NCBI RefSeq assembly: GCF_010645075.1 | Contig: NZ_JAADZV010000009.1 | Location: 1-64,000 of the forward strand | Length of the DNA stretch: 64,000 nt | From: Flavobacterium limi | Lineage (GTDB): Bacteria > Bacteroidota > Bacteroidia > Flavobacteriales > Flavobacteriaceae | Direction: 5' to 3' | Shown here: positions 1-64,000 of the stretch, piece after piece | How the letters are laid out: each line of letters starts with the position of its first letter | How positions within the stretch are numbered: position 1 is the stretch's first letter | Notes under the pieces: generated by a model | Seen by the model: the letters and a program-made list of their open reading frames with translations, nothing else | Databases searched by the model: none | What the model was told of the DNA's origin: nothing | Made by a program: the position numbers and the translations under genes

Positions 1-1
1 A

Positions 2-85
2 GGTGGTCATTTTGAACTGGAATCAGGTGCTCACTTTAAAACGGAATGGGGTGATCAATATAACCGGAATTTGCACTATCACTAA
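2..85 (+). CDS. C-terminal tail of an unidentified protein (5' end outside window)
   Basis: Frame 2 is open from the window edge to a TAA at 83-85 and reads as a plausible protein end (GGHFELESGAHFKTEWG then DQYNRNLHYH). It overlaps the next reading frame. Only 27 residues are visible, so no family can be named. The Gly/His/Phe-rich tail recalls C-termini of secreted polymorphic toxins, but that is only an impression. Confidence 0.3.
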   Translation, partial: GGHFELESGAHFKTEWGDQYNRNLHYH

Positions 86-338
86 ATACATCAATTCAAT
101 TATCTCCGATACAAAAAAATTAAATTCGCGATACGGAATTATTGCATTTGTCTTATTCCCTATTCCAAAAGACTGCAATAAATGGACTCACTATTTTGAA
201 AAAATAAAAAATGAATGTGATCTGCCCCTAAAAATAGAGGAAAACTGCAAAAGAATAAAAATAAAATTTGATGAAAAAAATAACGAATGTGAAGTTGTTG
301 TATGTTGTTATTTTTCAAAAGAATATAGTTGGATTTAA
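3..338 (+). CDS. Hypothetical small protein, possible immunity-like protein; start uncertain
   Basis: An open frame of up to 111 residues ending at 338, with no internal Met; the only starts are GTG codons at 3, 27 or 51, or it begins upstream of the window. The C-terminal two thirds (IIAFVLFPIPKDCNKWTHYF onward) look like real protein with alternating hydrophobic and charged residues. The first about 28 codons overlap the tail of the frame-2 reading frame and may not be translated. I do not recognise the family. A small ORF directly after the end of a possible secreted protein would fit a toxin-immunity remnant, but this is weak. Confidence 0.3.
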   Translation: MVILNWNQVLTLKRNGVINITGICTITKYINSIISDTKKLNSRYGIIAFVLFPIPKDCNKWTHYFEKIKNECDLPLKIEENCKRIKIKFDEKNNECEVVVCCYFSKEYSWI

Positions 339-936
339 AAATTTATCTCATTCTTAGGAGATTTTCTGATAGTCATAAAAAGAAAACTTTAAAACAAAAT
401 AACATGAAAACAATTATAATTGCTAAAAAGCAGTCAAAACAATAGTTTGAGGTGAATATCTAAAATACACCAATTGTGAAAAAAAATAAATTTAAGTTTC
501 GAAATTTTCAGAAATTCGCACATTTGTATTTTAATGTGTTTTTTGAACCAATTTTATCTCAAAAAAATAACTTCAAATTCAAGGTACACTTTTTTTCTGC
601 ACCTGCTCTTAAATAACATATTAAGCCTAGTATATACTAGCGTTTTTAATAATTCGAAGTAGAACCTCTTCCTCCGCACCTTATATCCAAATAATTATTT
701 GTAAGTTGACAAATAATTATAAACTTTTATATTAAAATTACGATTCATTGCTTTTGGACTCGACATATTTTAGACTACAAGAAATTAAGATGATTTTAAA
801 GATTACCCACCACATTTAAAGAAAGATTTTATAAAAAAAAGGATGCAAAAATGCACCCTTAAATTTTGTATTCAATTTTCGTTAGTACATCCAAAAAATA
901 AGTTAGAGAAATATCCTTATTAACCTTTTCTATTAA
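339..936. other. Gene-free A/T-rich stretch with short repeats
   Basis: About 600 bp without a credible gene. It holds a perfect 14-bp palindrome CTAGTATATACTAG at 627-640 and an 11-bp direct repeat CAAATAATTAT at 688-698 and 710-720 (22 bp apart). It lies downstream of the integrase gene's 3' end. No function can be assigned. Confidence 0.5.
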
Positions 937-2253
937 TTACTTATGATTCATTATAGCAAATTTCTTTTTCATTTCCAACAGCTCCTTTTCCATTTTTTCA
1001 ATTGTTTTTAAAGCTAATTCACTAGAAGTATTTTCTTTATCTGCTAATCTCTGTTTTAATCCCTGCATTTCGCGGCCAATAGAAATCTGTTCAGTTAAAG
1101 CATATTCTTCTGTCTGGCTGACCGACTGGTGCCCCAGCATTTCTTTAACCACATGGATTGGAACATTATTATTTAAAGTTATGGTGCTGCCAAAAGTCCT
1201 TCTGGCTTTATGCGTATTTAAAGCACTTGTTATACCGCATAAATCAGCTATCTCTTTTAGATACTCATTCATTTTCTGATTTGAACTCACAGGCAGTACC
1301 GAATCTCTTTCAATACAGAGAGGATGATTTTTATACCGCTCTACAATTTCAGATGCTTTTGGAAGCAGCGGAATATTGATCGGACTTCCTGTTTTTTGTC
1401 TTTCAGCCAAAATCCATTGTTCTCCATCAACTCCCTCTTTTATATCTGATTTTTTTAATTTAAACACATCAATATAAGCAAGCCCTGTGTAGCATTGAAA
1501 CACGAAAACATCCCTTACCACTCCAAGACGGGCTGTCGAAAACTTATGCTTCTCCAGAAGTGACAGTTCAAAACCTGTCAAAGGCTTTTTGGGAACCTTA
1601 GTTTTTCTGCTTTTAAAACGTTTAAAAGGATCTGCAGAAAGCAATTCTTTATCTAAAGCTATAAGTACAATTTTCTTAAAATTAGTAATGTATTTAAGCG
1701 CTGTATTATTACTGTTGTTTTTTACTGTCTTAAGATAAAACTCATAATCTTTTACAAACTCAAAATTAAGATCATTAAAATCCATATCTTCAACATTATA
1801 TTTGAAAAGCATAAAATCTTTTACATGCTTTTTTGATATTTCAAAACGCCCATGAGTACCAATTGCGTATTCGCCCTTTTTTACTAAAGCAAGCATCTGA
1901 TCGTTATGATTTTGAAATTCCTGAAGAACGGTGGTTCTCAGTTTGGTTTTCCCTAAAATGAAATTAATCAGCTTTACACTATTTAAGGATTCCTGTTTTT
2001 CTATAAGCTGTTCAGCAAATTTTCTTATTTTCATCTCCAGCGAGTACAAAAAGAAATTCAGAGTTTTTGCATCTTCTTTATTTCCCGTGGCACGGCCAGT
2101 TTTCTGTTCCCACCTGTTTATACTCCATTTTCGTTTAGTGGATGTCTCTTTAGGCACGCCATTAACAGTAATTCTAAGATAGATAAATCTTTCATTGGCA
2201 CCATTTGCAGAACTTTTCAAAAAGAAAGTAATGCCTAAACTGTTTTCTAACAT
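937..2253 (-). CDS. Tyrosine recombinase / phage-type integrase
   Basis: Site-specific DNA recombinase of the Bacteroidota integrase family (438 aa, full length). Residues about 1-90 form the arm-binding N-terminal domain, about 110-210 the SAM-like core-binding domain, and 225-395 the catalytic domain. Visible catalytic residues are Lys287 (AERQKTG), His348 and Arg351 (HKARRTFG), His375 (LGHQS) and the nucleophile Tyr384 (EEYAL). The usual first catalytic Arg of the TGLR motif is Ala259 here (CYTGLAYIDV). The C-terminal tail is a charged coiled coil. The gene sits beside the 3' end of tRNA-Arg, the classic position for the integrase of a tRNA-integrated element; that element would extend leftwards out of the window. 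Confidence 0.9.
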   Translation of the reverse strand: MLENSLGITFFLKSSANGANERFIYLRITVNGVPKETSTKRKWSINRWEQKTGRATGNKEDAKTLNFFLYSLEMKIRKFAEQLIEKQESLNSVKLINFILGKTKLRTTVLQEFQNHNDQMLALVKKGEYAIGTHGRFEISKKHVKDFMLFKYNVEDMDFNDLNFEFVKDYEFYLKTVKNNSNNTALKYITNFKKIVLIALDKELLSADPFKRFKSRKTKVPKKPLTGFELSLLEKHKFSTARLGVVRDVFVFQCYTGLAYIDVFKLKKSDIKEGVDGEQWILAERQKTGSPINIPLLPKASEIVERYKNHPLCIERDSVLPVSSNQKMNEYLKEIADLCGITSALNTHKARRTFGSTITLNNNVPIHVVKEMLGHQSVSQTEEYALTEQISIGREMQGLKQRLADKENTSSELALKTIEKMEKELLEMKKKFAIMNHK

Positions 2254-2351
2254 AATTCAACAATTTTAAAAGTTAATAAAGGTCGAACTAAAACATTCTA
2301 AAATCAAGACGTAAACCAGCTTTACATGTTGAAAACAAACAAGTTATGCAG

Positions 2352-2424
2352 ATTTTTGTGGCAGTTTTTTGCAGGGTTGAAAAATGCCACAAATAAGCCA
2401 TAAAATTTTGTGCATTTTTGTGGC
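2352..2424. repeat. Repeated TGTGGC sites next to the integrase start; candidate arm-type binding sites
   Basis: The 11-mer ATTTTTGTGGC occurs at 2352-2362 and again at 2414-2424, with an inverted partial copy GCCACAAA at 2386-2393 between them. Repeated short sites between an integrase gene and its tRNA target are the usual layout of arm-type integrase or excisionase sites. Binding itself is inferred. Confidence 0.45.
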
Positions 2425-2448
2425 TTTTTGAAAATAAAAACGAAGAAT

Positions 2449-2482
2449 AAAAAAACCCGCATCTTTACAAAGTGCGGGTTTT
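2449..2482 (-). terminator. Rho-independent terminator of the tRNA operon
   Basis: Inverted repeat AAAACCCGCA (2452-2461) / TGCGGGTTTT (2473-2482) with an 11-nt loop. Read leftwards the hairpin is followed by a run of T, directly downstream of tRNA-Arg. Confidence 0.75.
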
Positions 2483-2526
2483 CAGCTGTTTAACTGAATT
2501 TCAATTGATTTAAAACTCAATTTCAG

Positions 2527-2600
2527 TGATCCCAGAAGGATTCGAACCTTCGACCTACGCATTAGAAGTGCGTTGCTCTATCCAGCTGAGCTATGGAACC
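2527..2600 (-). tRNA. tRNA-Arg (TCT)
   Basis: Cloverleaf of 74 nt on the minus strand. Acceptor GGTTCCA pairs with TGGGATC, the anticodon loop is CTTCTAA with anticodon TCT, and the T arm contains GGTTCGAATCC; discriminator A. CCA is not encoded. It is the last gene of a three-tRNA operon and its 3' end faces the integrase, making it the likely integration target. Confidence 0.93.
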
Positions 2601-2630
2601 ATTTCTTTTTAAACTTATGGCAAAGTTTTG

Positions 2631-2705
2631 TCGGGGTGGCAGGATTCGAACCTGCGGCCTCCTGCTCCCAAAGCAGGCGCGATAACCGGGCTACGCTACA
2701 CCCCG
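2631..2705 (-). tRNA. tRNA-Pro (TGG)
   Basis: Cloverleaf of 75 nt on the minus strand: acceptor CGGGGTG / CACCCCG, anticodon loop TTTGGGA with anticodon TGG, T arm GGTTCGAATCC, discriminator A. Middle gene of the Ser-Pro-Arg tRNA operon. Confidence 0.93.
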
Positions 2706-2718
2706 AGGCAAAATTAAG

Positions 2719-2802
2719 CGGAGAGACAGGGACTCGAACCCTGGCGACGGTTACCCGTCGACAGATTAGCAATCTGCTCCATTACCGCTCTGGCACCTCT
2801 CC
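2719..2802 (-). tRNA. tRNA-Ser (GCT)
   Basis: Class II tRNA of 84 nt on the minus strand: acceptor GGAGAGG / TCTCTCC, anticodon loop TTGCTAA with anticodon GCT, a long variable arm (TCGACGGGTAACCGTCG) and discriminator G as usual for Ser. First gene of the tRNA operon. Confidence 0.93.
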
Positions 2803-2834
2803 AAGCTCAAGAAACGTGTTCTGTTTTGCGGTGG

Positions 2835-2865
2835 CAAATGTATAACAACATTCGATATCTCACAA
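2835..2865 (-). promoter_or_regulatory. Bacteroidota-type promoter of the tRNA operon
   Basis: On the minus strand TTG (2863-2865), 20-bp spacer, TACATTTG (2835-2842), matching the TTG-N19/20-TAnnTTTG consensus, about 33 bp before tRNA-Ser. Confidence 0.6.
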
Positions 2866-2986
2866 CTATTTTTGCGCTTTTTTTCAATCTTTTTTTAATC
2901 TTTTTTTTAAAACACTTCACAATCAAACAAATAGAATTAACAAAAAATTGATCTTAAATTTAAAATCCAACGAATTGATTCAAAAT

Positions 2987-3016
2987 TTGAATTTGTACAA
3001 ATAAAGATTAAATTTG
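2987..3016 (+). promoter_or_regulatory. Bacteroidota-type promoter of the thiolase gene
   Basis: TTG at 2987-2989, 19-bp spacer, TAAATTTG at 3009-3016; the start codon follows 25 bp later. Confidence 0.6.
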
Positions 3017-3041
3017 CTATAATAACTAATAATACAGGGCA

Positions 3042-4220
3042 ATGAGCAAAAGAGTCGTTATCGTTTCTGCCGTTAGAACACCTATCGGAAGTTTCATGGG
3101 AGGATTATCTACCGTACCCGCACCAAAATTAGGAGCTGCCGCTATAAAAGGGGCTCTCCAAAAAATTAATCTTGACCCAAAACTGGTTGATGAAGTTTTC
3201 ATGGGAAATGTTATTCAGGCCGGAGTTGGACAGGCTCCCGCACGTCAGGCAGCATTATTCGCCGGTTTGTCTGAAGAAGTTGCGGCTACAACAGTAAACA
3301 AAGTTTGTGCCTCAGGAATGAAAGCTGTCATGTTCGCTGCTCAGGCAATCGCCTGCGGAGACGCTGAAATTGTAGTAGCGGGCGGAATGGAAAGCATGAG
3401 TCTGATTCCGCATTATGTACAAATGCGTGCCGGAAACAAATTTGGCCCTGCTACCCTGCTTGACGGAATGCAGAAAGATGGTTTGACAGATGCTTACGAT
3501 AACAACGCAATGGGAGTTTGCGCTGATTTATGCGCGACTGAATACAACATCAGCCGTGAAGAACAGGATGCTTTCGCAATTCAGTCTTATGAAAGAAGTG
3601 CAAAAGCCTGGGATGCCGGAAAATTTGACAATGAAGTCGTTCCTGTTGAAGTTCCACAAAGACGCGGTGAACCGATTATCTTTTCAAAAGACGAAGAATA
3701 TACTAACGTTAAATTAGATAAAATACCATCATTAAGTGCCGTTTTCACCAAAGATGGAACTGTAACTGCTGCAAATGCTTCTACAATAAACGATGGAGCT
3801 GCTGCTTTAATTTTAATGTCTGAAGAAAAAGCAGCTGCATTAGGTTTAAAACCTCTTGCCTACATAAAAAGTTATGCTGATGCTGCTCAGGAACCAAAAT
3901 GGTTTACGACAAGTCCGGCAAAAGCATTACCAAAAGCTTTGGACAAAGCAGGAATTTCCATTTCAGATGTTGATTATTTCGAATTTAACGAAGCATTTTC
4001 TGTGGTTGGATTAGCCAATGCAAAAATATTAAATTTAGATAATGACAAAGTAAATGTAAACGGCGGAGCGGTTTCTTTGGGACATCCTCTTGGTGCTTCA
4101 GGAGCACGTATTATTGTTACTTTACTAAATGTTTTAGAACAAAATAATGCAAAAACAGGAGCCGCAGCAATCTGCAATGGCGGTGGCGGTGCTTCAGCAA
4201 TTGTTATCGAAAGAGCTTAA
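3042..4220 (+). CDS. Acetyl-CoA C-acetyltransferase (thiolase)
   Basis: Condenses two acetyl-CoA to acetoacetyl-CoA, or the reverse thiolysis, in the cytoplasm. At 392 aa it has normal thiolase length. The acyl-enzyme Cys89 lies in NKVCASGMKAVM, the signature GGMESMS is at about 115-120, catalytic His348 is in SLGHPLGASGARI, and the base Cys378 is in CNGGGGASA. All three catalytic residues are intact. It appears monocistronic, with its own promoter and a perfect 13-bp terminator hairpin. The sequence does not tell a biosynthetic from a degradative thiolase. Confidence 0.93.
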   Translation: MSKRVVIVSAVRTPIGSFMGGLSTVPAPKLGAAAIKGALQKINLDPKLVDEVFMGNVIQAGVGQAPARQAALFAGLSEEVAATTVNKVCASGMKAVMFAAQAIACGDAEIVVAGGMESMSLIPHYVQMRAGNKFGPATLLDGMQKDGLTDAYDNNAMGVCADLCATEYNISREEQDAFAIQSYERSAKAWDAGKFDNEVVPVEVPQRRGEPIIFSKDEEYTNVKLDKIPSLSAVFTKDGTVTAANASTINDGAAALILMSEEKAAALGLKPLAYIKSYADAAQEPKWFTTSPAKALPKALDKAGISISDVDYFEFNEAFSVVGLANAKILNLDNDKVNVNGGAVSLGHPLGASGARIIVTLLNVLEQNNAKTGAAAICNGGGGASAIVIERA

Positions 4221-4233
4221 ATAAATATTACAT

Positions 4234-4266
4234 TTTAGGAGTTATTAAATTCAAATAACTCCTAAA
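4234..4266 (+). terminator. Stem-loop terminator after the thiolase gene
   Basis: Perfect 13-bp inverted repeat TTTAGGAGTTATT (4234-4246) / AATAACTCCTAAA (4254-4266) with a 7-nt loop, 14 bp after the stop codon. No long T run. Confidence 0.6.
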
Positions 4267-4290
4267 TTTCAAACTTATAAATTACCCTAA

Positions 4291-5052
4291 ATGTTCGGAA
4301 TCTGCAATTTAGCCATAGTACCCGTTCGAGCTGAAGCCAGTGACAGAAGTGAAATCGTTACGCAACTTTTATTTGGTGAACATATCGAAATTTTAGAACG
4401 CAAAAATCAATGGGCGCGAATCAGAATTCAGTTTGATGACTATGAAGGCTGGGTAGATTCTAAACAATATCAGGAAATTACCAAAGAGCAATTTAATCAG
4501 TTAAGCAAAGAGGCCATTATCTTAAATGCTGATTTGATTGATTATATCACAGCACCGGATAATTTATTGCTTCCTATCCCGCTTGGAGCCTCATTATCGT
4601 TTTTAAACAATAGCGAAATCAACACTTCAAATTTTGACTTTGAAGGAACAAAAACAAGTGGTATAAAACCTAAAAATGCTATAATAAATACTGCTTTTAT
4701 GTATTTGAATGCTCCGTATCTTTGGGGTGGAAAAACTCCTTTTGGAATTGATTGCTCAGGCTTTACCCAAATGGTTTACAAACTAAACGGTTATAAAATT
4801 CACCGTGATGCCTCTCAGCAGGCCCTGGATGGCGAGCCTTTAAGTTTTATTGAAGAAAGCGAACCCGGCGATCTGGCTTTTTTTGATAATGAAGAAGGAA
4901 AAATTATTCACGTTGGAATCATAATGGACAACAACTACATCATTCACGCAAGTGGAAAAGTACGCATTGACCGTCTTGATCATTTAGGAATCTACAATCC
5001 CGAATTAAAAAAACATACACATAATCTTAGAGTAATAAAAAAGATTATCTAG
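4291..5052 (+). CDS. NlpC/P60 family peptidase with SH3 domain
   Basis: Predicted gamma-D-Glu-diaminopimelate-type endopeptidase acting on peptidoglycan peptides (253 aa). A bacterial SH3-like domain occupies about residues 1-60 and a second one is likely up to 125. The NlpC/P60 domain follows at about 130-253, with catalytic Cys155 (FGIDCSGFTQMVY), His207 (IIHVGII) and a third polar residue His219 (IIHASG). No signal peptide is visible, so it resembles the cytoplasmic peptide-recycling enzyme type (YkfC-like) rather than a secreted hydrolase. It follows the thiolase but beyond that gene's hairpin. Confidence 0.87.
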   Translation: MFGICNLAIVPVRAEASDRSEIVTQLLFGEHIEILERKNQWARIRIQFDDYEGWVDSKQYQEITKEQFNQLSKEAIILNADLIDYITAPDNLLLPIPLGASLSFLNNSEINTSNFDFEGTKTSGIKPKNAIINTAFMYLNAPYLWGGKTPFGIDCSGFTQMVYKLNGYKIHRDASQQALDGEPLSFIEESEPGDLAFFDNEEGKIIHVGIIMDNNYIIHASGKVRIDRLDHLGIYNPELKKHTHNLRVIKKII

Positions 5053-5088
5053 ATTTCTATTTTTCGCACAACAATTCCTAAAAGTAAA

Positions 5089-6150
5089 ATGACTAAACTT
5101 GAATTATCCAAAACAGGCTTTCAAATTAATGGTGTAACTATTGAATTTCCAATTGATATTACAATTTTACAACAAGCTTTAGGAGATTACAGACACAGCA
5201 AAAAAAAATACAATCATACTTATACTTGGGACGATCTTGGAATTATTGCTTTTTCTAAAGAAGGTAATAAAGCAGAAAGCCTTGCTGTTGAACTCGAACG
5301 TAAAGAATATGATTATTGTGCAAAAAGCAATTTTTCCGGAGAATTTATTTTTGACGGTCAGGAGTTATTTGAATTATACAAATCCGGTAAAAATAAACTT
5401 GTAAAGCTTTTTAAAGGAGACAGAAGCGGTGCTTTCATTCTTAACGGAATCAGTGTTTGGTTTGACAAAGAAGATGGCAAAATAACAGCTCTTGATATTT
5501 CCTCATACGAAGAAAAAGAAAAACCCGTAAAAACTAAAGAACCTCTTGATCCCGAATTCAAAATATTCGAACCTTTATGGCAGGAGTGGATTTCAGAAAT
5601 CAATAAAATCGTTTCAACAGATAATGATTACTACAATCTTACTGACGGAATCACTGCCGAAGACATAAAAAAACATACTGATCTTGAAGACGATATAACC
5701 ATTCCTCCTGCTCTGTTAAATTTCTATAAAGTTCAAAACGTAGATTATGACCCTGTAACTTCTGCTTTTCAGTTTGGCGTAAATAATTTCAGTTACGATC
5801 TTATTCCATTTCAGGATATTAAACAAGAATGGGAATCTATACAAGACTTACAATTTGACGAAGGCGATCTCCCGGAACAGGAAGAAATAGATTTCGATAA
5901 AATCCAGACTGACAACTACGCCAATCCAAAATGGATTCCGTTTGCAACCGGAAGAAACGGCGATTATTTACTTTATGATACCGATCCGGCATCCAAAGGA
6001 ACATTTGGCCAAATCATCGAACTTCAAAACGAATCCTGGGAAAGAAACATCGTTGCTAATTCATTAGAAGAGTTGATTCAAAACGAAATCAATAATTTAA
6101 AAAACGGTAAAACCGAGCATTTTGATTTTATTATTGGGAAAGAAAATTAA
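5089..6150 (+). CDS. Two-domain protein with C-terminal SMI1/KNR4 (SUKH)-like domain
   Basis: A 353-aa cytoplasmic protein. Residues about 1-145 form an uncharacterised domain of the type often fused to SUKH proteins. Residues about 160-350 look like a SMI1/KNR4 (SUKH) domain: the typical core of Trp, Pro-pALLNFYKvQN and WIPFATGRNGDYLLYDTDP followed by GTFGQIIEL. SUKH proteins are commonly immunity proteins against polymorphic toxins, but stand-alone housekeeping members exist. No toxin gene is adjacent. Molecular function unknown. Confidence 0.6.
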   Translation: MTKLELSKTGFQINGVTIEFPIDITILQQALGDYRHSKKKYNHTYTWDDLGIIAFSKEGNKAESLAVELERKEYDYCAKSNFSGEFIFDGQELFELYKSGKNKLVKLFKGDRSGAFILNGISVWFDKEDGKITALDISSYEEKEKPVKTKEPLDPEFKIFEPLWQEWISEINKIVSTDNDYYNLTDGITAEDIKKHTDLEDDITIPPALLNFYKVQNVDYDPVTSAFQFGVNNFSYDLIPFQDIKQEWESIQDLQFDEGDLPEQEEIDFDKIQTDNYANPKWIPFATGRNGDYLLYDTDPASKGTFGQIIELQNESWERNIVANSLEELIQNEINNLKNGKTEHFDFIIGKEN

Positions 6151-6157
6151 ATTTTAT

Positions 6158-6243
6158 TCTCACGCAGATTCGGCAGATCAAGCAGATTTTATTTAGATAA
6201 AAATCATTTTTAAATCAGCTTTAATCAATTAAAATCTGCGAGA
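6158..6243. repeat. Intergenic AATCTGC-type inverted repeat, copy 1
   Basis: Imperfect inverted repeat with CACGCAGATTCGGCAGAT at the left and AAAATCTGCGAG at the right, between convergent genes. Related elements lie at 10649-10760 and 57161-57260. Probably a dispersed palindromic element; no coding potential. Confidence 0.5.
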
Positions 6244-6279
6244 AACAAAAAATTCGTGAATTCGTGGCTAACAAAAAAA

Positions 6280-7125
6280 TTACGCACTCAACCGAATCGT
6301 CTTTCTAAACTCAGAAGGACTATACCCCTTTTGTTTTCTGAAGAATTTATTAAAATGGCTTTCATCCGTAAAACCAAACTCATACGCAATTTCATTAATG
6401 CGTTTATCACTAAATTGCAAACGATGTTCAATCAGTTTAGTTTTATAATTACTGATATACTGCTGCATCGTTTCGCTGGCATGTTTCTTAAAATAACGCC
6501 CTAAATACGTATTCGAAATCCCAAAATAATCACTGATTGATTCGGCTTTTATTTTCTCAGGATAATAAATATTGTTCTGAATATACTGCAAAATATCCAT
6601 CGCCTTTGCTTCAGACCCCACGTTAACCTGTTCCGGCAAGTATTTCGCAATATTTCTTGCCACGATAATAATCAGCGTATTCACCAACTGCTGAATCAAT
6701 TCCTGATTGTACACATCTTTATCCTGATGTTCACGGCAAATAGCTTCAATCATCACTTTTACCAGACATTTATCTGCATCATTTTTCAGGATACATCCTG
6801 GCTGGTGATTCGCATTTTGCAGAATATATTCCAATCGTTGTACATTTTCATTTTGCAGACTGGAGTTTTTCAAATAAATATCATTAAACCTTAAAAAGAA
6901 AAACTTTGTTTTGGTTTCAATAGTAAAATTATGGCAGTCATCTGGCGTCAATAAAAATAAATGACCAACATCATACCTGAATATATTTTTGTTGATGCAT
7001 TGTGAACCAATTCCATCTAAAATATAAACCAGTTCGAAAAAATTATGACGATCGCCTACATCCGGATATTCATCCAGCGTTTCAAACGAAACCGTAAAAG
7101 GCTCATATAAATTTTCTTTTTTCAT
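6280..7125 (-). CDS. AraC family transcriptional regulator
   Basis: DNA-binding regulator of 281 aa. The N-terminal half (about 1-150) resembles an AraC cupin/arm sensor domain (FFELVYILDGIGSQCINKN, then GHLFLLTPDDCHNF). The C-terminal 100 residues hold two helix-turn-helix motifs, including YLGRYFKKHASETMQQYI and INEIAYEFGFTDESHFNKFF. I chose the Met at 7125 because the 20 residues upstream of it (from 7185) are hydrophobic, unlike this family, and would overlap the promoter. It is divergent from the aldo/keto reductase gene, which it probably controls. Confidence 0.85.
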   Translation of the reverse strand: MKKENLYEPFTVSFETLDEYPDVGDRHNFFELVYILDGIGSQCINKNIFRYDVGHLFLLTPDDCHNFTIETKTKFFFLRFNDIYLKNSSLQNENVQRLEYILQNANHQPGCILKNDADKCLVKVMIEAICREHQDKDVYNQELIQQLVNTLIIIVARNIAKYLPEQVNVGSEAKAMDILQYIQNNIYYPEKIKAESISDYFGISNTYLGRYFKKHASETMQQYISNYKTKLIEHRLQFSDKRINEIAYEFGFTDESHFNKFFRKQKGYSPSEFRKTIRLSA

Positions 7126-7145
7126 CTCTAACTTATTTGAAGTTG

Positions 7146-7178
7146 CAAATATACCTAAAAAACACAAAAATATACCAA
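7146..7178 (-). promoter_or_regulatory. Predicted promoter of the AraC regulator gene
   Basis: Minus strand TTG (7176-7178), 22-bp spacer, TATATTTG (7146-7153), which would give a short leader before the start at 7125. Spacing is at the long end of the consensus. Confidence 0.4.
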
Positions 7179-7199
7179 TTAACAATCACAAAAACAGTA

Positions 7200-7207
7200 T
7201 AATTTTG
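7200..7207 (+). promoter_or_regulatory. -7 element upstream of the aldo/keto reductase gene
   Basis: TAATTTTG matches TAnnTTTG 32 bp before the ATG. No TTG is found at the expected -33 distance, which fits a promoter that needs an activator such as the divergent AraC protein. Confidence 0.4.
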
Positions 7208-7238
7208 CTTTATCAATTTAAAACAAAAAATCACAATC

Positions 7239-8225
7239 ATGGAATATAGAAAATTAGGCAGCTCAGAACTTGAATTATCAACCATTACTTACGGTGCTTT
7301 TGCGATTGGCGGAACCATGTGGGCAGGAACAGTTAAAAAAGATGCAATCGACTCCATTCACGCCTCAATCGATCACGGGGTAACCACAATCGACACTGCG
7401 CCTTTTTACGGATTTGGTTTAAGCGAAGAAATGATTGGTGAAGCTATCAAAAGTCACGATCGTTCAAAAGTTCAGTTGCTGACTAAATTCGGTTTGGTCT
7501 GGGACGGAAGCAACAACGGAAAAGGCGATTACTTTTTTGATGCTGACGATAACGGTAAAAAAGTGCCGATTTACAAATATTCATCCAAACAAAACGTAAT
7601 TAAAGAAATCGAAGAAAGCCTAAAACGCCTTCAGACTGATTATATCGATTTATTGCAAATTCACTGGCCTGACATTACAACGCCGATTTCTGAAACCATG
7701 GAAGCCGTTGAAACTTTAATCCAGCAAGGAAAAATCAGAGCTTTCGGAGTAAGCAATTACAACATTGCACAGATTCAGGAAGCGCAAAAAACAGTTCAGG
7801 TAGTTTCTGATCAGGTTGCCTATAGCATGCTAAACCGTAAAATTGAAGAAGAATTAATTCCGTTCACAGTTTCAGAAAACATCGGAATCATTGCTTACAG
7901 TCCAATGGAAAGAGGTTTACTAACTGCAAAATATTTCACTGACAGCAAATTAAAAGAAAACGATCATAGAAACGGTTATTTCGGCAAATTCGATTTACAG
8001 CAGGTAAAAACCTTAATCGAAGAATTGAGTTCTTTAGCGCATTCAAAACACATTTCAATTTCACAATTAGTTCTTCGCTGGACCACTTTACAAAAAGGAA
8101 TCTCCATCGTTTTGGCAGGCGCCAGAAATGCAGAGCAGGCAATCTCAAACGCAGGTGCCATGGATTTTGATCTTTCAGCTTCAGAATTAGAGTTCATCAA
8201 TCAGGCAATTTCTAAAGTAAAATAA
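7239..8225 (+). CDS. Aldo/keto reductase
   Basis: NADP(H)-dependent oxidoreductase with a TIM-barrel fold, 328 aa. The catalytic tetrad is visible as Asp52, Tyr57 (IDTAPFYGFG), Lys83 (LLTKFGL) and His142 (LLQIHWPD); the cofactor region includes AFGVSNYN and IIAYSPMERGLLTAKY. Substrate cannot be predicted. It is divergent from an AraC-type regulator and lies upstream of a quinone-reductase-type pair after a palindromic repeat, so the region may serve redox or xenobiotic stress. Confidence 0.9.
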   Translation: MEYRKLGSSELELSTITYGAFAIGGTMWAGTVKKDAIDSIHASIDHGVTTIDTAPFYGFGLSEEMIGEAIKSHDRSKVQLLTKFGLVWDGSNNGKGDYFFDADDNGKKVPIYKYSSKQNVIKEIEESLKRLQTDYIDLLQIHWPDITTPISETMEAVETLIQQGKIRAFGVSNYNIAQIQEAQKTVQVVSDQVAYSMLNRKIEEELIPFTVSENIGIIAYSPMERGLLTAKYFTDSKLKENDHRNGYFGKFDLQQVKTLIEELSSLAHSKHISISQLVLRWTTLQKGISIVLAGARNAEQAISNAGAMDFDLSASELEFINQAISKVK

Positions 8226-8246
8226 TATTTAAACATCAAAATAATT

Positions 8247-8336
8247 GGGGTGTGACCCGCAGAAAAAGCGGGTCGCGTCATCCGCTGTATCTTTTACTTT
8301 TTAAAGAAAAAAGCAAAAGGATGCCGCTCCTGCCCC
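8247..8336. repeat. Palindromic interspersed repeat with GGATGCCG, copy 1
   Basis: Holds the hairpin GACCCGC (8254-8260) / GCGGGTC (8268-8274), then ATCTTTTACTTTTT...AAAAGGATGCCG. A second member with the same ATCTTTTA...AAAAGGATGCCG frame lies at 13291-13370. REP-like, non-coding. Confidence 0.55.
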
Positions 8337-8371
8337 TCACACAGACGTTTTCATAAGATGCAAACAATAAA

Positions 8372-8983
8372 ATGAAGAATATATTTATAATAAACGGCGG
8401 GCAAAAATTTGCTCATTCAGGTGGACAATTCAACCAAACTGTTCAGGACTGGACAATTGAATTTCTTTCTAAAAACAGTACATACGAAATCAAAACAACC
8501 CATATCGAAGACGAAATCGACCTTCAGAAAGAAGTAGAAAAATTCGTCTGGGCAGATTTAGTTATTTATCATACACCGGTTTGGTGGTTTCAAATTCCGA
8601 ACCTTTTCAAAAAATACATTGATGACGTTTTTACCCAGGGACACAACAACGGAATCTACAAAAGCGACGGAAGAAGCCGTGTTAACCCCGACATCAACTA
8701 TGGAACCGGCGGACTTTTACACGGACGCAAATACATGCTGACAACCAGCTGGAATGCGCCTGCGACGGCTTTTACACTTCCGGGCGAATTCTTCGACGAA
8801 ACTTCTGTTGACGATGGCGTAATGTTTGGCTTTCACAAAATGAACAAATTTACCGGAATGGAAAAAGTAAACGGATTCCACTTTCATGATGTCGAAAAAG
8901 GCGCTACTGCCGAAAATATCGTTATCTTTAAAAACGATTACACCAAACATTTGGAGCAAACTTTTAAAAATTTACAATCATGA
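8372..8983 (+). CDS. mdaB: NAD(P)H:quinone oxidoreductase, MdaB-like flavodoxin-fold
   Basis: FAD-binding quinone reductase of the MdaB/flavodoxin_2 family, 203 aa (E. coli MdaB is about the same length). Visible are the N-terminal beta strand and phosphate loop (FIINGGQKFAHSGGQFN), HTPVWWFQIPNLFKKYIDDV, the glycine-rich YGTGGLLHGRKY and the C-terminal GFHFHDVEKGA. It overlaps the next gene by 4 bp (ATGA), a YgiN-like monooxygenase. This reproduces the E. coli mdaB-ygiN pair, whose products catalyse the two halves of a quinone redox cycle. Confidence 0.85.
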   Translation: MKNIFIINGGQKFAHSGGQFNQTVQDWTIEFLSKNSTYEIKTTHIEDEIDLQKEVEKFVWADLVIYHTPVWWFQIPNLFKKYIDDVFTQGHNNGIYKSDGRSRVNPDINYGTGGLLHGRKYMLTTSWNAPATAFTLPGEFFDETSVDDGVMFGFHKMNKFTGMEKVNGFHFHDVEKGATAENIVIFKNDYTKHLEQTFKNLQS

Positions 8984-9258
8984 TCTCGATTACAGCAATT
9001 ATAAAAAGCAAACACGAAAACTTAATTGAAGTTCAGAATATGATCACTCATCTGGTGACTGAAACCAGAAAAGAAACTGCCTGCATCCGTTACGATCTTC
9101 ACACAACCGACAATATTTTTATCATTTGGGAAGAATGGAAAGACCAAACCGGACTTGACATACACAACAATCAGCCTTATTTAGTCGATTTTATTACAAA
9201 AAGCGAAACTTTGTTATCAGCTCCCGTTCAGGTTTACAAAACAGCACAAATTTTATAA
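8980..9258 (+). CDS. ygiN: YgiN-like quinol monooxygenase (ABM domain)
   Basis: Small ferredoxin-fold protein of 92 aa with the antibiotic biosynthesis monooxygenase (ABM) domain: MISITAIIKSKHE at the start, ETRKETACIRYDLH and FIIWEEWKDQTGLDIH in the middle, VQVYKTAQIL at the end. Translationally coupled to the MdaB-like gene by a 4-bp overlap. Predicted to oxidise the quinol produced by MdaB, by analogy with E. coli. Confidence 0.8.
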   Translation: MISITAIIKSKHENLIEVQNMITHLVTETRKETACIRYDLHTTDNIFIIWEEWKDQTGLDIHNNQPYLVDFITKSETLLSAPVQVYKTAQIL

Positions 9259-9413
9259 TTTTTTTCACCATGACCCGAGCGATAGCGAACAGGCGAAGCA
9301 ATCACACAAATTTTCACAAATTTCTTTTCTCTCAATCTAAAAAATAATTTGTGTGAATTAATGCAATTCGTGGCAAAAAGCTAAATTACCTCACATTCAG
9401 AAACATAAAAATC

Positions 9414-9878
9414 ATGAGTCATTATCATCTTGCCGAAATTAATATTGCAAAAATGAAAGGTGTCGATATCAACGACCCAATAATGAAAGAATTTGTAGAC
9501 AATTTAGAAGCTGTAAACACCTTAGCCGAAGAAAGCGAAGGTTTTGTCTGGAGATTAAAAGACGACAATGACAGTTACAATGCTACAAGTCTGAATCCGT
9601 ACAATGACGAACAAATAATTATAAATGTGTCGGTCTGGGAAAATATCGAAACATTGGAACACTATATGTACAAAACTTTTCACAGTGAATTTTTAAGACG
9701 CCGAAAAGAATGGTTTCAGAAATTCGGAAAAGCACATACCGCCATGTGGTGGATTCCAAAAGGGCAAATTCCAACCATGGAAGAAGCGGTAGAAAAATTA
9801 GATTACCTGCAGAAAAACGGACCTTCAGAATTAGTTTTTGATCTTAGAAACAAATTCCCGATGCCCGTTGAAGCATAA
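9414..9878 (+). CDS. DUF3291 family protein (ABM-like fold)
   Basis: A 154-aa cytoplasmic protein of the DUF3291 type: starts HYHLAEINIAKMKGVDINDP, with FVWRLKDDN, NVSVWENIETLEHYMYK and HTAMWWIPKGQIPTMEEAVE. The fold is related to ABM monooxygenases. The reaction is unknown. It lies 155 bp after the ygiN-like gene and ends at a strong hairpin shared with the convergent methyltransferase gene. Confidence 0.75.
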   Translation: MSHYHLAEINIAKMKGVDINDPIMKEFVDNLEAVNTLAEESEGFVWRLKDDNDSYNATSLNPYNDEQIIINVSVWENIETLEHYMYKTFHSEFLRRRKEWFQKFGKAHTAMWWIPKGQIPTMEEAVEKLDYLQKNGPSELVFDLRNKFPMPVEA

Positions 9879-9880
9879 TT

Positions 9881-9920
9881 TTATTCGCCACGAATTGATT
9901 CGCCAATTCGTGGCGAATAA
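9881..9920. terminator. Bidirectional terminator hairpin between convergent genes
   Basis: Perfect 17-bp inverted repeat TTATTCGCCACGAATTG (9881-9897) / CAATTCGTGGCGAATAA (9904-9920), loop of 6 nt, located exactly between the stop codons at 9878 and 9923. Confidence 0.65.
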
Positions 9921-9922
9921 AA

Positions 9923-10630
9923 CTACTTAATTCCTCCAAAAGCCCCAAAACACATATTCTTATGTAATATTTCTACTTTTGAGAAACCCACTTTTTTCAT
10001 CAAATCCAATTGGTAGTTCATCGATCTTGGCGAATCTTCAATTTCAATATAATCCAAGACTTTTTGTCGGTATTCAGCTCCGCCAATTCCTTCTAAATAA
10101 TCGCCGTAGATTTTCCACGTGTATTCGTTTAATATTTCTGTATCCTGTGTAATCAAATCTGAAATCATCAAACAGCCGCCGGGTTTCAATAATGTAAACA
10201 ATTTTGCAAAAGTCGTTTCCCAGTCTTCATCGTCTCTCAAATGATGTAAGACCGCTCCTGCCAAAATAATATCAAAATGATTTTCGGGTAATTCAACTTC
10301 TCGAATATCACCCTGCTTCACTTCTACACTGCCTGAAGTTTCAACCGAAACCCTTTCAAAAGCCTTATCCAGCATCGGCAAACTCAAATCTACCAAAGTA
10401 CAATTCAAATTCGGCACTTTAGAAAGCATTTTCAAAGTATAATTCCCTGCCCCACAGCCAATATCTAAAACTTTTTTAGCATTCGGGATAATTCTCTTTG
10501 CAGCTTCTGTAATTAACTCTAAGGAAATTGTTGCATCAATTGTTGCGATTTGTCCTGTTTCTAAATTTGCAAATCGTTCGACATCATGGTCAAACCTTTC
10601 CCTGATTTCTTCAATAGTTGATTTCTTCAT
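9923..10630 (-). CDS. Class I SAM-dependent methyltransferase
   Basis: Rossmann-fold methyltransferase of 235 aa. Motif I is KVLDIGCGAGNYTLKML (residues about 53-70), the acidic end of strand 2 is CTLVDLSLPML, motif II is VKQGDIREVELPE, and the FDIILAGAVLHHL strand follows; LLKPGGCLMISDL is typical of small-molecule methyltransferases. Substrate unknown. A LysR regulator lies divergently 216 bp away and might control it. Confidence 0.85.
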   Translation of the reverse strand: MKKSTIEEIRERFDHDVERFANLETGQIATIDATISLELITEAAKRIIPNAKKVLDIGCGAGNYTLKMLSKVPNLNCTLVDLSLPMLDKAFERVSVETSGSVEVKQGDIREVELPENHFDIILAGAVLHHLRDDEDWETTFAKLFTLLKPGGCLMISDLITQDTEILNEYTWKIYGDYLEGIGGAEYRQKVLDYIEIEDSPRSMNYQLDLMKKVGFSKVEILHKNMCFGAFGGIK

Positions 10631-10648
10631 GGTTTTTGTTTTTTAATC

Positions 10649-10760
10649 TCTCGATTTTAGGCAGATTAAGCGAATCTTTTTGCTATTATGGATCGGAATA
10701 TTGTGATTAAGATGATTTTATCTAAATTAATAATCTGCTATATCTGCCCAATCTTCGAGA
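10649..10760. repeat. Intergenic AATCTGC-type inverted repeat, copy 2
   Basis: Imperfect inverted repeat with TCTCGATTTTAGGCAGATT on the left and AATCTGCTATATCTGCC...TCGAGA on the right. Related to 6158-6243 and 57161-57260. Confidence 0.45.
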
Positions 10761-10796
10761 GGCTTTTTTTTCTTTTTCAAAACTATTCTTTTCATA

Positions 10797-10845
10797 AATA
10801 CTTTAAAAATACTATTTTTATCAATTAATAATACTTTAAAAGTAT
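10797..10845 (+). promoter_or_regulatory. Repeated operator-like sites before the LysR gene
   Basis: The 12-mer AATACTTTAAAA occurs at 10797-10808 and 10830-10841, 33 bp (about three helical turns) apart. The right copy is part of a perfect palindrome ATACTTT-A-AAAGTAT at 10831-10845 that ends one base before the ATG. This placement suggests autoregulation by the LysR protein or another dimeric repressor. Confidence 0.5.
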
Positions 10846-10846
10846 C

Positions 10847-11725
10847 ATGGAATTACGTCACCTAAAATATTTTCTGGCGGTCGCCGAAGAACTCAACTTT
10901 ACTAAGGCTTCAGAAAAACTGTTTATCTCTCAGCCACCATTAAGCCGACAAATAGCCGAATTGGAAAATGAACTTCAGGCAAAGCTTTTTATTAGAAATA
11001 ATAAAAAAGTAGAACTTACGGAAGCCGGCAAATATTTTGAAAAAGAAATAAAAGATCTGTTTCAGCATTTGGAACTCATTTCGGTGAAAACAAGAAAGAT
11101 TGCAGAAAATGTCTCGGGTGAATTTAGAATTGCCTACATCAGTTCTATCTATTCTTCGGTAATTTCAGAATTGATTCAATTTCTAAAAAAACAGTTTCCT
11201 TATGTGAATTTCAAGTTATTCGAAATCTCCACCACCAAGCAAATTGAAGCTTTAGAAAAAGGAAAAATCGACTTGGGGATCATTCGTTCTCCGATAAAAT
11301 CACCAAAAATCAAATCACAACTATGGTTTAAGGACGGCTTTTCGGTTGTTTTCAATAAAAATCTCATCAATATTGATTCAGAAAAAGAGATTCCAAATCT
11401 TGAAAATGAAACTTTTGTTTTCTTCAACAAAGATTATGCACCGCATTATCACGAAGTTTTATTGGAATTGTGCGCTTTTTATGGCTTCACACCAAAGGTT
11501 GTTCATGAATCGAATAACATAAATTCAATTGTGCAATTGGTAAAAAACGGATTAGGGATTTCGATTGTCCCGTCTAACATAGCCAGAAATAATCAAGATC
11601 CTGACCTGAGTTTTATTGAACTCAAAAAAGTCAATTTATTTACGGATGTTTCCTTGATTACTTCTAAAGACGATCATTCTGAAATTACGCAATCTGCTGT
11701 AGCATTTTTATTGAAGAAAAGATAG
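10847..11725 (+). CDS. LysR family transcriptional regulator
   Basis: A 292-aa regulator. Residues 1-60 form the winged HTH (MELRHLKYFLAVAEELNFTK, then KLFISQPPLSRQIAELENEL), and residues about 90-290 the substrate-binding co-inducer domain (GEFRIAYISSIYSSVI...GLGISIVPSNIA). The ATG follows directly on a palindromic site. Divergent methyltransferase gene upstream; the inducer is unknown. Confidence 0.9.
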   Translation: MELRHLKYFLAVAEELNFTKASEKLFISQPPLSRQIAELENELQAKLFIRNNKKVELTEAGKYFEKEIKDLFQHLELISVKTRKIAENVSGEFRIAYISSIYSSVISELIQFLKKQFPYVNFKLFEISTTKQIEALEKGKIDLGIIRSPIKSPKIKSQLWFKDGFSVVFNKNLINIDSEKEIPNLENETFVFFNKDYAPHYHEVLLELCAFYGFTPKVVHESNNINSIVQLVKNGLGISIVPSNIARNNQDPDLSFIELKKVNLFTDVSLITSKDDHSEITQSAVAFLLKKR

Positions 11726-11740
11726 TTTCTAATCTTTTTT

Positions 11741-11846
11741 TTTGTCATTTCGAATAACGAGAAATCACACGCGGGATTCAACAAAGATTGGCGAATTACT
11801 GTGCGGAGCTTCTAGTGTGATTTCTCTCTTCGTTCGAAATGACAAA
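11741..11846. repeat. 106-bp palindromic interspersed element, copy 1
   Basis: Ends are TTTGTCATTTCGA (11741-11753) and TCGAAATGACAAA (11834-11846), a perfect 13-bp inverted repeat, with inner GAGAAATCACAC / GTGTGATTTCTC. A second 107-bp copy lies at 14264-14370. MITE/REP-like, non-coding. Confidence 0.7.
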
Positions 11847-11981
11847 CAGAGCTATTAAACTTCGCGACTTTGCGGGATATACAAAAAATTAGTTACAATT
11901 TAGTACCGAAATCCATATCATAAAAAGAGAACTTTTAAATACCTTAGCAAATTATAATTCTACTCAAAAAAATCAATAAAA

Positions 11982-13259
11982 ATGGCTGAGCAATCTTCAA
12001 TTCAGTGCCCCAACTGCGGAACACCTATCGATGTAAATGATGTTTTAAAACACCAGTTAGAAGACAGTATCCGTAAAGAATTTCAGCAAAAAGCCAACAT
12101 CCAAAACCGTGAATTAGAGCTTAAAAACGAGCAATTCGAAAAAGCAAAAGCCGAATTTGAAGCCAAGAAAAAGCAGGAAAACGAACTTTTTGCCGAGCGT
12201 CTGGAACGCGAAAAAAAGGCAGCCGAAAAAGAGATTGGCGAAAAGCTGAAAACCAAACTGGAAGAAGAAAACAAAGACCGTTTGTTATTGATGGAAAAAG
12301 AACTTTCTGAAAAGTCTGAAAAAATCCGGGAATTAAATAAAATGGAAGGTGAAATTGCCAAATTACAGCGTGAAAAACTGGAAATGAAAGAAGCCATCCA
12401 GGCCGAAGCTGAAAAACAATTGAATGCACAATTGGCTTTGGAACGTGAAAAAATAAGAAAACAGGAAGACGACAAAAACGAATTAAAATTCAAAGAACTT
12501 CAGAAACAGCTGGAAGAACAAAAAAAGCTGACTGAAGAAATGAAACGCAAGCAGGAACAAGGTTCCATGCAATTACAGGGTGAGGTAATGGAATTAGCAA
12601 TCGAAGAATGGCTGGCCAACAACTTTCCTCTTGACAGTATTGACGAAGTTAAAAAAGGGGCAAACGGTGCCGACTGTCTTCAGATTGTAAATACTCGTGA
12701 ACATCAAAACTGTGGTTCGATTTATTACGAAAGTAAACGCACGAAAGCATTCCAGCCATCCTGGATTGAGAAATTCAAAAACGATATCAGAACCAAAAGA
12801 GCCAATATTGGAGTTTTGGTAACCGAAGTCATGCCAGCCGGAATGGAACGTATGGGAATGCGTGACGGCATCTGGATTTGTACGTATGACGAATTTAAAG
12901 GGCTAAGTGCCGTTTTGCGTCAGTCAATCATTCAGGTGAGCCAGGCGGTTCAGGCACAGGAAAACAAAGGCGATAAAATGTCAATGCTATACGATTTCCT
13001 GACAAGCAACGAATTCCGTTTGCAGATTGAAGGAATTGTAGAAGGATTTACCCAAATGCAGGGCGATCTGGATGCCGAAAAAAGAGCGATGCAGCGAATC
13101 TGGAAACAGCGTGAAAAACAAATCGAAAAAGTGGTTCATAACACCTTAGGAATGTACGGTTCTATTCGCGGTATTGCAGGAAATGCTGTTCAGAGCGTCA
13201 GAGCTTTAGAACTTGATTTTATTGAAGACAACCATGAAGATCCTAAAGAATTAGAATAG
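11982..13259 (+). CDS. DUF2130 protein, coiled coil plus PD-(D/E)XK nuclease-like domain
   Basis: A 425-aa protein. A short CPNC motif (Cys9, Cys12) suggests half of a zinc knuckle. Residues about 25-195 are a continuous charged coiled coil. Residues about 200-330 are the DUF2130 core, where Asp231 (GANGADCLQI) followed by Glu250-Ser-Lys252 (IYYESKRTKAF) has the spacing of a PD-(D/E)XK nuclease site. The C-terminus is helical. A DNA-processing role is therefore plausible but not shown for the family. Flanked by palindromic repeats on both sides. Confidence 0.8.
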   Translation: MAEQSSIQCPNCGTPIDVNDVLKHQLEDSIRKEFQQKANIQNRELELKNEQFEKAKAEFEAKKKQENELFAERLEREKKAAEKEIGEKLKTKLEEENKDRLLLMEKELSEKSEKIRELNKMEGEIAKLQREKLEMKEAIQAEAEKQLNAQLALEREKIRKQEDDKNELKFKELQKQLEEQKKLTEEMKRKQEQGSMQLQGEVMELAIEEWLANNFPLDSIDEVKKGANGADCLQIVNTREHQNCGSIYYESKRTKAFQPSWIEKFKNDIRTKRANIGVLVTEVMPAGMERMGMRDGIWICTYDEFKGLSAVLRQSIIQVSQAVQAQENKGDKMSMLYDFLTSNEFRLQIEGIVEGFTQMQGDLDAEKRAMQRIWKQREKQIEKVVHNTLGMYGSIRGIAGNAVQSVRALELDFIEDNHEDPKELE

Positions 13260-13290
13260 TTTTAGGTACCAATATCAGTAGCTTATTCCA

Positions 13291-13370
13291 GCTGTACACT
13301 CTATCTTTTATGGTCCCGATAGCCATCGGGACCATAAAAGGATGCCGTTCCCATCTGGGCTAGGGAAATT
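13291..13370. repeat. Palindromic interspersed repeat with GGATGCCG, copy 2
   Basis: Perfect 15-bp stem TTTTATGGTCCCGAT (13306-13320) / ATCGGGACCATAAAA (13325-13339) with a 4-nt loop, then GGATGCCGTTCCCATCTGGGC. Shares its frame with the repeat at 8247-8336 while the stem sequence differs. May also terminate the DUF2130 transcript. Confidence 0.6.
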
Positions 13371-13552
13371 TTTTTCATAAGGTATTTAGAAAATCTCAGA
13401 ACTACTATTTATACCGTAATTTACCTCATTTTCCATGTAGAATTGTTAAGAAATTTAGCTTTTTATTTTTAGGCAAAAATTCAAACTATTCGCTTTCAAC
13501 ACCTTAATGCTTTTTATTTACTAAAAACTTAACATTGGGAAGCTTGTTTTAT

Positions 13553-13606
13553 AATTATCTTTACTTAACAACCAGGTAACATTTTAGTTACATTGTAAAG
13601 ATAATT
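13553..13606 (+). promoter_or_regulatory. Inverted repeat in the leader of the Ala/Lys-rich gene
   Basis: Perfect 12-bp arms AATTATCTTTAC (13553-13564) / GTAAAGATAATT (13595-13606) enclosing a smaller GTAAC/GTTAC repeat, ending 22 bp before the ATG at 13629. It could be an mRNA hairpin that controls translation or a binding site. Confidence 0.45.
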
Positions 13607-13628
13607 CTCATTAAATGCACTTATAATT

Positions 13629-14210
13629 ATGGAAAACAAGACCGAAGAAACAAATCCTGAGAAAATTGATTCTCCAAAAACTGAAAATATTCAGCCGGCT
13701 ACAGAAAACGAAAATACACCGGAAATAAAAAAGCCTGTCCGCAGAGCTCCGGCTAAAGCAACTCCTGCTAAATCGGCTACAGCGAGCACAGCAAAACCTA
13801 CAGCAAAACCTACAGCAGCTACTAAACCTACAGCAATAAAAAAAGCTCCTGCTAAAAATATAGTACCAACAACAGTACAACCAGAAGAAATTGCTACAGA
13901 AACTGCTGTTACTGAATCAATCGAAGCTGTAAATAAAGCTGTCGTTGCAGAACCTTCAAAAGACAAATCCGATAAAAAGAAGAAAAAAGTGAAAGACAAA
14001 GAAAAGGAAAAAGCCAAAAAGAAATTAGCGAAGAAAAAAGAGAAAGCTAAAAAAGACAAAAAGAAAGAAAAAGCTAAAAAAGCAAAACTAAAAGCCGCTG
14101 CCAAGAAAAAAGAAAAAGCGAAAAAAGCTAAGGATAAAGCGAAAGCTAAAAAAATAGCCAAAAAGAAAGCGAAGTCTAAAAAGAAGGCAAAAGCAAAAAA
14201 GAAAAAATAA
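13629..14210 (+). CDS. Ala/Lys-rich low-complexity protein, histone H1-like
   Basis: A 193-aa protein of three composition blocks: an acidic Glu/Asn/Pro-rich head (1-30), an Ala/Pro/Thr/Lys middle with repeats such as TAKPTAKPTAATKPT (35-75), and a strongly basic tail (115-193) made almost only of Lys and Ala (KKKAKAKKKK at the end). This composition is typical of bacterial histone H1-like, Hc1/AlgP-type DNA-compacting proteins. Single gene with a leader hairpin and its own terminator. DNA binding is inferred from composition only. Confidence 0.65.
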   Translation: MENKTEETNPEKIDSPKTENIQPATENENTPEIKKPVRRAPAKATPAKSATASTAKPTAKPTAATKPTAIKKAPAKNIVPTTVQPEEIATETAVTESIEAVNKAVVAEPSKDKSDKKKKKVKDKEKEKAKKKLAKKKEKAKKDKKKEKAKKAKLKAAAKKKEKAKKAKDKAKAKKIAKKKAKSKKKAKAKKKK

Positions 14211-14216
14211 ATATGG

Positions 14217-14254
14217 AAAAAGGTTTGACTTGAGTAAAGTTGAACCTTTTTTTT
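14217..14254 (+). terminator. Rho-independent terminator of the Ala/Lys-rich gene
   Basis: AAAAAGGTT (14217-14225) pairs with AACCTTTTT from 14243, with an inner ACTT/AAGT pairing, followed by a run of T. Confidence 0.75.
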
Positions 14255-14263
14255 ATTGTTATT

Positions 14264-14370
14264 TTTGTCATTTCGAGGAACGAGAAATCACATTAGCAGA
14301 TCAACAAAAGATTGGCTCATCACTTCACGGAATCTCTTGTGTGATTCTCCCAAAAGGTCGAAATGACAAA
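14264..14370. repeat. 107-bp palindromic interspersed element, copy 2
   Basis: Same termini as the element at 11741-11846: TTTGTCATTTCGA (14264-14276) and TCGAAATGACAAA (14358-14370), inner ACGAGAAATCACA and TGTGTGATTCTC. Placed between the convergent Ala/Lys-rich gene and moaA. Confidence 0.7.
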
Positions 14371-14384
14371 AAAAGCACAAAAAA

Positions 14385-15392
14385 TTACCCCCCAATCGCA
14401 ATCATGCTGCGATTGTCAAAATGCAGGTTTGGATCATCCATTTCAGAAATCGTAACCATACCTGATCTGACTTTCTTTTTGCTTTTTACAGAAGCCGAAA
14501 TCAATTCGGTAATTGATTCACCTTTTCTGAAAGCAGTAAGCAAATCGGTTTCGGAGTTCGAGAAAAGGCAATTTTTAATTTTCCCGTTTGCGGTAAGGCG
14601 GATTCGGTTGCAGCTATCACAAAACGGATTTGTAATGGAACTTATGATTCCGAAATCACCCTGAAAACCTTTGATTTTATACGTTCTGGCAGTGAAGTTT
14701 TTCTCATCTTCCAGTTTCTGGATTTCATCTGAAGAAAAATTATCTTCAACTTGTGATAAAATTTCCTTTTGTGAAACCATTTTACTTCTGTCCCATTCGT
14801 TTCCGGCAAAAGGCATAAACTCAATAAAACGGACAGAAATTGGCAATGACTCTGTTAAATTGACAAAGTCTGTAATTTCGTTATCATTAAAACCTTTCAT
14901 CAAAACCACATTTACTTTTACCTGAAAATTATGATTTAAAAGCAAATGCAGATTGTCAATCACTTTTTCAAACTGATTTCGAAGCGTTACGGAATGGAAT
15001 TTTGATGAAACCAACGTATCTAAACTCAGATTTATTTTTTTGATGTTTGCATTCTTTAAAACTTCAATATGACGGTCAATTAAAATACCGTTGGTCGTAA
15101 TCGAAAGCGAAACTTCTAAAGCCGATAATTTCGAAACAATTTCAGGAAAATCTTTTCGCAACAAAGGTTCTCCTCCGGTCAGCCTGATTTTATCAACACC
15201 ATTTTTTACGAAAGTTTGGGCAATAGCAAAAATCTCATCTGCCGTCATTAAACTGGCTTTCGGAGACAATGCGATTCCCTCAGCAGGCATGCAGTACGTA
15301 CAACGCAGATTGCATTTCTCTAACAGCGAAATACGCAAATAGTTGTGTTTTCGCCCAAAATCATCCGTTAAAATGGTTTTAGAGGGTGTCAT
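14385..15392 (-). CDS. moaA: GTP 3',8-cyclase MoaA
   Basis: Radical-SAM enzyme for the first step of molybdopterin synthesis: GTP to 3',8-cyclo-GTP. At 335 aa it is the normal length. The N-terminal cluster Cys27, Cys31, Cys34 (CNLRCTYC) binds SAM, GGEP is at 73-76, and the C-terminal substrate cluster Cys258, Cys261, Cys275 (FCDSCNRIR and NCLF) is present. The protein ends in Gly-Gly, as functional MoaA does. It overlaps the end of the moaC-moaB gene by 14 bp and is the last gene of the leftward molybdenum cofactor operon. Confidence 0.96.
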   Translation of the reverse strand: MTPSKTILTDDFGRKHNYLRISLLEKCNLRCTYCMPAEGIALSPKASLMTADEIFAIAQTFVKNGVDKIRLTGGEPLLRKDFPEIVSKLSALEVSLSITTNGILIDRHIEVLKNANIKKINLSLDTLVSSKFHSVTLRNQFEKVIDNLHLLLNHNFQVKVNVVLMKGFNDNEITDFVNLTESLPISVRFIEFMPFAGNEWDRSKMVSQKEILSQVEDNFSSDEIQKLEDEKNFTARTYKIKGFQGDFGIISSITNPFCDSCNRIRLTANGKIKNCLFSNSETDLLTAFRKGESITELISASVKSKKKVRSGMVTISEMDDPNLHFDNRSMIAIGG

Positions 15393-16293
15393 GATTTTTT
15401 CCTTTTAAAATATGAAAAACGTGCATCACATGCGGAAAAACGGCATCCATGGATTCTCTTGCACCGTTTGTTGATCCCGGCAAGGCCAAAACCAGGCTTT
15501 TTCCTAATGTTCCTGCAACGGTTCTGGATAACATCGCATACGGCATGCGCTGCTGTCCGTAATCACGAATCGCTTCTTCAATTCCCGGAATTCTGCTTTC
15601 TAATATCGGTGAAAGCGCTTCCGGTGTTACATCCCTTGGTGATAATCCTGTCCCTCCTGTAAAAATAACCAGCTGATTATCTTTGGTGAAAGCCTTTGTC
15701 TTTTCCTGAATAATTTCTAATTCATCCGGAATAATCTCGTAATGAGTCGTTTCAACGCCGTAAGAATCTAACTTTTCTACAATGATTTTTCCGGATCGGT
15801 CTTCTTTATCACCGGCAAAAATAGAGTCTGAACAAACAAAAACTGCTGCTTTTATAGCGTACGGAAATTTATTTTTGAAAGACGATTTTCCGCCTTCTTT
15901 ATTAATTAATTTAATGGTTGAAATTTCGATTTCCTTATCGATTGGTTTCAGCATATCGTACATTGTAAGCGCCACAATTGACGCTCCGTGCATGGCCTCT
16001 ACCTCTACTCCTGTTTTGTAAACGGTTTTTACGTTGAAGATAATCTGAATCGTCAAATCCTCAATTTTATATTCAACCGAAGTAAATTCAATTGGCAGCG
16101 GATGGCAATCCGGAATCGACAAATGCGTATTTTTTACAGCAAATAAACCAGCCGTTTTAGCCATTTCCAGCACATTACCTTTCGGTACCAGATTATTGAC
16201 AACTGCATCAATTGTCTCCTGTTTGCTTACTTTGACAATTGCTGTCGCTGTTGCCACTCTTAATGTACTTATTTTATGCGTAATATCTACCAT
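15379..16293 (-). CDS. moaCB: Bifunctional MoaC-MoaB fusion (cyclic pyranopterin monophosphate synthase / molybdopterin adenylyltransferase-like)
   Basis: A 304-aa fusion. Residues 1-140 are MoaC, which rearranges 3',8-cyclo-GTP to cyclic pyranopterin phosphate (LSIPDCHPLP at 58-67, VEAMHGASIVALTMYDM at 98-114). Residues about 147-304 are a MoaB/MogA domain that adenylates molybdopterin (VFVCSDSIFAGDKEDRSG, FTGGTGLSPRDVTPEA, LPGSTNGARESM). It overlaps moaA downstream, so the enzymes of the first step are coupled. Confidence 0.93.
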   Translation of the reverse strand: MVDITHKISTLRVATATAIVKVSKQETIDAVVNNLVPKGNVLEMAKTAGLFAVKNTHLSIPDCHPLPIEFTSVEYKIEDLTIQIIFNVKTVYKTGVEVEAMHGASIVALTMYDMLKPIDKEIEISTIKLINKEGGKSSFKNKFPYAIKAAVFVCSDSIFAGDKEDRSGKIIVEKLDSYGVETTHYEIIPDELEIIQEKTKAFTKDNQLVIFTGGTGLSPRDVTPEALSPILESRIPGIEEAIRDYGQQRMPYAMLSRTVAGTLGKSLVLALPGSTNGARESMDAVFPHVMHVFHILKGKNHDTL

Positions 16294-16304
16294 TTAAAAT
16301 TTTA

Positions 16305-16736
16305 TTAGGTATTTTGTTTCCAGGTGAAGGTATCGTTTTCAAACATTTCCTTGCCAAAAATAGGCACATCGGTTTTAATCCAGTTTACAATGGCTTCTGT
16401 TGCTTCATAAACCTGTTTTCTGCGTGTTGCCGATACAAATACAAACAGACAGATTTCGCCCGCTTTTACAACGCCTAAACTGTGATAAATGTGCATACAG
16501 GTCAAGTCGAATTTGGCAAATGCTTTTTCACGAATCGTATGTAAAGCTTCGTTTGCCATATCGGTATAGGCAGAATAATCAATCGCAACAACTGTATTGT
16601 CGTGAATTACATCGGCACGAACCTGCCCCAGAAAAATATTATGTGCCCCAATCGTATGTTTGGATTGATGTTTGGCTATTGAATCAGCAATAAATGCCGG
16701 TGAAATTGGTCCTTCTACAAATACATTTTTACTCAT
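16305..16736 (-). CDS. moaE: Molybdopterin synthase catalytic subunit MoaE
   Basis: Large subunit of molybdopterin synthase, 143 aa; takes sulfur from the MoaD thiocarboxylate to build the dithiolene. Family features are GAHNIFLGQVR, AIDYSAYTDMA, IYHSLGVVKAGE and the active-site stretch WIKTDVPIFGKE near the C-terminus. Ends 12 bp before the moaCB start. Confidence 0.93.
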   Translation of the reverse strand: MSKNVFVEGPISPAFIADSIAKHQSKHTIGAHNIFLGQVRADVIHDNTVVAIDYSAYTDMANEALHTIREKAFAKFDLTCMHIYHSLGVVKAGEICLFVFVSATRRKQVYEATEAIVNWIKTDVPIFGKEMFENDTFTWKQNT

Positions 16737-16817
16737 TACATTTCTTTTTAAAACATGAATTACACAAATTCGCGCTAATCATTTTTATATCAGAACAACC
16801 TGGCAATATCTAAAATT

Positions 16818-17111
16818 TTAATATAATTCTAGTTCCCAATCTTTATATGGCGGTTCAACTTTAAAGTTTTCATTACAATATTGTTTTAAATAATCAGTTG
16901 CTCTTATTTCTGCATATTTGGAATTAAGTACTTTTCCGTTTTCATCCATTTCAATCACATTAGCATATATAGCAAATACTTGTTCTATAGCACTCGGTTC
17001 ATCCCCATAAAGAGGTAAATAATCAATGCCTACTAAATTGTAATGAGTTCCACTTGCCATAAAATAAGAAAATGTTCTCAATGCTCCACTAAACGAATTA
17101 CTTAACTTCAT
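16818..17111 (-). CDS. Hypothetical protein inside the molybdenum cofactor cluster
   Basis: A 97-aa soluble protein (starts MKLSNSFSGALRTFSYFMAS, ends PPYKDWELELY). I do not recognise a functional family. It lies between moaE and moeB on the same strand, 14 bp after moeB and 81 bp before moaE, and is probably co-transcribed. No catalytic motif, signal or membrane segment is visible. It may be an insertion rather than a cofactor gene. Confidence 0.55.
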   Translation of the reverse strand: MKLSNSFSGALRTFSYFMASGTHYNLVGIDYLPLYGDEPSAIEQVFAIYANVIEMDENGKVLNSKYAEIRATDYLKQYCNENFKVEPPYKDWELELY

Positions 17112-17125
17112 TAATTACTTATTCT

Positions 17126-18205
17126 CTAAATTTTAATTCTTTCTCCTTTTAATAATTCTTTCAACGCCAAAGCACCACCAACAATACTTTTTATATTTTT
17201 AAACTGATGTTTCTGAAGTAATTCAACCGCCATTTTACTCCTGATTCCAGACTGACAATAAACGTAAATAGTCTGGGTTGAATTTAACTTTTCTAATTCA
17301 TTTTCTAAATTCATTAACGGAATCTGGATTTTATTTTTGAAATTAATTTTTGGTCGTTCATTTTCATTTCGAACATCTAAAAAAAGAATTTCTTCAGAAT
17401 CCATTTCATTTAAAACAGCTTCAGCATCTATTTCATTTACAATATTTTCAACTATTTTATATTTTTTTTCGAAAACAATTTTGTCAATCAAAAAGGAACT
17501 GTTTTTTTCAAAATCATATTTCTGCTGTTCATTATTCAGTATATTATAAACCAATATCTTTCCGCTTAAAATTTCTCCTGTTTCCAGAATCATTTTTATA
17601 ACTTCATTTGCCTGCAGCAGACCAATAATTCCAACTGAAATCCCAATAACTCCCGCATCCGTACAATTTACAGACGAACTGTTTTCATCCGGATACAAAC
17701 ATCTGTACGTTGGTCCGTTTTGATAATTGAAAACCGAAACCTGCCCCTGAAACCTGAAAATTGATCCGTAAACCATTGGCTTATTCGTAACCTGACAGGC
17801 ATCATTGATAAGGTATTTTATCTGCAGATTATCAGTTGCATCAACAATAATATCATACTTTTCGAATAAAGCAATGGCATTTTTTCCCGAAAGTTTTTCA
17901 GCAACAGCGTTTACTTTTACATCGGGGTTCAATTCTGCAATCATGGCTTTGGCTTCATCAACCTTATATTTTGCAACCGATGAACTTTTATAAATTACCT
18001 GACGCTGCAAATTGGAAAGCTCGACTACATCATCATCCACGATTCCGATTTCGCCTACTCCGGCAGCTGCCAGATAAGGCAATATTGCAGTGCCTAAACC
18101 TCCTGCACCAATAATTAAAACTTTGGATTTTAATAATTTGTACTGTCCATTTTCTCCAATTTCGGAAAGGATTACTTGTCGGTTATAGCGTGAAGATGTA
18201 TTCAT
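17126..18205 (-). CDS. moeB: MoeB-type adenylyltransferase with C-terminal rhodanese domain
   Basis: Activates the C-terminus of the sulfur carrier MoaD by adenylation and probably sulfurates it. Residues about 1-250 form the ThiF/MoeB/HesA fold: ATP loop IIGAGGLGTA at 31-40, LSNLQRQV at 63-70, VDATDN at 121-126, and Cys181 (NCTDAGVIG) at the position of the acyl-transfer Cys region. The paired CxxC zinc motifs of classic MoeB are absent. Residues about 260-359 are a rhodanese domain with candidate Cys317 (VYCQSGIRS). The domain order resembles eukaryotic MOCS3/Uba4. Lies 10 bp after moaD. Confidence 0.9.
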   Translation of the reverse strand: MNTSSRYNRQVILSEIGENGQYKLLKSKVLIIGAGGLGTAILPYLAAAGVGEIGIVDDDVVELSNLQRQVIYKSSSVAKYKVDEAKAMIAELNPDVKVNAVAEKLSGKNAIALFEKYDIIVDATDNLQIKYLINDACQVTNKPMVYGSIFRFQGQVSVFNYQNGPTYRCLYPDENSSSVNCTDAGVIGISVGIIGLLQANEVIKMILETGEILSGKILVYNILNNEQQKYDFEKNSSFLIDKIVFEKKYKIVENIVNEIDAEAVLNEMDSEEILFLDVRNENERPKINFKNKIQIPLMNLENELEKLNSTQTIYVYCQSGIRSKMAVELLQKHQFKNIKSIVGGALALKELLKGERIKI

Positions 18206-18215
18206 AAATTATAAA

Positions 18216-18452
18216 TTATCCTCCGGCAAAAGGAGGCAATAAAGCAACAATATCGCTAGTTTTTAAAGTATAATTTGTTGCTTTTGAAACTATTTTCTGA
18301 TTGACGGCAACGCTGAAAGAAAGCGATTCAAAACGGTATTTTTCTTCTAAATCCTGCAATAAATCCTGCAGGGAGATATTCGAAGAAACCACATTTTCGA
18401 ATGAACATTGTGTTTTTTCGGCAACAGCTCCAAAATATTTAACTTCAATCAT
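18216..18452 (-). CDS. moaD: Molybdopterin synthase sulfur carrier MoaD
   Basis: A 78-aa ubiquitin-like beta-grasp protein ending in the required Gly-Gly (ALLPPFAGG), whose terminus is adenylated by MoeB and converted to a thiocarboxylate. Tightly packed between cobA (3 bp) and moeB (10 bp). Confidence 0.92.
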   Translation of the reverse strand: MIEVKYFGAVAEKTQCSFENVVSSNISLQDLLQDLEEKYRFESLSFSVAVNQKIVSKATNYTLKTSDIVALLPPFAGG

Positions 18453-18455
18453 TGA

Positions 18456-19244
18456 TTATAGATTTAAATTCTGAAATATAAATTCATCTTCAAAATGTTC
18501 CTGAAAATAAGAGGTCAGTTTTGAAGTATTTTTTACCACTTCACCAATTACAATAATGGCTGGTGATGAAATATTTTTTTCGGCAACTAATTTAGTAATT
18601 GAGCTAATGTTTCCAACCACTTTTTGTTCTGAATTTTTTGTTCCGTTTTGAATAATCGCAATTGGCAAATCATCGGTACGATTGGCTTTATAGATATCAA
18701 CGATTTCATTTAATTTGTGCATTCCCATCAAAATAACCACTGTTGCTGCCGATTTTGAAGCTAAATGTACATCTTTAGACAATTCATGACTGGAAGTTGT
18801 ACCTGTAATCACCCAGAAACTCTCAGCAACTTTTCGTTGTGTCAGACTGATTCCTACTGAAGCCGGAACCCCTAATGCAGATGAAATTCCCGGAACCACA
18901 GCAGTTTCCAGACCAAATTTTTCTGAATATTCGATTTCTTCACTTCCACGCCCGAAGATAAAAGGATCTCCTCCTTTTAAACGTACCACGTGTCCGTAGC
19001 GGTTTGCCATTGAAACGATCAACTCATTAATCTGGTCCTGTGTGTAGGCATGACATCCTAAACGTTTACCAACGAAAACAATTTCTGCATTTGTAGCGTA
19101 TTGCAGCAATTCTTCGTTGACAAGCGCATCATACAAAACTACGTCGGCATTTTCTAACGCTTTTATTGCTTTCAGCGTGATCAATTCTACATCTCCCGGG
19201 CCTGCGCCTACTACTGTTAACTTTGGTGTTCTTGAGTTTTGCAT
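18456..19244 (-). CDS. cobA: Uroporphyrinogen-III C-methyltransferase
   Basis: Transfers two methyl groups from SAM to uroporphyrinogen III giving precorrin-2, the entry to siroheme. At 262 aa it is a monofunctional SUMT. Signatures: VVGAGPGDVELITLKA near the N-terminus, RLKGGDPFIFGRGSEE, VPGISSALGVPAS and ITGTTSSHE. Its presence among molybdenum cofactor genes suggests the cluster supports nitrate assimilation, since nitrite reductase needs siroheme, although neither reductase lies in the window. Siroheme for sulfite reductase is an alternative. Confidence 0.93.
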   Translation of the reverse strand: MQNSRTPKLTVVGAGPGDVELITLKAIKALENADVVLYDALVNEELLQYATNAEIVFVGKRLGCHAYTQDQINELIVSMANRYGHVVRLKGGDPFIFGRGSEEIEYSEKFGLETAVVPGISSALGVPASVGISLTQRKVAESFWVITGTTSSHELSKDVHLASKSAATVVILMGMHKLNEIVDIYKANRTDDLPIAIIQNGTKNSEQKVVGNISSITKLVAEKNISSPAIIVIGEVVKNTSKLTSYFQEHFEDEFIFQNLNL

Positions 19245-19250
19245 AATCTA

Positions 19251-19823
19251 TTAACTTAAATTGATATTCAGGTCGTTTAATTCGTCAACCGAATTAATAT
19301 TAGTTAAAGGAAAGTTTTCGCTTTCTTCTATTTTGATAATCTGATGAGGCACTTTCGATAGAAAATCCATCATTTTCAGTTCATTGTTGTCAATCGCTTC
19401 TTTTATAACCGGAATAATTTTTTTCGAATAAATTCCGATTAACGGATGTATCCTGCTTTCTGTGGCAAAAATGGTAATCTGAGCTTCCTGATTGTGTTTT
19501 GCAATTAATTCAGCTAATAATTCTGAAGAAATCAATGGAATATCACAACTTAGAATCAGGTTAAATTCGGTTTCAGAATTTTCTAATGCGGTATATATTC
19601 CACCCAAAGGTCCTTTATCTTTGATAATATCTGCTGTTTTTTGATACGGCAGATAATCGTATTCTTTCGTATTTGTTATAAACTGAATATTTTCAGTAAT
19701 CGGCAAAATAGCCTGAATTATATGTTCAATAAATGGTTTTCCCTGAAACAGAACCAATCCCTTCTCAGACTTCATTCGGGAACTTTTTCCTCCGCAAAGA
19801 ATAAATGCTGTTAGTGTTTTCAT
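19251..19823 (-). CDS. mobA: Molybdenum cofactor guanylyltransferase MobA
   Basis: Adds GMP to molybdopterin to form the guanine dinucleotide cofactor (190 aa). Nucleotide-binding N-terminus ILCGGKSSRMKSEKGLV, then KGPLGGIYTALENSE and LILSCDIPLIS are diagnostic for MobA. Ends 6 bp before cobA. A MGD-type enzyme (for example assimilatory nitrate reductase) is the implied client. Confidence 0.9.
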   Translation of the reverse strand: MKTLTAFILCGGKSSRMKSEKGLVLFQGKPFIEHIIQAILPITENIQFITNTKEYDYLPYQKTADIIKDKGPLGGIYTALENSETEFNLILSCDIPLISSELLAELIAKHNQEAQITIFATESRIHPLIGIYSKKIIPVIKEAIDNNELKMMDFLSKVPHQIIKIEESENFPLTNINSVDELNDLNINLS

Positions 19824-19900
19824 GGTTGAACTGTTTGTTTTTTTGTTTACTTCGTCTGTTCGGCTTTCAGCCTCGAGTCAGGTTTAAAGTTTCAGGTTTT

Positions 19901-20647
19901 CTACGGAAAAATTAATTTTACACTTGCCATTAAAATCACGGTTCCTAAAACTATTTTTAAGGTTTTGTTCGAAAAATAACCGCTCCCGTAAAATCCGCCT
20001 AACATTCCGCCTATCGCTGCAATCGGAACCAGATATAAACTTTCTATCGGAATAATTTTCCCTCCCATAAGAAATCCTAACATTCCTGCAAATGAATTGA
20101 CAAATATGAACAGACTTGAAATAGCTGCTGATTCTTTTACTGAAGCCCATCCCAGGAATAATAAAATCGGACTTAAAATAATACCGCCTCCAATACCCAG
20201 CATTCCTGACAGCAAACCAATTACAAATCCTATTGCCAAAGCAAAAGGCAATTTGATCTGAACCGCTTCTTTTTCCTTAAAATTGAATATTCCGAACAAT
20301 CTAAGAGCTGCAAACACCAGAACGATTCCTAAAATAACTTTATAAATTGTATTATCAAGCGTAATAAATCCGCCAATAAAAGCTGCCGGCACAGAAGCTA
20401 TCGCAAACGGATAAAAGAGTTTGGGTTTAAAATAATTCATTCTGTAATAAAACAAAAACGAAATACTCGAAACAAATAAATTCAGCAACAACGCCGAAGG
20501 TTTCATAATCGCTACCGGAAAAGCAAAAATAGTCATTAAGGCCAAATAGCCTGACGCTCCCCCATGTCCAACACTGGAATACAGAAATGCAATCACAATT
20601 AATGCAAAACTGAAGAGGATAATATTTTCGGAAGTTAGTAGCTGCAT
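19901..20647 (-). CDS. TauE/SafE family membrane transporter
   Basis: A 248-aa inner-membrane protein with about eight hydrophobic segments; family features are SSVGHGGASGYLALM near the N-terminus and GLLSGMLGIGGGIILSPIL in the middle. TauE/SafE proteins are proposed anion exporters for sulfite or organosulfonates. It is embedded in the molybdenum cofactor cluster on the same strand, 77 bp before mobA, so the physiological ion could be an oxyanion other than sulfite. Substrate not determined. Confidence 0.85.
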   Translation of the reverse strand: MQLLTSENIILFSFALIVIAFLYSSVGHGGASGYLALMTIFAFPVAIMKPSALLLNLFVSSISFLFYYRMNYFKPKLFYPFAIASVPAAFIGGFITLDNTIYKVILGIVLVFAALRLFGIFNFKEKEAVQIKLPFALAIGFVIGLLSGMLGIGGGIILSPILLFLGWASVKESAAISSLFIFVNSFAGMLGFLMGGKIIPIESLYLVPIAAIGGMLGGFYGSGYFSNKTLKIVLGTVILMASVKLIFP

Positions 20648-20796
20648 TGTTTTTTTGTTTCAGGTTTATTTTGCTTCAGGTTTCATGTTTTCTTTGTTTC
20701 AGGCTGCTTACTGTATGTTTTTATTTACACACTGCATTTCAATATTTTACATCAAAAACTATATTCTTTACTCTTTTTTTCTATATTCTAAAATCT

Positions 20797-21969
20797 TCAA
20801 TCAATCGGCAATAATGTAACCAATTGTTCTTTTTTAAGGTTTTCAACATCATTAGGTACAATTAGCAAACAATTCGCTGTTGCAAAAGTGTTGAGCATTG
20901 CTGAACTTTGGCTATCTAAAACCGTAACATGGGTTTCATTGTACAAAGCTTTTAAGAACAATGTTTTTCCGGATGAATTCGAAATTCCGGCATTTAATTT
21001 TCGGGCTAATTTTGGCAAATGAATATCTGAAAATCCCATTCGGTTTCGGATTGCCGGATATACATACACATAAAAATTAGTCAGCGAGGAAGCCGGATTT
21101 CCGGGTAAAGCAAAAACTAAAGTCTCCTTTTTAGAACCAAAAAACATTGGTTTTCCCGGTTTTTGATTGATTTTATAAAATAGTTCTTCTACTCCGTTTT
21201 TCAGTAATGCTTCTTTTACAAAATCATAATCGCCAACTGAAATTCCACCCGAAATTAAGACTACATCATATTTTTCCAGTATATTTTTTAAAGCCTTTTT
21301 AGTTGCTTTAAGGTTATCTTTTACTTTAAAAACCTTTGCTTTATTAACTCCAATTGTTTGAAGCGCTGCCTGAAGCATCACGGAATTACTTTCGTAAATT
21401 TTTCCTTTTGGTAATTTTTTTCCCGGTTTTACCAGTTCGTTTCCAGTTACCAATATCGCTACTTTAGGCTTTTTGTACACTGTAATTTCTGTGATTCCCA
21501 AACAAGCCAGAAAACCAATAGCAGCCGGTGTAATTAAAGTATTGGCCTCAAAAACAATTCCATTTTTATTGATCTGCTCCCCTTTCGCACGAACATTTGC
21601 AAACTGTTCCGGCATTTTAGCAATCAAAATTGAATTTTCATTTGCCATTACGTGCTCCTGCATTACAACAGTATCCGCATCATCAGGAACAAAAGCTCCT
21701 GTAAAAATTCGGATTGCTTCGTTTTCTTTTAGTTTTACATTAGAATGATCTCCCGCTTGTGAAATACTTACAACATCATATTGATGTTTTATACTGTGTC
21801 TGAAAGCATAACCATCCATTGCTGACTGACGAAACGGCGGCATTGCGATTGGCGAATAAACCGTTTCTGCCAATACATATCCGAGTGCTTTGCCAACTGC
21901 TATTATTTGTGATGGCATTTTTGAGCTGTTTTCGGCTACGATTGTTAAAGCTTCACTAACTTGTATCAT
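20797..21969 (-). CDS. moeA: Molybdopterin molybdenumtransferase MoeA
   Basis: Inserts molybdate into adenylated molybdopterin (390 aa, usual length). Visible motifs: PPFRQSAMDGYAF near residue 45, IFTGAFVPDDADTVVMQEH, ILVTGNELV, SGGISVGDYDFVKEAL in the MoaB-like domain 3, and ALPGNPASSLTNFYVYV. First gene of the leftward cluster, with a candidate promoter and operator just upstream. Confidence 0.94.
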   Translation of the reverse strand: MIQVSEALTIVAENSSKMPSQIIAVGKALGYVLAETVYSPIAMPPFRQSAMDGYAFRHSIKHQYDVVSISQAGDHSNVKLKENEAIRIFTGAFVPDDADTVVMQEHVMANENSILIAKMPEQFANVRAKGEQINKNGIVFEANTLITPAAIGFLACLGITEITVYKKPKVAILVTGNELVKPGKKLPKGKIYESNSVMLQAALQTIGVNKAKVFKVKDNLKATKKALKNILEKYDVVLISGGISVGDYDFVKEALLKNGVEELFYKINQKPGKPMFFGSKKETLVFALPGNPASSLTNFYVYVYPAIRNRMGFSDIHLPKLARKLNAGISNSSGKTLFLKALYNETHVTVLDSQSSAMLNTFATANCLLIVPNDVENLKKEQLVTLLPID

Positions 21970-21987
21970 TTCACAAAAATATAAAAC

Positions 21988-22014
21988 TAAGTATAAATAC
22001 TTAATGCAAATATA
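21988..22014 (-). promoter_or_regulatory. Candidate promoter and operator of the molybdenum cofactor cluster
   Basis: On the minus strand TATATTTG (22007-22014) matches the -7 consensus, 38 bp before moeA; no -33 TTG is seen. Immediately downstream lies the inverted repeat TAAGTAT-AA-ATACTTA (21988-22003), where a repressor could block transcription start. Confidence 0.45.
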
Positions 22015-22361
22015 AGTATTTATTACTAGCGTGGTTAAAAAAAATTAATTTATTTTTCAAACTATAAAATTACTCTAATTTATTTAAAATCACGCCTTAA
22101 ATCACATCCGGTTTTGTTATAAAATTTTTTCAACTATTATTGAAACTGATCTGTTTCTATTATTTTTGATCTTGACCTAAATTCAAAAATCATATAATTA
22201 AGTATAAAATACTACATTTTACAATTGTTTAGAAAATATTTACAACATTATATCAAATAAACTATTCTACATAATAATCTAAATATCAATGATTTAACAA
22301 CTAATCATTTCTACAAAAGTTTACTTATTTGCTTTTGTTTAAAAAAAAACTAAGCAAATTT
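22015..22361. other. A/T-rich divergent intergenic stretch
   Basis: About 350 bp between the molybdenum cofactor cluster and the first sulfur operon. I see only A/T-rich sequence here, no gene and no clear repeat; the leader cassette begins at its right end. Confidence 0.5.
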
Positions 22362-22391
22362 TTGGTTTTTATTATATTAAAATTAACTTTG
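22362..22391 (+). promoter_or_regulatory. Promoter of the sulfur operon 1 leader cassette
   Basis: TTG at 22362-22364, 19-bp spacer, TAACTTTG at 22384-22391, a full match to the Bacteroidota housekeeping consensus. The same promoter with identical spacing and the same following bases (TCTATAGRATTAGTAG) occurs at 47630-47659 and 55952-55981. The leader to susC 1 would be about 490 nt. Confidence 0.75.
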
Positions 22392-22516
22392 TCTATAGGA
22401 TTAGTAGAGTTTAAAAAAATGTTTAAAACCATAAAAACTATATTTTGAAAACAACCGAAAGCATATCTTATTCCATTCTTTCCAAAAAAAAAACTTATAA
22501 CACATCTTGTTGTTGT

Positions 22517-22534
22517 ATGTGCTTCTGTTGCTAA
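22517..22534 (+). CDS. Leader peptide Met-Cys-Phe-Cys-Cys (uORF)
   Basis: Five-codon ORF ATG TGC TTC TGT TGC TAA about 125 nt downstream of the promoter. Two sister cassettes in the window carry Met-Cys-Ser-Cys-Cys and Met-Cys-Met-Cys-Cys at the matching position, so the Cys codons and length are conserved while the third codon varies. That pattern supports translation and a cysteine-sensing role, as in the polycysteine attenuators known from mycobacteria. Function is inferred. Confidence 0.7.
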   Translation: MCFCC

Positions 22535-22719
22535 TTCTCAAAAGCAATCCTCCGTTTTGATTCTGATTTTAATATTCAAATTACAAAGAGTCTTTCAATT
22601 CAAAAACATTCTTATTGAACATTATAAATTCTTTTTGACAATCAATTGTTCTAAAAAGAATATTCAATCTTATACGCATTAATCAACAAGTCCAATTAAA
22701 AAAAACTAAAATTACCAAA

Positions 22720-22752
22720 ATGAAAAAGATGCATAACCATTGCTGTAAATAA
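22720..22752 (+). CDS. Second leader peptide MKKMHNHCCK before the hairpin
   Basis: Ten-codon ORF with consecutive Cys codons TGC TGT followed by Lys and a stop, ending 9 nt before a conserved hairpin. Equivalent ORFs MKRSCC (33848-33868) and MKKMYSNC (47979-48005) precede the same hairpin ahead of the other two susC genes. Conservation of a basic start and Cys-containing end suggests a regulatory leader peptide. Confidence 0.6.
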   Translation: MKKMHNHCCK

Positions 22753-22761
22753 ATAAAAAAA

Positions 22762-22856
22762 GCCATTTCTGCGGCAACAGAAATGGCGAGGCTTAAAGAA
22801 AATTTATCGCTAAATAAAGGAAAATAGAGAGTTGAAAAATCAACTTTCAGGGCTCC
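22762..22856 (+). promoter_or_regulatory. Conserved leader RNA element of susC 1
   Basis: Stem GCCATTTCTG (22762-22771) / CAGAAATGGC (22778-22787) with loop CGGCAA; then GAGGCTT, a stretch AAAGAAAATTTATCGCTAAA shared with the susC 3 leader, and a second small stem AGTTG/CAACT (22830-22845) followed by TTCAGGGCTCC just before the susC start. GCGA (22786-22789) and TCGC in the shared stretch could pair as an alternative fold. Likely a cis-regulatory RNA acting with the preceding uORF. Confidence 0.6.
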
Positions 22857-22886
22857 TTGTTAATTACTTAAAACCAATACAAAGAA

Positions 22887-25800
22887 ATGAAAAAAAATAT
22901 AAATCTCATTTTATGGGTGACAATTTTATTATTATCTCTGAAATTTCAGGCACAAAATACCCAATTTATAATAAATTCAACTCTAAACGGAACTGTTTTA
23001 GACAAAATAACACAACAGCCATTACCCGGTGTTAACGTTCAGATTAAGGGAACTACCCATGGCGTAACCACGGATATAGATGGAAAATTCTTTTTTGAAA
23101 CTGGGCAAAAATTTCCTTATACCTTAATAGTTAGCATTATTGGCTACAAAAGACTACAGGTTGTAGCTGATGGAAGCCCCATAACAATTGAACTGGAAGA
23201 AGATGTTCAGCAGCTTAAAGAATTAGTAGTTGTAGGATATGGTACTCAAAGCAAAAAAAATATAACGGGATCTGTATCTTCTATACCAAAAGCAAGTTTA
23301 AATCAGGTAACCTCATCAGCAGATAACCTGCTTCGCGGAGCAGTTGCCGGAGTTGTGGTTACACAAAGTTCTGGTCAGCCGGGAGCTTCATCAAGCATCC
23401 GGATTCGTGGCGGGAACTCCATTACCGGAGGTAACGAACCTTTATATGTTATTGATGGAATTCTAGTTTATAATGACAACAATAACGGTTCTGCCGGCAT
23501 ATCATTTGCAGGAGCAGGAGTGAATGTTTTGTCCACTTTAAATCCTTCGGATATTGAATCTATTGAGGTTTTAAAAGATGCTTCTGCAACTGCAATTTAT
23601 GGTTCACGTGGTGCTAACGGTGTGATTTTAATTACTACTAAAAAAGGCAAAAAAGGACAAAATAATATTACGTATCAGGGATATTTTGGATTTCAGAACA
23701 TTACTAAAAAACTGGATTTACTGAATGCCAGCGAATGGGCAACCTTACGAAATGATATTCAGACCGGTCTTGGGCAGACGCCTTCCTTTACATCACAGCA
23801 AATTGAAGATTTTAAAACAACCGGAAATTATGACTGGCAGGATGCCGCTTTTAGGAAAGGAGCTCCAATTCAAAATCATCAATTGAGCTTTTCAGGTGGG
23901 GATGAAACTTCAAGATATTCAGTTTCTGCCAATTATTTTAAACAAGATGGAATTATCATAGGATCTGATTTCAGAAGACTTTCGTTAAGGATCAATTATG
24001 AAAAAGATGTAACCGATTTGTTTCGATTTGGTGTAACAGCAACCATAACCAATTCAGACTTTAATGGTATGAGCGCCAATAGTTCAAGTGCTGCATTAAC
24101 AGCTCCTAATACCTTAGCAGGAGTACTATTGACAGCACCTGTTGTCCCAATACGAAACCAGGACGGTACGTTTAATGTTAAAAACAATCCGTATGTAGCT
24201 TCTATAAACGGTTACATTTCAAATCCTATTAACGATTTGGAAAATATTACCAATGAAACAAAAATCAACAGAACCTTAAGTTCTTTATGGGGAGAATATA
24301 AGTTAGCCAAAAACCTTGCTCTTAAATCCACTTTAAATGCTGATATCATTAGCACCAAGCAAAATTACTACGCACCATCAAACACGACAAATGGTATTGA
24401 AACCAAAGGATATGCTTCTGTTGGAAATAAACTCGTAGGTTCTGTTTTAAATGAAAACACATTAAATTACAATACTTCATTTGGAGAAGACAAACACCAG
24501 CTGTCTGCTTTGGCCGGATATACTATTCAGTATTCTAAAGGAGAAGTAGCAACTTCCGGAGCAACTAACTTCAATAATGATTTGAGCGGATACAATGCCT
24601 TGCAGGACGGAAACCCGATAAAACCCACAAGTGATGCCTACGAAAGTGTTTTAGAGTCCTGGTTAGGGAGAGTCAATTATTCTTATTTAAACCGTTATAA
24701 TTTATCTGTTTCTGCACGTGCAGACGGATCTTCAAGATTTGGTTCTGAGTCAAAATGGGGATTCTTTTCTTCAGCAGGTTTTTCATGGAATGTTACCGAA
24801 GAAGATTTTGCTAAAAATATCAAAGGCGTAGATAATATCAAATTGAGACTAAGCGCCGGAACAACAGGAAATCAGGAAATTGGAGATTACTTGTTTTTAG
24901 CCTCTTTGGGTTCTGTAAACTATTCTTTTGGAGGAACTATTTACACCGGTTTTGCTCCAATACGATTATCCAACGAGAAATTGAAATGGGAAAAAACGAC
25001 TCAATATAACACGGGTCTTGACTTTGACTTTCTGAACAAACGAATCAGTCTTGTTTTGGATGCTTATTATAAAAAGACAACCGATTTACTGGTATATATA
25101 CCAATTCCGTTGACCACAGGTAATACTTCTGTTCTGCAAAACATCGGTGCAGTTGAAAACAAAGGATTTGAAATTGGTATTATTACAGAAAACATCAAAA
25201 CAGACAGTTTCTCCTGGAATTCTAATTTCAATTATTCAATTAACAAAAATAAAGTACTTGAAATCGGTAATGGCATACAGCAGTTTTTCCCTGTAGCACC
25301 AAGCGGTGTATTGAATTTACAACAGCCGGTTATCGTAAAAGTGGGTCAGCCCCTTGGAACATTCTGGGGTTACAGAACTGATGGTGTTTTCCAAAATCAG
25401 GACGAAATCAATACTCAGCCTACCTTAAACAGTATTGCCAATACAAAACCGGGTGACAGAAGATACAAAGACATCAGCGGTCCAAATGGTGTACCGGACG
25501 GAAAAATTACAGCTGCTTACGATAAAGTCAACTTAGGAAGTGCACAGCCCAAATTTGTAGCAAGTTTAAACAACACTTTGGTATACAGAGACTTTGATTT
25601 GAATCTGTTTTTTCAGGGTGCTTTTGGAAGTAAAATTTACAACGCAATCAACCAGCAGTTAGAAATTCCAACTTTAGGAAACAATGCAGCAGGTGCTTTA
25701 AGAGATCACTGGACTACAGCAAACCCAAGCGGGGAAATTCCAAGAGCAGCCAATTCACCTGCAACTGTAGTTTCTGACCGTTATATAGAAGATGGTTCTT

Positions 25801-26039
25801 ATATCCGTTTGAAAACTGTTACACTGGGATACACTTTACCAAAAAACATTGCTTCAAAAATCAAAACCAAAAGCGTCAAATTTTATGTTTCAGCACAAAA
25901 TTTAGTTACCTGGACCAAGTACAGTGGTTTTGATCCGGAAATTAGTTCATACGGACAAAGTAATTTATTGCCTGGTATCGATTACGGAGCTTATCCAACT
26001 TCAAAAACATTTATTAGTGGTATTAATGTCACTTTTTAA
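22887..26039 (+). CDS. SusC/RagA family TonB-dependent outer-membrane transporter 1
   Basis: TonB-dependent transporter of 1050 aa that imports a bound ligand across the outer membrane with its SusD partner. A signal peptide covers 1-22 (INLILWVTILLLSLKFQAQ), a carboxypeptidase-D-like regulatory domain about 30-108 (GTVLDKITQQPLPGVNVQIK), the plug about 112-225 (ELVVVGYGTQSKKNITG, LYVIDGIL, LKDASATAIYGSRGANGVI), and the remainder the 22-strand barrel ending in the terminal Phe of VTF. First gene of the sulfur operon. The neighbouring sulfatases suggest a sulfate ester as ligand; the exact ligand is unknown. Confidence 0.93.
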   Translation: MKKNINLILWVTILLLSLKFQAQNTQFIINSTLNGTVLDKITQQPLPGVNVQIKGTTHGVTTDIDGKFFFETGQKFPYTLIVSIIGYKRLQVVADGSPITIELEEDVQQLKELVVVGYGTQSKKNITGSVSSIPKASLNQVTSSADNLLRGAVAGVVVTQSSGQPGASSSIRIRGGNSITGGNEPLYVIDGILVYNDNNNGSAGISFAGAGVNVLSTLNPSDIESIEVLKDASATAIYGSRGANGVILITTKKGKKGQNNITYQGYFGFQNITKKLDLLNASEWATLRNDIQTGLGQTPSFTSQQIEDFKTTGNYDWQDAAFRKGAPIQNHQLSFSGGDETSRYSVSANYFKQDGIIIGSDFRRLSLRINYEKDVTDLFRFGVTATITNSDFNGMSANSSSAALTAPNTLAGVLLTAPVVPIRNQDGTFNVKNNPYVASINGYISNPINDLENITNETKINRTLSSLWGEYKLAKNLALKSTLNADIISTKQNYYAPSNTTNGIETKGYASVGNKLVGSVLNENTLNYNTSFGEDKHQLSALAGYTIQYSKGEVATSGATNFNNDLSGYNALQDGNPIKPTSDAYESVLESWLGRVNYSYLNRYNLSVSARADGSSRFGSESKWGFFSSAGFSWNVTEEDFAKNIKGVDNIKLRLSAGTTGNQEIGDYLFLASLGSVNYSFGGTIYTGFAPIRLSNEKLKWEKTTQYNTGLDFDFLNKRISLVLDAYYKKTTDLLVYIPIPLTTGNTSVLQNIGAVENKGFEIGIITENIKTDSFSWNSNFNYSINKNKVLEIGNGIQQFFPVAPSGVLNLQQPVIVKVGQPLGTFWGYRTDGVFQNQDEINTQPTLNSIANTKPGDRRYKDISGPNGVPDGKITAAYDKVNLGSAQPKFVASLNNTLVYRDFDLNLFFQGAFGSKIYNAINQQLEIPTLGNNAAGALRDHWTTANPSGEIPRAANSPATVVSDRYIEDGSYIRLKTVTLGYTLPKNIASKIKTKSVKFYVSAQNLVTWTKYSGFDPEISSYGQSNLLPGIDYGAYPTSKTFISGINVTF

Positions 26040-26056
26040 TTAAAAAATAAAACAAG

Positions 26057-27529
26057 ATGAAAAAGTTTATATTACTCTCAATAAGTACGATTCTACTGGC
26101 ATCGTGCACAGATTTAGATGTGACACCAACATCATTTGTTACCAAAGAAAATTTTTATAATACCGATGACGATGCCATTGCAAGTGTTACTGCTGTATAT
26201 GCTTCCTTAAGTTATGACGGAACCGAGCAAAGTCTTTTTGGAAGAAACCTTTACTTCCTGACAGACATGGGAACTGATTATGCTGCAGCGGGAGCATCGG
26301 CCATTAACCAAAACGTACGTGCCATTAGTGCTTTGTCTTATGATGCCAATACAGACAGGGTTCAGGTAGCGTGGAGACAAATTTACAGCGGTGTCAACAG
26401 AGCCAATATTGCGATTGACAATATTCCGAAAGTTCAGGGTACTGAGACACTCAAAGCCAGATTGATTAACGAAGCTAAGTTTATAAGAGCGTTGCTTTAT
26501 TTTCATGCTGTTCGTTTATGGGGAGGTGTTCCGTTAGTTTTACATGAACCGAAATCGTTGGCCATTGAAGATTTAAAAGCAGACAGAGCGACTGTAGATG
26601 AAGTATATACCCAAATTATTAAAGATTTGACAGATGCCGAAGCGCTTCCTACAACATACACAGGTACTAATGTGGGCCGTGCAACATCGGGAGCCGCAAA
26701 AGCGATTTTAGCAAAAGTATATCTAACGAGAAAAGACTGGCCAAATGCTATTTTGAAAGCAAAAGAAGTTATTAACGGAGGATATGGCTATGGTCTTTTC
26801 ACCAACTTTTCGGATATTTTTAATAAAGCTACTAAAAACGGAAAAGAGCATATTTTCTCTGTTCAGTTTGAACCAAATCAGGCCGGAAACGGAAGCAGCG
26901 GAAGCACTTTCATGAGAACTTCTTTTGCAGGATTTGCGCCTGTTGAACCTGCAGATATTATCTCAGATGTAAGTTTGTTTTATGATATCTACGCTGCAGG
27001 CGATACGCGCAGGGATGCTACTTATGCCAAACAATTACTTAATCCGGCAACCGGTTTATTGTACACTTTTCCAAAACCTATTTTTAGAAAATACCTGGAT
27101 GTTACCATTTTATCTAATGGTGCGAATGTGTCTATTAACTTTCCGATTATTCGTTATGCTGATATTCTGGTAACATTAGCAGAAGCCATAAATGAACAGG
27201 AAAATGCGCCAACAGCCGAAGCTTATGAAGCCATCAATAAAGTGAGAAGGAGAGCCTTTGGAAAACCAATTGATACGCCTGATACAACAGTAGATTTAGC
27301 AGGACTAACCAAAGAACAATTTAAGGAAGCGATTTTTACAGAACGTACAAAAGAGTTTGCTCAGGAAGGACAACGCTGGTTTGATCTGGTTCGTTGGGGA
27401 AGACTGGTTTCTGAAGTAAAAAAAGTACCCGGAAAATCAGCCGTTTCAGAAAGGAACAATTTATATCCGATTCCTCAAAGCGAAAGAGATCAAAATCCGG
27501 ACGGATTACCACAAAACTTAGGATATTAA
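26057..27529 (+). CDS. SusD/RagB family surface lipoprotein 1
   Basis: Ligand-capturing outer-membrane lipoprotein of 490 aa that forms the lid of SusC 1. Lipobox LLASC with lipidated Cys17. SusD features: ENFYNTDDDAIASVTAVYAS, a TPR-like helical region (LINEAKFIRALLYFHAVRLW, GAAKAILAKVYL) and the C-terminal FTERTKEFAQEGQRWFDLVRWG, NLYPIPQSERDQNP. Starts 17 bp after susC 1, the usual pair arrangement. Confidence 0.93.
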   Translation: MKKFILLSISTILLASCTDLDVTPTSFVTKENFYNTDDDAIASVTAVYASLSYDGTEQSLFGRNLYFLTDMGTDYAAAGASAINQNVRAISALSYDANTDRVQVAWRQIYSGVNRANIAIDNIPKVQGTETLKARLINEAKFIRALLYFHAVRLWGGVPLVLHEPKSLAIEDLKADRATVDEVYTQIIKDLTDAEALPTTYTGTNVGRATSGAAKAILAKVYLTRKDWPNAILKAKEVINGGYGYGLFTNFSDIFNKATKNGKEHIFSVQFEPNQAGNGSSGSTFMRTSFAGFAPVEPADIISDVSLFYDIYAAGDTRRDATYAKQLLNPATGLLYTFPKPIFRKYLDVTILSNGANVSINFPIIRYADILVTLAEAINEQENAPTAEAYEAINKVRRRAFGKPIDTPDTTVDLAGLTKEQFKEAIFTERTKEFAQEGQRWFDLVRWGRLVSEVKKVPGKSAVSERNNLYPIPQSERDQNPDGLPQNLGY

Positions 27530-27554
27530 TAACCAACCATAAAAAATTATAATC

Positions 27555-29474
27555 ATGAAAAATTTCAAAAATAACTTTACAATCAAAAGTCCGCAAAAAG
27601 GCCTTTTGATTACTGCGTTGCTTGTAGCTCAACTTGGCATTGCACAAAATCAGCCAAATGCAGATTTTAAAGGAACTGTCGGTAAAACATTGGCTGAATC
27701 AAAAGAATACTGGCCAGAACCGGTAAAAGCTCCTGCAGGTGCTCCCAACGTAGTTTGGATTTTGCTGGATGACGTAGGTTTTGGAGCTTCAAGTGCTTTT
27801 GGAGGTCTAATTGAAACACCAACTTTTGATGCTTTGGCAAATAACGGATTACGTTATACCAATTTTCATACAACAGCCATCTGCGCCCCTACCCGTGCCG
27901 CTTTGCTAACCGGAAGAAATTCAGGAAGAGTTCACGTTAGCGGTTTCTCCCATACTATTTTGTCAGCAGGTTTTCCTGGCTGGGACGGAAGAATTCCATC
28001 TGACAAAGGAACCATCGCTGAAATTTTACGCGAGAACGGCTATAACACTTTTGCAGTTGGTAAATATGGTGTAACTCCTGATGAAGAAGCTACTGATGCA
28101 GGTCCGTTTGACAGATGGCCAACCGGAAAAGGCTTTGATCATTTTTACGGATTCTTAGGATCACAAACCGATCAGTACAATCCGGATCTAGTAGAAGATC
28201 AGGTACACATAAAACCGGACGGACGCCACTTAAACGAACTGATTACGGATAAAGCTATCAGTTACATTCAAAAACAACAAAAAGCAGCACCCGGAAAACC
28301 GTTCTTTTTATACTACGCTCCCGGAGCCGCTCATGCACCACATCAGGTAGCTACAAAATGGAGTGATGCTTACAAAGGAAAATTTGACGAAGGCTGGGAT
28401 GTATACCGTGAAAAAGTATTGGCTAACCAAAAGAAACTGGGTGTAATTCCTGCTAATGCGGTGTTGCCGGAACGTAATCCGCTGATTGGGGAATGGAAAA
28501 AATTATCTCCGGACCAAAAGAAAGTCTATGCAAGATTCATGGAGGTTTATGCCGGATTTTTGACTTATACCGATGCAGAAATCGGAAGGGTTGTCAATTA
28601 TTTAAAAGAAACCAATCAGTTTGATAATACCGTGATTTTTGTTGCCATTGGAGATAACGGAGCCAGTAAAGAAGGAAGTCTGGTGGGGACCATTAACCAA
28701 AATCTCTTTGCTCAGGGCGTTTCTGACGAAAAAAATCTTCAGGACAATTTAGCCAATATTGGCGAAATCGGAACACCTCAGGGTCTTAACACCAATTACC
28801 CTTTAGGCTGGGCACAGGCGACCAATGCCCCTTTCAAAAACTGGAAACAGGATGCACAATCTGAAGGAGGAACACGCAACCCGTTAATTATTCATTATCC
28901 AAAAGGAATTAAGGATAAGGGCGGAATCAGAAATCAGTACAGTCATGTAAACGATATTCTTCCTACTACCCTTGATATTGCAGGAATAAAAGCTCCGGAA
29001 TATATCAAAGGAATCAAACAGGATATCATTCAGGGATCTTCTTTATACACTTCTTTAAACGATGCCAAAGCAGAATCTCTTCACAAAATACAATACTACT
29101 ACATTTTTGGAAACAGAGCAATTTACAAAGATGGCTGGAAAGCTGCTGCAGCGCATCCGGATCCGTTTACTTTGCTAAAAACTGCAGGTAAAAATGGATT
29201 TCCGCAGGCAAGCAATTTTGATAATGATGTTTGGGAATTATACAACTTAAACGAAGATTTTAACGAACGTAATAACCTGGCTAAAAAGTATCCTGAAAAA
29301 TTAGAGGAACTTAAAAAACTGTTTGATGAACAGGCCAAAGAAAACAATGTTTACCCATTAATTGACTGGCAGGATGTATTGGGCAGAAAAATCCACAATA
29401 CCGGTGCTGACAAAGGCAAAAACCTTCAGGAACTGATTAAAGAAGCAACGAAACCGGGAAGTGTGCAAGAATAA
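27555..29474 (+). CDS. Arylsulfatase-like protein 1 (active-site histidines replaced)
   Basis: Exported sulfatase-family protein of 639 aa with signal peptide (LLITALLVAQLGIAQ). The formylglycine precursor Cys110 lies in CAPTRAALLTGR and metal ligands Asp72-Asp73 in WILLDDVGF. Compared with the two related sulfatases in this operon, several His positions are changed: GRNHH is GRNSG, GKWH/GKYH is GKYG (Lys170 kept, His to Gly172), QYHP is QYNP (Asn209), and the GTHxP region has Arg. It also lacks their C-terminal LamG-like domain. It may have an altered substrate or reduced hydrolysis. Third gene after susC/susD. Confidence 0.88.
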   Translation: MKNFKNNFTIKSPQKGLLITALLVAQLGIAQNQPNADFKGTVGKTLAESKEYWPEPVKAPAGAPNVVWILLDDVGFGASSAFGGLIETPTFDALANNGLRYTNFHTTAICAPTRAALLTGRNSGRVHVSGFSHTILSAGFPGWDGRIPSDKGTIAEILRENGYNTFAVGKYGVTPDEEATDAGPFDRWPTGKGFDHFYGFLGSQTDQYNPDLVEDQVHIKPDGRHLNELITDKAISYIQKQQKAAPGKPFFLYYAPGAAHAPHQVATKWSDAYKGKFDEGWDVYREKVLANQKKLGVIPANAVLPERNPLIGEWKKLSPDQKKVYARFMEVYAGFLTYTDAEIGRVVNYLKETNQFDNTVIFVAIGDNGASKEGSLVGTINQNLFAQGVSDEKNLQDNLANIGEIGTPQGLNTNYPLGWAQATNAPFKNWKQDAQSEGGTRNPLIIHYPKGIKDKGGIRNQYSHVNDILPTTLDIAGIKAPEYIKGIKQDIIQGSSLYTSLNDAKAESLHKIQYYYIFGNRAIYKDGWKAAAAHPDPFTLLKTAGKNGFPQASNFDNDVWELYNLNEDFNERNNLAKKYPEKLEELKKLFDEQAKENNVYPLIDWQDVLGRKIHNTGADKGKNLQELIKEATKPGSVQE

Positions 29475-29488
29475 TTAAATAAAATTTC

Positions 29489-29529
29489 AGAGCTATTGAG
29501 CATTCTCAAAAGAGTGTTTTAATAGCTCT
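29489..29529 (+). terminator. Stem-loop after sulfatase 1
   Basis: AGAGCTATT (29489-29497) / AATAGCTCT (29521-29529) with an inner imperfect stem. No clear T run, so it may be an mRNA processing or stabilising hairpin within the operon. Confidence 0.4.
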
Positions 29530-29794
29530 TATTTAAAAAGCAACTTTAAAATTCGAAGATTGGAGTCAGGCTGATCTGATTTGAAGCTCTTTTATATACA
29601 AAACCTTAGACTCCCGCTCAGGGTTACAGTTTCTCAAATTAGAAATTTTGGATATAAAAATTCTACTAAATACATATAATTAAAGAAATAAAAAATATCC
29701 AAAAGCAAGCATTAAACCTATAAGAATCAACAAATATTTTTAAAACAAAACAGACCACAGCCTAAGCATAACGATAACTTCAAAATCAATAATA

Positions 29795-29914
29795 ATGAAA
29801 CCTATCAGCTTTAAATATATCATAAAAAAGATTATTGCCGGAAGTATCCTTTTCGGATTGCCTTTGACTCTTTTAGCTGGGGTTTTGGCATTATTGTATC
29901 TAATTTTTAAATAA
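29795..29914 (+). CDS. Small membrane protein A (39 aa)
   Basis: MKPISFKYIIKKII then a single hydrophobic segment (GSILFGLPLTLLAGVLALL) and a short basic end. Paralogous to the 39-aa protein at 30108-30227: both have the pattern MK.I....I.KKI..G.ILF..PL..LAG.LAL. It lies 6 bp before a 57-aa ORF. The presence of two homologous copies of equal length supports that it is a real gene. Function unknown. Confidence 0.65.
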   Translation: MKPISFKYIIKKIIAGSILFGLPLTLLAGVLALLYLIFK

Positions 29915-29920
29915 TAAATC

Positions 29921-30094
29921 ATGGCTGAAGTAAAACAGGAAGTTGTAGAAATATCCAGCACGGACAATAAAATTACCGAAGAAACTAATTTTTATATAAA
30001 TCAACTGGAAGTGATAGAGGCACTACTAGTTACAGGAAAGGAAGAAAAAAAAAATATACAGTTTATCCTGTTCCTGACTAAAATATTAAACTAA
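29921..30094 (+). CDS. Hypothetical small protein (57 aa) between two membrane miniproteins
   Basis: Starts MAEVKQEVVEISSTDNK, acidic and soluble in its first half, with a hydrophobic end (IQFILFLTKILN). Spacing to both neighbours (6 bp and 13 bp) fits an operon. No family recognised; coding status rests on tight packing and frame. Confidence 0.5.
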   Translation: MAEVKQEVVEISSTDNKITEETNFYINQLEVIEALLVTGKEEKKNIQFILFLTKILN

Positions 30095-30107
30095 AAAAAC
30101 ACATAAT

Positions 30108-30227
30108 ATGAAACTAATCGATTATCAAATTATAGGCAAAAAGATTGTCGTAGGAACAATTCTTTTTTTAGTTCCGCTGGCAATTCTGGCCGGAGGTTTA
30201 GCACTAATCAATCAATTTTTAAAATAA
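30108..30227 (+). CDS. Small membrane protein B (39 aa), paralogue of A
   Basis: MKLIDYQIIGKKIVVG followed by one membrane segment (TILFLVPLAILAGGLALI) and NQFLK. Same length and pattern as protein A. It ends 6 bp before the membrane hydroxylase gene, so it could be a small subunit or partner of that enzyme. This is inference from position. Confidence 0.65.
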   Translation: MKLIDYQIIGKKIVVGTILFLVPLAILAGGLALINQFLK

Positions 30228-30233
30228 GAAATC

Positions 30234-31295
30234 ATGGCAACAGTTCACAATTCAAATAAAAATCTGACAAGAGATTTAAGCATCAGTCTTTTTATCTACA
30301 CACTGCCTGTTTTGGCAATTTACCTGTATTTTAAATTAAGTAACGGTCTTGTAAGCGAATCACATATTGCATTACCGGCTTTTTTGGAATTTGCAAAACC
30401 GGCTTTCGAAAATATCCGTACCTGGGGATTAACTGTTTTTATGATTGTGTTGGGAATCATCGAATTTACAGCTGGCTTATATGATGACGAATGGACAGGC
30501 GAAGAACGTAAAATAGATATTGTGAGTTTCCTGGCTCCAAAGTTAATTTTACCTGCGGTTATTGCTTTTTTCAGTTTAAAAGTTTTACCGGTTTTGATTC
30601 CGAATCTTGAAAATTCACTTTCATGGGTTCCGTTTTGGGGCGGCTTTTTCCTGATTGCTGTTGCTGATGATTTAACCCAGTACTGGTACCATCGTCTGCA
30701 TCATCAGATTCCGTTTTTGTGGCGTTTTCACAGAACGCATCACTCGGCTCCGTACATGGGAATGGCAATGCTTTCTAGACAAAATTTTATATATACCATC
30801 TTTTTCTCTCAAATATACTTAACAGCTACATTGACCTTTTTAGGCTTAGGATTGCCTGCTTTGTTTGTTCTGGTCATTAAAAGTTTGATCACTTTGGGTG
30901 CACATTCGAGCATTGCCTGGGATAAACCTTTCTACAAGTACAAAGTTTTACATCCAATTGAATGGGTATTGGAACGTTTGATTTCGACTCCGGCCACGCA
31001 CCATGCACATCACGCAGATACCAGCGGAGACGGTGTTGGACACTTCAAAGGCAACTTTGGCAATATGTTTTTTATCTGGGATGTGATATTCGGAACAGGT
31101 TTGATTACACGTCAGTTTCCAAAATCATACGGAATCAAATCCTACAAACAGGAAGAATGGTATGCACAGTTTCTTTGGCCAATATTCAAATCTAAAAAAG
31201 AAGGAAGCGCTCTTGCCGAAGGTGTTCTTTCAGTACCCTTAAAGCAAAATCCGGTTGTTGAAAACCAGCCCGTATTCGAAACCGCTCAATCTTAA
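30234..31295 (+). CDS. Sterol desaturase / fatty acid hydroxylase family membrane protein
   Basis: Di-iron integral membrane oxygenase of 353 aa with about five membrane segments. The histidine boxes are YWYHRLHHQ, RFHRTHHSAP and ATHHAHHAD, followed by FGTGL, as in the fatty acid hydroxylase superfamily. Substrate unknown: hydroxylation of a lipid, or of an imported sulfated compound, are both possible. It sits between the membrane miniproteins and the rhodanese-thioredoxin gene within the sulfatase operon. Confidence 0.87.
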   Translation: MATVHNSNKNLTRDLSISLFIYTLPVLAIYLYFKLSNGLVSESHIALPAFLEFAKPAFENIRTWGLTVFMIVLGIIEFTAGLYDDEWTGEERKIDIVSFLAPKLILPAVIAFFSLKVLPVLIPNLENSLSWVPFWGGFFLIAVADDLTQYWYHRLHHQIPFLWRFHRTHHSAPYMGMAMLSRQNFIYTIFFSQIYLTATLTFLGLGLPALFVLVIKSLITLGAHSSIAWDKPFYKYKVLHPIEWVLERLISTPATHHAHHADTSGDGVGHFKGNFGNMFFIWDVIFGTGLITRQFPKSYGIKSYKQEEWYAQFLWPIFKSKKEGSALAEGVLSVPLKQNPVVENQPVFETAQS

Positions 31296-31301
31296 ACTAT
31301 C

Positions 31302-32019
31302 ATGAAAAATAAAATATTTAAAAACAGCATTTCAGCCCTAACCCTGCTTTTTACAGTTATTGGTCTGGCACAAAATAAAAGTTCTAATACAGTATCACTA
31401 GATGTGTATTACAGTAAAATTCAGGCAGAAAAAAATCCGCAGATTATTGATGCGAGAGGTCCGGAAGAGTTTGCTTTAAACCATATTAACGGAGCGGTAA
31501 ATTTTAATCTGGAATCAAAGGATTATGAGCAGCAGCTGGCAAAACTGGATAAAACAAAACCCGTTTTTACCTATTCTATCGGTGCCGGAAGAAGTGTCTG
31601 GCTCGCTGATGATTTATTAAAAAAAAGGTTTTAAAGAAGCTTACAGTTTAGAAGGCGGAATTGCCAACTGGATTGGTAACGGAAAACCGTTTTATGCCAA
31701 TTCAAAAAGTAAATTGACGTTAGCAGAATACAATAAAATCATCGCTGAAAACAAAGATGTTTTAGTAGATATCGGATCCATTTATTGTGGTGCCTGCAAA
31801 AAAGTAAAACCGGTTCTGGAAACTATTAAAACGCAATATGGAACCAATTTAAAAGTCATAGAAATTGATCTGGAAGACAATCCACAATTTATAGCCGACC
31901 TCAAGATAATTAAAGTTTTTCCAACCCTGATTTTATACAAAAACGGCAAAATCATTTTCAAGAAAGAAGGTACAGCCGATTTGAAAAAACAGGTTGATTT
32001 GGCTTTGGCACAAAATTAA
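31302..32019 (+). pseudogene. Exported rhodanese-thioredoxin protein, frameshifted at an A8 run
   Basis: Signal peptide (SALTLLFTVIGLAQ), then a rhodanese domain (NPQIIDARGPEEFALNHINGAVNF) and a thioredoxin domain with CGAC (YCGACKKVKP) and VFPTLILYKNG. The frame breaks at an eight-A run (31619-31626): one extra A restores LLKKKGFKEAYSLEGGIANW and joins both halves. The rhodanese nucleophile Cys is replaced by Ser (FTYSIGAGRS), so that domain is probably inactive as a sulfurtransferase. Either a real mutation, ribosomal or polymerase slippage on the A run, or a sequencing error. Six bp after the hydroxylase gene. Confidence 0.75.
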
Positions 32020-32082
32020 TAACAGCCATGCCCCAATCTAATAATGCAGTTTAGTTAAGTTGTTTTTTGTTTTTTTTGCTAT

Positions 32083-32108
32083 CCTACAAGGTCCAACAAC
32101 CTTGTAGG
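32083..32108. repeat. Short inverted repeat before sulfatase 2
   Basis: CCTACAAGGT (32083-32092) / ACCTTGTAGG (32099-32108), perfect 10-bp stem with a 6-nt loop in the 166-bp gap. Not followed by a strong T run. Confidence 0.45.
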
Positions 32109-32185
32109 TTTATCAATTTGAAATCAATCAAATCAGCCGGATTGCAGGCAAAAACATTTCCTCCCTTTTAAATACCACAACATAT

Positions 32186-33805
32186 ATGGCAAGATTTAAA
32201 AAAATCAAAAAGATTGGTTTACCCATTTTAATTGTCCTTCTGATTGCTGCAATATTTTTATTCTGGCCTATCAATACTGACAGAACATTAATAAAAGCAG
32301 ATGCAAAATTAGCTGAAGGAAAAGCAGCATTTTTATCCAAAAAAGACACTTCTAATACTTCAGAAAAAAAACCGAATATTATCATTCTTCTGGCTGATGA
32401 TTTAGGCAAATACGACATTTCATTATACGGAGGAAAATCGACTCCTACACCACAAATAGATGCTCTGGCGGCTTCGGGAGTAACTTTTACTGAAGGTTAT
32501 GTTTCGTCTTCAATTTGTTCTCCTTCGAGAGCGGGTTTGCTTACTGGCCGTTATCAGGAGCGATTTGGTCACGAATTTCAGCCCGGAGACCGATATCCAA
32601 AAAACAATCTGGAATATTATGCCTTTAAATATCTGATTAATACCGATAGCTGGAGATTAAACCCAAAAATTGAATATCCAAGTGATGCTTCGATCGCTAC
32701 TCAGGGTCTGCCTCAGTCTGAAATTACGTTTGCCGACCTGGCGAAAAGAAAAGGATACAGCACCGCCATTATCGGAAAATGGCATTTGGGACATAACAAA
32801 GGATTTTTCCCATTGGACAGAGGTTTCGATTATCATTACGGATTTTATCAGGCCTTTTCGCTTTTTGCTCCCGAAGATGATAATCCGGATATCATCAATC
32901 ACCATCATAAAGATTTTACCGATAAAGTAATCTGGGGCAATGGCCGTGTTGGAATTGGACAAATTCGCCGTGATACTACCATCATCAAAGAGAAAGCGTA
33001 TTTAACTGAAAAATTTGCCGAAGAAGCAGAAGCTTTCATTGATAAAAATAAAACAAAACCGTTTTTACTGTATATTCCGTTTAATGCGCCACACACTCCT
33101 TTTCAGGTTCGCAAAAAATATTATGACCGTTTTCCTAATGTAAAAGATGAAAACAAACGCGTCTATTTTGCCATGATCAGTGCTTTGGATGATGTTATTG
33201 GAAGAATCAGGGCAAAAGTCAAAAAAGAAGGTCTTGAAGAAAATACCCTAATTATTTTTGCCAGTGATAATGGTGGTGCCAATTATACTTTTGCTACTAC
33301 AAACGCACCCCTCAAAGGAGGTAAATTCTCCCATTTTGAAGGCGGAATCAATGTGCCGTTTGCACTTTCGTGGAAAGGGAAAATCAAACCCAATACAGTT
33401 TACAAAACACCGGTAAGTTCGCTGGATATTTTCAGTACTATAGCGACTGCAATTCATTCTGATCTGCCAAAAGACCGTGTTTATGATGGTGTAGATCTAA
33501 TTAGCACTGTAAACAATAATAAAGAAGCCCATAAAAACTTATACTGGCGTTCCGGAGATGCAAAAGCCATCAGAAGTGGTGACTGGAAACTGATCATCAG
33601 CGGAAAAACATATGAAAAATGGCTTTATAATCTGGCTTCTGATAAATCTGAAAAAACAGATTTAGCCCAAAAAAATCCGTCAAAAGTAAAAGAACTTCAA
33701 ACTGCATTACAAAACTGGGAAAAAGGACTCGTAAAACCTTTATGGCCTAATTTAATGCATTATGAGTTTGACTTTGGAACACAAAAATACTTTGTCGATT
33801 TGTAA
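32186..33805 (+). CDS. Sulfatase 2
   Basis: Sulfatase of 539 aa with an N-terminal signal or anchor segment (GLPILIVLLIAAIFLF). Metal ligands Asp71-Asp72 (LLADDLGKYD), formylglycine precursor Cys111 in CSPSRAGLLTGRY (the canonical CxPSR form), GKWHLGHN with Lys and His intact, PHTPFQ and ASDNGG. A different subgroup from the three long arylsulfatases, closer to sulfatases of carbohydrate or small-molecule esters. Active-site Cys requires a formylglycine-generating system not found in this window. Followed by the leader element of susC 2. Confidence 0.9.
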   Translation: MARFKKIKKIGLPILIVLLIAAIFLFWPINTDRTLIKADAKLAEGKAAFLSKKDTSNTSEKKPNIIILLADDLGKYDISLYGGKSTPTPQIDALAASGVTFTEGYVSSSICSPSRAGLLTGRYQERFGHEFQPGDRYPKNNLEYYAFKYLINTDSWRLNPKIEYPSDASIATQGLPQSEITFADLAKRKGYSTAIIGKWHLGHNKGFFPLDRGFDYHYGFYQAFSLFAPEDDNPDIINHHHKDFTDKVIWGNGRVGIGQIRRDTTIIKEKAYLTEKFAEEAEAFIDKNKTKPFLLYIPFNAPHTPFQVRKKYYDRFPNVKDENKRVYFAMISALDDVIGRIRAKVKKEGLEENTLIIFASDNGGANYTFATTNAPLKGGKFSHFEGGINVPFALSWKGKIKPNTVYKTPVSSLDIFSTIATAIHSDLPKDRVYDGVDLISTVNNNKEAHKNLYWRSGDAKAIRSGDWKLIISGKTYEKWLYNLASDKSEKTDLAQKNPSKVKELQTALQNWEKGLVKPLWPNLMHYEFDFGTQKYFVDL

Positions 33806-33847
33806 CCGATCATTTTTGATTCAATAATAACCTTTAAAACAAATACA

Positions 33848-33868
33848 ATGAAAAGAAGCTGCTGCTAA
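33848..33868 (+). CDS. Leader peptide MKRSCC before the susC 2 hairpin
   Basis: Six-codon ORF ending TGC TGC TAA, 7 nt before the hairpin at 33876. Matches the position and character of MKKMHNHCCK (susC 1) and MKKMYSNC (susC 3). No Met-Cys-X-Cys-Cys promoter cassette is present here, so this copy would work within the operon 1 transcript. Confidence 0.6.
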   Translation: MKRSCC

Positions 33869-33875
33869 TAAAAAA

Positions 33876-33966
33876 GCCATTTCTGGTGGAACAGAAATGG
33901 CGAGGCTCAAAAAAGAATATTCAATCTAAAAGGAATGCAAAAATCTGGAAAATCAATGCATCCTTT
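33876..33966 (+). promoter_or_regulatory. Conserved leader RNA element of susC 2
   Basis: Stem GCCATTTCTG (33876-33885) / CAGAAATGGC (33892-33901), identical to the susC 1 stem but with loop GTGGAA, then GAGGCTC. A second stem AAAGGA-TGCA / TGCATCCTTT (33929-33966) precedes the susC start. It also contains AAAAAGAATATTCAATCT, found upstream of the uORF in the susC 1 leader (22653-22670). Confidence 0.6.
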
Positions 33967-33989
33967 CTTTATTAAACCAAAACAAAGTA

Positions 33990-36900
33990 ATGAAAAAAAA
34001 GTTATATCTATTTTCATTTCTCAGCCTATTTATGCTTTCGCTGGGAATTAATGCGCAGGAAACTACTCCGCTAATTCAGTCTAAACTGGAAGGTACTGTA
34101 GTCGACCAAATCACAAATGAACCCATAATTGGGGCTTCCATAAATATAAAAGGAACAACACACGGTGTACAAACGGATTTAGACGGAAAATTTTATTTCC
34201 AGACAGGACAAAAATATCCGTACACCTTAATCATAAGTTTTCTGGGTTATAAGACGAAAGAATTAGTTGTTGACGGGAGTCCGGTTCGTATTCCATTATC
34301 TGCCGATGTACAGGAACTCACAGACGTTCTGATTGTGGGTTACGGTACGCAAAAGAAAAAGGATTACACCGGTTCTCTTTCGTCTATTTCTGCCGAAATA
34401 AAGACATTGCCTGTTTTATCCGTAGACCGGATTCTTCAGGGAGGAATTCCGGGTGCGCAGGTTACACAATCCAGTGGTCAGCCCGGTGCAGGAACTTCAG
34501 TACGAATCCGTGGGGGAACTTCAATAATTGCTGGTAATGAACCTCTTTATGTAATTGATGGCTTCCCGGTTTATAATGGTGATGGGGCGACTGACTCCGG
34601 TGTGACCAGCGGAGCAAGCATAAACCCTTTATCAAGTCTTAATCCTACAGAAATTGAATCGATTGATGTCTTAAAAGATGCATCAGCTACTGCTATTTAT
34701 GGATCGCGTGGTGCAAACGGAGTAATTTTGATTACTACCAAAAGAGGTAAAAAAAGTCAGCTGGCAGTTACCTATGATGGTTATTATGGGGTTCAAAAAG
34801 TGATCAGTACCATTCCGATGTTAAATGCAGAGCAATGGGGATATTTGAAAAACGATGCTTTGAAAGACTCCGGAAAAGCTCCATTATATACACAGGAACA
34901 ACTCGATCAATTAGGCGAAGGCACAAACTGGCAGGACGAAGCTTATACGGATGCTCCTATACAAAGTCATACCCTTTCCATTACTTCGGGTACTGAACAG
35001 ACAAGGCTTTTATTTTCAGGAAATTATTTCAAACAAGACGGTATCCTTATCAATTCCGGTTTTGACCGCTACTCCGGAAGGCTGAATATTGATCATGATT
35101 TAAATTCGAAATTCAAACTTGGCTTAAATCTAAGCGGAAGCAAAACCCACGCTGATGTTGCTCCTGACGGAGTGGTTCAAAACATTCTTGCTATGGTGCC
35201 CGTTGTTCCTGTACGCGATGCGAATGGACAATTTACTGTAAACAGCAGTTATGGTGCTGCAGTAGCAAATCCAATAGCCACAATGACCCAACAAATAAAT
35301 GAAACTACTACAACAAGGTTTTTATTTAACGGTTTTGGAGAATACAAAATAATTGAAGGGCTAACAGCAAAAGTATCGCTGGGTACAGATATCATTGAAA
35401 ACAAACAAAACAGATACATTCCTTCTACACTCTATGAAAGCCCTGCCGGTGGAAGTGCATCAAAAGGATCGTTATCCTCTCTCAACTGGCTGAATGAAAA
35501 CACCATCAGCTATAAAAGAAAATTTGGCGAAAAACACGCTTTTGATGTTCTTGCCGGATACACACAGCAAAAAACGTCTTCAGAAGTATTTCGCGCAGGC
35601 GCCTCAAATTTTGCCAGTGATGAATTTACCTACAACAATCTTGGATCCGGTACTGTAATAACCACTCCGGCATCCGGGGCTACTGAATGGTCGCTTCAGT
35701 CTTATCTTGCCAGAGTTAATTATGGCTTTGATGACCGTTATCTTTTTACTTTCACTGTAAGGGCTGATGGTTCTTCGCGATTTGGTTCAGACAACAAATG
35801 GGGGACATTTCCTTCTGCCGCTTTTGCCTGGAATGTTTCCAATGAAAAATTCCTGAAGGGAGTTGAGCAAATCAGTTCATTAAAGCTTCGTTTGAGCGCC
35901 GGTTTAACAGGAAATCAGGAGATAAATCCGTATCAGTCGATAGCCAGACTTTCTTATTATCCGTATGTATTTGCTAATACACTGGTACCTGGTTTTGCCC
36001 CAAACAGTTTTGAGAATCCTGATTTAGGATGGGAAACAACAACCCAATATAACTTAGGTGTTGATATTTCCCTATTCAACAATCGGATAAGCCTTACCGG
36101 AGATGTTTATTACAAAAAAACCGAAGATTTATTACTGGAAGTTCCAATTCCTTATACTTCGGGACTCGAAAGTGCTTTTCAAAATTTAGGAGCAGTTGAA
36201 AATAAAGGAATTGAACTGGCTTTGAAAACACTGAATTTTACAGGTGAATTTGAATGGACCAGCAACTTCATTTTTTCAGCTAACCGAAATAAAGTATTGA
36301 GTCTTGGCAATGGTAATGATTTTTTTATTCCTGTTAATCCTGCAACTGCGACAACACCTTCAGGAATTGTAAAGGTAGGACAGCCATTGGGATCGTTTTA
36401 TATGTACAAATTTGACGGCCTGTTTCAGGAAGGAGATGACTTTTCTGCTTCTCCGTTGGCAAATACAAAAGCCGGAAGCCAGAAATTTAAGGATTTAAAT
36501 AATGACGGAAAAATTACTCAGGCAGATGACAGAACAGTCGTAGGCAATTCAGAGCCGCTCTTTTTAGCCAGTTTTACCAACACCTTCCGCTACAAAAATT
36601 TCGATTTGGTTGTTTTTATTAACTCTTCTTATGGAAATAAAATTTTCAACAGATCAGCAGCTGATTATGAACTGGGAACAGGTTATACAGGAGCCTATGC
36701 TACCTTACTGAACCGTTGGACTCCTACCAATACAAATACCAACATTCATCGGGCAGTTGAAGATCCCTCAGCCGTATTATCCGATCGCTATGTCGAAGAC
36801 GGCTCTTACATCCGTTTTAAGAACATTTCTTTAGGCTACACTCTGCCTAAAAAGATTGCGAGCTTTCTCAGTCTAAGCAGTGCCCGGTTTTATATTTCCG

Positions 36901-37046
36901 GTCAAAACCTGATCACGTTTACGAATTATTCAGGTTATGATCCCGAAGTAAATCGAAACGGACAATCTGCACTTAATTCTGGAGTTGACGTGGGCGTTTA
37001 TCCGGGAACTAAAACAATTTTAGGAGGAGTTAGTGTGACTTTCTAA
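33990..37046 (+). CDS. SusC/RagA family TonB-dependent outer-membrane transporter 2
   Basis: TonB-dependent importer of 1018 aa. Signal peptide 1-22 (LSLFMLSLGINAQ), carboxypeptidase-D-like domain about 30-105 (GTVVDQITNEPIIGASINIK), plug from about 110 (DVLIVGYGTQKKKDYTGSLS, LYVIDGFPVYNG, LKDASATAIYGSRGANGVI), then the barrel ending GGVSVTF. Related to SusC 1 and SusC 3 but most divergent in the extracellular loops, so probably a different ligand. Followed 25 bp later by its SusD. Confidence 0.93.
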   Translation: MKKKLYLFSFLSLFMLSLGINAQETTPLIQSKLEGTVVDQITNEPIIGASINIKGTTHGVQTDLDGKFYFQTGQKYPYTLIISFLGYKTKELVVDGSPVRIPLSADVQELTDVLIVGYGTQKKKDYTGSLSSISAEIKTLPVLSVDRILQGGIPGAQVTQSSGQPGAGTSVRIRGGTSIIAGNEPLYVIDGFPVYNGDGATDSGVTSGASINPLSSLNPTEIESIDVLKDASATAIYGSRGANGVILITTKRGKKSQLAVTYDGYYGVQKVISTIPMLNAEQWGYLKNDALKDSGKAPLYTQEQLDQLGEGTNWQDEAYTDAPIQSHTLSITSGTEQTRLLFSGNYFKQDGILINSGFDRYSGRLNIDHDLNSKFKLGLNLSGSKTHADVAPDGVVQNILAMVPVVPVRDANGQFTVNSSYGAAVANPIATMTQQINETTTTRFLFNGFGEYKIIEGLTAKVSLGTDIIENKQNRYIPSTLYESPAGGSASKGSLSSLNWLNENTISYKRKFGEKHAFDVLAGYTQQKTSSEVFRAGASNFASDEFTYNNLGSGTVITTPASGATEWSLQSYLARVNYGFDDRYLFTFTVRADGSSRFGSDNKWGTFPSAAFAWNVSNEKFLKGVEQISSLKLRLSAGLTGNQEINPYQSIARLSYYPYVFANTLVPGFAPNSFENPDLGWETTTQYNLGVDISLFNNRISLTGDVYYKKTEDLLLEVPIPYTSGLESAFQNLGAVENKGIELALKTLNFTGEFEWTSNFIFSANRNKVLSLGNGNDFFIPVNPATATTPSGIVKVGQPLGSFYMYKFDGLFQEGDDFSASPLANTKAGSQKFKDLNNDGKITQADDRTVVGNSEPLFLASFTNTFRYKNFDLVVFINSSYGNKIFNRSAADYELGTGYTGAYATLLNRWTPTNTNTNIHRAVEDPSAVLSDRYVEDGSYIRFKNISLGYTLPKKIASFLSLSSARFYISGQNLITFTNYSGYDPEVNRNGQSALNSGVDVGVYPGTKTILGGVSVTF

Positions 37047-37071
37047 AATTTAATACTATAAAATATTTAAT

Positions 37072-38604
37072 ATGAAAAAGATACATTTTTTACTTATTGC
37101 TGTTTCTCTTGGTTTAGCAGCATGTACTTCGTTAGAAGAAGATCCTCAATCCTTTATTTCACCCGGTCAGTTTTACAAAACCTCCGGTGATGCTGTTGCA
37201 GCGGTCAATTCAATTTATTTCCACTTAAATCAAAACGATATTGTGGGACAGCCAATATATAACTCACTGTACAACACCGGAATGGATTTTATGACGGATG
37301 ATCTTAGTGCCGGACCAGGCTCTCCAAACCCGGATGTGAGATCCCTTTCTGCCTTAACACATTCTTCTACTTTACTTCGTGGAAAAGAAAGCTGGCAGCA
37401 GCACTATTCTGCTATAAACAAAGCCAATGTTGCTATTGAAAGAATTCCGGGAATTACAATGGATGAAAAATTGAAAAGCAGGTTATTAGGTGAAGCCAAA
37501 TTCCTGCGCGCCTTGTATTATTTTGATTTAGTGAGGCAATTTGGAGGTGTGCCTCTATTATTGACCGATCAGACCCAGCTTTCAATTGAACAGCTTCAGG
37601 TACCAAGAAATACTGCAGATGAAATTTATACACAGATAATTACAGACTTAAAAGAATCGGTAAACTCGTTTAAGGCTGGAGGAACCGGAGAACCTGGACG
37701 CGCAACTGAAGGTGCTGCCAAATCATTATTATCAAAAGTATACCTTACCAAACGTGATTGGGCAAATGCCATAACTACAGCAGAAGAAGTAATTAATGGA
37801 ACTTATGGCTATGGATTGCTGGATGATTATGCACAGGTATTTTTGCCGGCGTACAAAAACAGCAAAGAACATATCTTTTCGGTTCAGTTTAATGCAGCTG
37901 CCAATATAACCAATGCGGTAACTGCTCGTGATATCGCAACCGGAATACCCGGCTTAAAAGGTTCTTACGGAGATCAATTGACTTTTTATACCAAAGGAAC
38001 AGATAAATATTTCAGCATTTACAAATTATACACGCCTAAAGATAAAAGACGTAATGTAAGTTTTGTAACCAAATACAAAAGTCCAACCAATGGAAAGTGG
38101 TACGGAAACCTGCACGATAGTAAAGTTCCGGGTGATTCAATCCCTTACATCAACAAATATTGGGATCCCAATTATGCAAGCACCGGAAAATCTGAAGCTA
38201 ATGCCAATATATTACGTTTCGCCGAAGTATTGTTAATCCATTCAGAAGCTGAAAATGAATTAAACGGCCCAACCGAAAAAGCCTATACTTCGCTTAATAA
38301 AGTACGAAAAAGAGCTGGTTTGGACGATCTTGTGACTGGTCTGACAAAAGATGAGTTTCGGGAAGCAGTTTACCTCGACAGAAGGCTGGAACTTGTTGGG
38401 GAATATCAAAGATATTTTGACCTCATCCGTCAAACGGGAGCTGAAGTTACAGGCGTTGGACCTGAAGGACGTGGCACATTGCTTAAAAATCTTCAGGCTG
38501 TTGGAAAAACAAACGTAGCAGCAAGGCATTATCTATTTCCAATTCCTGAATTTGAAATTGAACGGAATAAAAAACTAAAAGGCGCCCAAAATCCTGGTTG
38601 GTAA
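37072..38604 (+). CDS. SusD/RagB family surface lipoprotein 2
   Basis: Outer-membrane ligand-binding lipoprotein of 510 aa. Lipobox GLAAC with Cys18. SusD landmarks: GQFYKTSGDAVAAVNSIYFH, LLGEAKFLRALYYFDLVRQF, GAAKSLLSKVYLTKRDW, YLDRRLELVGEYQRYFDLIR and the end HYLFPIPEFEIERN. Its ligand is unknown. It ends 23 bp before sulfatase 3. Confidence 0.92.
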   Translation: MKKIHFLLIAVSLGLAACTSLEEDPQSFISPGQFYKTSGDAVAAVNSIYFHLNQNDIVGQPIYNSLYNTGMDFMTDDLSAGPGSPNPDVRSLSALTHSSTLLRGKESWQQHYSAINKANVAIERIPGITMDEKLKSRLLGEAKFLRALYYFDLVRQFGGVPLLLTDQTQLSIEQLQVPRNTADEIYTQIITDLKESVNSFKAGGTGEPGRATEGAAKSLLSKVYLTKRDWANAITTAEEVINGTYGYGLLDDYAQVFLPAYKNSKEHIFSVQFNAAANITNAVTARDIATGIPGLKGSYGDQLTFYTKGTDKYFSIYKLYTPKDKRRNVSFVTKYKSPTNGKWYGNLHDSKVPGDSIPYINKYWDPNYASTGKSEANANILRFAEVLLIHSEAENELNGPTEKAYTSLNKVRKRAGLDDLVTGLTKDEFREAVYLDRRLELVGEYQRYFDLIRQTGAEVTGVGPEGRGTLLKNLQAVGKTNVAARHYLFPIPEFEIERNKKLKGAQNPGW

Positions 38605-38627
38605 TAATAACTCTAAAAAAGATACAG

Positions 38628-40904
38628 ATGAATATCAATAAAATTTTAATTGCAGCAGCAACTTTATTCGGGACAAATACCCTTATAGCACAGCATCAGC
38701 CTATTCAGCCCTTTCAGGGAAAGGTTGGGAAAACACTTGATGAATCAACTCAGTGGTGGCCGGAAAAAGTTAAGGCAAAAAAAGATGCTCCAAATGTATT
38801 ATGGATTCTGCTTGACGATGCCGGTTTTGGTTCCTCATCAGCATTTGGCGGTTTGGTAGAGACTCCAAATTTTGAAGCTCTTGCTAATAATGGTCTGCGT
38901 TATACCAACTTTCATACAACCGGTATCTGCAGCCCAACACGAGCCGCTTTATTAACCGGACGAAACCATCACAAAGTAGCTATGGGACATCATGCCGAAT
39001 TAGGAATCGGAGAACCGGGTTACTTAGGTGAAATTCCGTTGGAAGCCGGAACTGTAGCCGAAATTTTTCGTGAAAATGGCTACAATACCTTTGCACTTGG
39101 CAAATGGCACGGTATCCAGCCGGCACAGCAAAGCCTTAATGGTCCGTTTAACCGATACCCAACCGGACGCGGATTTGAACAATTTTACGGATTCTACGGC
39201 GGAGCAACAGACCAATGGCATCCACAGCTTAGCGATGGGATCAATGAGATTAATATTGAACCGAATACCAAACATTTGAATGAATTATTGGCTGATAAAG
39301 CCATTTCATACATAGCCAACCAAAAGTCAACAGATCCTGAAAAACCGTTTTTTGTGTATTACGCAACTGGGGCAACACATTCTCCTCACCATGTTGCCAA
39401 AGAGTGGAGCGATAAGTATAAAGGTAAATTCGATAAAGGCTGGGACTGGTACCGTCAGGAAGTATTTAAACGCCAAACAGTTTTGGGATTACTGCAGAAA
39501 GGAACTGTTTTACCTCCTCGTCAGGCAGGCGTACAGGACTGGAATAGCCTGTCTGCTGATGAAAAGAAAGTATATGCCCGTTTCATGGAAAATTATGCGG
39601 GTTTTCTTGCTTACACCGATCACGAAATTGGACGCGTAGTTGACTTTTTAAAACGTTCAGACTTATTGGATAATACGCTGATTTTTTTAATAATTGGTGA
39701 TAACGGAGGCAGTAAAGAAGGAACTTACAGCGGCTCTCTGGGCATAGGAGAACGCAATACTGCCGGCAGCAATGTGCCATTTTTACTGGAAAATTTAGAC
39801 AAAATCGGAACAGAGAAATCAAATCCGAATTATCCGCTGGGATGGTCTCAGGCTTGTAATACGCCTTTCCGTTACTGGAAAAGTGATGCCAACAGCGAGG
39901 GAGCGACACACAATCCGTTGATCGTGCACTGGCCAAACGGAATAAAAGAAAAAGGTGGTATCCGTACCCAATACAGTCATGTTTCGGATATTTTGCCTAC
40001 AACGGTTGAACTTGCAAAAGTGAGCGTTCCTGAAATCATTAATGGATATCCGCAATGGCCAATTCAGGGAACCAGTTTTGCATTTTCTTTCAACGACGGA
40101 AAGGCGCCAACACGTCATCATGTACAATATTATGAACTTCACGGAGGCCGTTCGATTTACAAAGACGGCTGGAAAGCAAGCGTATATCATCCGCGAAATT
40201 ATTCCGGTGACACAGCAAGCACAGATCCGAATTTCAACCCACGCCCTTTCAGTCAGGACAAATGGGAACTTTACAACCTGAACGAAGACTGGAATGAAAT
40301 CAATGATCTTGCTTCAAAAAATCCGGAAAAGCTGAAAGAACTTCAGGATTTGTTTGACAGCGAAGCCAAAAACAATAACGTCTATCCTTTACACAGTTAT
40401 CAGGAAGGATTGGCAAAACCTGTAATCAAGCCAAAAACCGTAATTCTAGAAGGAGTATCACAAAAAATTCAGGTGAATATTGGAAAAGGAGCTGTAACCA
40501 TTACTGCCAGTATAGAAACTTCAAACAAAACGGATGAAGGCGTAATATTTGCAAACGGAGGTCTGTTGGGTGGTTCAAGCTTATACATCAAAGACGGAAA
40601 ATTACAATACATCCTTAACAATGGACTGGAAGAAAAAATCCTAACAGCATCAAAACCAATTAATATTGGAAAAAACACCATCAAACTGGAATATACCGAT
40701 TCTAAAAGCATCATATTATTTCTAAATGGTGAAAAAGTAGCTGAAGAAACAAATATAAATCGTGGAAAATACCTCAACAGTATCTCTAGCGAAGGAATTA
40801 GCGTGGGTAAAGATTTAAATTCTCCGGTAACCAAATCCTATCCGTGGCCATTTGCATTTAAAGGAAAAGTAACGAAAATTGTGATTGAGCAAAGTGTACA
40901 ATAG
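38628..40904 (+). CDS. Arylsulfatase 3 with C-terminal LamG-like domain
   Basis: Exported AtsA-type arylsulfatase of 758 aa. I start at the Met at 38628 because it gives a clean signal peptide (NKILIAAATLFGTNTLIAQ); the upstream Met at 38598 would overlap susD. Metal ligands Asp63-Asp64 (WILLDDAGF), formylglycine precursor Cys101 in CSPTRAALLTGRNHH, GKWH intact, TGATHSPHH and GDNGGS present. The C-terminal about 160 residues form a concanavalin-like (LamG-type) domain, as in long arylsulfatases. Hydrolyses sulfate esters, probably in the periplasm. Confidence 0.92.
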   Translation: MNINKILIAAATLFGTNTLIAQHQPIQPFQGKVGKTLDESTQWWPEKVKAKKDAPNVLWILLDDAGFGSSSAFGGLVETPNFEALANNGLRYTNFHTTGICSPTRAALLTGRNHHKVAMGHHAELGIGEPGYLGEIPLEAGTVAEIFRENGYNTFALGKWHGIQPAQQSLNGPFNRYPTGRGFEQFYGFYGGATDQWHPQLSDGINEINIEPNTKHLNELLADKAISYIANQKSTDPEKPFFVYYATGATHSPHHVAKEWSDKYKGKFDKGWDWYRQEVFKRQTVLGLLQKGTVLPPRQAGVQDWNSLSADEKKVYARFMENYAGFLAYTDHEIGRVVDFLKRSDLLDNTLIFLIIGDNGGSKEGTYSGSLGIGERNTAGSNVPFLLENLDKIGTEKSNPNYPLGWSQACNTPFRYWKSDANSEGATHNPLIVHWPNGIKEKGGIRTQYSHVSDILPTTVELAKVSVPEIINGYPQWPIQGTSFAFSFNDGKAPTRHHVQYYELHGGRSIYKDGWKASVYHPRNYSGDTASTDPNFNPRPFSQDKWELYNLNEDWNEINDLASKNPEKLKELQDLFDSEAKNNNVYPLHSYQEGLAKPVIKPKTVILEGVSQKIQVNIGKGAVTITASIETSNKTDEGVIFANGGLLGGSSLYIKDGKLQYILNNGLEEKILTASKPINIGKNTIKLEYTDSKSIILFLNGEKVAEETNINRGKYLNSISSEGISVGKDLNSPVTKSYPWPFAFKGKVTKIVIEQSVQ

Positions 40905-40942
40905 TGAATTGTAAATAACCCGTTGGATGTAATTGTTAAAAA

Positions 40943-41061
40943 CGTCAGTTCGAGTGTTTTTTGTGCAGAGAAGCGGAATAAAAAATGTATCGAGAACCGT
41001 TTTTAATGATAATTTTTCTGTTCTCGATACAATTTTCTATCGAAAATCACTCGAACTGACG
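40943..41061. repeat. Nested palindromic element between sulfatase 3 and the M28-like gene
   Basis: Outer perfect 14-bp arms CGTCAGTTCGAGTG (40943-40956) / CACTCGAACTGACG (41048-41061) enclose inner perfect 11-bp arms GTATCGAGAAC (40987-40997) / GTTCTCGATAC (41020-41030). A REP-like cruciform element inserted inside the operon. Confidence 0.7.
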
Positions 41062-41113
41062 AAAAATGATCATAAAAAACTAATTACAGTCAACAAGTTA
41101 AATCTAAGAAAGT

Positions 41114-42373
41114 ATGAAATCAAAATATTCATTCATTACAGTTTTGCTGTTATATGTGATTACAACAATTGGTCAGAACAAACCGGAAGCTGATTTTTTT
41201 AATGGCAGTCAATTGTTTTCAACAGTACAAAAATTTGTTTCTCTTGGCGAACACCGTACAGGAACACCAACCGATCTGGCTACTTCAGATTGGTTGGGTA
41301 AAGAACTCGCTTCTTATGGATACGATGTAAAGCATCTGTATTTTCCAATCAGGCAATTCTTTCCGGAAAAAGTATCCCTGTCAAACGGAAAGGAAACCAT
41401 AAAAGCCTTTCCGTTATGGTGGGTAAATGAACACGCTAACCATAATGTAACCGGTACTTTGGTGAATGTAAATAAAGCTAAAGCGCTTGACAAAAGTAAT
41501 ATCGCATTAATTCACCTTCCAATCAAACAAAAAGTCAATTCTAAAATTTATATTGATTCGATTATTAATCTGGGAGTTAAGGGCATAGTTGCGATTACCG
41601 ACAATCAGTCGGGCGAAATTGAAGCCTATAACACCTACAAAGATCAACAGCCATGGAAAGTGCCGATTATCTTAATTGCGCCTAAAGACAGTGCTAAAGT
41701 ACAGGCGTTTGTAAAAAATGGCAAACCGGTTACACTGGCAATTAATGGCACTTTTAAAGATGTTAAAGGCCGTAATGTTTATGGTACAATTGGTAATGGT
41801 AGTGAGTATATCGTTATTTCAACACCAATCAGCGGCTGGTTTACCTGTGGCGGAGAACGTGGCTCGGGTATCGCTATCTGGCTGTCACTGGCCAAATGGG
41901 CAGCTTCCCAAAAATCGAAATATACCTTTGTATTTACGGGCAATTCAGGTCATGAACATGCTTTTAAGGGTGCGCATGAATTTTTGGAACTAAATGCACC
42001 GCCAGTAGATAAAACGCATCTTTGGATTCACTTTGGTGCGGGTGCAGCCACCTTAGAATATAAAAATACTGCGACAGGATTAGTCAAACAAAACAATGCT
42101 GACCCAAAACGGAGATTTTTCTATAATGATCCTGTAAAAAAATCATTCGATACTTCATTTTCAGGAATTAACGCGGTATACGTTTTAGCAAATGAAAATC
42201 CGGGTGGAGAACTTATTTATGTTGCAAAAAAAGGCTACAAACGATTTGCAGGTGTATCCTATGCTCATCCCTTTTTTCATGTAAATACAGATGATGCCAA
42301 TACCACTTCTCCGGAAATTCTGGAAGAAACTGCAAAGGCTTTTAGAGATTTTATCAAAGAGGATATTAAATAG
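41114..42373 (+). CDS. Exported M28-peptidase-like protein with PA-type insert
   Basis: A 419-aa protein with signal peptide (FITVLLLYVITTIGQ). The layout resembles M28 aminopeptidase-like proteins: an N-terminal segment TVQKFVSLGEHRTGTPTDLA, a PA-type region around 110-200, and a C-terminal catalytic-like core. The M28 metal site is not conserved: where active members have HxD and GxxDNxSG, this one has STPISGWFTCGGERGSGIA. GHEH at about 276-279 (NSGHEHAF) might bind metal in another way. Function therefore uncertain; possibly a hydrolase of a small molecule. Within the sulfatase operon. Confidence 0.65.
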   Translation: MKSKYSFITVLLLYVITTIGQNKPEADFFNGSQLFSTVQKFVSLGEHRTGTPTDLATSDWLGKELASYGYDVKHLYFPIRQFFPEKVSLSNGKETIKAFPLWWVNEHANHNVTGTLVNVNKAKALDKSNIALIHLPIKQKVNSKIYIDSIINLGVKGIVAITDNQSGEIEAYNTYKDQQPWKVPIILIAPKDSAKVQAFVKNGKPVTLAINGTFKDVKGRNVYGTIGNGSEYIVISTPISGWFTCGGERGSGIAIWLSLAKWAASQKSKYTFVFTGNSGHEHAFKGAHEFLELNAPPVDKTHLWIHFGAGAATLEYKNTATGLVKQNNADPKRRFFYNDPVKKSFDTSFSGINAVYVLANENPGGELIYVAKKGYKRFAGVSYAHPFFHVNTDDANTTSPEILEETAKAFRDFIKEDIK

Positions 42374-42379
42374 TAAAAT

Positions 42380-43651
42380 ATGAATACATCATCCAATTCT
42401 TCACGACGATCGTTTCTAAAAATGGCCGGATTAGCAGCTACTTTACCCATGGTTTCTTCAGCTATGCCCATTTTGCCTGATTCCCATCCGGAGTCAACTT
42501 TCGGAAATAAGCTGTTGGTCGCTGAGATTAAAGTCTATAAAGTAAAAGTGAATCAAAGAGGAAGCTGGTATTTCATTGAATTGATTACAGATAAAGGTTT
42601 ATCCGGATTTGGTGAAGCGTCGCATGCTTTTGGAAATTCCAGTGAAGGAGAAAAAGACCTGCATGCAGCACTATCCTATTTTTTTGAACTTGTCAAAAAC
42701 CAATCGCCGTTCAACATTGAACAATTCAGGCAACGTAGTTGGAATAGAGCAATTCAGTCCAAAATTTCCGGCACAGCATTTAGTGGCATTGAACAGGCGC
42801 TATGGGATTTAAAAGGCAAAGCCCTTGGAGTTCCGGTATATGAATTGCTTGGAGGTAAACTGAGAGACACAGTTAAAGTTTATGCCAATATAAACCGTGC
42901 CAACAACGATAAAGAAAATAGCGGACACCGATCAGTAGCTAACTTTCAGCGAAACGCCGAAGAAGCCATCAAAAATGGATTCAAGGCAGTTAAACTAGCT
43001 CCTTTCGATGAAATGGCTCCGTTAACTTCTTCCCCTTCAAAGTTGAAAGCTGATATTGATTATGCTGTGAATTGTATCCAAACCATTCGCCAGACAATTG
43101 GTAGTGATATTGAATTGCTTATTGATGTTCATAGTCATTTAAACCGTGATTTAGCCATCGAAACAGCCAAGCGGCTTGAACAATATAACCTTTACTGGTT
43201 TGAAGAGCCTGTAAATCCGGAAAAATTTGTTCAGGAAACAAAAGAAATCAAAGACAATATCAAGCAAAATCTGGCTGGAGGTGAGGCAATTTTTGGGGTC
43301 GAAGGTTTTGCCCCTTTGCTAAAATCAAATGCATTGAGCATCATTATGCCGGATGTAAAACATTGCGGCGGCTTACAGGAGTTGAAAAACATTGCAGTTA
43401 TAGCTAATGCTTTGGGCAGCGTACGTGTTGCACCACATAACCCAAGCGGACCGGTTGCAACAGCAGTTTCAGCACATTTGTGCGCGAATATTCTAAATTT
43501 TGCCATTCTCGAACTGGCTTATGGCGAAGTGCCATGGCGTGCAGAACTGCTTAACCCTCCGGAACAGTTTGTAAACGGTAATATTGTCATAAATGACGAT
43601 CCTGGTTTTGGCTTTACACTGAATAAAAAATTGATTGCCACTTTGATTTAA
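42380..43651 (+). CDS. Tat-exported mandelate racemase / muconate lactonizing enzyme family protein
   Basis: Enolase-superfamily enzyme of 423 aa. It begins with a twin-arginine signal (SSRRSFLKMAGLAATLPMVS), unusual for this normally cytoplasmic superfamily. Metal ligands are visible as Asp in ELLIDVHSHLN, Glu in WFEEPVNPEK and Glu in AGGEAIFG; a Lys in AVKLAPFDEM and His in VAPHNPSGP are candidate acid/base residues, the last resembling sugar-acid dehydratases. Predicted dehydratase or racemase of a carboxylate in the periplasm. Starts 6 bp after the M28-like gene. Confidence 0.87.
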   Translation: MNTSSNSSRRSFLKMAGLAATLPMVSSAMPILPDSHPESTFGNKLLVAEIKVYKVKVNQRGSWYFIELITDKGLSGFGEASHAFGNSSEGEKDLHAALSYFFELVKNQSPFNIEQFRQRSWNRAIQSKISGTAFSGIEQALWDLKGKALGVPVYELLGGKLRDTVKVYANINRANNDKENSGHRSVANFQRNAEEAIKNGFKAVKLAPFDEMAPLTSSPSKLKADIDYAVNCIQTIRQTIGSDIELLIDVHSHLNRDLAIETAKRLEQYNLYWFEEPVNPEKFVQETKEIKDNIKQNLAGGEAIFGVEGFAPLLKSNALSIIMPDVKHCGGLQELKNIAVIANALGSVRVAPHNPSGPVATAVSAHLCANILNFAILELAYGEVPWRAELLNPPEQFVNGNIVINDDPGFGFTLNKKLIATLI

Positions 43652-43691
43652 AACATCAAAGAGTAATAAAATAACATTTAAAAAAATTACA

Positions 43692-46004
43692 ATGAATAAA
43701 ACAATTTTCAAAACCGGAATGTTGCTTTTAGCATCTTCTGTATTGATGACTGCTTATGGACAACAGCCCGGACAATTAACTTCTGATAAAGAATTTAAAG
43801 GAAAAATAGGCAGAACTGTTGCTGAATCACAAGAGTACCATCCCGAAAAGAAAAAAGCACCCGCAGGAGCACCAAACGTAATTGTGTTCCTGATTGATGA
43901 TGCCGGATACGGAACTTCAAGTGCTTTTGGAGGTCTGATGGAAACTCCGGTATTAGACAGTTTAGCGAATAACGGAATCCGTTATACCAATTTTCATTCA
44001 ACGGGTGTATGTTCCCCTACCCGAGCGGCATTGCTAACGGGTCGAAATCACCATTCGGTACACATGGGAACATTGAACTACAGTTCCAGCGGATTTCCGG
44101 GTTATGATGCCATCATGCCTGGCGACAAGGCAACAATTGCGGAAGTATTACATGAAAATAATTACAACTCCTTTGCTGTAGGTAAATATCACGTGGCTCC
44201 TCTTGATGAAATTACGGCAAACGGTCCTTTTGACAGATGGGCTGTGGGTCGTGGTTTTGATCATTTTTATGGTTTTCAGCTAGGGCATACAGATCAGTAT
44301 CATCCTAACTTATATGAAGATCGTAAAGTGATTGATATTGAACCCAACAACAAACATTTAACTACATTATTGGCCGACAAAGCCATCAGTTATATTTCGA
44401 ATCAGAAATCGATAGCACCGGAAAAACCGTTTTTCCTTTATTTTGCTACCGGAGCGATTCACTCTCCGCATCAGGTAGACAAAAAATGGAGCGACTTATA
44501 CAAAGGCAAATTTGACAAAGGCTGGGACTGGTATCGTGAAGAAGTATTTGCCCGCCAAAAAAAACTAGGCGTGATTCCTGCTAATGCAGTATTGCCAGAT
44601 CGTGATCCTACTGTAAAAGCATGGGACAGCTTAACGCCTGAGCAGAAAAAAGTATACGCCCGTTTTATGGAAGTATACGCCGGATTTTTAACCCATGCTG
44701 ATTATGAATTTGGTCGAATTGTTAACTATCTGAAAGAAATTGGACAATCAGATAATACCGTTATTCTGGTAAGTATTGGAGATAACGGATCCAGTCACAG
44801 CCCTGCAAATGGATCTTTTAATGGGTATATCAGCAGTCTGGATGAAGACAAACAAATAGCTGAACTTTATAAAAATATAGATAAAATCGGAACAGAACAT
44901 TCTTTTCAGGATGCTCCTTCGGGATGGACACAGGCTACCAACACACCTTTCCGGTTATGGAAAGCCGATCCTAACAGTGAAGGCGGAACGCACCAGCCTC
45001 TTATTGTAAATTACCCAAATGGCGGGTTTAAAAAAGGAGCTATTCACAATCAATATGGCCACGTAATTGATATTGCCCCTACTATTTATGAACTAACAGG
45101 CGCAAAAGTACCCGAAGTAATAAAAGGCTACAAACAACAGCCAATTGAAGGTATCAGTCTGGTTTATTCATTTAAAAATGCAGAAGCACCCAGCCGTCAC
45201 ACTGTTCAGTATTATGAACTTTTTGGAAAACGTGCTATTGTTAAAGACGGCTGGAAAGCTTCGGTTTTTCACAAATCAGGAACCGATTTTTCTAAAGATG
45301 TATGGGAACTGTATAATCTGAATGAAGATTTTAACGAACGTATCGATTTGGCTAAAAAATTTCCGGAAAAGGTAAAAGAATTACAGGCTTTATTTGATGC
45401 TGAAGCTATTAAATATAACGTATATCCATTGGCTGATCACGCATTAGGGCACAGTGCCGGCGGTAGAGAACGCAGTCCGTTTGGATTGAAAAATAAAGTG
45501 GTTTTATATCCCGGAATTGATCAGTTCCTTACTTACAGCGGACCGCAATTTCAGAACGATCCATTCTCCATCACTGCCGATATAGAACTAAAATCAAAAA
45601 CCGAACAAGGTGTTCTTTTTGCTACCGGTTCTGAATTTGACGGTTTAAGTTTATTCATCAAAGATGGAAAATTCATTGTTGCCCACAACTCGGGAAGCAT
45701 AATCAAACATTTAGAATCGAATATTCCGGTTCCTGTCGGAAAATCAAAACTAAGATTTGAATTCAATTATATTACACCTATTAAAGGCAATAAAGACCGA
45801 AATCTTCCTGCCGGAACTGAGTCCATTTACATCAATGGTACAAAAGTGGCCGAAAGACCAATTGTGGCATCCGAAGGCAGAATTGGGATTTATAAAGACG
45901 GTATTGATGTAGGTGCAGACCGCAACTCCCCTGTTTCAGATAAGTACAAAGTTCCGTTTAATTTCACAGGAAAACTGAATAACATTACGATAGAATACAA
46001 ATAA
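43692..46004 (+). CDS. Arylsulfatase 4 with C-terminal LamG-like domain
   Basis: Exported AtsA-type arylsulfatase of 770 aa. Signal peptide (GMLLLASSVLMTAYGQ), metal ligands Asp69-Asp70 (VFLIDDAGYG), formylglycine precursor Cys107 in CSPTRAALLTGRNHH, GKYH intact, TGAIHSPHQ and SIGDNGSS. C-terminal LamG-like domain from about 590 (FSITADIELKSKTEQGVLFA). Close relative of arylsulfatase 3. Follows the enolase-family gene by 40 bp. Confidence 0.92.
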   Translation: MNKTIFKTGMLLLASSVLMTAYGQQPGQLTSDKEFKGKIGRTVAESQEYHPEKKKAPAGAPNVIVFLIDDAGYGTSSAFGGLMETPVLDSLANNGIRYTNFHSTGVCSPTRAALLTGRNHHSVHMGTLNYSSSGFPGYDAIMPGDKATIAEVLHENNYNSFAVGKYHVAPLDEITANGPFDRWAVGRGFDHFYGFQLGHTDQYHPNLYEDRKVIDIEPNNKHLTTLLADKAISYISNQKSIAPEKPFFLYFATGAIHSPHQVDKKWSDLYKGKFDKGWDWYREEVFARQKKLGVIPANAVLPDRDPTVKAWDSLTPEQKKVYARFMEVYAGFLTHADYEFGRIVNYLKEIGQSDNTVILVSIGDNGSSHSPANGSFNGYISSLDEDKQIAELYKNIDKIGTEHSFQDAPSGWTQATNTPFRLWKADPNSEGGTHQPLIVNYPNGGFKKGAIHNQYGHVIDIAPTIYELTGAKVPEVIKGYKQQPIEGISLVYSFKNAEAPSRHTVQYYELFGKRAIVKDGWKASVFHKSGTDFSKDVWELYNLNEDFNERIDLAKKFPEKVKELQALFDAEAIKYNVYPLADHALGHSAGGRERSPFGLKNKVVLYPGIDQFLTYSGPQFQNDPFSITADIELKSKTEQGVLFATGSEFDGLSLFIKDGKFIVAHNSGSIIKHLESNIPVPVGKSKLRFEFNYITPIKGNKDRNLPAGTESIYINGTKVAERPIVASEGRIGIYKDGIDVGADRNSPVSDKYKVPFNFTGKLNNITIEYK

Positions 46005-46145
46005 TAAATCAACACAACAGCGATTAATTTAAGACGAATTAGTCGATTTGTGTTTAAAAAAGAAGTTGAAACTGTTTTAAAATCAAGTTATGATATTAAA
46101 TTAACACTTTAAAACAGCTAATAAATTAAACAACTATTCATTAAA

Positions 46146-47405
46146 ATGTCTAAAAAAACTAAACAATTTAACCTTCATGAAGACTGGACAGTCGTACTAT
46201 TAGGATTTGTAATAATCGGAATTTCGTTATTTATATTTCTTCCCGAAGTTCCGGTATTCAAATGGTCCAATGGAATCGATTTACTGAATGATGTACTCGC
46301 TGTAGGAAATCTGAAAATCCTGATAATCCAATTTATTTATCTGATTATTATTGGCGGTATCGCTGCATATTTAATCGGTAAATCAGTAAAAAACTTTTTA
46401 TTGGGTTATCCAATCGTATATCTGCTGACAGTTTTAGCATTAATTATTGCCGGAAATACATTCATAAAAGGGCTTAATTTAGAAGCGGTAATTTTTAGTC
46501 TGATCATTGGTCTGACTATCGGTAATTTTTTCAAACTTCCGGAATGGTTCCGTTCAGCCCTTTCAACGGAAGTTTTTGTGAAAATAGGTTTGGTTTTATT
46601 GGGAACGGGTGTAATTTTTTCAGATATTTTAAAAGCAGGTTCTTTAGGTCTGATTCAGGCATTAATTGTGGTTTTATCAGTTTGGTATTTTGCTTTCTGG
46701 CTTTGTAAAAAATTAAAAGTTGATGATGAACTCACCATGATGATTTCGAGTGCGGTTTCCATTTGCGGAGTTTCGGCAGCTATTGCAACTTCGGGAGCAA
46801 TTAAAGGCGATTCAAAAAAACTGTCTTATGTAATTTCGATGGTATTAGTAACCGCCATTCCGATGATGATTTTCATGCCCATAATTGCAAAATATTTTAA
46901 TTTTCCTGAAGAAGTAACCGGAGCCTGGCTTGGAGGAAGCATCGATACATCCGGAGCTGTTGTAGCATCGGGAACACTGGTTGGAGAAACAGCTTTAAAA
47001 ATCAGTACGATTGTCAAATTCTCTCAAAATGTTTTATTGGGACTGGCTGCTTTCGCCATCTCAGTTTACTGGACGTATACTCATAATAAATCTGCAGAAG
47101 CTGTTGCCTCAAAACCTACATTAGGCGTGATTTGGGAACGTTTTCCAAAGTTTGTACTTGGATTTATTGGAGCTTCAATAGTCTTTTCATTTCTAATTTC
47201 TTCTGAAACAAGAGATACTGTAAAAGACGGTCTGAAAAATATTCAGGGAATCTGGTTTGCCCTCGCTTTTACCAGTATTGGTCTTGAAACCAACTTTAAG
47301 GATTTATTCAGTAACAACAGCAAAAAGCCTTTATATGCTTTTTTGATCGCGCAATTTTTTAATATCATTATCACGCTGATTATTGCTTTTTTGTTGTTTG
47401 GATAA
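46146..47405 (+). CDS. yeiH: YeiH family putative sulfate exporter
   Basis: Inner-membrane protein of 419 aa with about ten hydrophobic segments; family PF03601 (YeiH/UPF0324). Recognisable stretches are IGLVLLGTGVIFSDIL, ISSAVSICGVSAAIATSGAI and WLGGSIDTSGAVVASG. The family is annotated as putative sulfate exporter but is poorly tested. As the last gene of an operon of sulfatases it could move the released sulfate or sulfite across the inner membrane; direction is not known. Confidence 0.87.
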   Translation: MSKKTKQFNLHEDWTVVLLGFVIIGISLFIFLPEVPVFKWSNGIDLLNDVLAVGNLKILIIQFIYLIIIGGIAAYLIGKSVKNFLLGYPIVYLLTVLALIIAGNTFIKGLNLEAVIFSLIIGLTIGNFFKLPEWFRSALSTEVFVKIGLVLLGTGVIFSDILKAGSLGLIQALIVVLSVWYFAFWLCKKLKVDDELTMMISSAVSICGVSAAIATSGAIKGDSKKLSYVISMVLVTAIPMMIFMPIIAKYFNFPEEVTGAWLGGSIDTSGAVVASGTLVGETALKISTIVKFSQNVLLGLAAFAISVYWTYTHNKSAEAVASKPTLGVIWERFPKFVLGFIGASIVFSFLISSETRDTVKDGLKNIQGIWFALAFTSIGLETNFKDLFSNNSKKPLYAFLIAQFFNIIITLIIAFLLFG

Positions 47406-47461
47406 TATTTTAGAATGAAACTGAGCTTCATTTTATAATTATTAGAAGTTGAAAACTTAAG

Positions 47462-47508
47462 AAAAAGAGTGTGAAATACTTAAAAACGGTATTTTACACT
47501 CTTTTTTT
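47462..47508 (+). terminator. Rho-independent terminator of sulfur operon 1
   Basis: AAAAAGAGTGTGAAATAC from 47462 pairs with GTATTTTACACTCTTTTT up to about 47508, long stem and T run, 57 bp after yeiH. Confidence 0.8.
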
Positions 47509-47629
47509 ATTTCATATCAAAACAGAAACACTAAATCATAAAAATTTAAAAATCAATAGATTACAAACACAAATTAACAAATCACAGAGAATTCCTTCCC
47601 TATTGCTTTCAAAAAAAATAAAAAAACTT

Positions 47630-47659
47630 TTGGATATTATTATATTAAATTTAACTTTG
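47630..47659 (+). promoter_or_regulatory. Promoter of the sulfur operon 2 leader cassette
   Basis: TTG at 47630-47632, 19-bp spacer, TAACTTTG at 47652-47659. Sequence from about 47640 to 47798 aligns with the cassettes at 22362-22534 and 55952-56106. Confidence 0.75.
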
Positions 47660-47780
47660 TCTATAGGATTAGTAGGATTTAAAATCATATTAAAAATAAA
47701 AACATCTTATTTTGAAAACAACAGTCAACAACACAAATTACATTCTTCCTAAAAACTACATCTATAACACGTTTGGTTAT

Positions 47781-47798
47781 ATGTGCAGCTGTTGTTAA
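47781..47798 (+). CDS. Leader peptide Met-Cys-Ser-Cys-Cys (uORF)
   Basis: ATG TGC AGC TGT TGT TAA, about 122 nt downstream of the promoter. Third member variant of the Met-Cys-X-Cys-Cys set. Synonymous change of the last Cys codon (TGT here, TGC in the first cassette) supports selection on the peptide or on cysteine decoding. Confidence 0.7.
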   Translation: MCSCC

Positions 47799-47978
47799 AT
47801 CTTCACTATTTTTCGTTCAGGCGATTCACTATTAAATCAATCTTAAAACGAACCTGTAAAATCATCACATGCTTCTTATTGTTAATACCACACTCATTAT
47901 AGCCTATTCTGCAAAAGAAAGCATGTTCAATTATATCCAAAAATTAAAAGAAAAACAAATTTAAAACTAAAAGAAAAA

Positions 47979-48005
47979 ATGAAGAAAATGTACAGTAACT
48001 GCTAA
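47979..48005 (+). CDS. Second leader peptide MKKMYSNC before the susC 3 hairpin
   Basis: Eight-codon ORF ending TGC TAA, 9 nt before a hairpin homologous to those ahead of susC 1 and susC 2. Shares MKKM with the susC 1 uORF. Confidence 0.6.
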   Translation: MKKMYSNC

Positions 48006-48014
48006 AAAACAAAA

Positions 48015-48106
48015 TATTTCTGCGGCAACGGAAATAATAAAGTTTAAAGAAAATTTATCGCTAAATCAAAGGAACAACAGAGAGTTTAAACAAACTTTCA
48101 GGGCTT
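48015..48106 (+). promoter_or_regulatory. Conserved leader RNA element of susC 3
   Basis: Stem TATTTCTG (48015-48022) / CGGAAATA (48029-48036) with loop CGGCAA and one G-T pair, shorter than the other two. It is followed by the stretch ending ATTTATCGCTAAAT (to 48066), identical to susC 1 over 23 bases, and by AGTTT/AAACT (48083-48096) with TTTCAGGGCTTC before the start codon. Confidence 0.6.
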
Positions 48107-48136
48107 CTTTTATAATTACCAAAACTATATTACGTA

Positions 48137-51100
48137 ATGAAAAATAATATAAACATCCTTTTATGGATTAGTATTTTATTGATTTCAACGGGAATTAATG
48201 CCCAAAATACACAAGCTACAATTAACTCTACACTCAACGGAACTGTTATTGATCAGGTTACCAATCAGCCAATTCCGGGAGTTAACATTCAGATTAAAGG
48301 TACCACCCACTCTGCTGTAACAGATTTAGATGGAAAGTTCTACTTCCAGACAGGTCAAAAGTTTCCATACATATTAATTGTAAGTTACATTGGATATGTT
48401 ACAGCTGAAATAACAGCCAATACTGATTTTGTTCAGATTTCTTTAAAAGAAGACCGAAAAGAACTGGACGAACTTGTAATCATCGGATACGGAAGCACTA
48501 CCAAAAAGGATTATACAGGTGCCGCTGAAACCGTTTCTTCTACAGCATTAAAAGCAACCCAGCGAACACTCGAAAGTTCACTTCAGGGATCTGTAGCTGG
48601 GGTAAATGTAACCCAGACTTCAGGTCAGCCTGGTGCAGGATTAAGTATCCGAATCCGCGGAGGAAGTTCGATTCAGGGAGGAAATGAGCCGCTTTATGTA
48701 GTGGACGGTTTTCCGCTTTACAATTCCGATTTCACAGCGGGAGTGCTGAGCGGTACGCCAACCAATCCTTTATCTTCTATAAATCCTGCAGATATTGAAT
48801 CGATTACCGTTTTAAAAGATGCTTCATCTACAGCAATCTACGGATCAAGAGGTGCAAATGGAGTTGTGATTATTACCACTAAAAAAGGATCTGCAAGTGC
48901 CATGACCGTAAATTATGATTTCACGATTGGACAGCAGGAAGTCCGCAATAAAGTGGATGTTCTGGATGCAAAAGGTTTTGCCCGGCTTAGAAATGCAGCA
49001 CTTTACGATACAAATCCGGCTTTAGGACCAAACCAATATTTAACCGATGCACAAATTGCCGCATTAGGTAAAGGTGTTGACTGGCAGGAAGAAGCTTTTC
49101 AAAAAGGACTTGTACAAAATCATCAGTTAAGTGTTTCGGGGGGTAACAATCAAACGAAATATGCCGTTTCCGGAAATTATTACAATCAGGAAGGAATTAT
49201 TAAAAACACCGGTTTTGAAAGACTAAGCGGAAGAGTCAATTTGACTTCCAAAATAAGCAGTAAAGCAAGATTTGGTTTGAATCTTACCATTGCAGAAACA
49301 AAATCAAAAGTTGCTCCGGCAGGTTTGATCACTTCTCTACTGAGCATGCCTCCTACTGCGACTATTTATGAGTCGGACGGGAGCTACACTTTGCGTAATC
49401 CTTTTGAAAACATATTTGCAAACCCGATTGCAACCTTAAACGAACGTAAAAACGAGGCAATTACAGATCGTATCCTCGGAACGATTTATGGGGAATATGA
49501 TATTTTGAAAAATTTAGTTTTTAAAGTATCTTTTGGAACAGATTTAATTTTCAACAAAGAGAAAAGTTACCTCCCATCTTCTATTTATGAAGGTTTGATT
49601 ACGAACGGAGAAGGTAGAATTGGTACAGCGGATTCCAGAACATGGCTGAATGAAAATACCCTTACCTACTCTAAAGTTTTTGCAGAAAAACACAGTCTGA
49701 ATGTTCTGGCCGGTTATACACAGCAAAATTCTACAAGGGAATTTGTTACGGCAGGATCGCAGCAGTTTGTAAACGATGTAACCTATTATTACAGCCTTCA
49801 AAGCGGGAATGTAGCGTTAATGCCTACTTCGGGAGAAAGTACCTGGGCTTTGAATTCATACCTATCAAGGGTAAATTACAATTACGATTCAAAATATTTC
49901 TTAACAGCAAGTTTAAGAGCCGATGGTTCTTCCAGATTCGGAAAAAACAACAAATGGGGTTACTTTCCTTCTTTTGCTGCAGCATGGCAAATTAGCAATG
50001 AAGACTTTTTTGCTCCTGTAAAAGATGTCATCAACAGCTTAAAGATCAGAACCAGTTACGGTGCTACAGGAAATCAGGAAATTGGAGAATACCAGTCGCT
50101 TGCAACATTAAGCAGCGTAAAATACCTTTTTGGAGACCAGATTTATACTGGTTTTACACCAACCAGAATCTCAAATGACGATTTAGGATGGGAACTGACC
50201 AACCAGTTTGATGCAGGTGTTGACGTAGGTTTCTTCAACGATAAATTAAACCTGACTGTTGATGTTTACCGCAAAACTACCAAAGATTTATTATTGGCAG
50301 TTCAGATTCCGTACACGACCGGATTTACATCTTCCCTTCAAAACTTTGGTACCGTACAAAATCAGGGAATTGAGTTAGGAATCAATACAGCGCTTGGAAA
50401 TACAGCCTTTTCATGGACTTCAAATTTTAATATTTCATTCAACAGCAATAAAATTATAGCTTTAGGAAATGATGCTGAATTCTACACTTTCGGAAATTAT
50501 ATCCTGAGAAAAGGAGAATCATTAGGTACTTTTTACGGTGCTGTAACCGACGGAATATTGCAGACAGCTGATATTGCTACAAAAGGGGTATTTACAGGAA
50601 ATGCAACTCCTAAAGCAGGAGACCGTTTATACAAAGATATTAATGGAGACGGTGCTTTTACAACCGCTGCAGACAGAACCAGCATTGGCGATGCTCAGCC
50701 TGATTTTATATTTGGCTTCACAAACAATTTTACTTACAGAGGTTTTGAATTATCAGCGCTTATCAATGGATCTGTTGGAAATAAAATCCTGAACGGAAAT
50801 GCACAGGCCTTAGAATTATACAACGGTCAGCAAAATGCTTCTACAAGCGCTTTGGATGCCTGGACACCAACAAATCCAAGTACGACAACACCTCGTGCAA
50901 AGCTGGATCCGGCTCCCGTTTTTTCAAACCGATTTGTTGAAGACGGCTCTTTCGTGAGAATCAAGAATATCACGTTCAGTTATAATTTACCAAAGAAGAT
51001 TTCGGAGAAACTGCTCCTGACTTCAGTGAAATTCAGAGTGGTTGGAGAAAACCTTTTCACTTTTACCAAATACACAGGATTCGATCCTGAGGTAACCAAC

Positions 51101-51184
51101 GGAACCACTATTTCTCCTGGAACAGATACCGGAATTTATCCGGCATCTAAAACAATTTCAGGTGGTTTAACTGTAACATTTTAA
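48137..51184 (+). CDS. SusC/RagA family TonB-dependent outer-membrane transporter 3
   Basis: TonB-dependent importer of 1015 aa. Signal peptide 1-22 (ILLWISILLISTGINAQ), carboxypeptidase-D-like domain (GTVIDQVTNQPIPGVNIQIK), plug (ELVIIGYGSTTKKDYTGAAE, LYVVDGFPLYN, LKDASSTAIYGSRGANGVV), then the barrel ending GGLTVTF. The N-terminal 60 residues are close to those of SusC 1, matching the shared leader, so the two operons probably arose by duplication. SusD partner 11 bp downstream. Confidence 0.93.
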   Translation: MKNNINILLWISILLISTGINAQNTQATINSTLNGTVIDQVTNQPIPGVNIQIKGTTHSAVTDLDGKFYFQTGQKFPYILIVSYIGYVTAEITANTDFVQISLKEDRKELDELVIIGYGSTTKKDYTGAAETVSSTALKATQRTLESSLQGSVAGVNVTQTSGQPGAGLSIRIRGGSSIQGGNEPLYVVDGFPLYNSDFTAGVLSGTPTNPLSSINPADIESITVLKDASSTAIYGSRGANGVVIITTKKGSASAMTVNYDFTIGQQEVRNKVDVLDAKGFARLRNAALYDTNPALGPNQYLTDAQIAALGKGVDWQEEAFQKGLVQNHQLSVSGGNNQTKYAVSGNYYNQEGIIKNTGFERLSGRVNLTSKISSKARFGLNLTIAETKSKVAPAGLITSLLSMPPTATIYESDGSYTLRNPFENIFANPIATLNERKNEAITDRILGTIYGEYDILKNLVFKVSFGTDLIFNKEKSYLPSSIYEGLITNGEGRIGTADSRTWLNENTLTYSKVFAEKHSLNVLAGYTQQNSTREFVTAGSQQFVNDVTYYYSLQSGNVALMPTSGESTWALNSYLSRVNYNYDSKYFLTASLRADGSSRFGKNNKWGYFPSFAAAWQISNEDFFAPVKDVINSLKIRTSYGATGNQEIGEYQSLATLSSVKYLFGDQIYTGFTPTRISNDDLGWELTNQFDAGVDVGFFNDKLNLTVDVYRKTTKDLLLAVQIPYTTGFTSSLQNFGTVQNQGIELGINTALGNTAFSWTSNFNISFNSNKIIALGNDAEFYTFGNYILRKGESLGTFYGAVTDGILQTADIATKGVFTGNATPKAGDRLYKDINGDGAFTTAADRTSIGDAQPDFIFGFTNNFTYRGFELSALINGSVGNKILNGNAQALELYNGQQNASTSALDAWTPTNPSTTTPRAKLDPAPVFSNRFVEDGSFVRIKNITFSYNLPKKISEKLLLTSVKFRVVGENLFTFTKYTGFDPEVTNGTTISPGTDTGIYPASKTISGGLTVTF

Positions 51185-51195
51185 AAAAGACAATC

Positions 51196-52653
51196 ATGAA
51201 AAAGACAATCCTATATAGTTTATCCCTTCTTTTTATCATAAGTGCCTGCAATCCTTTGGATGAAAATCCAAAAGCTTTTATCGGTACAGGTAACTTCTAC
51301 AATACAACAGAAGATGCTGATGCCGCTGTATTATCCATTTATAATGCTATCAACAGCAGTACACATACACTTTACAATCGTCTGATCCAAATTTCAACAG
51401 AAATGGCAACTGATGATTATGAAGCAGGACCAAGAGCCAGAAATGCACATGTTAGAGCTTTATCAAATTTGACTCACGATGCCTCAAATGACCGAATGCT
51501 GGAAATCTGGCGTCAAAGTTATGACGGAATAAACAGAGCGAATGTGGCCATTGATAACATTTCTAAAAACCCGAATTTAAATTCGCAAAAAGATAAAGAT
51601 CTGATTAATGAAGCAAAATTTTTAAGAGCAGTTTTATATTTCAATATTGTGAGATGGTTTGGAGATGTCCCGTTGATTTTACACGAAACAAAAAGCCTGA
51701 CACCGGAAGCTCTTAATGTTACCAATACCCCTGAAGCAGAAGTTTACGCTCAGATTGAAGCCGATTTACTTGATGCTGAAGCCTTGCCTGTGGTACATCC
51801 TATTAAAGGAAGAATCACTTCGGGTGCGGCAAAAAGTTTATTGTCTAAAGTATATCTGACCCAGAAAAAATGGGAAAAAGCAGCTCAAAAAAGCAAGGAA
51901 GTAATCGACAGCAAAGTGTATGATTTATTCGAAAATTTCGCTGATGTGTTTAATGTCGCTACCAAAAACGGCAAAGAACATATTTTTTCAGCACAGTTTA
52001 AAGGGCTTACCAACTGGAATGGAAATATGCTTGCCTCTACTTCTGCCCCAAATACGGTTCCGGGAATTGCAGGAGATCATGCCGATGCATTGCACACTGC
52101 AGGTGGACTTTTTAACGCTTTCGCCGAAACGGACAAACGTAAATACATCACATTTGCTGTAGAATTTGTGAGTCCGACAGATGGCAAAACCTATAAAACG
52201 ATTCCGCATTTCAATAAATATTTTGATCCGGCAACTCCTGCATCTCCTGGACAGTCTTCAAAAAACACACCGATTATCAGGTTTGCAGAAATATTATTGA
52301 TTTATGCTGAAGCAGAAAACGAGCTGAACGGCCCAACAACATCCGCTTTTGAAGCCATTGACCGTATTAGGGAAAGAGCCGGAATTGATTTGCTGTTGGT
52401 AACTTCCCCTTCAATCAGCAAAGACGATTTTAGGGAAGCTGTTTTTGAAGAAAGAAGAAAAGAACTGGTTTATGAATACCAGCGCTGGTTTGACCTTGCC
52501 AGAAGAGGCCCTGATTATTTTGTGGCCAAACTAAAAGCGGCCGGTAAAACCAATGCACAGCCAAAACATGTTCATTTCCCGATTCCGCAAAGAGAACTGG
52601 ATCTGAATAAAAATTTGAAACAGGTTCCTGCATGGAGAGATAATGCGAATTGA
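51196..52653 (+). CDS. SusD/RagB family surface lipoprotein 3
   Basis: Outer-membrane lipoprotein of 485 aa; lipobox IISAC with Cys18. SusD landmarks: GNFYNTTEDADAAVLSIYNA, LINEAKFLRAVLYFNIVRWF, GAAKSLLSKVYLTQKKW, FEERRKELVYEYQRWFDLAR and HVHFPIPQRELDLN. Partner of SusC 3. Its stop codon lies 1 bp before the start of the sulfotransferase gene. Confidence 0.92.
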   Translation: MKKTILYSLSLLFIISACNPLDENPKAFIGTGNFYNTTEDADAAVLSIYNAINSSTHTLYNRLIQISTEMATDDYEAGPRARNAHVRALSNLTHDASNDRMLEIWRQSYDGINRANVAIDNISKNPNLNSQKDKDLINEAKFLRAVLYFNIVRWFGDVPLILHETKSLTPEALNVTNTPEAEVYAQIEADLLDAEALPVVHPIKGRITSGAAKSLLSKVYLTQKKWEKAAQKSKEVIDSKVYDLFENFADVFNVATKNGKEHIFSAQFKGLTNWNGNMLASTSAPNTVPGIAGDHADALHTAGGLFNAFAETDKRKYITFAVEFVSPTDGKTYKTIPHFNKYFDPATPASPGQSSKNTPIIRFAEILLIYAEAENELNGPTTSAFEAIDRIRERAGIDLLLVTSPSISKDDFREAVFEERRKELVYEYQRWFDLARRGPDYFVAKLKAAGKTNAQPKHVHFPIPQRELDLNKNLKQVPAWRDNAN

Positions 52654-52654
52654 T

Positions 52655-54066
52655 ATGAAAAAGACAACATCAAAAATAGTTACACTGTCATTGGCAATTA
52701 CGTTGATGGCAGTGGCAAATGAAGCAAAAGCTCAGTCGGTATTTCCAACCGGAGTAACGATTTATAATCCTGCAAAAGCTTATAACAGTTATGTTTTACA
52801 TTCTTCTCCGGATGAAAAATCCCATCTGATTGATATGAATGGTAATGAAGTAAAAAGCTGGCCACATATTGGTTTTCCATCAGAACTCATTGATCCGAAA
52901 AACAATAATGGAAAGAAAGGAAATATCCTGATTCAACTCGAAAACGGACCGGGAGTTTACGGCGGTATTTTTAATAATAAAATACTCGGAGAACAAGACT
53001 GGAATGGTAATACCGTATGGCAATGGGGCAAAAAAGCGCCGGGAGGTGCAGCACGCCAAAACCATGACGTACACCGACTGGCTAACGGAAACACTTTGTT
53101 AGTTGGAACAGTTGACCATATTGTAGCCGGAGTCAGTGATAAACCAATTGACGACCAGACTATTTATGAAGTAAATCCAAACGGCGATATTGTCTGGAAC
53201 TGGAACGCCGGTGAACACATTGACGAATTCGGAATTTCTCCGGAAGGTCGTGAACTGCTTCGAAAAGTTTACATAAACGGAAGAAAGGGACACGGATTCC
53301 TGACTATTAACGATATGCAGCCTATTGGGCCGAATAAATGGTTCAATGCTGGCGATACGAGATTTCATCCCGATAATATTGTAATTGATTCCAGAGAAGT
53401 GAGCTTTATTGCGATTATCGAAAAAAAGACCGGAAAAATCGTCTGGCGTTTAGGTCCTGATTTTGATTTGAAAGAAAACGATCCAAAAGCATCCAACTTT
53501 GTAAATTCAGTAAATCTTCGACCAAGTCTGGCAACGAATGTTCCGCGTCCCGTGGATCGTTTTAGCGGACAGCATGATGCACATATTATTCCGGAAGGTT
53601 TGCCGGGTGCGGGAAATTTATTAGTATTTGACAATCAGGGACCTTCGGGTTATCCTCCAACTTATCTGGCATCTCAATTGGGTTCAAGAATTTTGGAAAT
53701 GATCCAATTAAAAAAGAAATTGTCTGGCAATACACAGCTTTAAGTTCAAATCAGCCGGTTTGGAATTTCTACAGTTCTTTTATTTCAAGCGCCAGACGTT
53801 TACCAAACGGAAATACCTTAATTGATGAAGGCATGAACGGAAGGATTTTTCAGGTAACTCCGTCTGGAGAAATTGTATGGGAATATGTGAATCCGTTTTT
53901 TAAAGAAAGTACCTTATCCGGCACACAAACTATTAATACGAATTGGGTTTTCAGGGCACAACCCGTACCTTATGACTGGGTTCCGGAAGGTACGCCACAC
54001 TCTGAAAAAGGATTACAGCCAATCGACATTTCAAAATTCAGAGTTCCACAAACAAAAAACAACTAA
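52655..54066 (+). pseudogene. Aryl-sulfate sulfotransferase, single frameshift
   Basis: PAPS-independent arylsulfotransferase family (transfers sulfate between phenolic acceptors). Signal peptide from the Met at 52655 (KIVTLSLAITLMAVANEAKAQ). Beta-propeller repeats with NTVWQWGKKAPGG, NGDIVWNWNAGEH, TGKIVWRLGPDF and EIVWEYVNP; candidate active His in SGQHDAHIIPEG. The frame is lost near 53697-53702: one missing base would restore DPIKKEIVWQYTALSSNQPVW and continue to 54066. About 470 aa if restored. No homopolymer here, so either a true mutation or a base-call error. Between susD 3 and sulfatase 5. Confidence 0.82.
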
Positions 54067-54083
54067 TATAAAATTACAGTAAG

Positions 54084-55739
54084 ATGAATCAAAAAAGAAT
54101 TACAACCTTATTCTCAGCCCTGTTGATCGGAGCATTGGGATCTTATCATGGGAATGCGCAAAGCAGTTCTTCAAAACCAAACGTAATCCTGATCATGGTC
54201 GATGATATGGGTTATTCTGACTTAGGAAATTATGGGTCAGAAATAAAAACTCCAAATCTTGATAGACTGGCAACTGAAGGTACGCGCCTTCGCGAATTTT
54301 ACAATAACTCCATTTGTGCACCAACCAGAGCTTCGCTTTTGACAGGTCAGTATCAGCACAAAGCTGGCGTTGGTTATTTTGATGTAAACTTAGGATTACC
54401 GGCTTACCAGGGGTATCTGAACAAAGAATCTTTGACTTTGGGAGAAGTTTTCCGTTCAGGCGGTTACAGCACTTTAATGTCCGGAAAATGGCACGTAGGT
54501 TCTGAAGACAAAGCACAATGGCCAAATCAGAGAGGTTTCGACAAATTTTACGGAATTTTAAAAGGTGCTGCGAATTATTTTAATACAGACGGGTTGCCTT
54601 TCGGTAAAAGCCCGTATCCGGTTGCACTAATCCGTAATAATGAAGAACTGCATCCTAAAGCGGATTCGTATTATTTTACAGATGAAATCGGGAACAATGC
54701 CGTACAATTTTTGGATGAGCAAAACAAAGAAAACAAACCGTTCTTTTTATACATTGCTTTTACTGCTCCTCACTGGCCATTGCAGGCAAAACCGGTTGAC
54801 ATAGCCAAATACAGAGGGAAATTTGATGAAGGCTGGGATGTTTTAAGAGAAAAAAGAATCAAAAAACTGAAAGAAAACGGCATTTTATTAGCCGATCAGA
54901 CGATCGCTCCAAGAGATCCTGAAGTACCGGAATGGAACAAATTAACCTACGACGAAAAACAATTCTGGAAAGCCAAAATGGAAGTTTACGCTGCAATGGT
55001 AGACAACATGGATCAGAATGTTGGAAAAGTTTTAGACAAATTAAAAGCCCTGAAAAAAGACAAGAACACACTGATTGTTTTCATTTCTGACAATGGTGCG
55101 CAGGGCGGATTCAATACTTACAATCCCTTAAGAAGAGGATTGGTGAAAAATGACGGACCAATTGGAACTTCTGGTTCTTTCGATTATCAGGAGCAAAACT
55201 GGGCGTATTTATCCAACACTCCATTGCAGGATTATAAAAATAATATGCACGAAGGTGGTTTCAGTTCGCCTTTCATTGCATGGTATCCTTCCAAAATCAA
55301 AGCAGGAAGAATTGATAAAGGAACAGGTCATTTAATTGACCTTGCCCCTACTTTTTATGATTTAGCAGGAATTCAATATCCAAAAGAATTGAATGGTGTA
55401 ACGTCAAATCCATTACCTGGAAAAAGTTTATTACCGGTCTTAATTGATGGTGCTTCAGAAGTTAACAGAGGCGCTCCGATATTCTGGGAAAGAGCCGGAA
55501 ACAGAGCAGTTAGGGATGGAAAATGGAAACTTGTTTCTATTTATCCTTCTTACCAATGGGAACTTTACAACTTAGAAACAGACCGAGGCGAAACTAAAGA
55601 TGTAGCACAACAAAACCCTGGTGTTGTAAACGAGCTTTCTGCAAAATATTTTGACTGGGCTGATAAAACCGGAGTTGTTGAATACAGCAAATTCAAACAA
55701 AAGAATGAATTGATTCCGGGTGCAGCTGCTAAAAAGTAA
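54084..55739 (+). CDS. Arylsulfatase 5
   Basis: Exported sulfatase of 551 aa. Signal peptide (LFSALLIGALGSYHGNAQ), metal ligands Asp40-Asp41 (IMVDDMGYSD), formylglycine precursor Cys78 in CAPTRASLLTGQY, SGKWHVGS with Lys and His intact, TAPHWPLQ and ISDNGAQGG, HEGGFSSP. Shorter than arylsulfatases 3 and 4, without the LamG-like domain. Last gene of sulfur operon 2; its neighbour is a sulfotransferase, so both may act on aryl sulfates. Confidence 0.92.
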   Translation: MNQKRITTLFSALLIGALGSYHGNAQSSSSKPNVILIMVDDMGYSDLGNYGSEIKTPNLDRLATEGTRLREFYNNSICAPTRASLLTGQYQHKAGVGYFDVNLGLPAYQGYLNKESLTLGEVFRSGGYSTLMSGKWHVGSEDKAQWPNQRGFDKFYGILKGAANYFNTDGLPFGKSPYPVALIRNNEELHPKADSYYFTDEIGNNAVQFLDEQNKENKPFFLYIAFTAPHWPLQAKPVDIAKYRGKFDEGWDVLREKRIKKLKENGILLADQTIAPRDPEVPEWNKLTYDEKQFWKAKMEVYAAMVDNMDQNVGKVLDKLKALKKDKNTLIVFISDNGAQGGFNTYNPLRRGLVKNDGPIGTSGSFDYQEQNWAYLSNTPLQDYKNNMHEGGFSSPFIAWYPSKIKAGRIDKGTGHLIDLAPTFYDLAGIQYPKELNGVTSNPLPGKSLLPVLIDGASEVNRGAPIFWERAGNRAVRDGKWKLVSIYPSYQWELYNLETDRGETKDVAQQNPGVVNELSAKYFDWADKTGVVEYSKFKQKNELIPGAAAKK

Positions 55740-55785
55740 TTTTTTAACCTTATCATTTGCTTTTTCACAGAGCTTAAAATTTTTT

Positions 55786-55845
55786 AAAGACAGAAAAGTA
55801 AGTATAAAAGAACATCTTATACTCATTTTTCTGTCTTTTTTTATT
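55786..55845 (+). terminator. Rho-independent terminator of sulfur operon 2
   Basis: AAAGACAGAAAA (from 55786) pairs with TTTTTCTGTCTTT, with an inner AGTATAA/TTATACT stem and a long T run. Confidence 0.75.
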
Positions 55846-55951
55846 TTAAAAAACAAAACACAAAATTCTAAAAATCAAACAATTAAAACAAAAATATATT
55901 TTACAATCCACCCATACTTCCTATCCTTTCAAAATAAAATTTAAAAAAAAT

Positions 55952-55981
55952 TTGGTTTTCATTATATTAAATTTAACTTTG
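55952..55981 (+). promoter_or_regulatory. Promoter of the cysE operon leader cassette
   Basis: TTG at 55952-55954, 19-bp spacer, TAACTTTG at 55974-55981, then TCTATAGAATTAGTAG. This third copy places cysteine biosynthesis and the encapsulin under the same kind of leader as the sulfatase operons. Confidence 0.78.
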
Positions 55982-56088
55982 TCTATAGAATTAGTAGAGT
56001 TTAAAATAAAAACAACTATATTTTGAAAACAACAGAAAGCATATCTTACATTCTTCCTAAAAAACACACCTATAGCACCTTTTGTTAT

Positions 56089-56106
56089 ATGTGTATGTGT
56101 TGTTAA
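56089..56106 (+). CDS. Leader peptide Met-Cys-Met-Cys-Cys (uORF)
   Basis: ATG TGT ATG TGT TGT TAA about 108 nt downstream of the promoter and 164 nt before cysE. An inverted repeat TTCGTTT/AAACGAA follows (56120-56166) and could form an attenuator hairpin. A cysteine-codon leader ahead of serine acetyltransferase is the textbook place for amino-acid-responsive control. Confidence 0.72.
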   Translation: MCMCC

Positions 56107-56270
56107 ACTCTCCACCATTTTCGTTTTGCAAAAGATTTGTAATTAGAAAATCCAAATTGAAACGAATTTTCATAAACCAAAGATTTCTCATTGAATACTA
56201 TATAATCTTTTAGATGTTTTTTACATCCAAAGGGTTACACTATTGCAATAAAACCAAAAAACAACCAAAT

Positions 56271-57095
56271 ATGAACTCATTTTATCAGGAAATAGCCAAT
56301 CAGCATCAGAACTTACTGATTCTGCCTCCAAAAAAATTAATACATCATTTTATTGATGAGTTGTTTTGTGTCTTGTTTTCAACGACCTCAAAATCGTTGG
56401 GAAATATAACTATCATTGAAGGAAAATTTACTGAACTTGAAATTCAGTTCAATGAATTGGTATTGGATTTTGCTCCTGAAAGCGAAGAAAGTCAGTGGCA
56501 AACCAAAACGTTTTTTGAAGCATTGCCGGGTTTGCATAAAAAAGTAATAGACGATGCCAGAACTATTTTTGCTAAAGATCCTGCTGCCAAAACTCTGGAG
56601 GAGGTTTTATATTCTTACCCTGTTTTTTTTGCCATTGCAATTTATCGCTTTTCACATCAGCTTTGGGAGCAGGATTTAAAGCTTCTGGCACGAACCATCT
56701 CAGAATATGCACATATCAAGACCAGTATCGAAATTCATCCCGGAGCTCAGATTGGAGACGACTTTGCCATAGACCACGGCACTGGAATTGTGATTGGCGA
56801 AACAGCTGTAATCGGAAATAATGTTCAAATCTATCAGGGCGTTACGCTGGGCGCTTTGAGCGTAAAAAAAGAAGAAGCTTTCATCAAAAGACATCCCACA
56901 ATTGAAGACAATGTAGTTATTTATGCCAACAGTACTATTCTTGGAGGACAGACAACCGTAGGAAGGGATTCCATCATTGGAGGAAATGTCTGGCTTACGT
57001 ATACGGTTCCGTCAAACTCGGTGGTATATCATAAAAATGAGATGAAAGTAAAAGATAACAACCCCTTCCCGGAACCCATTTTTTATTCAATATAG
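56271..57095 (+). CDS. cysE: Serine O-acetyltransferase
   Basis: Makes O-acetylserine from serine and acetyl-CoA, the first committed step of cysteine synthesis (274 aa from the Met at 56271; the upstream Met at 56214 gives an unrelated 19-residue extension). C-terminal left-handed beta helix with hexapeptide repeats: IEIHPGAQIGDDFAIDHGTG, IVIGETAVIGNNVQIYQGV, TLGALSV. Catalytic His169 is in IDHGTG. EpsC/SAT-type with an N-terminal helical domain. First gene of the operon with cysteine synthase and the encapsulin. Confidence 0.93.
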   Translation: MNSFYQEIANQHQNLLILPPKKLIHHFIDELFCVLFSTTSKSLGNITIIEGKFTELEIQFNELVLDFAPESEESQWQTKTFFEALPGLHKKVIDDARTIFAKDPAAKTLEEVLYSYPVFFAIAIYRFSHQLWEQDLKLLARTISEYAHIKTSIEIHPGAQIGDDFAIDHGTGIVIGETAVIGNNVQIYQGVTLGALSVKKEEAFIKRHPTIEDNVVIYANSTILGGQTTVGRDSIIGGNVWLTYTVPSNSVVYHKNEMKVKDNNPFPEPIFYSI

Positions 57096-57160
57096 AAATT
57101 TTTAAACCATATAAGCGATGTAAGTTCATTTAAAGTAATGTGTGAATTTAAAAAGTTTGT

Positions 57161-57260
57161 TTCACACAGATTTTAAAAGATTTAAGCAGATATACACAGA
57201 TTACTTTCATTAATGGATTATTTAAAATTAAATCTGCCAAAATCTGCAGAATCTGCGTGA
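57161..57260. repeat. Intergenic AATCTGC-type repeat, copy 3
   Basis: CACACAGATTTTAAAAGATT at the left and AAATCTGCCAAAATCTGCAG at the right in the cysE-cysK gap. Related to 6158-6243 and 10649-10760. Confidence 0.45.
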
Positions 57261-57337
57261 AAAAAATTAACAGATCGGCAGAATAAAACTAAAATGAACT
57301 TACCACTTATATGGTGAACAAAACCAAAAACAGCATT

Positions 57338-58246
57338 ATGAAATACCAAAATATATTAGAAACTATAGGGAATACACCACACGTAAGGCTCAACAAGCTT
57401 TTCAAAAATCATCAGGTTTGGATTAAGCTTGAAAAAACAAATCCGGGTTCGAGCATCAAAGACCGAATCGCGCTGGCTATGATTGAAGATGCAGAGAAAA
57501 AAGGACTTTTAAATCCTGATTCTGTAATTATTGAGCCAACTTCGGGGAATACCGGAATTGGACTGGCATTGGTTGGAGCTGTAAAAGGATACAAAGTCAT
57601 TTTGGTAATGCCGGAATCTATGAGTCTCGAACGAAGAAAAATCATGAATGCCTACGGTGCCGAATTCGTTTTGACACCAAGAGAAAAAGGAACTTCCGGA
57701 GCTGTCGAAAAAGCGCATGAACTGGCTGCCGCAACTCCCAATTCGTTCATCCCATTGCAATTTAATAACCCTGCAAATGTTGAAATTCATGAAAGAACAA
57801 CCGCTCAGGAAATCATTAAAGATTTTCCCGATGGAATTGACTATCTGATCACCGGAGTTGGAACCGGCGGACATATTACAGGAGTTTCCAAAATTTTAAA
57901 ACAGCATTTTCCAAATTTAAAAACTTATGCCGTCGAACCTGCTTTATCCCCTGTTTTAAGTGGTGGACAGCCCTCCCCTCATCCCTTACAGGGAATTGGT
58001 GCAGGATTTATTCCTCAGGTTTTTAACAGCAGATATATTGATGAAGTTATTACTGTCGAAAAAGATGCAGCCTTTAATTATGCGAAAAAAATAACCCGTG
58101 ATGAAGGAATTTTTGCCGGCATATCAACTGGGGCAGTACTTTCAGCAGTTGCCCATAAACTAAAGGACATTCCTGAAAATGCCGTGGTCCTGACTTTTAA
58201 CTACGACACAGGCGAAAGGTATTTATCTATTGAACAACTCTATTAA
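57338..58246 (+). CDS. cysK: Cysteine synthase (O-acetylserine sulfhydrylase)
   Basis: PLP enzyme that makes cysteine from O-acetylserine and sulfide (302 aa from the Met at 57338, giving the family start [18 protein letters not shown]). PLP Lys41 in NPGSSIKDR, asparagine loop [10 protein letters not shown], phosphate-binding [11 protein letters not shown], and QGIGAGFIP. Downstream of cysE in the same operon; substrate sulfide could come from the sulfate pathway or from stored sulfur. Whether CysK or CysM type is not certain. Confidence 0.93.
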
Positions 58247-58324
58247 AATCAGAATATTAACGATAAATCAATTGAATTAAAATTTAGCAAATAAACAAAT
58301 CAATTAACCTTTAAAAATTAAATT

Positions 58325-59245
58325 ATGGCAGAATCAAAAAAACAACAGACCGCATTAGGCGATGTAGCTGCAAGACAACTCGCAATTGCAACACGCTCAG
58401 TTCCTCAAATTGGAACCATTTCACCACGCTGGCTAACACACCTATTACACTGGACACCTGTTGAATCAGGGGTTTATCGTCTGAATAAAGTAAAAGACGG
58501 AAGTCACATCGAAGTAGATTGCTCTGCAAGGGACGAAAGAATTTTACCAAACACTTTCGTAGATTACATCGATAACCCAAGAGAGTATAATCTGGCAGCT
58601 GTTCAGACTATTGTAGATGTTCATACCCGCGTTTCCGACTTATACAGCAAACCTTACAACCAAATTACTGAACAATTACGTCTGGCAATTGAAACTATCA
58701 AAGAACGTCAGGAAAGCGAATTGATCAATAATAAAGATTACGGTTTATTGAGTAATGTAGCTCCTTCGCAAATTATAAAAACGAGAACAGGTGCTCCTAC
58801 TCCGGATGATTTAGATGAATTGTTGACAAAAGTGTGGAAAGAACCTGGATTCTTTCTTTTGCACCCCTTAGCAATTGCTGCTTTTGGCCGTGAGTGCACG
58901 CGTCGTGGTGTTCCGCCTCCGACAACCTCTTTATTTGGATCTCAATTTTTAACATGGAGAGGTATTCCGCTTATTCCATCTGATAAACTGCCTATTCAAA
59001 ACGGTAAATCAAAAATCATCTTGTTACGTACAGGCGAAAGCCGTCAGGGCGTTATCGGATTGATTCAGCCAGGATTACAAGGCGAGCAGTCACCTGGATT
59101 ATCCGTTCGTTTCATGGGCATAAACGAAAAAGCAATTGCTTCTTATCTGGTTTCCCTCTATTGCTCATTAGCTATTTTGGTAGATGATGCGATTGCCGTT
59201 TTAGAAGATGTAGAAATAGGAAAGTATCATGAGTACAAATACTAA
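58325..59245 (+). CDS. Family 2A encapsulin shell protein
   Basis: HK97-fold protein (306 aa) that self-assembles into a nanocompartment. The sequence reads as the SrpI/family 2A type: LARATRS-like start region AARQLAIATRSVPQIGTISPR, WLTHLLHWTPVESGVYRLNK, RILPNTFVDYIDNPREY, FLLHPLAIAAFGRECTRRGV, FLTWRGIPLIPSDKLPI, and LLRTGESRQGVIGL. No cyclic-nucleotide-binding insertion, so 2A rather than 2B. Known homologues enclose a cysteine desulfurase and in Acinetobacter store elemental sulfur. Its end overlaps the cargo gene by 17 bp. Confidence 0.93.
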   Translation: MAESKKQQTALGDVAARQLAIATRSVPQIGTISPRWLTHLLHWTPVESGVYRLNKVKDGSHIEVDCSARDERILPNTFVDYIDNPREYNLAAVQTIVDVHTRVSDLYSKPYNQITEQLRLAIETIKERQESELINNKDYGLLSNVAPSQIIKTRTGAPTPDDLDELLTKVWKEPGFFLLHPLAIAAFGRECTRRGVPPPTTSLFGSQFLTWRGIPLIPSDKLPIQNGKSKIILLRTGESRQGVIGLIQPGLQGEQSPGLSVRFMGINEKAIASYLVSLYCSLAILVDDAIAVLEDVEIGKYHEYKY

Positions 59246-61121
59246 CAACAACAGTTTGTATAACGTAGACGATTTGCAGCACATAGCTAATGAGTTGTTT
59301 AAAGCCCTGCCCAATGAGTTTCCAAAGGAAATTTCACTGAGTCCAGACCATAACGATCATCCAAAAGCTACAAAGGTTGTGGAAACGCTATTGAGTGCAG
59401 GAAACCTCGAAGAATTTACGCCAAATACCAGTTTGCAGAACCCAACAACAGCCTACCCTTCTCATTCACCCGTGAGTGGTTTTGGGGTATCGCCATCGGT
59501 TGGTAGTTATGCAAACACAGGTGTTACAGATTTATTACCAACTGATTTGGACACCGTTTTTCCAAACGATAAAAAATTCAACATCAACAATCCGAATACA
59601 GGTTTTAGCGATGTTAATTTAAAACGTGGAAATGATTCCAACGCTTTTTCTTCTTTTAATTTAAATGATAATTACCTGCCTTTTCAAACACAGGGATCGT
59701 CATTTGAAAGCGAATTAAAAGAAGCTTTGACAAGTGTAAATACAGTATTCGGAATCCAGTCGGCTTTGGTGACAAACCCAACAGAAATCCAGAGTTCGTA
59801 TTATTTTCTTGAAGATAATCCTTTTGCTTTTGACAAAAAAAGCCAACTTCCTGCATTGGGTCATAAAAATTCATTTCATGAGTTCAATCAATTAGAAAGT
59901 GCCCCTTTTGATGCTAATCTGATTAAAAAAGATTTTCCGATCCTAAGAGAAAAAGTAAACGGAAAACCGCTGATTTGGTTTGATAATGCCGCAACAACTC
60001 AAAAACCAAAATCGGTAATCGATCGTATTGCTTATTTTTATGAGCATGAAAATTCGAATATTCACCGTGCAGCACATGAATTGGCAGCAAGGGCTTCTGA
60101 TGCTTACGAAGCAGCAAGAGAAAAAGTTAAAACGTTTCTAAATGCTGGTTCGATAAACGAAATTGTTTTTGTACGCGGCGCTACCGAAGGAATCAATCTG
60201 ATAGCTCAAAGCTGGGGAGAAAACAATCTGTCAGTCGGAGACGAAATTGTGGTGAGTAATTTAGAACATCATGCCAACATTGTTCCCTGGAAACGATTAG
60301 CCGATAAAAAAGGTCTAAAATTAAGAATAATTCCGGTTGATGATGACGGACAAATTCTTTTGGATGAATATGCAAAACTGCTGAATTCTAAAACCAAAAT
60401 TGTTGCTTTTACACAGGTTTCAAACGCACTTGGAACCGTAACTCCAGCTAAGAAAATGGTCGAAATGGCACAGGCTGTCGGAGCCAGAGTTTTACTCGAC
60501 GGAGCGCAGTCTGTTTCACACATGAAAGTAGATGTTCAGGATTTGAATGCAGACTGGCTGGTTTTTTCAGGCCATAAAATATTTGGTCCAACGGGAATTG
60601 GTGTTTTATATGGAAAAGAAGATTTGCTGAACGGCATGCAGCCTTACCAATCCGGAGGAAACATGATTCAGGATGTGACTTTTGAGGAAATCAAATACCA
60701 CAAAGCCCCGAATCGTTTCGAAGCCGGAACCGGCAATATTGCCGATGCTATTGGACTTGGAGCTGCTATCGATTATGTTACAAAAATCGGTATCAACGCC
60801 ATCGGGCAATACGAACACTTTTTATTGGAATATGCCACCAAACTTCTGAAAGAAATCCCGGGGGTTCGATTAATAGGAACTGCTGCCAATAAGGCAAGTG
60901 TGCTTTCTTTTAATTTACAAGGCTACTCTAATGACGAAGTGGGTCAGGCTTTAAACAAAGAAGGTATCGCTGTTAGAACCGGCCATCATTGCGCCCAGCC
61001 AATTTTACGCCGATTGGGAGTTGAAACTACAGTTCGACCTTCACTGGCTTTTTATAATACGACTCAGGATGTCGATAAATTTATAGAGACCTTGTGGGAA
61101 CTTAAAAAAGTCAGATTTTAA
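59229..61121 (+). CDS. Encapsulin cargo cysteine desulfurase (SufS-like) with N-terminal loading region
   Basis: A 630-aa protein of two parts. Residues 1-225 are rich in Asn, Ser, Pro and Thr and look disordered, with short Phe/Leu/Pro motifs (DLLPTDLDTVFPNDKKF, FEDNPF-like YYFLEDNPFAFD); this is the cargo-loading region typical of family 2A systems. Residues about 228-630 are a SufS/CsdA-type desulfurase releasing sulfur from cysteine: FDNAATTQKP, NIHRAAHELA, PLP Lys450 in FSGHKIFGPTG, and catalytic Cys588 in RTGHHCAQP. Overlaps the shell gene, so expression is coupled. Confidence 0.94.
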   Translation: MSTNTNNNSLYNVDDLQHIANELFKALPNEFPKEISLSPDHNDHPKATKVVETLLSAGNLEEFTPNTSLQNPTTAYPSHSPVSGFGVSPSVGSYANTGVTDLLPTDLDTVFPNDKKFNINNPNTGFSDVNLKRGNDSNAFSSFNLNDNYLPFQTQGSSFESELKEALTSVNTVFGIQSALVTNPTEIQSSYYFLEDNPFAFDKKSQLPALGHKNSFHEFNQLESAPFDANLIKKDFPILREKVNGKPLIWFDNAATTQKPKSVIDRIAYFYEHENSNIHRAAHELAARASDAYEAAREKVKTFLNAGSINEIVFVRGATEGINLIAQSWGENNLSVGDEIVVSNLEHHANIVPWKRLADKKGLKLRIIPVDDDGQILLDEYAKLLNSKTKIVAFTQVSNALGTVTPAKKMVEMAQAVGARVLLDGAQSVSHMKVDVQDLNADWLVFSGHKIFGPTGIGVLYGKEDLLNGMQPYQSGGNMIQDVTFEEIKYHKAPNRFEAGTGNIADAIGLGAAIDYVTKIGINAIGQYEHFLLEYATKLLKEIPGVRLIGTAANKASVLSFNLQGYSNDEVGQALNKEGIAVRTGHHCAQPILRRLGVETTVRPSLAFYNTTQDVDKFIETLWELKKVRF

Positions 61122-61183
61122 TAAAACAGATTCATAACTCAAACTCATAATTGTTTTTTTTGATATTTTAAGCAATTATAGCC

Positions 61184-61213
61184 AAAGCGATTGTTTTCGG
61201 ACAATCGCTTTTT
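61184..61213 (+). terminator. Rho-independent terminator of the cysE-encapsulin operon
   Basis: AAAGCGATTGT (61184-61194) / ACAATCGCTTTTT (61201-61213), 11-bp stem with loop TTTCGG and T run. Confidence 0.8.
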
Positions 61214-61244
61214 GATTAATATAACTAAGAAAAGAAAGTGAAAT

Positions 61245-61697
61245 TTAAGATGCCATAGCAATTTCTAATGGTGCAGCTATTTTTGCTAAAGTAAGAGGAT
61301 CTGAATACCCTAAGAAAAAAACATCTAATATTTCCTGGAATACAGGATCTGCATTTTCTGTCTGAGAAAAAAGAGTCATTGAAGAACGAAGCTTTCTTGC
61401 GTTTAATTCTCCAAGAATAGCTTCGATTGATTTTGCTTTATATTCCAGAAGAACATTGCAAATTTCAATCAAATGCTTCGCTAGAACAGGGTGATTCAAA
61501 AAATCTTCTGCCTCTTTAAGATTAGCAAGAGCGTAATATTTAGAGATTGTGCTTTTGCCCAGACCTTTTAGCTGCGGAAAAATAAACCACATCCAATGCG
61601 TTTCCTTACTTCCTTTTTTCAATTCGGAGTAAGCAGTAAGATAAAGTTTGTTCTGTGCATCTAAAAAGCGTGTTAAATCATTATTTGCGTAAGCCAT
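61245..61697 (-). CDS. DUF1810 family protein
   Basis: A 150-aa cytoplasmic protein of the DUF1810 family: NDLTRFLDAQNKLYLTAYSE, HWMWFIFPQLKGLGKS, YYALANLKEAEDFLNHPVL and KLRSSMTLFSQ are family-typical. I start at 61697 because DUF1810 proteins begin with this segment; an upstream Met at 61724 is possible. Biological role unknown. Confidence 0.8.
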   Translation of the reverse strand: MAYANNDLTRFLDAQNKLYLTAYSELKKGSKETHWMWFIFPQLKGLGKSTISKYYALANLKEAEDFLNHPVLAKHLIEICNVLLEYKAKSIEAILGELNARKLRSSMTLFSQTENADPVFQEILDVFFLGYSDPLTLAKIAAPLEIAMAS

Positions 61698-61820
61698 TCT
61701 GAATAATTTTATAAGGTTAAACAAATTTTAGGTTATTTTTAGTCCTCCAAAACTACTCAGCTTTCAGGTTTAAAAATTTATATAATTATAAAAGTTACAT
61801 TATATAATTTCAATTTACGT

Positions 61821-61859
61821 AAAACAAAAACAGCCGCGAAAACAAGTAATCGCAGCTGT
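61821..61859 (-). terminator. Rho-independent terminator of rocD
   Basis: On the minus strand CAGCTGCGA pairs with TCGCGGCTG (plus positions 61831-61839 and 61850-61858), followed by TTTTTGTTTT. Confidence 0.7.
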
Positions 61860-61889
61860 ATTAGCTTAAATATAATAAAAAGTAAATTT

Positions 61890-63143
61890 TTAATTTTTGA
61901 AATCATTCAATGATTTCTCAATAATTGCAAGGCATTCCTTAATTTGATCTTCAGTAATAACCAAAGGCGGAGCCAGACGAATTTTATTTCCGTGAGTTGG
62001 TTTTGCCAATAATCCATTATCCCTGAATTTCAAACAGATTTCCCAAGCTAAATCAGATTCTTCATCAGAATTGATTACAATCGCATTTAACAAACCTTTT
62101 CCTCTAACCAGTGTAATTAAATTGTTGCGTTCGGCAATTTCGTTTAATCCTTTTCTCAGAATAATTCCCAAACGTTCTGAATTCTCAGCCAGTTTTTCGT
62201 CCTTTACCACTTCAAGAGCTGCAATTGCAACAGCAGCCGCAACCGGATTACCTCCAAAAGTAGATCCGTGCTGTCCCGGTTTGATCACATTCATTATTTC
62301 GTTATTTGCTAAAACCGCTGAAACCGGATAAACACCGCCGGAAATTGCTTTACCCAAAATCAGAATATCAGGCTTTACATTTTCGTGGTGTACTGCTAAA
62401 AGCTTTCCTGTACGCGCAATTCCGGTCTGAACTTCATCAGCAATAAACAATACATTATGTTTTTCGCAAAGTGCTTTTGCTTTCGCTAAATAACCTTCAG
62501 ACGGGACATAAACTCCCGCTTCACCCTGAATTGGTTCTACCAGGAAACCGGCAATATTTTTTGATGATTCCAGTGCTTTTTCCAAAGCCACCAAATTATC
62601 ATATTCAATTTTTATGAAACCTTCTGTAAAAGGGCCAAAACTTTTGCGGGCACTTTCATCGTTCGAAAAAGAAATAATAGTTGTGGTTCTTCCGTGAAAA
62701 TTGTTCTCACAAACAATAATCTGTGCCAGGTTTTCATGAATTCCTTTTACTTCATAAGCCCATTTTCTACACAATTTCAAAGCTGTCTCTACCGCTTCGG
62801 CACCTGTATTCATTGGTAAAACTTTATCAAAACCAAAATAATTGGTTATATATTCTTCATAATTTCCTAATCTATCATTGTAAAAAGCACGTGAAGTCAA
62901 GGTCAGTTTTTGTGCCTGCTCTACCATTGCCCCCACTATTTTAGCATGGCAATGTCCCTGGTTTACCGCAGAATAAGCCGATAAAAAATCATAATATTGC
63001 TTCCCGTCCACATCCCAGACATATACACCTTCTCCCCTGTCTAAAACCACAGGAAGCGGATGATAATTATGAGCGCCGTATTTATTTTCTTTCTCTATTA
63101 AAACTTCTGATTTAGACGAAAGAATTTGTTTGGTCTGTTCCAT
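61890..63143 (-). CDS. rocD: Ornithine--oxo-acid aminotransferase
   Basis: PLP aminotransferase (417 aa) converting ornithine and 2-oxoglutarate to glutamate semialdehyde and glutamate, in arginine/ornithine catabolism. Features: [20 protein letters not shown]-type start ([16 protein letters not shown]), [50 protein letters not shown] with Asp236, and PLP Lys265 in [14 protein letters not shown]. Divergent from an Lrp/AsnC regulator that probably senses an amino acid. Confidence 0.95.
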
Positions 63144-63165
63144 TATTTTCAGTTTTTTATGTTTT

Positions 63166-63195
63166 CAAAATTAATTAAATCATTTTATTTTACAA
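63166..63195 (-). promoter_or_regulatory. Promoter of rocD
   Basis: Minus strand TTG (63193-63195), 19-bp spacer, TAATTTTG (63166-63173), matching the Bacteroidota consensus, about 22 bp before the rocD start. Confidence 0.65.
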
Positions 63196-63205
63196 TAAAA
63201 ATCAA

Positions 63206-63275
63206 TACTTTTGACTTTAATTTATAATTAAAAAGTCAATTTAAAAAATAAAAACAAATTAAAAGTCAATTTTAA
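63206..63275. promoter_or_regulatory. Three GTCAA operator-like sites between rocD and the Lrp gene
   Basis: AAAAGTCAATTT-type sites start at 63231 and 63261, exactly 30 bp apart, and an inverted one TTTTGACTTTAAT lies at 63209-63221. They sit just upstream of the rocD -33 element and overlap a candidate TACTTTTG (63206-63213) for the Lrp gene. Helically phased sites are typical for Lrp-family octamers. Confidence 0.55.
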
Positions 63276-63292
63276 TTTTAAACAATATAAAA

Positions 63293-63745
63293 ATGGATTC
63301 ATTAGACGAATTTGACATTAAAATTATCAAAGAACTCGAAAAAGAAGGCAGAATGGCTTTTTCTACTATTGCAGCAAATTTGAAAATCTCAAATACGATG
63401 GTACATCAGCGTGTAAATCGCTTAACAGAACAAGGCATTATTTCAGGAATAAAACCTTTAATTAACGAAAAAAAAATGGGTTATGACTGGGCATCCTTTA
63501 CAGGAATTACGCTCAATAAAGATTCGGATTCAGAAAGGATTATTGAAGCTTTAAAGCAAATTCCGGAAATTACAGAGTGTTATTATGTAACAGGATCTTT
63601 TACCCTTTATATAAAAATCATAGCCAAAAATCATGAACACATGCGAAATGTACTATACGAAAAAATAGACCGGATTTCAGGTATTGCTAAAACTGATTCC
63701 ATAGTCGAATTAGGCTGTGCTTTTAAAAGAAATATTGTTTTGTGA
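63293..63745 (+). CDS. Lrp/AsnC family transcriptional regulator
   Basis: A 150-aa regulator: N-terminal HTH (DEFDIKIIKELEKEGRMAFS, then LKISNTMVHQRVNRLTEQGI) and C-terminal RAM amino-acid-binding domain (ITECYYVTGSFTLYIKIIAK). Divergent from rocD with shared repeated sites; likely controls rocD and itself in response to ornithine, arginine or proline. The effector is inferred. Confidence 0.92.
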   Translation: MDSLDEFDIKIIKELEKEGRMAFSTIAANLKISNTMVHQRVNRLTEQGIISGIKPLINEKKMGYDWASFTGITLNKDSDSERIIEALKQIPEITECYYVTGSFTLYIKIIAKNHEHMRNVLYEKIDRISGIAKTDSIVELGCAFKRNIVL

Positions 63746-63815
63746 GATTTTTAAAATCAAAATGAACCAATAAAATTTCAATTATTTTCAGATATTTGTT
63801 TAAAATTAAACATTT

Positions 63816-64000
63816 ATGAGAACTATATATCTATTTATTTTAGGAATTATATTAAGTACAAGTGGTCTACACGCACAAACAAAACCAGTAAAGTACGCTG
63901 ATAATAACCAGATTTTAAACGGATTATTGATTAAATCAGCTAAAAAGAACAGCCAAAATCCCGGCATCTTACTTTTACCGGCGTGGCTTGGAATCGACAA
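63816..64000 (+). CDS. Secreted hydrolase-like protein, N-terminus only (cut by window end)
   Basis: The frame is open from ATG 63816 to the window end (61 codons). It has a signal peptide (TIYLFILGIILSTSGLHAQ) followed by QILNGLLIKSAKKNSQNPG and ILLLPAWLGID, which resembles the first strand and nucleotide-like loop region of dienelactone-hydrolase/alpha-beta-hydrolase proteins. The catalytic residues lie beyond the window. Confidence 0.5.
   Translation, partial: MRTIYLFILGIILSTSGLHAQTKPVKYADNNQILNGLLIKSAKKNSQNPGILLLPAWLGID

Follow-up and report, generated by a model that had tools for sequence, protein, structure and literature searches.

Cysteine-ending leader peptides ahead of sulfur scavenging and storage operons in Flavobacterium: a probable switch responding to cysteine shortage

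The window considered here, a stretch of 64,000 nucleotides of the Flavobacterium limi genome, contains three copies of a promoter-leader cassette, each ending in a run of cysteine codons and each followed by genes of sulfur metabolism, which raises the question of whether these genes are governed by the supply of cysteine itself. Comparison of the leaders makes it likely, with a probability of roughly three in four, that the cassette is a duplicated unit that would place sulfur-scavenging and cysteine-making operons under attenuation sensing charged tRNA-Cys. In this case the genes of sulfur scavenging and storage are probably switched on only at cysteine shortage, via a leader peptide ending in cysteine.

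The cassette and its leader reading frame

Each cassette opens with a Bacteroidetes-type promoter (TTTG ... TAACTTTG) and a box, TCTATAGGATTAGTAG, lying over the expected transcription start, and these parts occupy positions 22361..22407, 47629..47675 and 55951..55997 (this and all other features are given on the plus strand). The sequence TTTGTCTATAGRATTAGTAG occurs in exactly three copies in the whole 5.4 Mb genome, all of them within the window, the other matches having three mismatches, and a chance origin of the three cassettes is excluded. Four matches to the pattern of the cysteine-rich end, ATGTGYNNNTGYTGYTRR, exist in the 5.4 Mb genome: each cassette has one, and the fourth (C24:136999) is without a cassette and, as judged by eye, apparently within a coding region; a genome scan with TGYTGYTGYTRR gave 86 matches and was uninformative.

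In all three cassettes the ATG-Cys-X-Cys-Cys end is in frame with a TTG codon 66–72 nt upstream. The resulting leader open reading frame (ORF A) has 27–29 residues, a TTG or GTG start, and the consensus MKTTESIS..YILPKKYTYNTFCYMCxCC before the stop codon. Its copies in the window, all starting with TTG, are A1 at 22445..22534 (29 aa, MKTTESISYSILSKKKTYNTSCCCMCFCC), A2 at 47712..47798 (28 aa, MKTTVNNTNYILPKNYIYNTFGYMCSCC), and A3 at 56023..56106 (27 aa, MKTTESISYILPKKHTYSTFCYMCMCC). A five-residue ORF as the main functional unit was rejected because two leaders of relatives (L127 and L159) lose the in-frame ATG, which is GTA there, while the long frame and a CCCC tail remain. The mini-ORF is the tail of a longer predicted leader peptide.

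The frame was followed in 120 non-redundant Flavobacterium leaders in which both anchors could be set. The start codon is TTG in 93 and GTG in 26 of them, at the same place. In 117 of the 120 it lies 69, 66, or 72 nt ahead of the cysteine tail, the remaining three being anchored on a wrong match. The spacing from promoter to start drifts between 34 and 59 nt, and in most leaders the start lies 44–59 nt past the promoter TTTG. Thus a short frame upstream of the regulated operon is conserved in 117/120 cases, as expected of leader-peptide regulation. Among 100 unique 28-residue leaders cysteine stands at codon 25 in 97, at codon 27 in 99, and at codon 28 in 99, with TGC and TGT mixed, and codon 26 is free to vary; the synonymous share of single-base changes is higher in the ORF A frame than in the other two frames. 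Enriched cysteine codons kept through synonymous change are a further mark of leader-peptide regulation, and this conservation suggests that ORF A is translated. As regards the earlier note on this DNA, its three cassettes were found where it had placed them, and its observation of synonymous cysteine codons around a free middle codon also holds among orthologous leaders, while its 18-nt ORFs of Met-Cys-X-Cys-Cys proved to be right in the tail and wrong in the extent, since the frame runs over 27–29 codons from TTG or GTG and not over five from ATG.

Control may instead be exerted mainly at the promoter, with the box CTATAGRATTAGTAG over the expected start serving a sulfur-responsive transcription factor as operator and the leader peptide adding a minor or second layer. 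The box is nearly invariant, much more so than the remainder of the leader, and a palindrome-like TTTAGAAAATTAATCTAAA was seen by eye in the promoter region of related leaders from a second Flavobacterium clade; however, the apparent conservation of the box is inflated, the leaders having been gathered by a search for the box itself. Since control at the promoter leaves unexplained both the conserved frame with its synonymously exchanged cysteine codons and the cysteine leaders found behind different promoters in relatives, it is unlikely as the main explanation, while promoter-level control through the box as an addition to attenuation is a serious possibility.

The box was present in 93 of 300 Flavobacterium genomes (at most two mismatches allowed, some chance matches included), and a scan of named genomes yielded more than 100 Flavobacterium loci with the cassette. 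At detectable similarity the cassette is restricted to this genus, and as a result many leaders are closely related. Chance pattern matches in other genera had no leader ORF, and no leader A was found outside Flavobacterium, four weak peptide matches being judged chance (at least two of them overlap plain coding genes). This restriction, together with the clustering of copies in stretches of a few tens of kb, seen in many genomes, would agree with conservation as a mere trace of recent common ancestry of duplicated DNA. Such an explanation can almost be discarded, because two diverged leader A classes of about 30–40% identity keep the frame and retain the cysteine tail and a hairpin of different sequence at the same place, while flanks and spacing have drifted. 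No known riboswitch, T-box or other RNA family was recognised in the leaders: none of the Rfam covariance models gave a match at the gathering level, and what appeared at E up to 5 did not go beyond chance.

Genes behind the leaders and leaders of relatives

In the window the first cassette is followed by operon 1 (SusC, SusD, and sulfatase; 22887..29474), the second by operon 2 (SusC, SusD, ASST-like protein, and sulfatase; 48137..55739), and the third by operon 3 (CysE, CysK, family 2A encapsulin shell, and encapsulin-cargo cysteine desulfurase; 56271..61121), in which a CysE start near 56271 (MNSFYQE..., a beginning conserved among relatives) is more probable than one at 56214. These assignments, by Pfam for the SusC operons and by NCBIfam for operon 3, agree with the genes named in the earlier note; its statement that the cassette heads all three sulfur operons holds for those three but not for a third SusC-SusD-sulfatase operon (33990..40904, Pfam), which has no cassette and only the element B described below.

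The same association is found throughout the genus. Behind 117 leaders the next genes are SusC-type in 93 cases, sulfatase in nine, and the CysE/encapsulin operon in ten, five being left unassigned, so that a SusC, sulfatase, CysE, or encapsulin operon lies downstream in all 112 assignable loci. The operons concerned (CysE-CysK-encapsulin, sulfatase, and SusCD-sulfatase) fall within the pathway of the amino acid that the leader encodes. An independent control was begun from CysE genes and not from the cassette. Among 16 encapsulin-type cysE operons sampled (CysE 72–100% identity) 15 have the cassette, with the leader directly upstream in nine and about 2 kb earlier, before the preceding sulfatase, in six; the one in genome G088 has no leader. 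A genome labelled F. johnsoniae CI04 (L141) carries the cassette ahead of a sulfatase-cysE-cysK-encapsulin series. Of the other Flavobacterium cysE genes 0/34 have the cassette, and 11 of these are paralogs in the same genomes.

Unrelated cysteine or Met/Cys leaders of more classical build, with textbook terminators, occur in relatives. In other flavobacteria they stand ahead of cysE (loci L188, L189, L193, L197, and L199), as they do in one locus of another genus (L260). They are also found ahead of cysHDN, often in tandem (L327–L332, L336), and ahead of metY in several genera, again often in tandem; the source genome's own metY is preceded by such a leader (C11:441849). Identity checks on leader-bearing loci confirmed cysH, cysD, and metY. 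Thus a terminator hairpin with a U-tract, as in trp-type attenuators, is found in relatives at cysE, cysHDN, and metY. In ten genomes of the window's own clade no convincing cysteine leader was found ahead of cysHDN with an automatic call of the operon head. At CysE loci of other genera a loose cysteine ORF occurs in 13/43 against about 5 expected, and weight was given only to the loci that also have a terminator. The comparison supports the view that amino-acid-codon sensing of sulfur status would be a habit of the family, of which the window cassette would be a terminator-poor variant.

These leaders also bear on whether the cysteine tail acts as a peptide, for example by binding metal, zinc or thiol, and not as a codon sensor. 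Cys-X-Cys-Cys tails do resemble metal ligands, and the N-terminal half of the ORF A peptide is likewise conserved. Nevertheless, unrelated leaders at other operons, directly followed by canonical terminators, track cysteine as well, and the tail and hairpin keep their place in both of the diverged leader A classes, which makes a peptide function very improbable. Attenuation on cysteine codons is preferred. The central proposal of the earlier note, a cysteine-codon leader ORF regulating sulfur operons, finds good support in the codons, the frame, the more than 100 loci, the negative paralog controls, and the relatives' leaders, while it had misidentified the ORF and missed a second cysteine ORF in the SusC leaders.

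Hairpins, the second cysteine frame, and a proposed mechanism

ORF A contains a hairpin, H_A, formed by codons 17–24, whose 3′ arm ends at the first cysteine codon of the tail (22496..22519 in A1, 47763..47783 in A2, and 56071..56091 in A3). Its pairs are kept in 95–100% of leaders with double compensatory changes, and between the leader classes both sides differ (TATAACA/TGTTATA versus ATTCGAC/GTCGAAT). The mean z against shuffled sequences is −3.7, and the plus strand is the more stable in 62 leaders, the minus strand in 27. The conservation of ORF A is in part due to this hairpin and not to the peptide. The 5′ arm is able to pair with the cysteine codons too.

Beyond the stop codon, which adjoins the cysteine run as in leaders of the actinobacterial type, the first 20 nt contain much C (24%) and little G (9%). 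Downstream of this region a hairpin, H2 (TTCGTTT...AAACGAA), accompanied by a short T stretch, is present in many leaders, in the window at 47809..47852 past A2 (TTCGTT...AACGAA) and at 56118..56171 past A3 (TTTTCGTTT...AAACGAA). H2 is modest, with a mean z of −1.8 and an equal or better fold on the minus strand. It does not have the form of a canonical terminator, and with its T stretch it is suggestive of one at most; no clear antiterminator to H2 was seen. Between 22300 and 22900 no canonical plus-strand terminator of the trp type follows ORF A, and RNAalifold gave no consensus for the region past the stop, the alignment being too gappy.

Between cassette A and SusC lies a further short cysteine ORF (ORF B), its typical peptide being MKTMQSCCCK, with ATTTCTGCGGCAACAGAAAT about 9 nt past it. 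ORF B and a conserved hairpin precede all three SusC genes of the window, including the one at 33990. In operon 1 they are ORF B1 (MKKMHNHCCK; 22720..22752) and hairpin P1 (GCCATTTCTG CGGCAA CAGAAATGGC; 22762..22787), which read on the minus strand is an intrinsic terminator, followed by a terminator-like stem-loop P2 with a weak U-tract (22816..22858; fold z −4.9 for 22745–22872). In operon 2 they are ORF B2 (MKKMYSNC; 47979..48005) and P1 at 48014..48037, and in the third SusC operon, which lacks cassette A, an ORF B reading MKRSCC (33848..33868) and P1 with the loop variant GTGGAA (33876..33901). A covariance-model search found element B only in the genus Flavobacterium, and it has no Rfam match.

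Element B may alternatively be the template of a minus-strand regulatory RNA ending at P1, like the cis-antisense RNAs known at Bacteroides PULs (Cao et al. 2016, as cited in PMC9723704). Read on the minus strand, P1 is a terminator of canonical form ending in a T7 tail (one found against 0.1 expected), the folding energies of P2 are lower on that strand in 74/101 cases, and P1 is retained in sulfatase leaders without ORF B. An antisense RNA does not explain, however, why 76 of 95 ORF B have at least two cysteine codons with TGT and TGC mixed (130 TGT and 91 TGC; in some SusC leaders ORF B has a single cysteine or none), and inspection by eye revealed no conserved promoter on the minus strand. 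Folding energy does not decide the strand of P1, P2, or H2, and G-U wobbles as proof of the plus strand were dropped, A-C mismatches being equally frequent. The antisense explanation is possible but the less probable one.

The attenuation reading rests on the conservation of the ORF frame, of the cysteine codons and of H_A, and on the gene association; from these we infer that ORF A is translated, that ribosomes stall on it, how transcription ends early, and that the operons respond to cysteine and in which direction. A ribosome would begin at the weak TTG or GTG, read about 23 codons while melting H_A, and reach the cysteine codons before the stop. With ample Cys-tRNA it would finish and leave, freeing the RNA past the stop for premature termination, either by Rho entering at the C-rich, G-poor stretch or at the weak terminator-like H2. 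When Cys-tRNA is scarce the ribosome would wait on the last cysteine codons, where it would also keep H_A melted, and, because these codons stand at the very end of the ORF, it would cover the stretch past the stop, so that transcription would continue. At the SusC operons ORF B with P1 and P2 may form a second checkpoint in series. The predicted direction is that reported for Synechococcus, where sulfate starvation induces the related SrpI encapsulin and the cysteine desulfurase that goes with it (PMC8049743).

For a wider proposal the balance appears to be even. It would see in Flavobacterium a cis-encoded cysteine-starvation regulon made of the cysteine-tail cassette, with ORF B in series at the SusC operons, controlling TonB-dependent uptake of sulfated compounds, sulfatases, cysteine synthesis, and the sulfur encapsulin by non-classical termination, beside family-wide tandem Met/Cys attenuators for metY and cysHDN. 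If true, a cis-element would show when sulfated substrates are taken by a flavobacterium for their sulfur and not for carbon, and the sulfur encapsulin would be tied to cysteine supply; with the tandem Met/Cys leaders of the family, the terminator-based form of the sensor can be compared with the terminator-poor one.

Relation to known leader systems

With classical trp and his attenuators the cassette shares a leader ORF containing codons of the regulated amino acid, and its counterparts in the family have canonical terminators; unlike them, it has no canonical terminator after ORF A in the window. At tnaC of E. coli the RNA by the stop codon is protected from Rho as long as the ribosome stays at the end of the leader, the stalling being caused by free tryptophan via the nascent peptide. 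The proposed logic of Rho shielding is similar, while the stalling proposed here is due to starvation on cysteine codons.

The uORFC-8-2 motif before cysS in Rhodobacterales also has tandem conserved cysteine codons with UGC/UGU exchange, but it belongs to Alphaproteobacteria, has an intrinsic terminator, and carries its cysteines at positions 14–15 (PMC8632094). Within the genus, leader-peptide attenuation was inferred ahead of amino-acid biosynthesis operons of Flavobacterium psychrophilum, in a study whose main text names no cysteine, sulfatase, or encapsulin operons (PMC9723704). In agreement with the earlier note, no description of a cysteine leader in Bacteroidota was found in searchable open-access papers, and the attenuation reading would extend cysteine-codon attenuation to a phylum without such a description in that literature.

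Cysteine-codon leaders as such have precedents in actinobacteria and, at the level of a motif, in Rhodobacterales, and the mycobacterial one was named correctly in the earlier note. Cysteine leader peptides precede cys operons in Mycobacterium and Propionibacterium acnes and cbs in Bifidobacterium (PMC1262725), a Cys-rich uORF stands ahead of cysA2 (PMC4633059), and polycysteine attenuators appear among the work cited in PMC13236596. The Mycobacterium leaders have cysteine runs near the stop and no terminator, and Rho was proposed (PMC1262725). The Flavobacterium cassette resembles the actinobacterial leaders in the short ORF ahead of sulfur genes, the cysteine run by the stop, and the lack of a clear terminator. 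It differs in phylum, in a TTG or GTG start 45–59 nt past the TTTG in place of a leaderless ORF at the transcript 5′ end (the mycobacterial form), in H_A at the cysteine codons, in a second cysteine ORF in series, and in the dispersal of the cassette, which heads TonB-dependent SusCD/sulfatase and encapsulin operons.

The region between the cassettes and the RNA elements of the window

Between the cassettes, at 29.5–47.4 kb, lies a region for sulfur scavenging, in which additional sulfatases and an enolase-superfamily enzyme are encoded together with a rhodanese (at 31302) and a Cons_hypoth698 (YeiH-like) membrane protein (at 46146). Upstream of SusC the hairpin P1 (22762–22787), located between this gene and the second Cys ORF, reads on the minus strand as an intrinsic terminator with a T7 tail, and it may form the end of an antisense RNA. 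Also on the minus strand, at 13281–13365 of the window, a match to Flavo-1 RNA (RF01705) was found with a score well above the gathering score; we know of no function described for this RNA in the literature.

Leaders lacking the internal ATG

In the leaders L127 and L159 the internal ATG, with which the five-residue mini-ORF of the earlier note begins, is replaced by GTA, while the CCCC tail and the long reading frame are retained.

Leaders at metY, cysH-cysD and cysE

Met/Cys-rich leader peptides with canonical terminators, frequently as a tandem pair, were observed upstream of metY (O-acetylhomoserine sulfhydrylase), both in the window's own genome, beyond the window (G000:C11:441849, leader L346), and in several other Flavobacteriaceae genera; further leaders of this type are L338, L339, L342, L343, L344, and L347, with Met present and Cys absent in L339. 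In a second Flavobacterium genome group cysH-cysD is preceded by Cys leaders, either single or two in tandem (L327–L332, L336), most of which are followed by a canonical terminator. Classical Cys attenuators with GC-rich terminators, unrelated to the cassette type, precede cysE at L188, L189, L193, L197, L199, and L260; they encode such peptides as MAVLTNKCTECMCFPLYGDALTVHDN and MRTVALNAVICMCCLL.

Follow-up and report, generated by a model that had tools for sequence, protein, structure and literature searches.

The region analysed lies in a 64,000-nucleotide stretch of the Flavobacterium limi genome, hereafter the window, and the features listed in this paragraph are on its forward strand. 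A sulfatase gene (PF00884; 27555–29474), the usual upstream neighbour, is followed by what appears to be the 3′-end remnant of a lost second sulfatase (29732–29794). Next come a 39-residue membrane protein, miniA (29795–29914), an open reading frame (ORF) of 57 residues (29921–30094), a second membrane protein of 39 residues, miniB (30108–30227), and a gene for a 353-residue membrane di-iron hydroxylase (PF04116; 30234–31295). The positions of these ORFs and the gaps of 6, 13, and 6 bp between them are as given in the preliminary description. The last gene considered, encoding a rhodanese-thioredoxin protein by Pfam (31302–32019), is a single ORF of 238–239 residues in relatives and is interrupted by a frameshift in the F. 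limi assembly.

The two small membrane proteins had been described as homologous. They share 20 of 39 residues (51%), and a search of the F. limi genome with miniA returned miniB at E = 5.7e-5 and one further, weak match (E = 0.37), so that their likeness is not due to chance. The two are nevertheless not equal: miniB is a conserved gene, whereas miniA is a rare extra.

The downstream gene is of the sterol desaturase-family type, as originally proposed: its product matches PF04116 (FA_hydroxylase) with 80.4 bits (E = 2.1e-22; gathering score 31 bits) and is 95–96% identical to the hydroxylases of F. hibisci, F. salmonis, and other species. Among 26 aligned hydroxylases, H153, H156, H157, H166, H169, H170, H256, H257, H259, H260, and further histidines are invariant; they form HxxHH-type motifs, which we take to be the clustered metal-binding histidines expected of PF04116. 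With the ornithine lipid hydroxylase OlsE the enzyme shares the PF04116 match, the invariant histidine clusters, and a weak NCBIfam match (NF052566, E = 4.4e-12), but its score of 45.9 bits is far under the equivalog cut-off of 475, and it is therefore not OlsE. No match to PDB sequences was found at E ≤ 1. AlphaFold predictions made with a 26-row alignment of near relatives were discarded, both for the hydroxylase alone (mean pLDDT 39, pTM 0.24) and for mini read through its stop codon into the hydroxylase (mean pLDDT 37, pTM 0.23), and no interface was predicted.

Conservation and Selection of miniB

Orthologues of miniB (the mini1 family, here called mini) are present in all 80 named Flavobacterium loci, these being the best 80 from a scan of named genomes; they are always 39 residues long and lie 5–7 bp ahead of the first hydroxylase gene. 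Likewise, all 30 hydroxylase-bearing loci among 150 genomes of the genus, F. limi included, carry a mini of 39 residues at a distance of 6 bp. Four of the named loci (L080, L088, L089, and L129) have tandem hydroxylase genes, and here mini precedes the first copy only.

Neither of the two outcomes that the preliminary description named as refuting it was seen: homologues exist, and they show purifying selection. The pooled NG86 dN/dS of mini is 0.109 (60 of 79 distinct sequences, 1749 pairs with dS < 2), the 30 genus loci give a median ratio of 0.113 (433 pairs), and diversity at the three codon positions amounts to 0.139, 0.057, and 0.313 (79 distinct sequences, window included). Within its 39 residues, miniB has one hydrophobic span, with a maximum 19-residue Kyte-Doolittle mean of 2.53 at residues 13–31, as would be expected of a small single-span subunit of fewer than about 60 residues. 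This maximum and the N-side charge of +2 suggest that mini crosses the membrane once with its N-terminus inside. No Pfam match was found for miniA, miniB, or the 57-residue ORF at E ≤ 1, nor for two corresponding proteins from relatives (miniA of L066 and the 53-residue ORF of L067) at E ≤ 0.1. In NCBIfam, the best hit of miniB was NprX_fam (E = 0.19; 11.6 bits against a cut-off of 33), and no curated Pfam or NCBIfam family was matched. By its conservation and selection, miniB is a real, conserved gene.

These constraints could also be read differently, namely that the mini ORF acts chiefly in cis as a leader whose translation opens the hydroxylase start by translational coupling, while the peptide itself does little. 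The gap of 5–7 bp kept in all 80 loci would fit such a leader, and so would the end of the gene: codons 36–39, beside the hydroxylase start, show almost no synonymous change, and the last codons are nearly frozen in their nucleotides (CAA in 66/66, TTT in 69/69, TTA in 79/79, and AAA in 78/79 sequences). Since they are frozen at the nucleotide level, part of the conservation of mini appears to serve the hydroxylase start, and these codons point to a start site of the next gene that is hidden in the 3′ end of mini. Codons 9–31, in contrast, change freely at synonymous sites while the protein is hardly altered at key residues. K11, K12, G16, I18, P23, L24, and G29 are invariant although their codons vary, and the constant G16 is encoded by four different codons. 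Such invariant residues with varied codons point to a functional peptide in the body of mini, and a dN/dS of 0.11 also speaks against a leader, as does the persistence of the protein motif in a different family within the class (f3, see below), where the next gene is a different small ORF. Attenuation in response to sulfur is disfavored by a mini consensus that contains neither cysteine nor an internal methionine. We regard a predominant leader function as rather unlikely, and a functional peptide and an embedded start site may both be present together.

Sporadic Occurrence of miniA and the 57-Residue ORF

Only three of the 80 named loci contain miniA: L066 (F. ajazii), L067 (F. hydrophilum), and L068 (F. 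pectinovorum strain 9). In each of them the order is second sulfatase, miniA, an acidic soluble protein of 53 residues, miniB, and hydroxylase. By blastn, window positions 29732–30103 align with L068 and L066 at 72% identity over 378 and 384 columns, respectively, and nothing like the second sulfatase of these relatives was found further upstream of 29732 in the window. The F. limi genome holds no closer copy of this sulfatase than a 64% identical paralogue. The alignment thus indicates that the second sulfatase has been deleted in this genome, leaving the 3′ remnant.

The 57-residue ORF is a 3′-frameshifted form of the 53-residue protein, which it follows to about residue 45 before leaving the frame at a run of ten adenines (A10; 30045–30054). 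The other 149 genomes of the genus yielded no orthologue of the acidic ORF, and the 53-residue query gave no match in them at E ≤ 0.01. As a separate observation, tblastn with the 57-residue ORF gave weak matches (E = 0.002–0.5) to one conserved protein of about 330 residues in many genomes. In the rhodanese-thioredoxin gene, the reading frame is interrupted at an A8 run (31619–31626) that is A7 in L065, L066, and L068. As this is a second homopolymer frameshift near the A10 run, assembly errors are possible.

The preliminary description had suggested that such small proteins could be subunits of the membrane enzyme, which implies that they act as a set. That miniA, the 57-residue ORF, and miniB form a functional three-part set with the hydroxylase in this genome would agree with their tight packing, with the same gene order in the three relatives, and with dN/dS values between the window and these relatives of 0.25 for miniA and 0.31–0.40 for the first 45 codons of the 57- or 53-residue ORF, which suggest mild constraint on both. 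Against this, 77 of the 80 named loci lack miniA, and none of the other 149 genomes of the genus yielded the acidic ORF, while in F. limi the partner sulfatase of miniA is deleted and the 57-residue ORF is frameshifted. We consider such a set highly improbable; miniA and the 57-residue ORF form a lineage-specific duplicate pair that was tied to the extra sulfatase and is probably decaying here.

Co-occurrence of mini and One Hydroxylase Clade

The hydroxylase clade (76–100% identity) is present in 30 of the 150 genus genomes, F. limi included. A mini profile of 20 rows (A4) matched the same 30 genomes at E ≤ 1e-16, with the best match elsewhere at 0.0028; the profile was built partly from loci later found, so that these positives hold partly by construction, whereas the absences do not. 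In f3, 14 of 151 genomes have the clade (55–64% identity), and these 14 are also the ones with mini (E ≤ 2e-10; the next match is at 0.0034). Two phylum draws of 395 and 390 genomes placed both genes in the same 13 genomes and contained one further hydroxylase, of 41% identity, without mini. With overlaps between draws removed, 53 distinct genomes carry both. Upstream of ten hydroxylases at 36–43% identity we found no mini-like ORF, nor the second small protein described below (mini2), and in the tree a branch with 100/100 support separates the mini carriers from the non-carriers.

Since A4 includes minis from both f3 and Flavobacterium, the test was repeated with separate profiles against 4901 entries. 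The f3-only profile found all 80 Flavobacterium minis. At E < 0.01, the Flavobacterium-only profile found the 80 minis, 11 f3 minis, the miniA proteins of the three relatives, and one singleton, and it missed the remaining f3 minis. The singleton is a membrane ORF of 37 residues (L064:3652–3765) that lies behind another sulfatase, has a weak likeness to mini (E = 0.0013), and is perhaps another decayed duplicate.

In three genome draws and the 80 named loci, the mini gene is thus obligately linked to the enzyme gene, as a subunit gene would be. For miniB, the question raised in the preliminary description, whether the miniproteins always travel with the hydroxylase gene, is answered positively in the genomes covered; miniA was found in just three other fetched species. 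By this distribution, mini is an obligate partner of one hydroxylase clade in two families.

A Second Helix, Separate in f3 and Fused in Flavobacterium

Twelve of the 14 f3 loci have the gene order mini1, mini2, and hydroxylase core. Here mini2 has 41–67 residues and one hydrophobic span, and the core has 291–324 residues; the remaining two loci (L155 and L156) have one divergent ORF of 54 residues and a core of 278 residues. A profile built from the 12 mini2 proteins hits every one of the 81 Flavobacterium hydroxylases within positions 1–37 (E = 1.9e-4 at worst), the segment lying at about residues 6–37 in F. limi. Among the 4901 entries, hydroxylases and the 12 mini2 proteins are the only matches below 0.01. 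Since mini2 matches the hydroxylase N-termini, the same helix is a separate protein in f3 and part of the enzyme in Flavobacterium, and this is our chief ground for supposing that helices of this kind bind the enzyme. The pattern favors mini proteins that act as physical subunits. In all loci seen, mini1 itself remains a separate gene. The tree does not tell whether the split or the fused form of mini2 came first. For direct homology between mini1 and mini2, hhalign gave a probability of 48%, and none is claimed.

Genomic Neighborhood and Possible Substrate

A sulfatase lies within about 6 kb in all 80 named loci, and the other neighbors within this distance include rhodanese-thioredoxin (78 loci), SusD (72), a PF03601 transporter (69), and SusC (65). 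Of the genes listed, the one closest upstream of the hydroxylase encodes a PF00884-type sulfatase in 62 loci and a DUF1214 protein in 18, and directly behind the hydroxylase 12 loci have an alkylsulfatase-like protein (PF14863, PF14864) resembling that of L067. The f3 neighborhoods contain SusC in 14/14, SusD in 12/14, and sulfatase in 12/14 cases, the other two showing no sulfatase. The window additionally encodes an arylsulfotransferase. Every Flavobacterium locus examined is an organosulfate island. The sulfatase and SusC/D neighbors lead us to guess at a lipophilic organosulfur compound, or the alcohol left after its desulfation, as the substrate.

Two observations concern the islands as a whole. 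In 22 of the 80 named loci (L066, L067, L068, and 19 more), the island also contains a DUF1254/DUF1214 pair. In F. limi, window positions 14385–61121 form a large sulfur island with molybdopterin- and siroheme-like genes, three SusC/D pairs, several sulfatases, the arylsulfotransferase, a PF03601 transporter, and cysE- and cysK-like genes, named in part by Pfam matches and in part from the look of the sequences.

Given this setting, miniB might stand alone or serve another product of the island, such as a sulfatase or SusC/D import, and be merely co-transcribed with the hydroxylase. The sulfatases in all 80 Flavobacterium loci are in line with this, as are the position of miniA directly behind a sulfatase and ahead of a non-hydroxylase ORF and the weakly similar singleton of L064. 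On the other hand, in each of the three draws mini is present exactly where the hydroxylase is. The two genes also keep together in f3, where the neighbors are different and two of the 14 neighborhoods lack a sulfatase, and in Flavobacterium the adjoining helix, mini2, forms part of the hydroxylase itself. Taken with these points, a function apart from the hydroxylase appears unlikely.

Discussion

Conservation, selection for the protein sequence, strict co-occurrence, and a split/fused pair are all seen directly in the genomes compared. Our best overall explanation, which we hold to be fairly probable, is that miniB serves a membrane di-iron hydroxylase in an organosulfate setting as a small accessory subunit. 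In this model miniB would be translated as a 39-residue inner-membrane protein consisting of one kinked helix, with a conserved proline in mid-helix, an N-terminal KK, and, judged by charge, the N-terminus inside. It would be co-translated with, and bind to, the hydroxylase encoded 6 bp downstream and would help to assemble, stabilize, or tune this enzyme, a role comparable to that of CydX or subunit IIa in oxidases. The mini2 segment would be a second such helix, a separate small protein in f3 and fused to the N-terminus of the enzyme in Flavobacterium. The enzyme might then hydroxylate a lipophilic organosulfur compound, or the alcohol remaining after desulfation, within a SusC/D-sulfatase scavenging island; this substrate is guesswork from the neighboring genes.

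The subunit role of miniB is likely in the light of its co-occurrence, selection, fixed spacing, and retention in f3, and in this respect the preliminary description has stood; for miniA and the 57-residue ORF, sporadic and left with a lost sulfatase and a frameshift, membership in such a set is not supported. The finding is sound for one of the two miniproteins, miniB, where it goes deeper than first reported, and the duplicate pair becomes a side story of gene loss.

Enzymes of the FA_hydroxylase superfamily are usually seen as single-chain enzymes and are not known to have a small subunit. The literature covered on hydroxylases with small membrane proteins, sulfatases, organosulfur compounds, and OlsE, a scope outside which most subscription papers fall, contained no description of this gene pair.

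Two known systems invite comparison. CydX is reported to co-purify with cytochrome bd oxidase and to be needed for its activity (PMC5322542). It resembles mini in being a very short single-span protein, easily missed in annotation, whose gene lies beside that of a membrane metalloenzyme. CydX differs in that its partner is an oxidase, whereas mini accompanies a member of the FA_hydroxylase superfamily and is known from sequence alone; moreover, cydX lies behind cydB in cyd clusters, while the mini gene is upstream of its partner. Subunit IIa of the B-type (ba3) cytochrome oxidase is a single helix of 41 residues, an extra subunit that had been overlooked and that takes the place of the N-terminal helix which subunit II has in A-type enzymes (PMC3128077). 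The same split/fused logic applies to mini2. Here, too, the partner differs, being a heme-copper oxidase, and in our case the split or fused helix is mini2, with mini1 staying separate. CydX and IIa are precedents for working subunits that consist of a helix of about 40 residues and escaped notice (PMC5322542, PMC3128077).

A more far-reaching proposal, which we think quite doubtful, is that Bacteroidota have a membrane di-iron monooxygenase of three parts that has not been described before, composed of a hydroxylase core and two obligate one-helix subunits, one of them fused to the core in Flavobacterium. It would oxidize lipophilic sulfate esters or sulfonates imported by SusC/D and release sulfur oxygenolytically alongside the hydrolytic sulfatases.

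If the subunit role of miniB is true, a superfamily usually regarded as single-chain includes, in Bacteroidota, a form with a small subunit that gene callers may have overlooked, and hydroxylases expressed without the 39-residue gene may be inactive. The helix that is separate in one family and fused in another constitutes a natural experiment on the role of one-helix proteins. The finding also marks a hydroxylase inside the organosulfate islands of a Flavobacterium clade, whose substrate, like the role of mini, can be tested by simple deletions.
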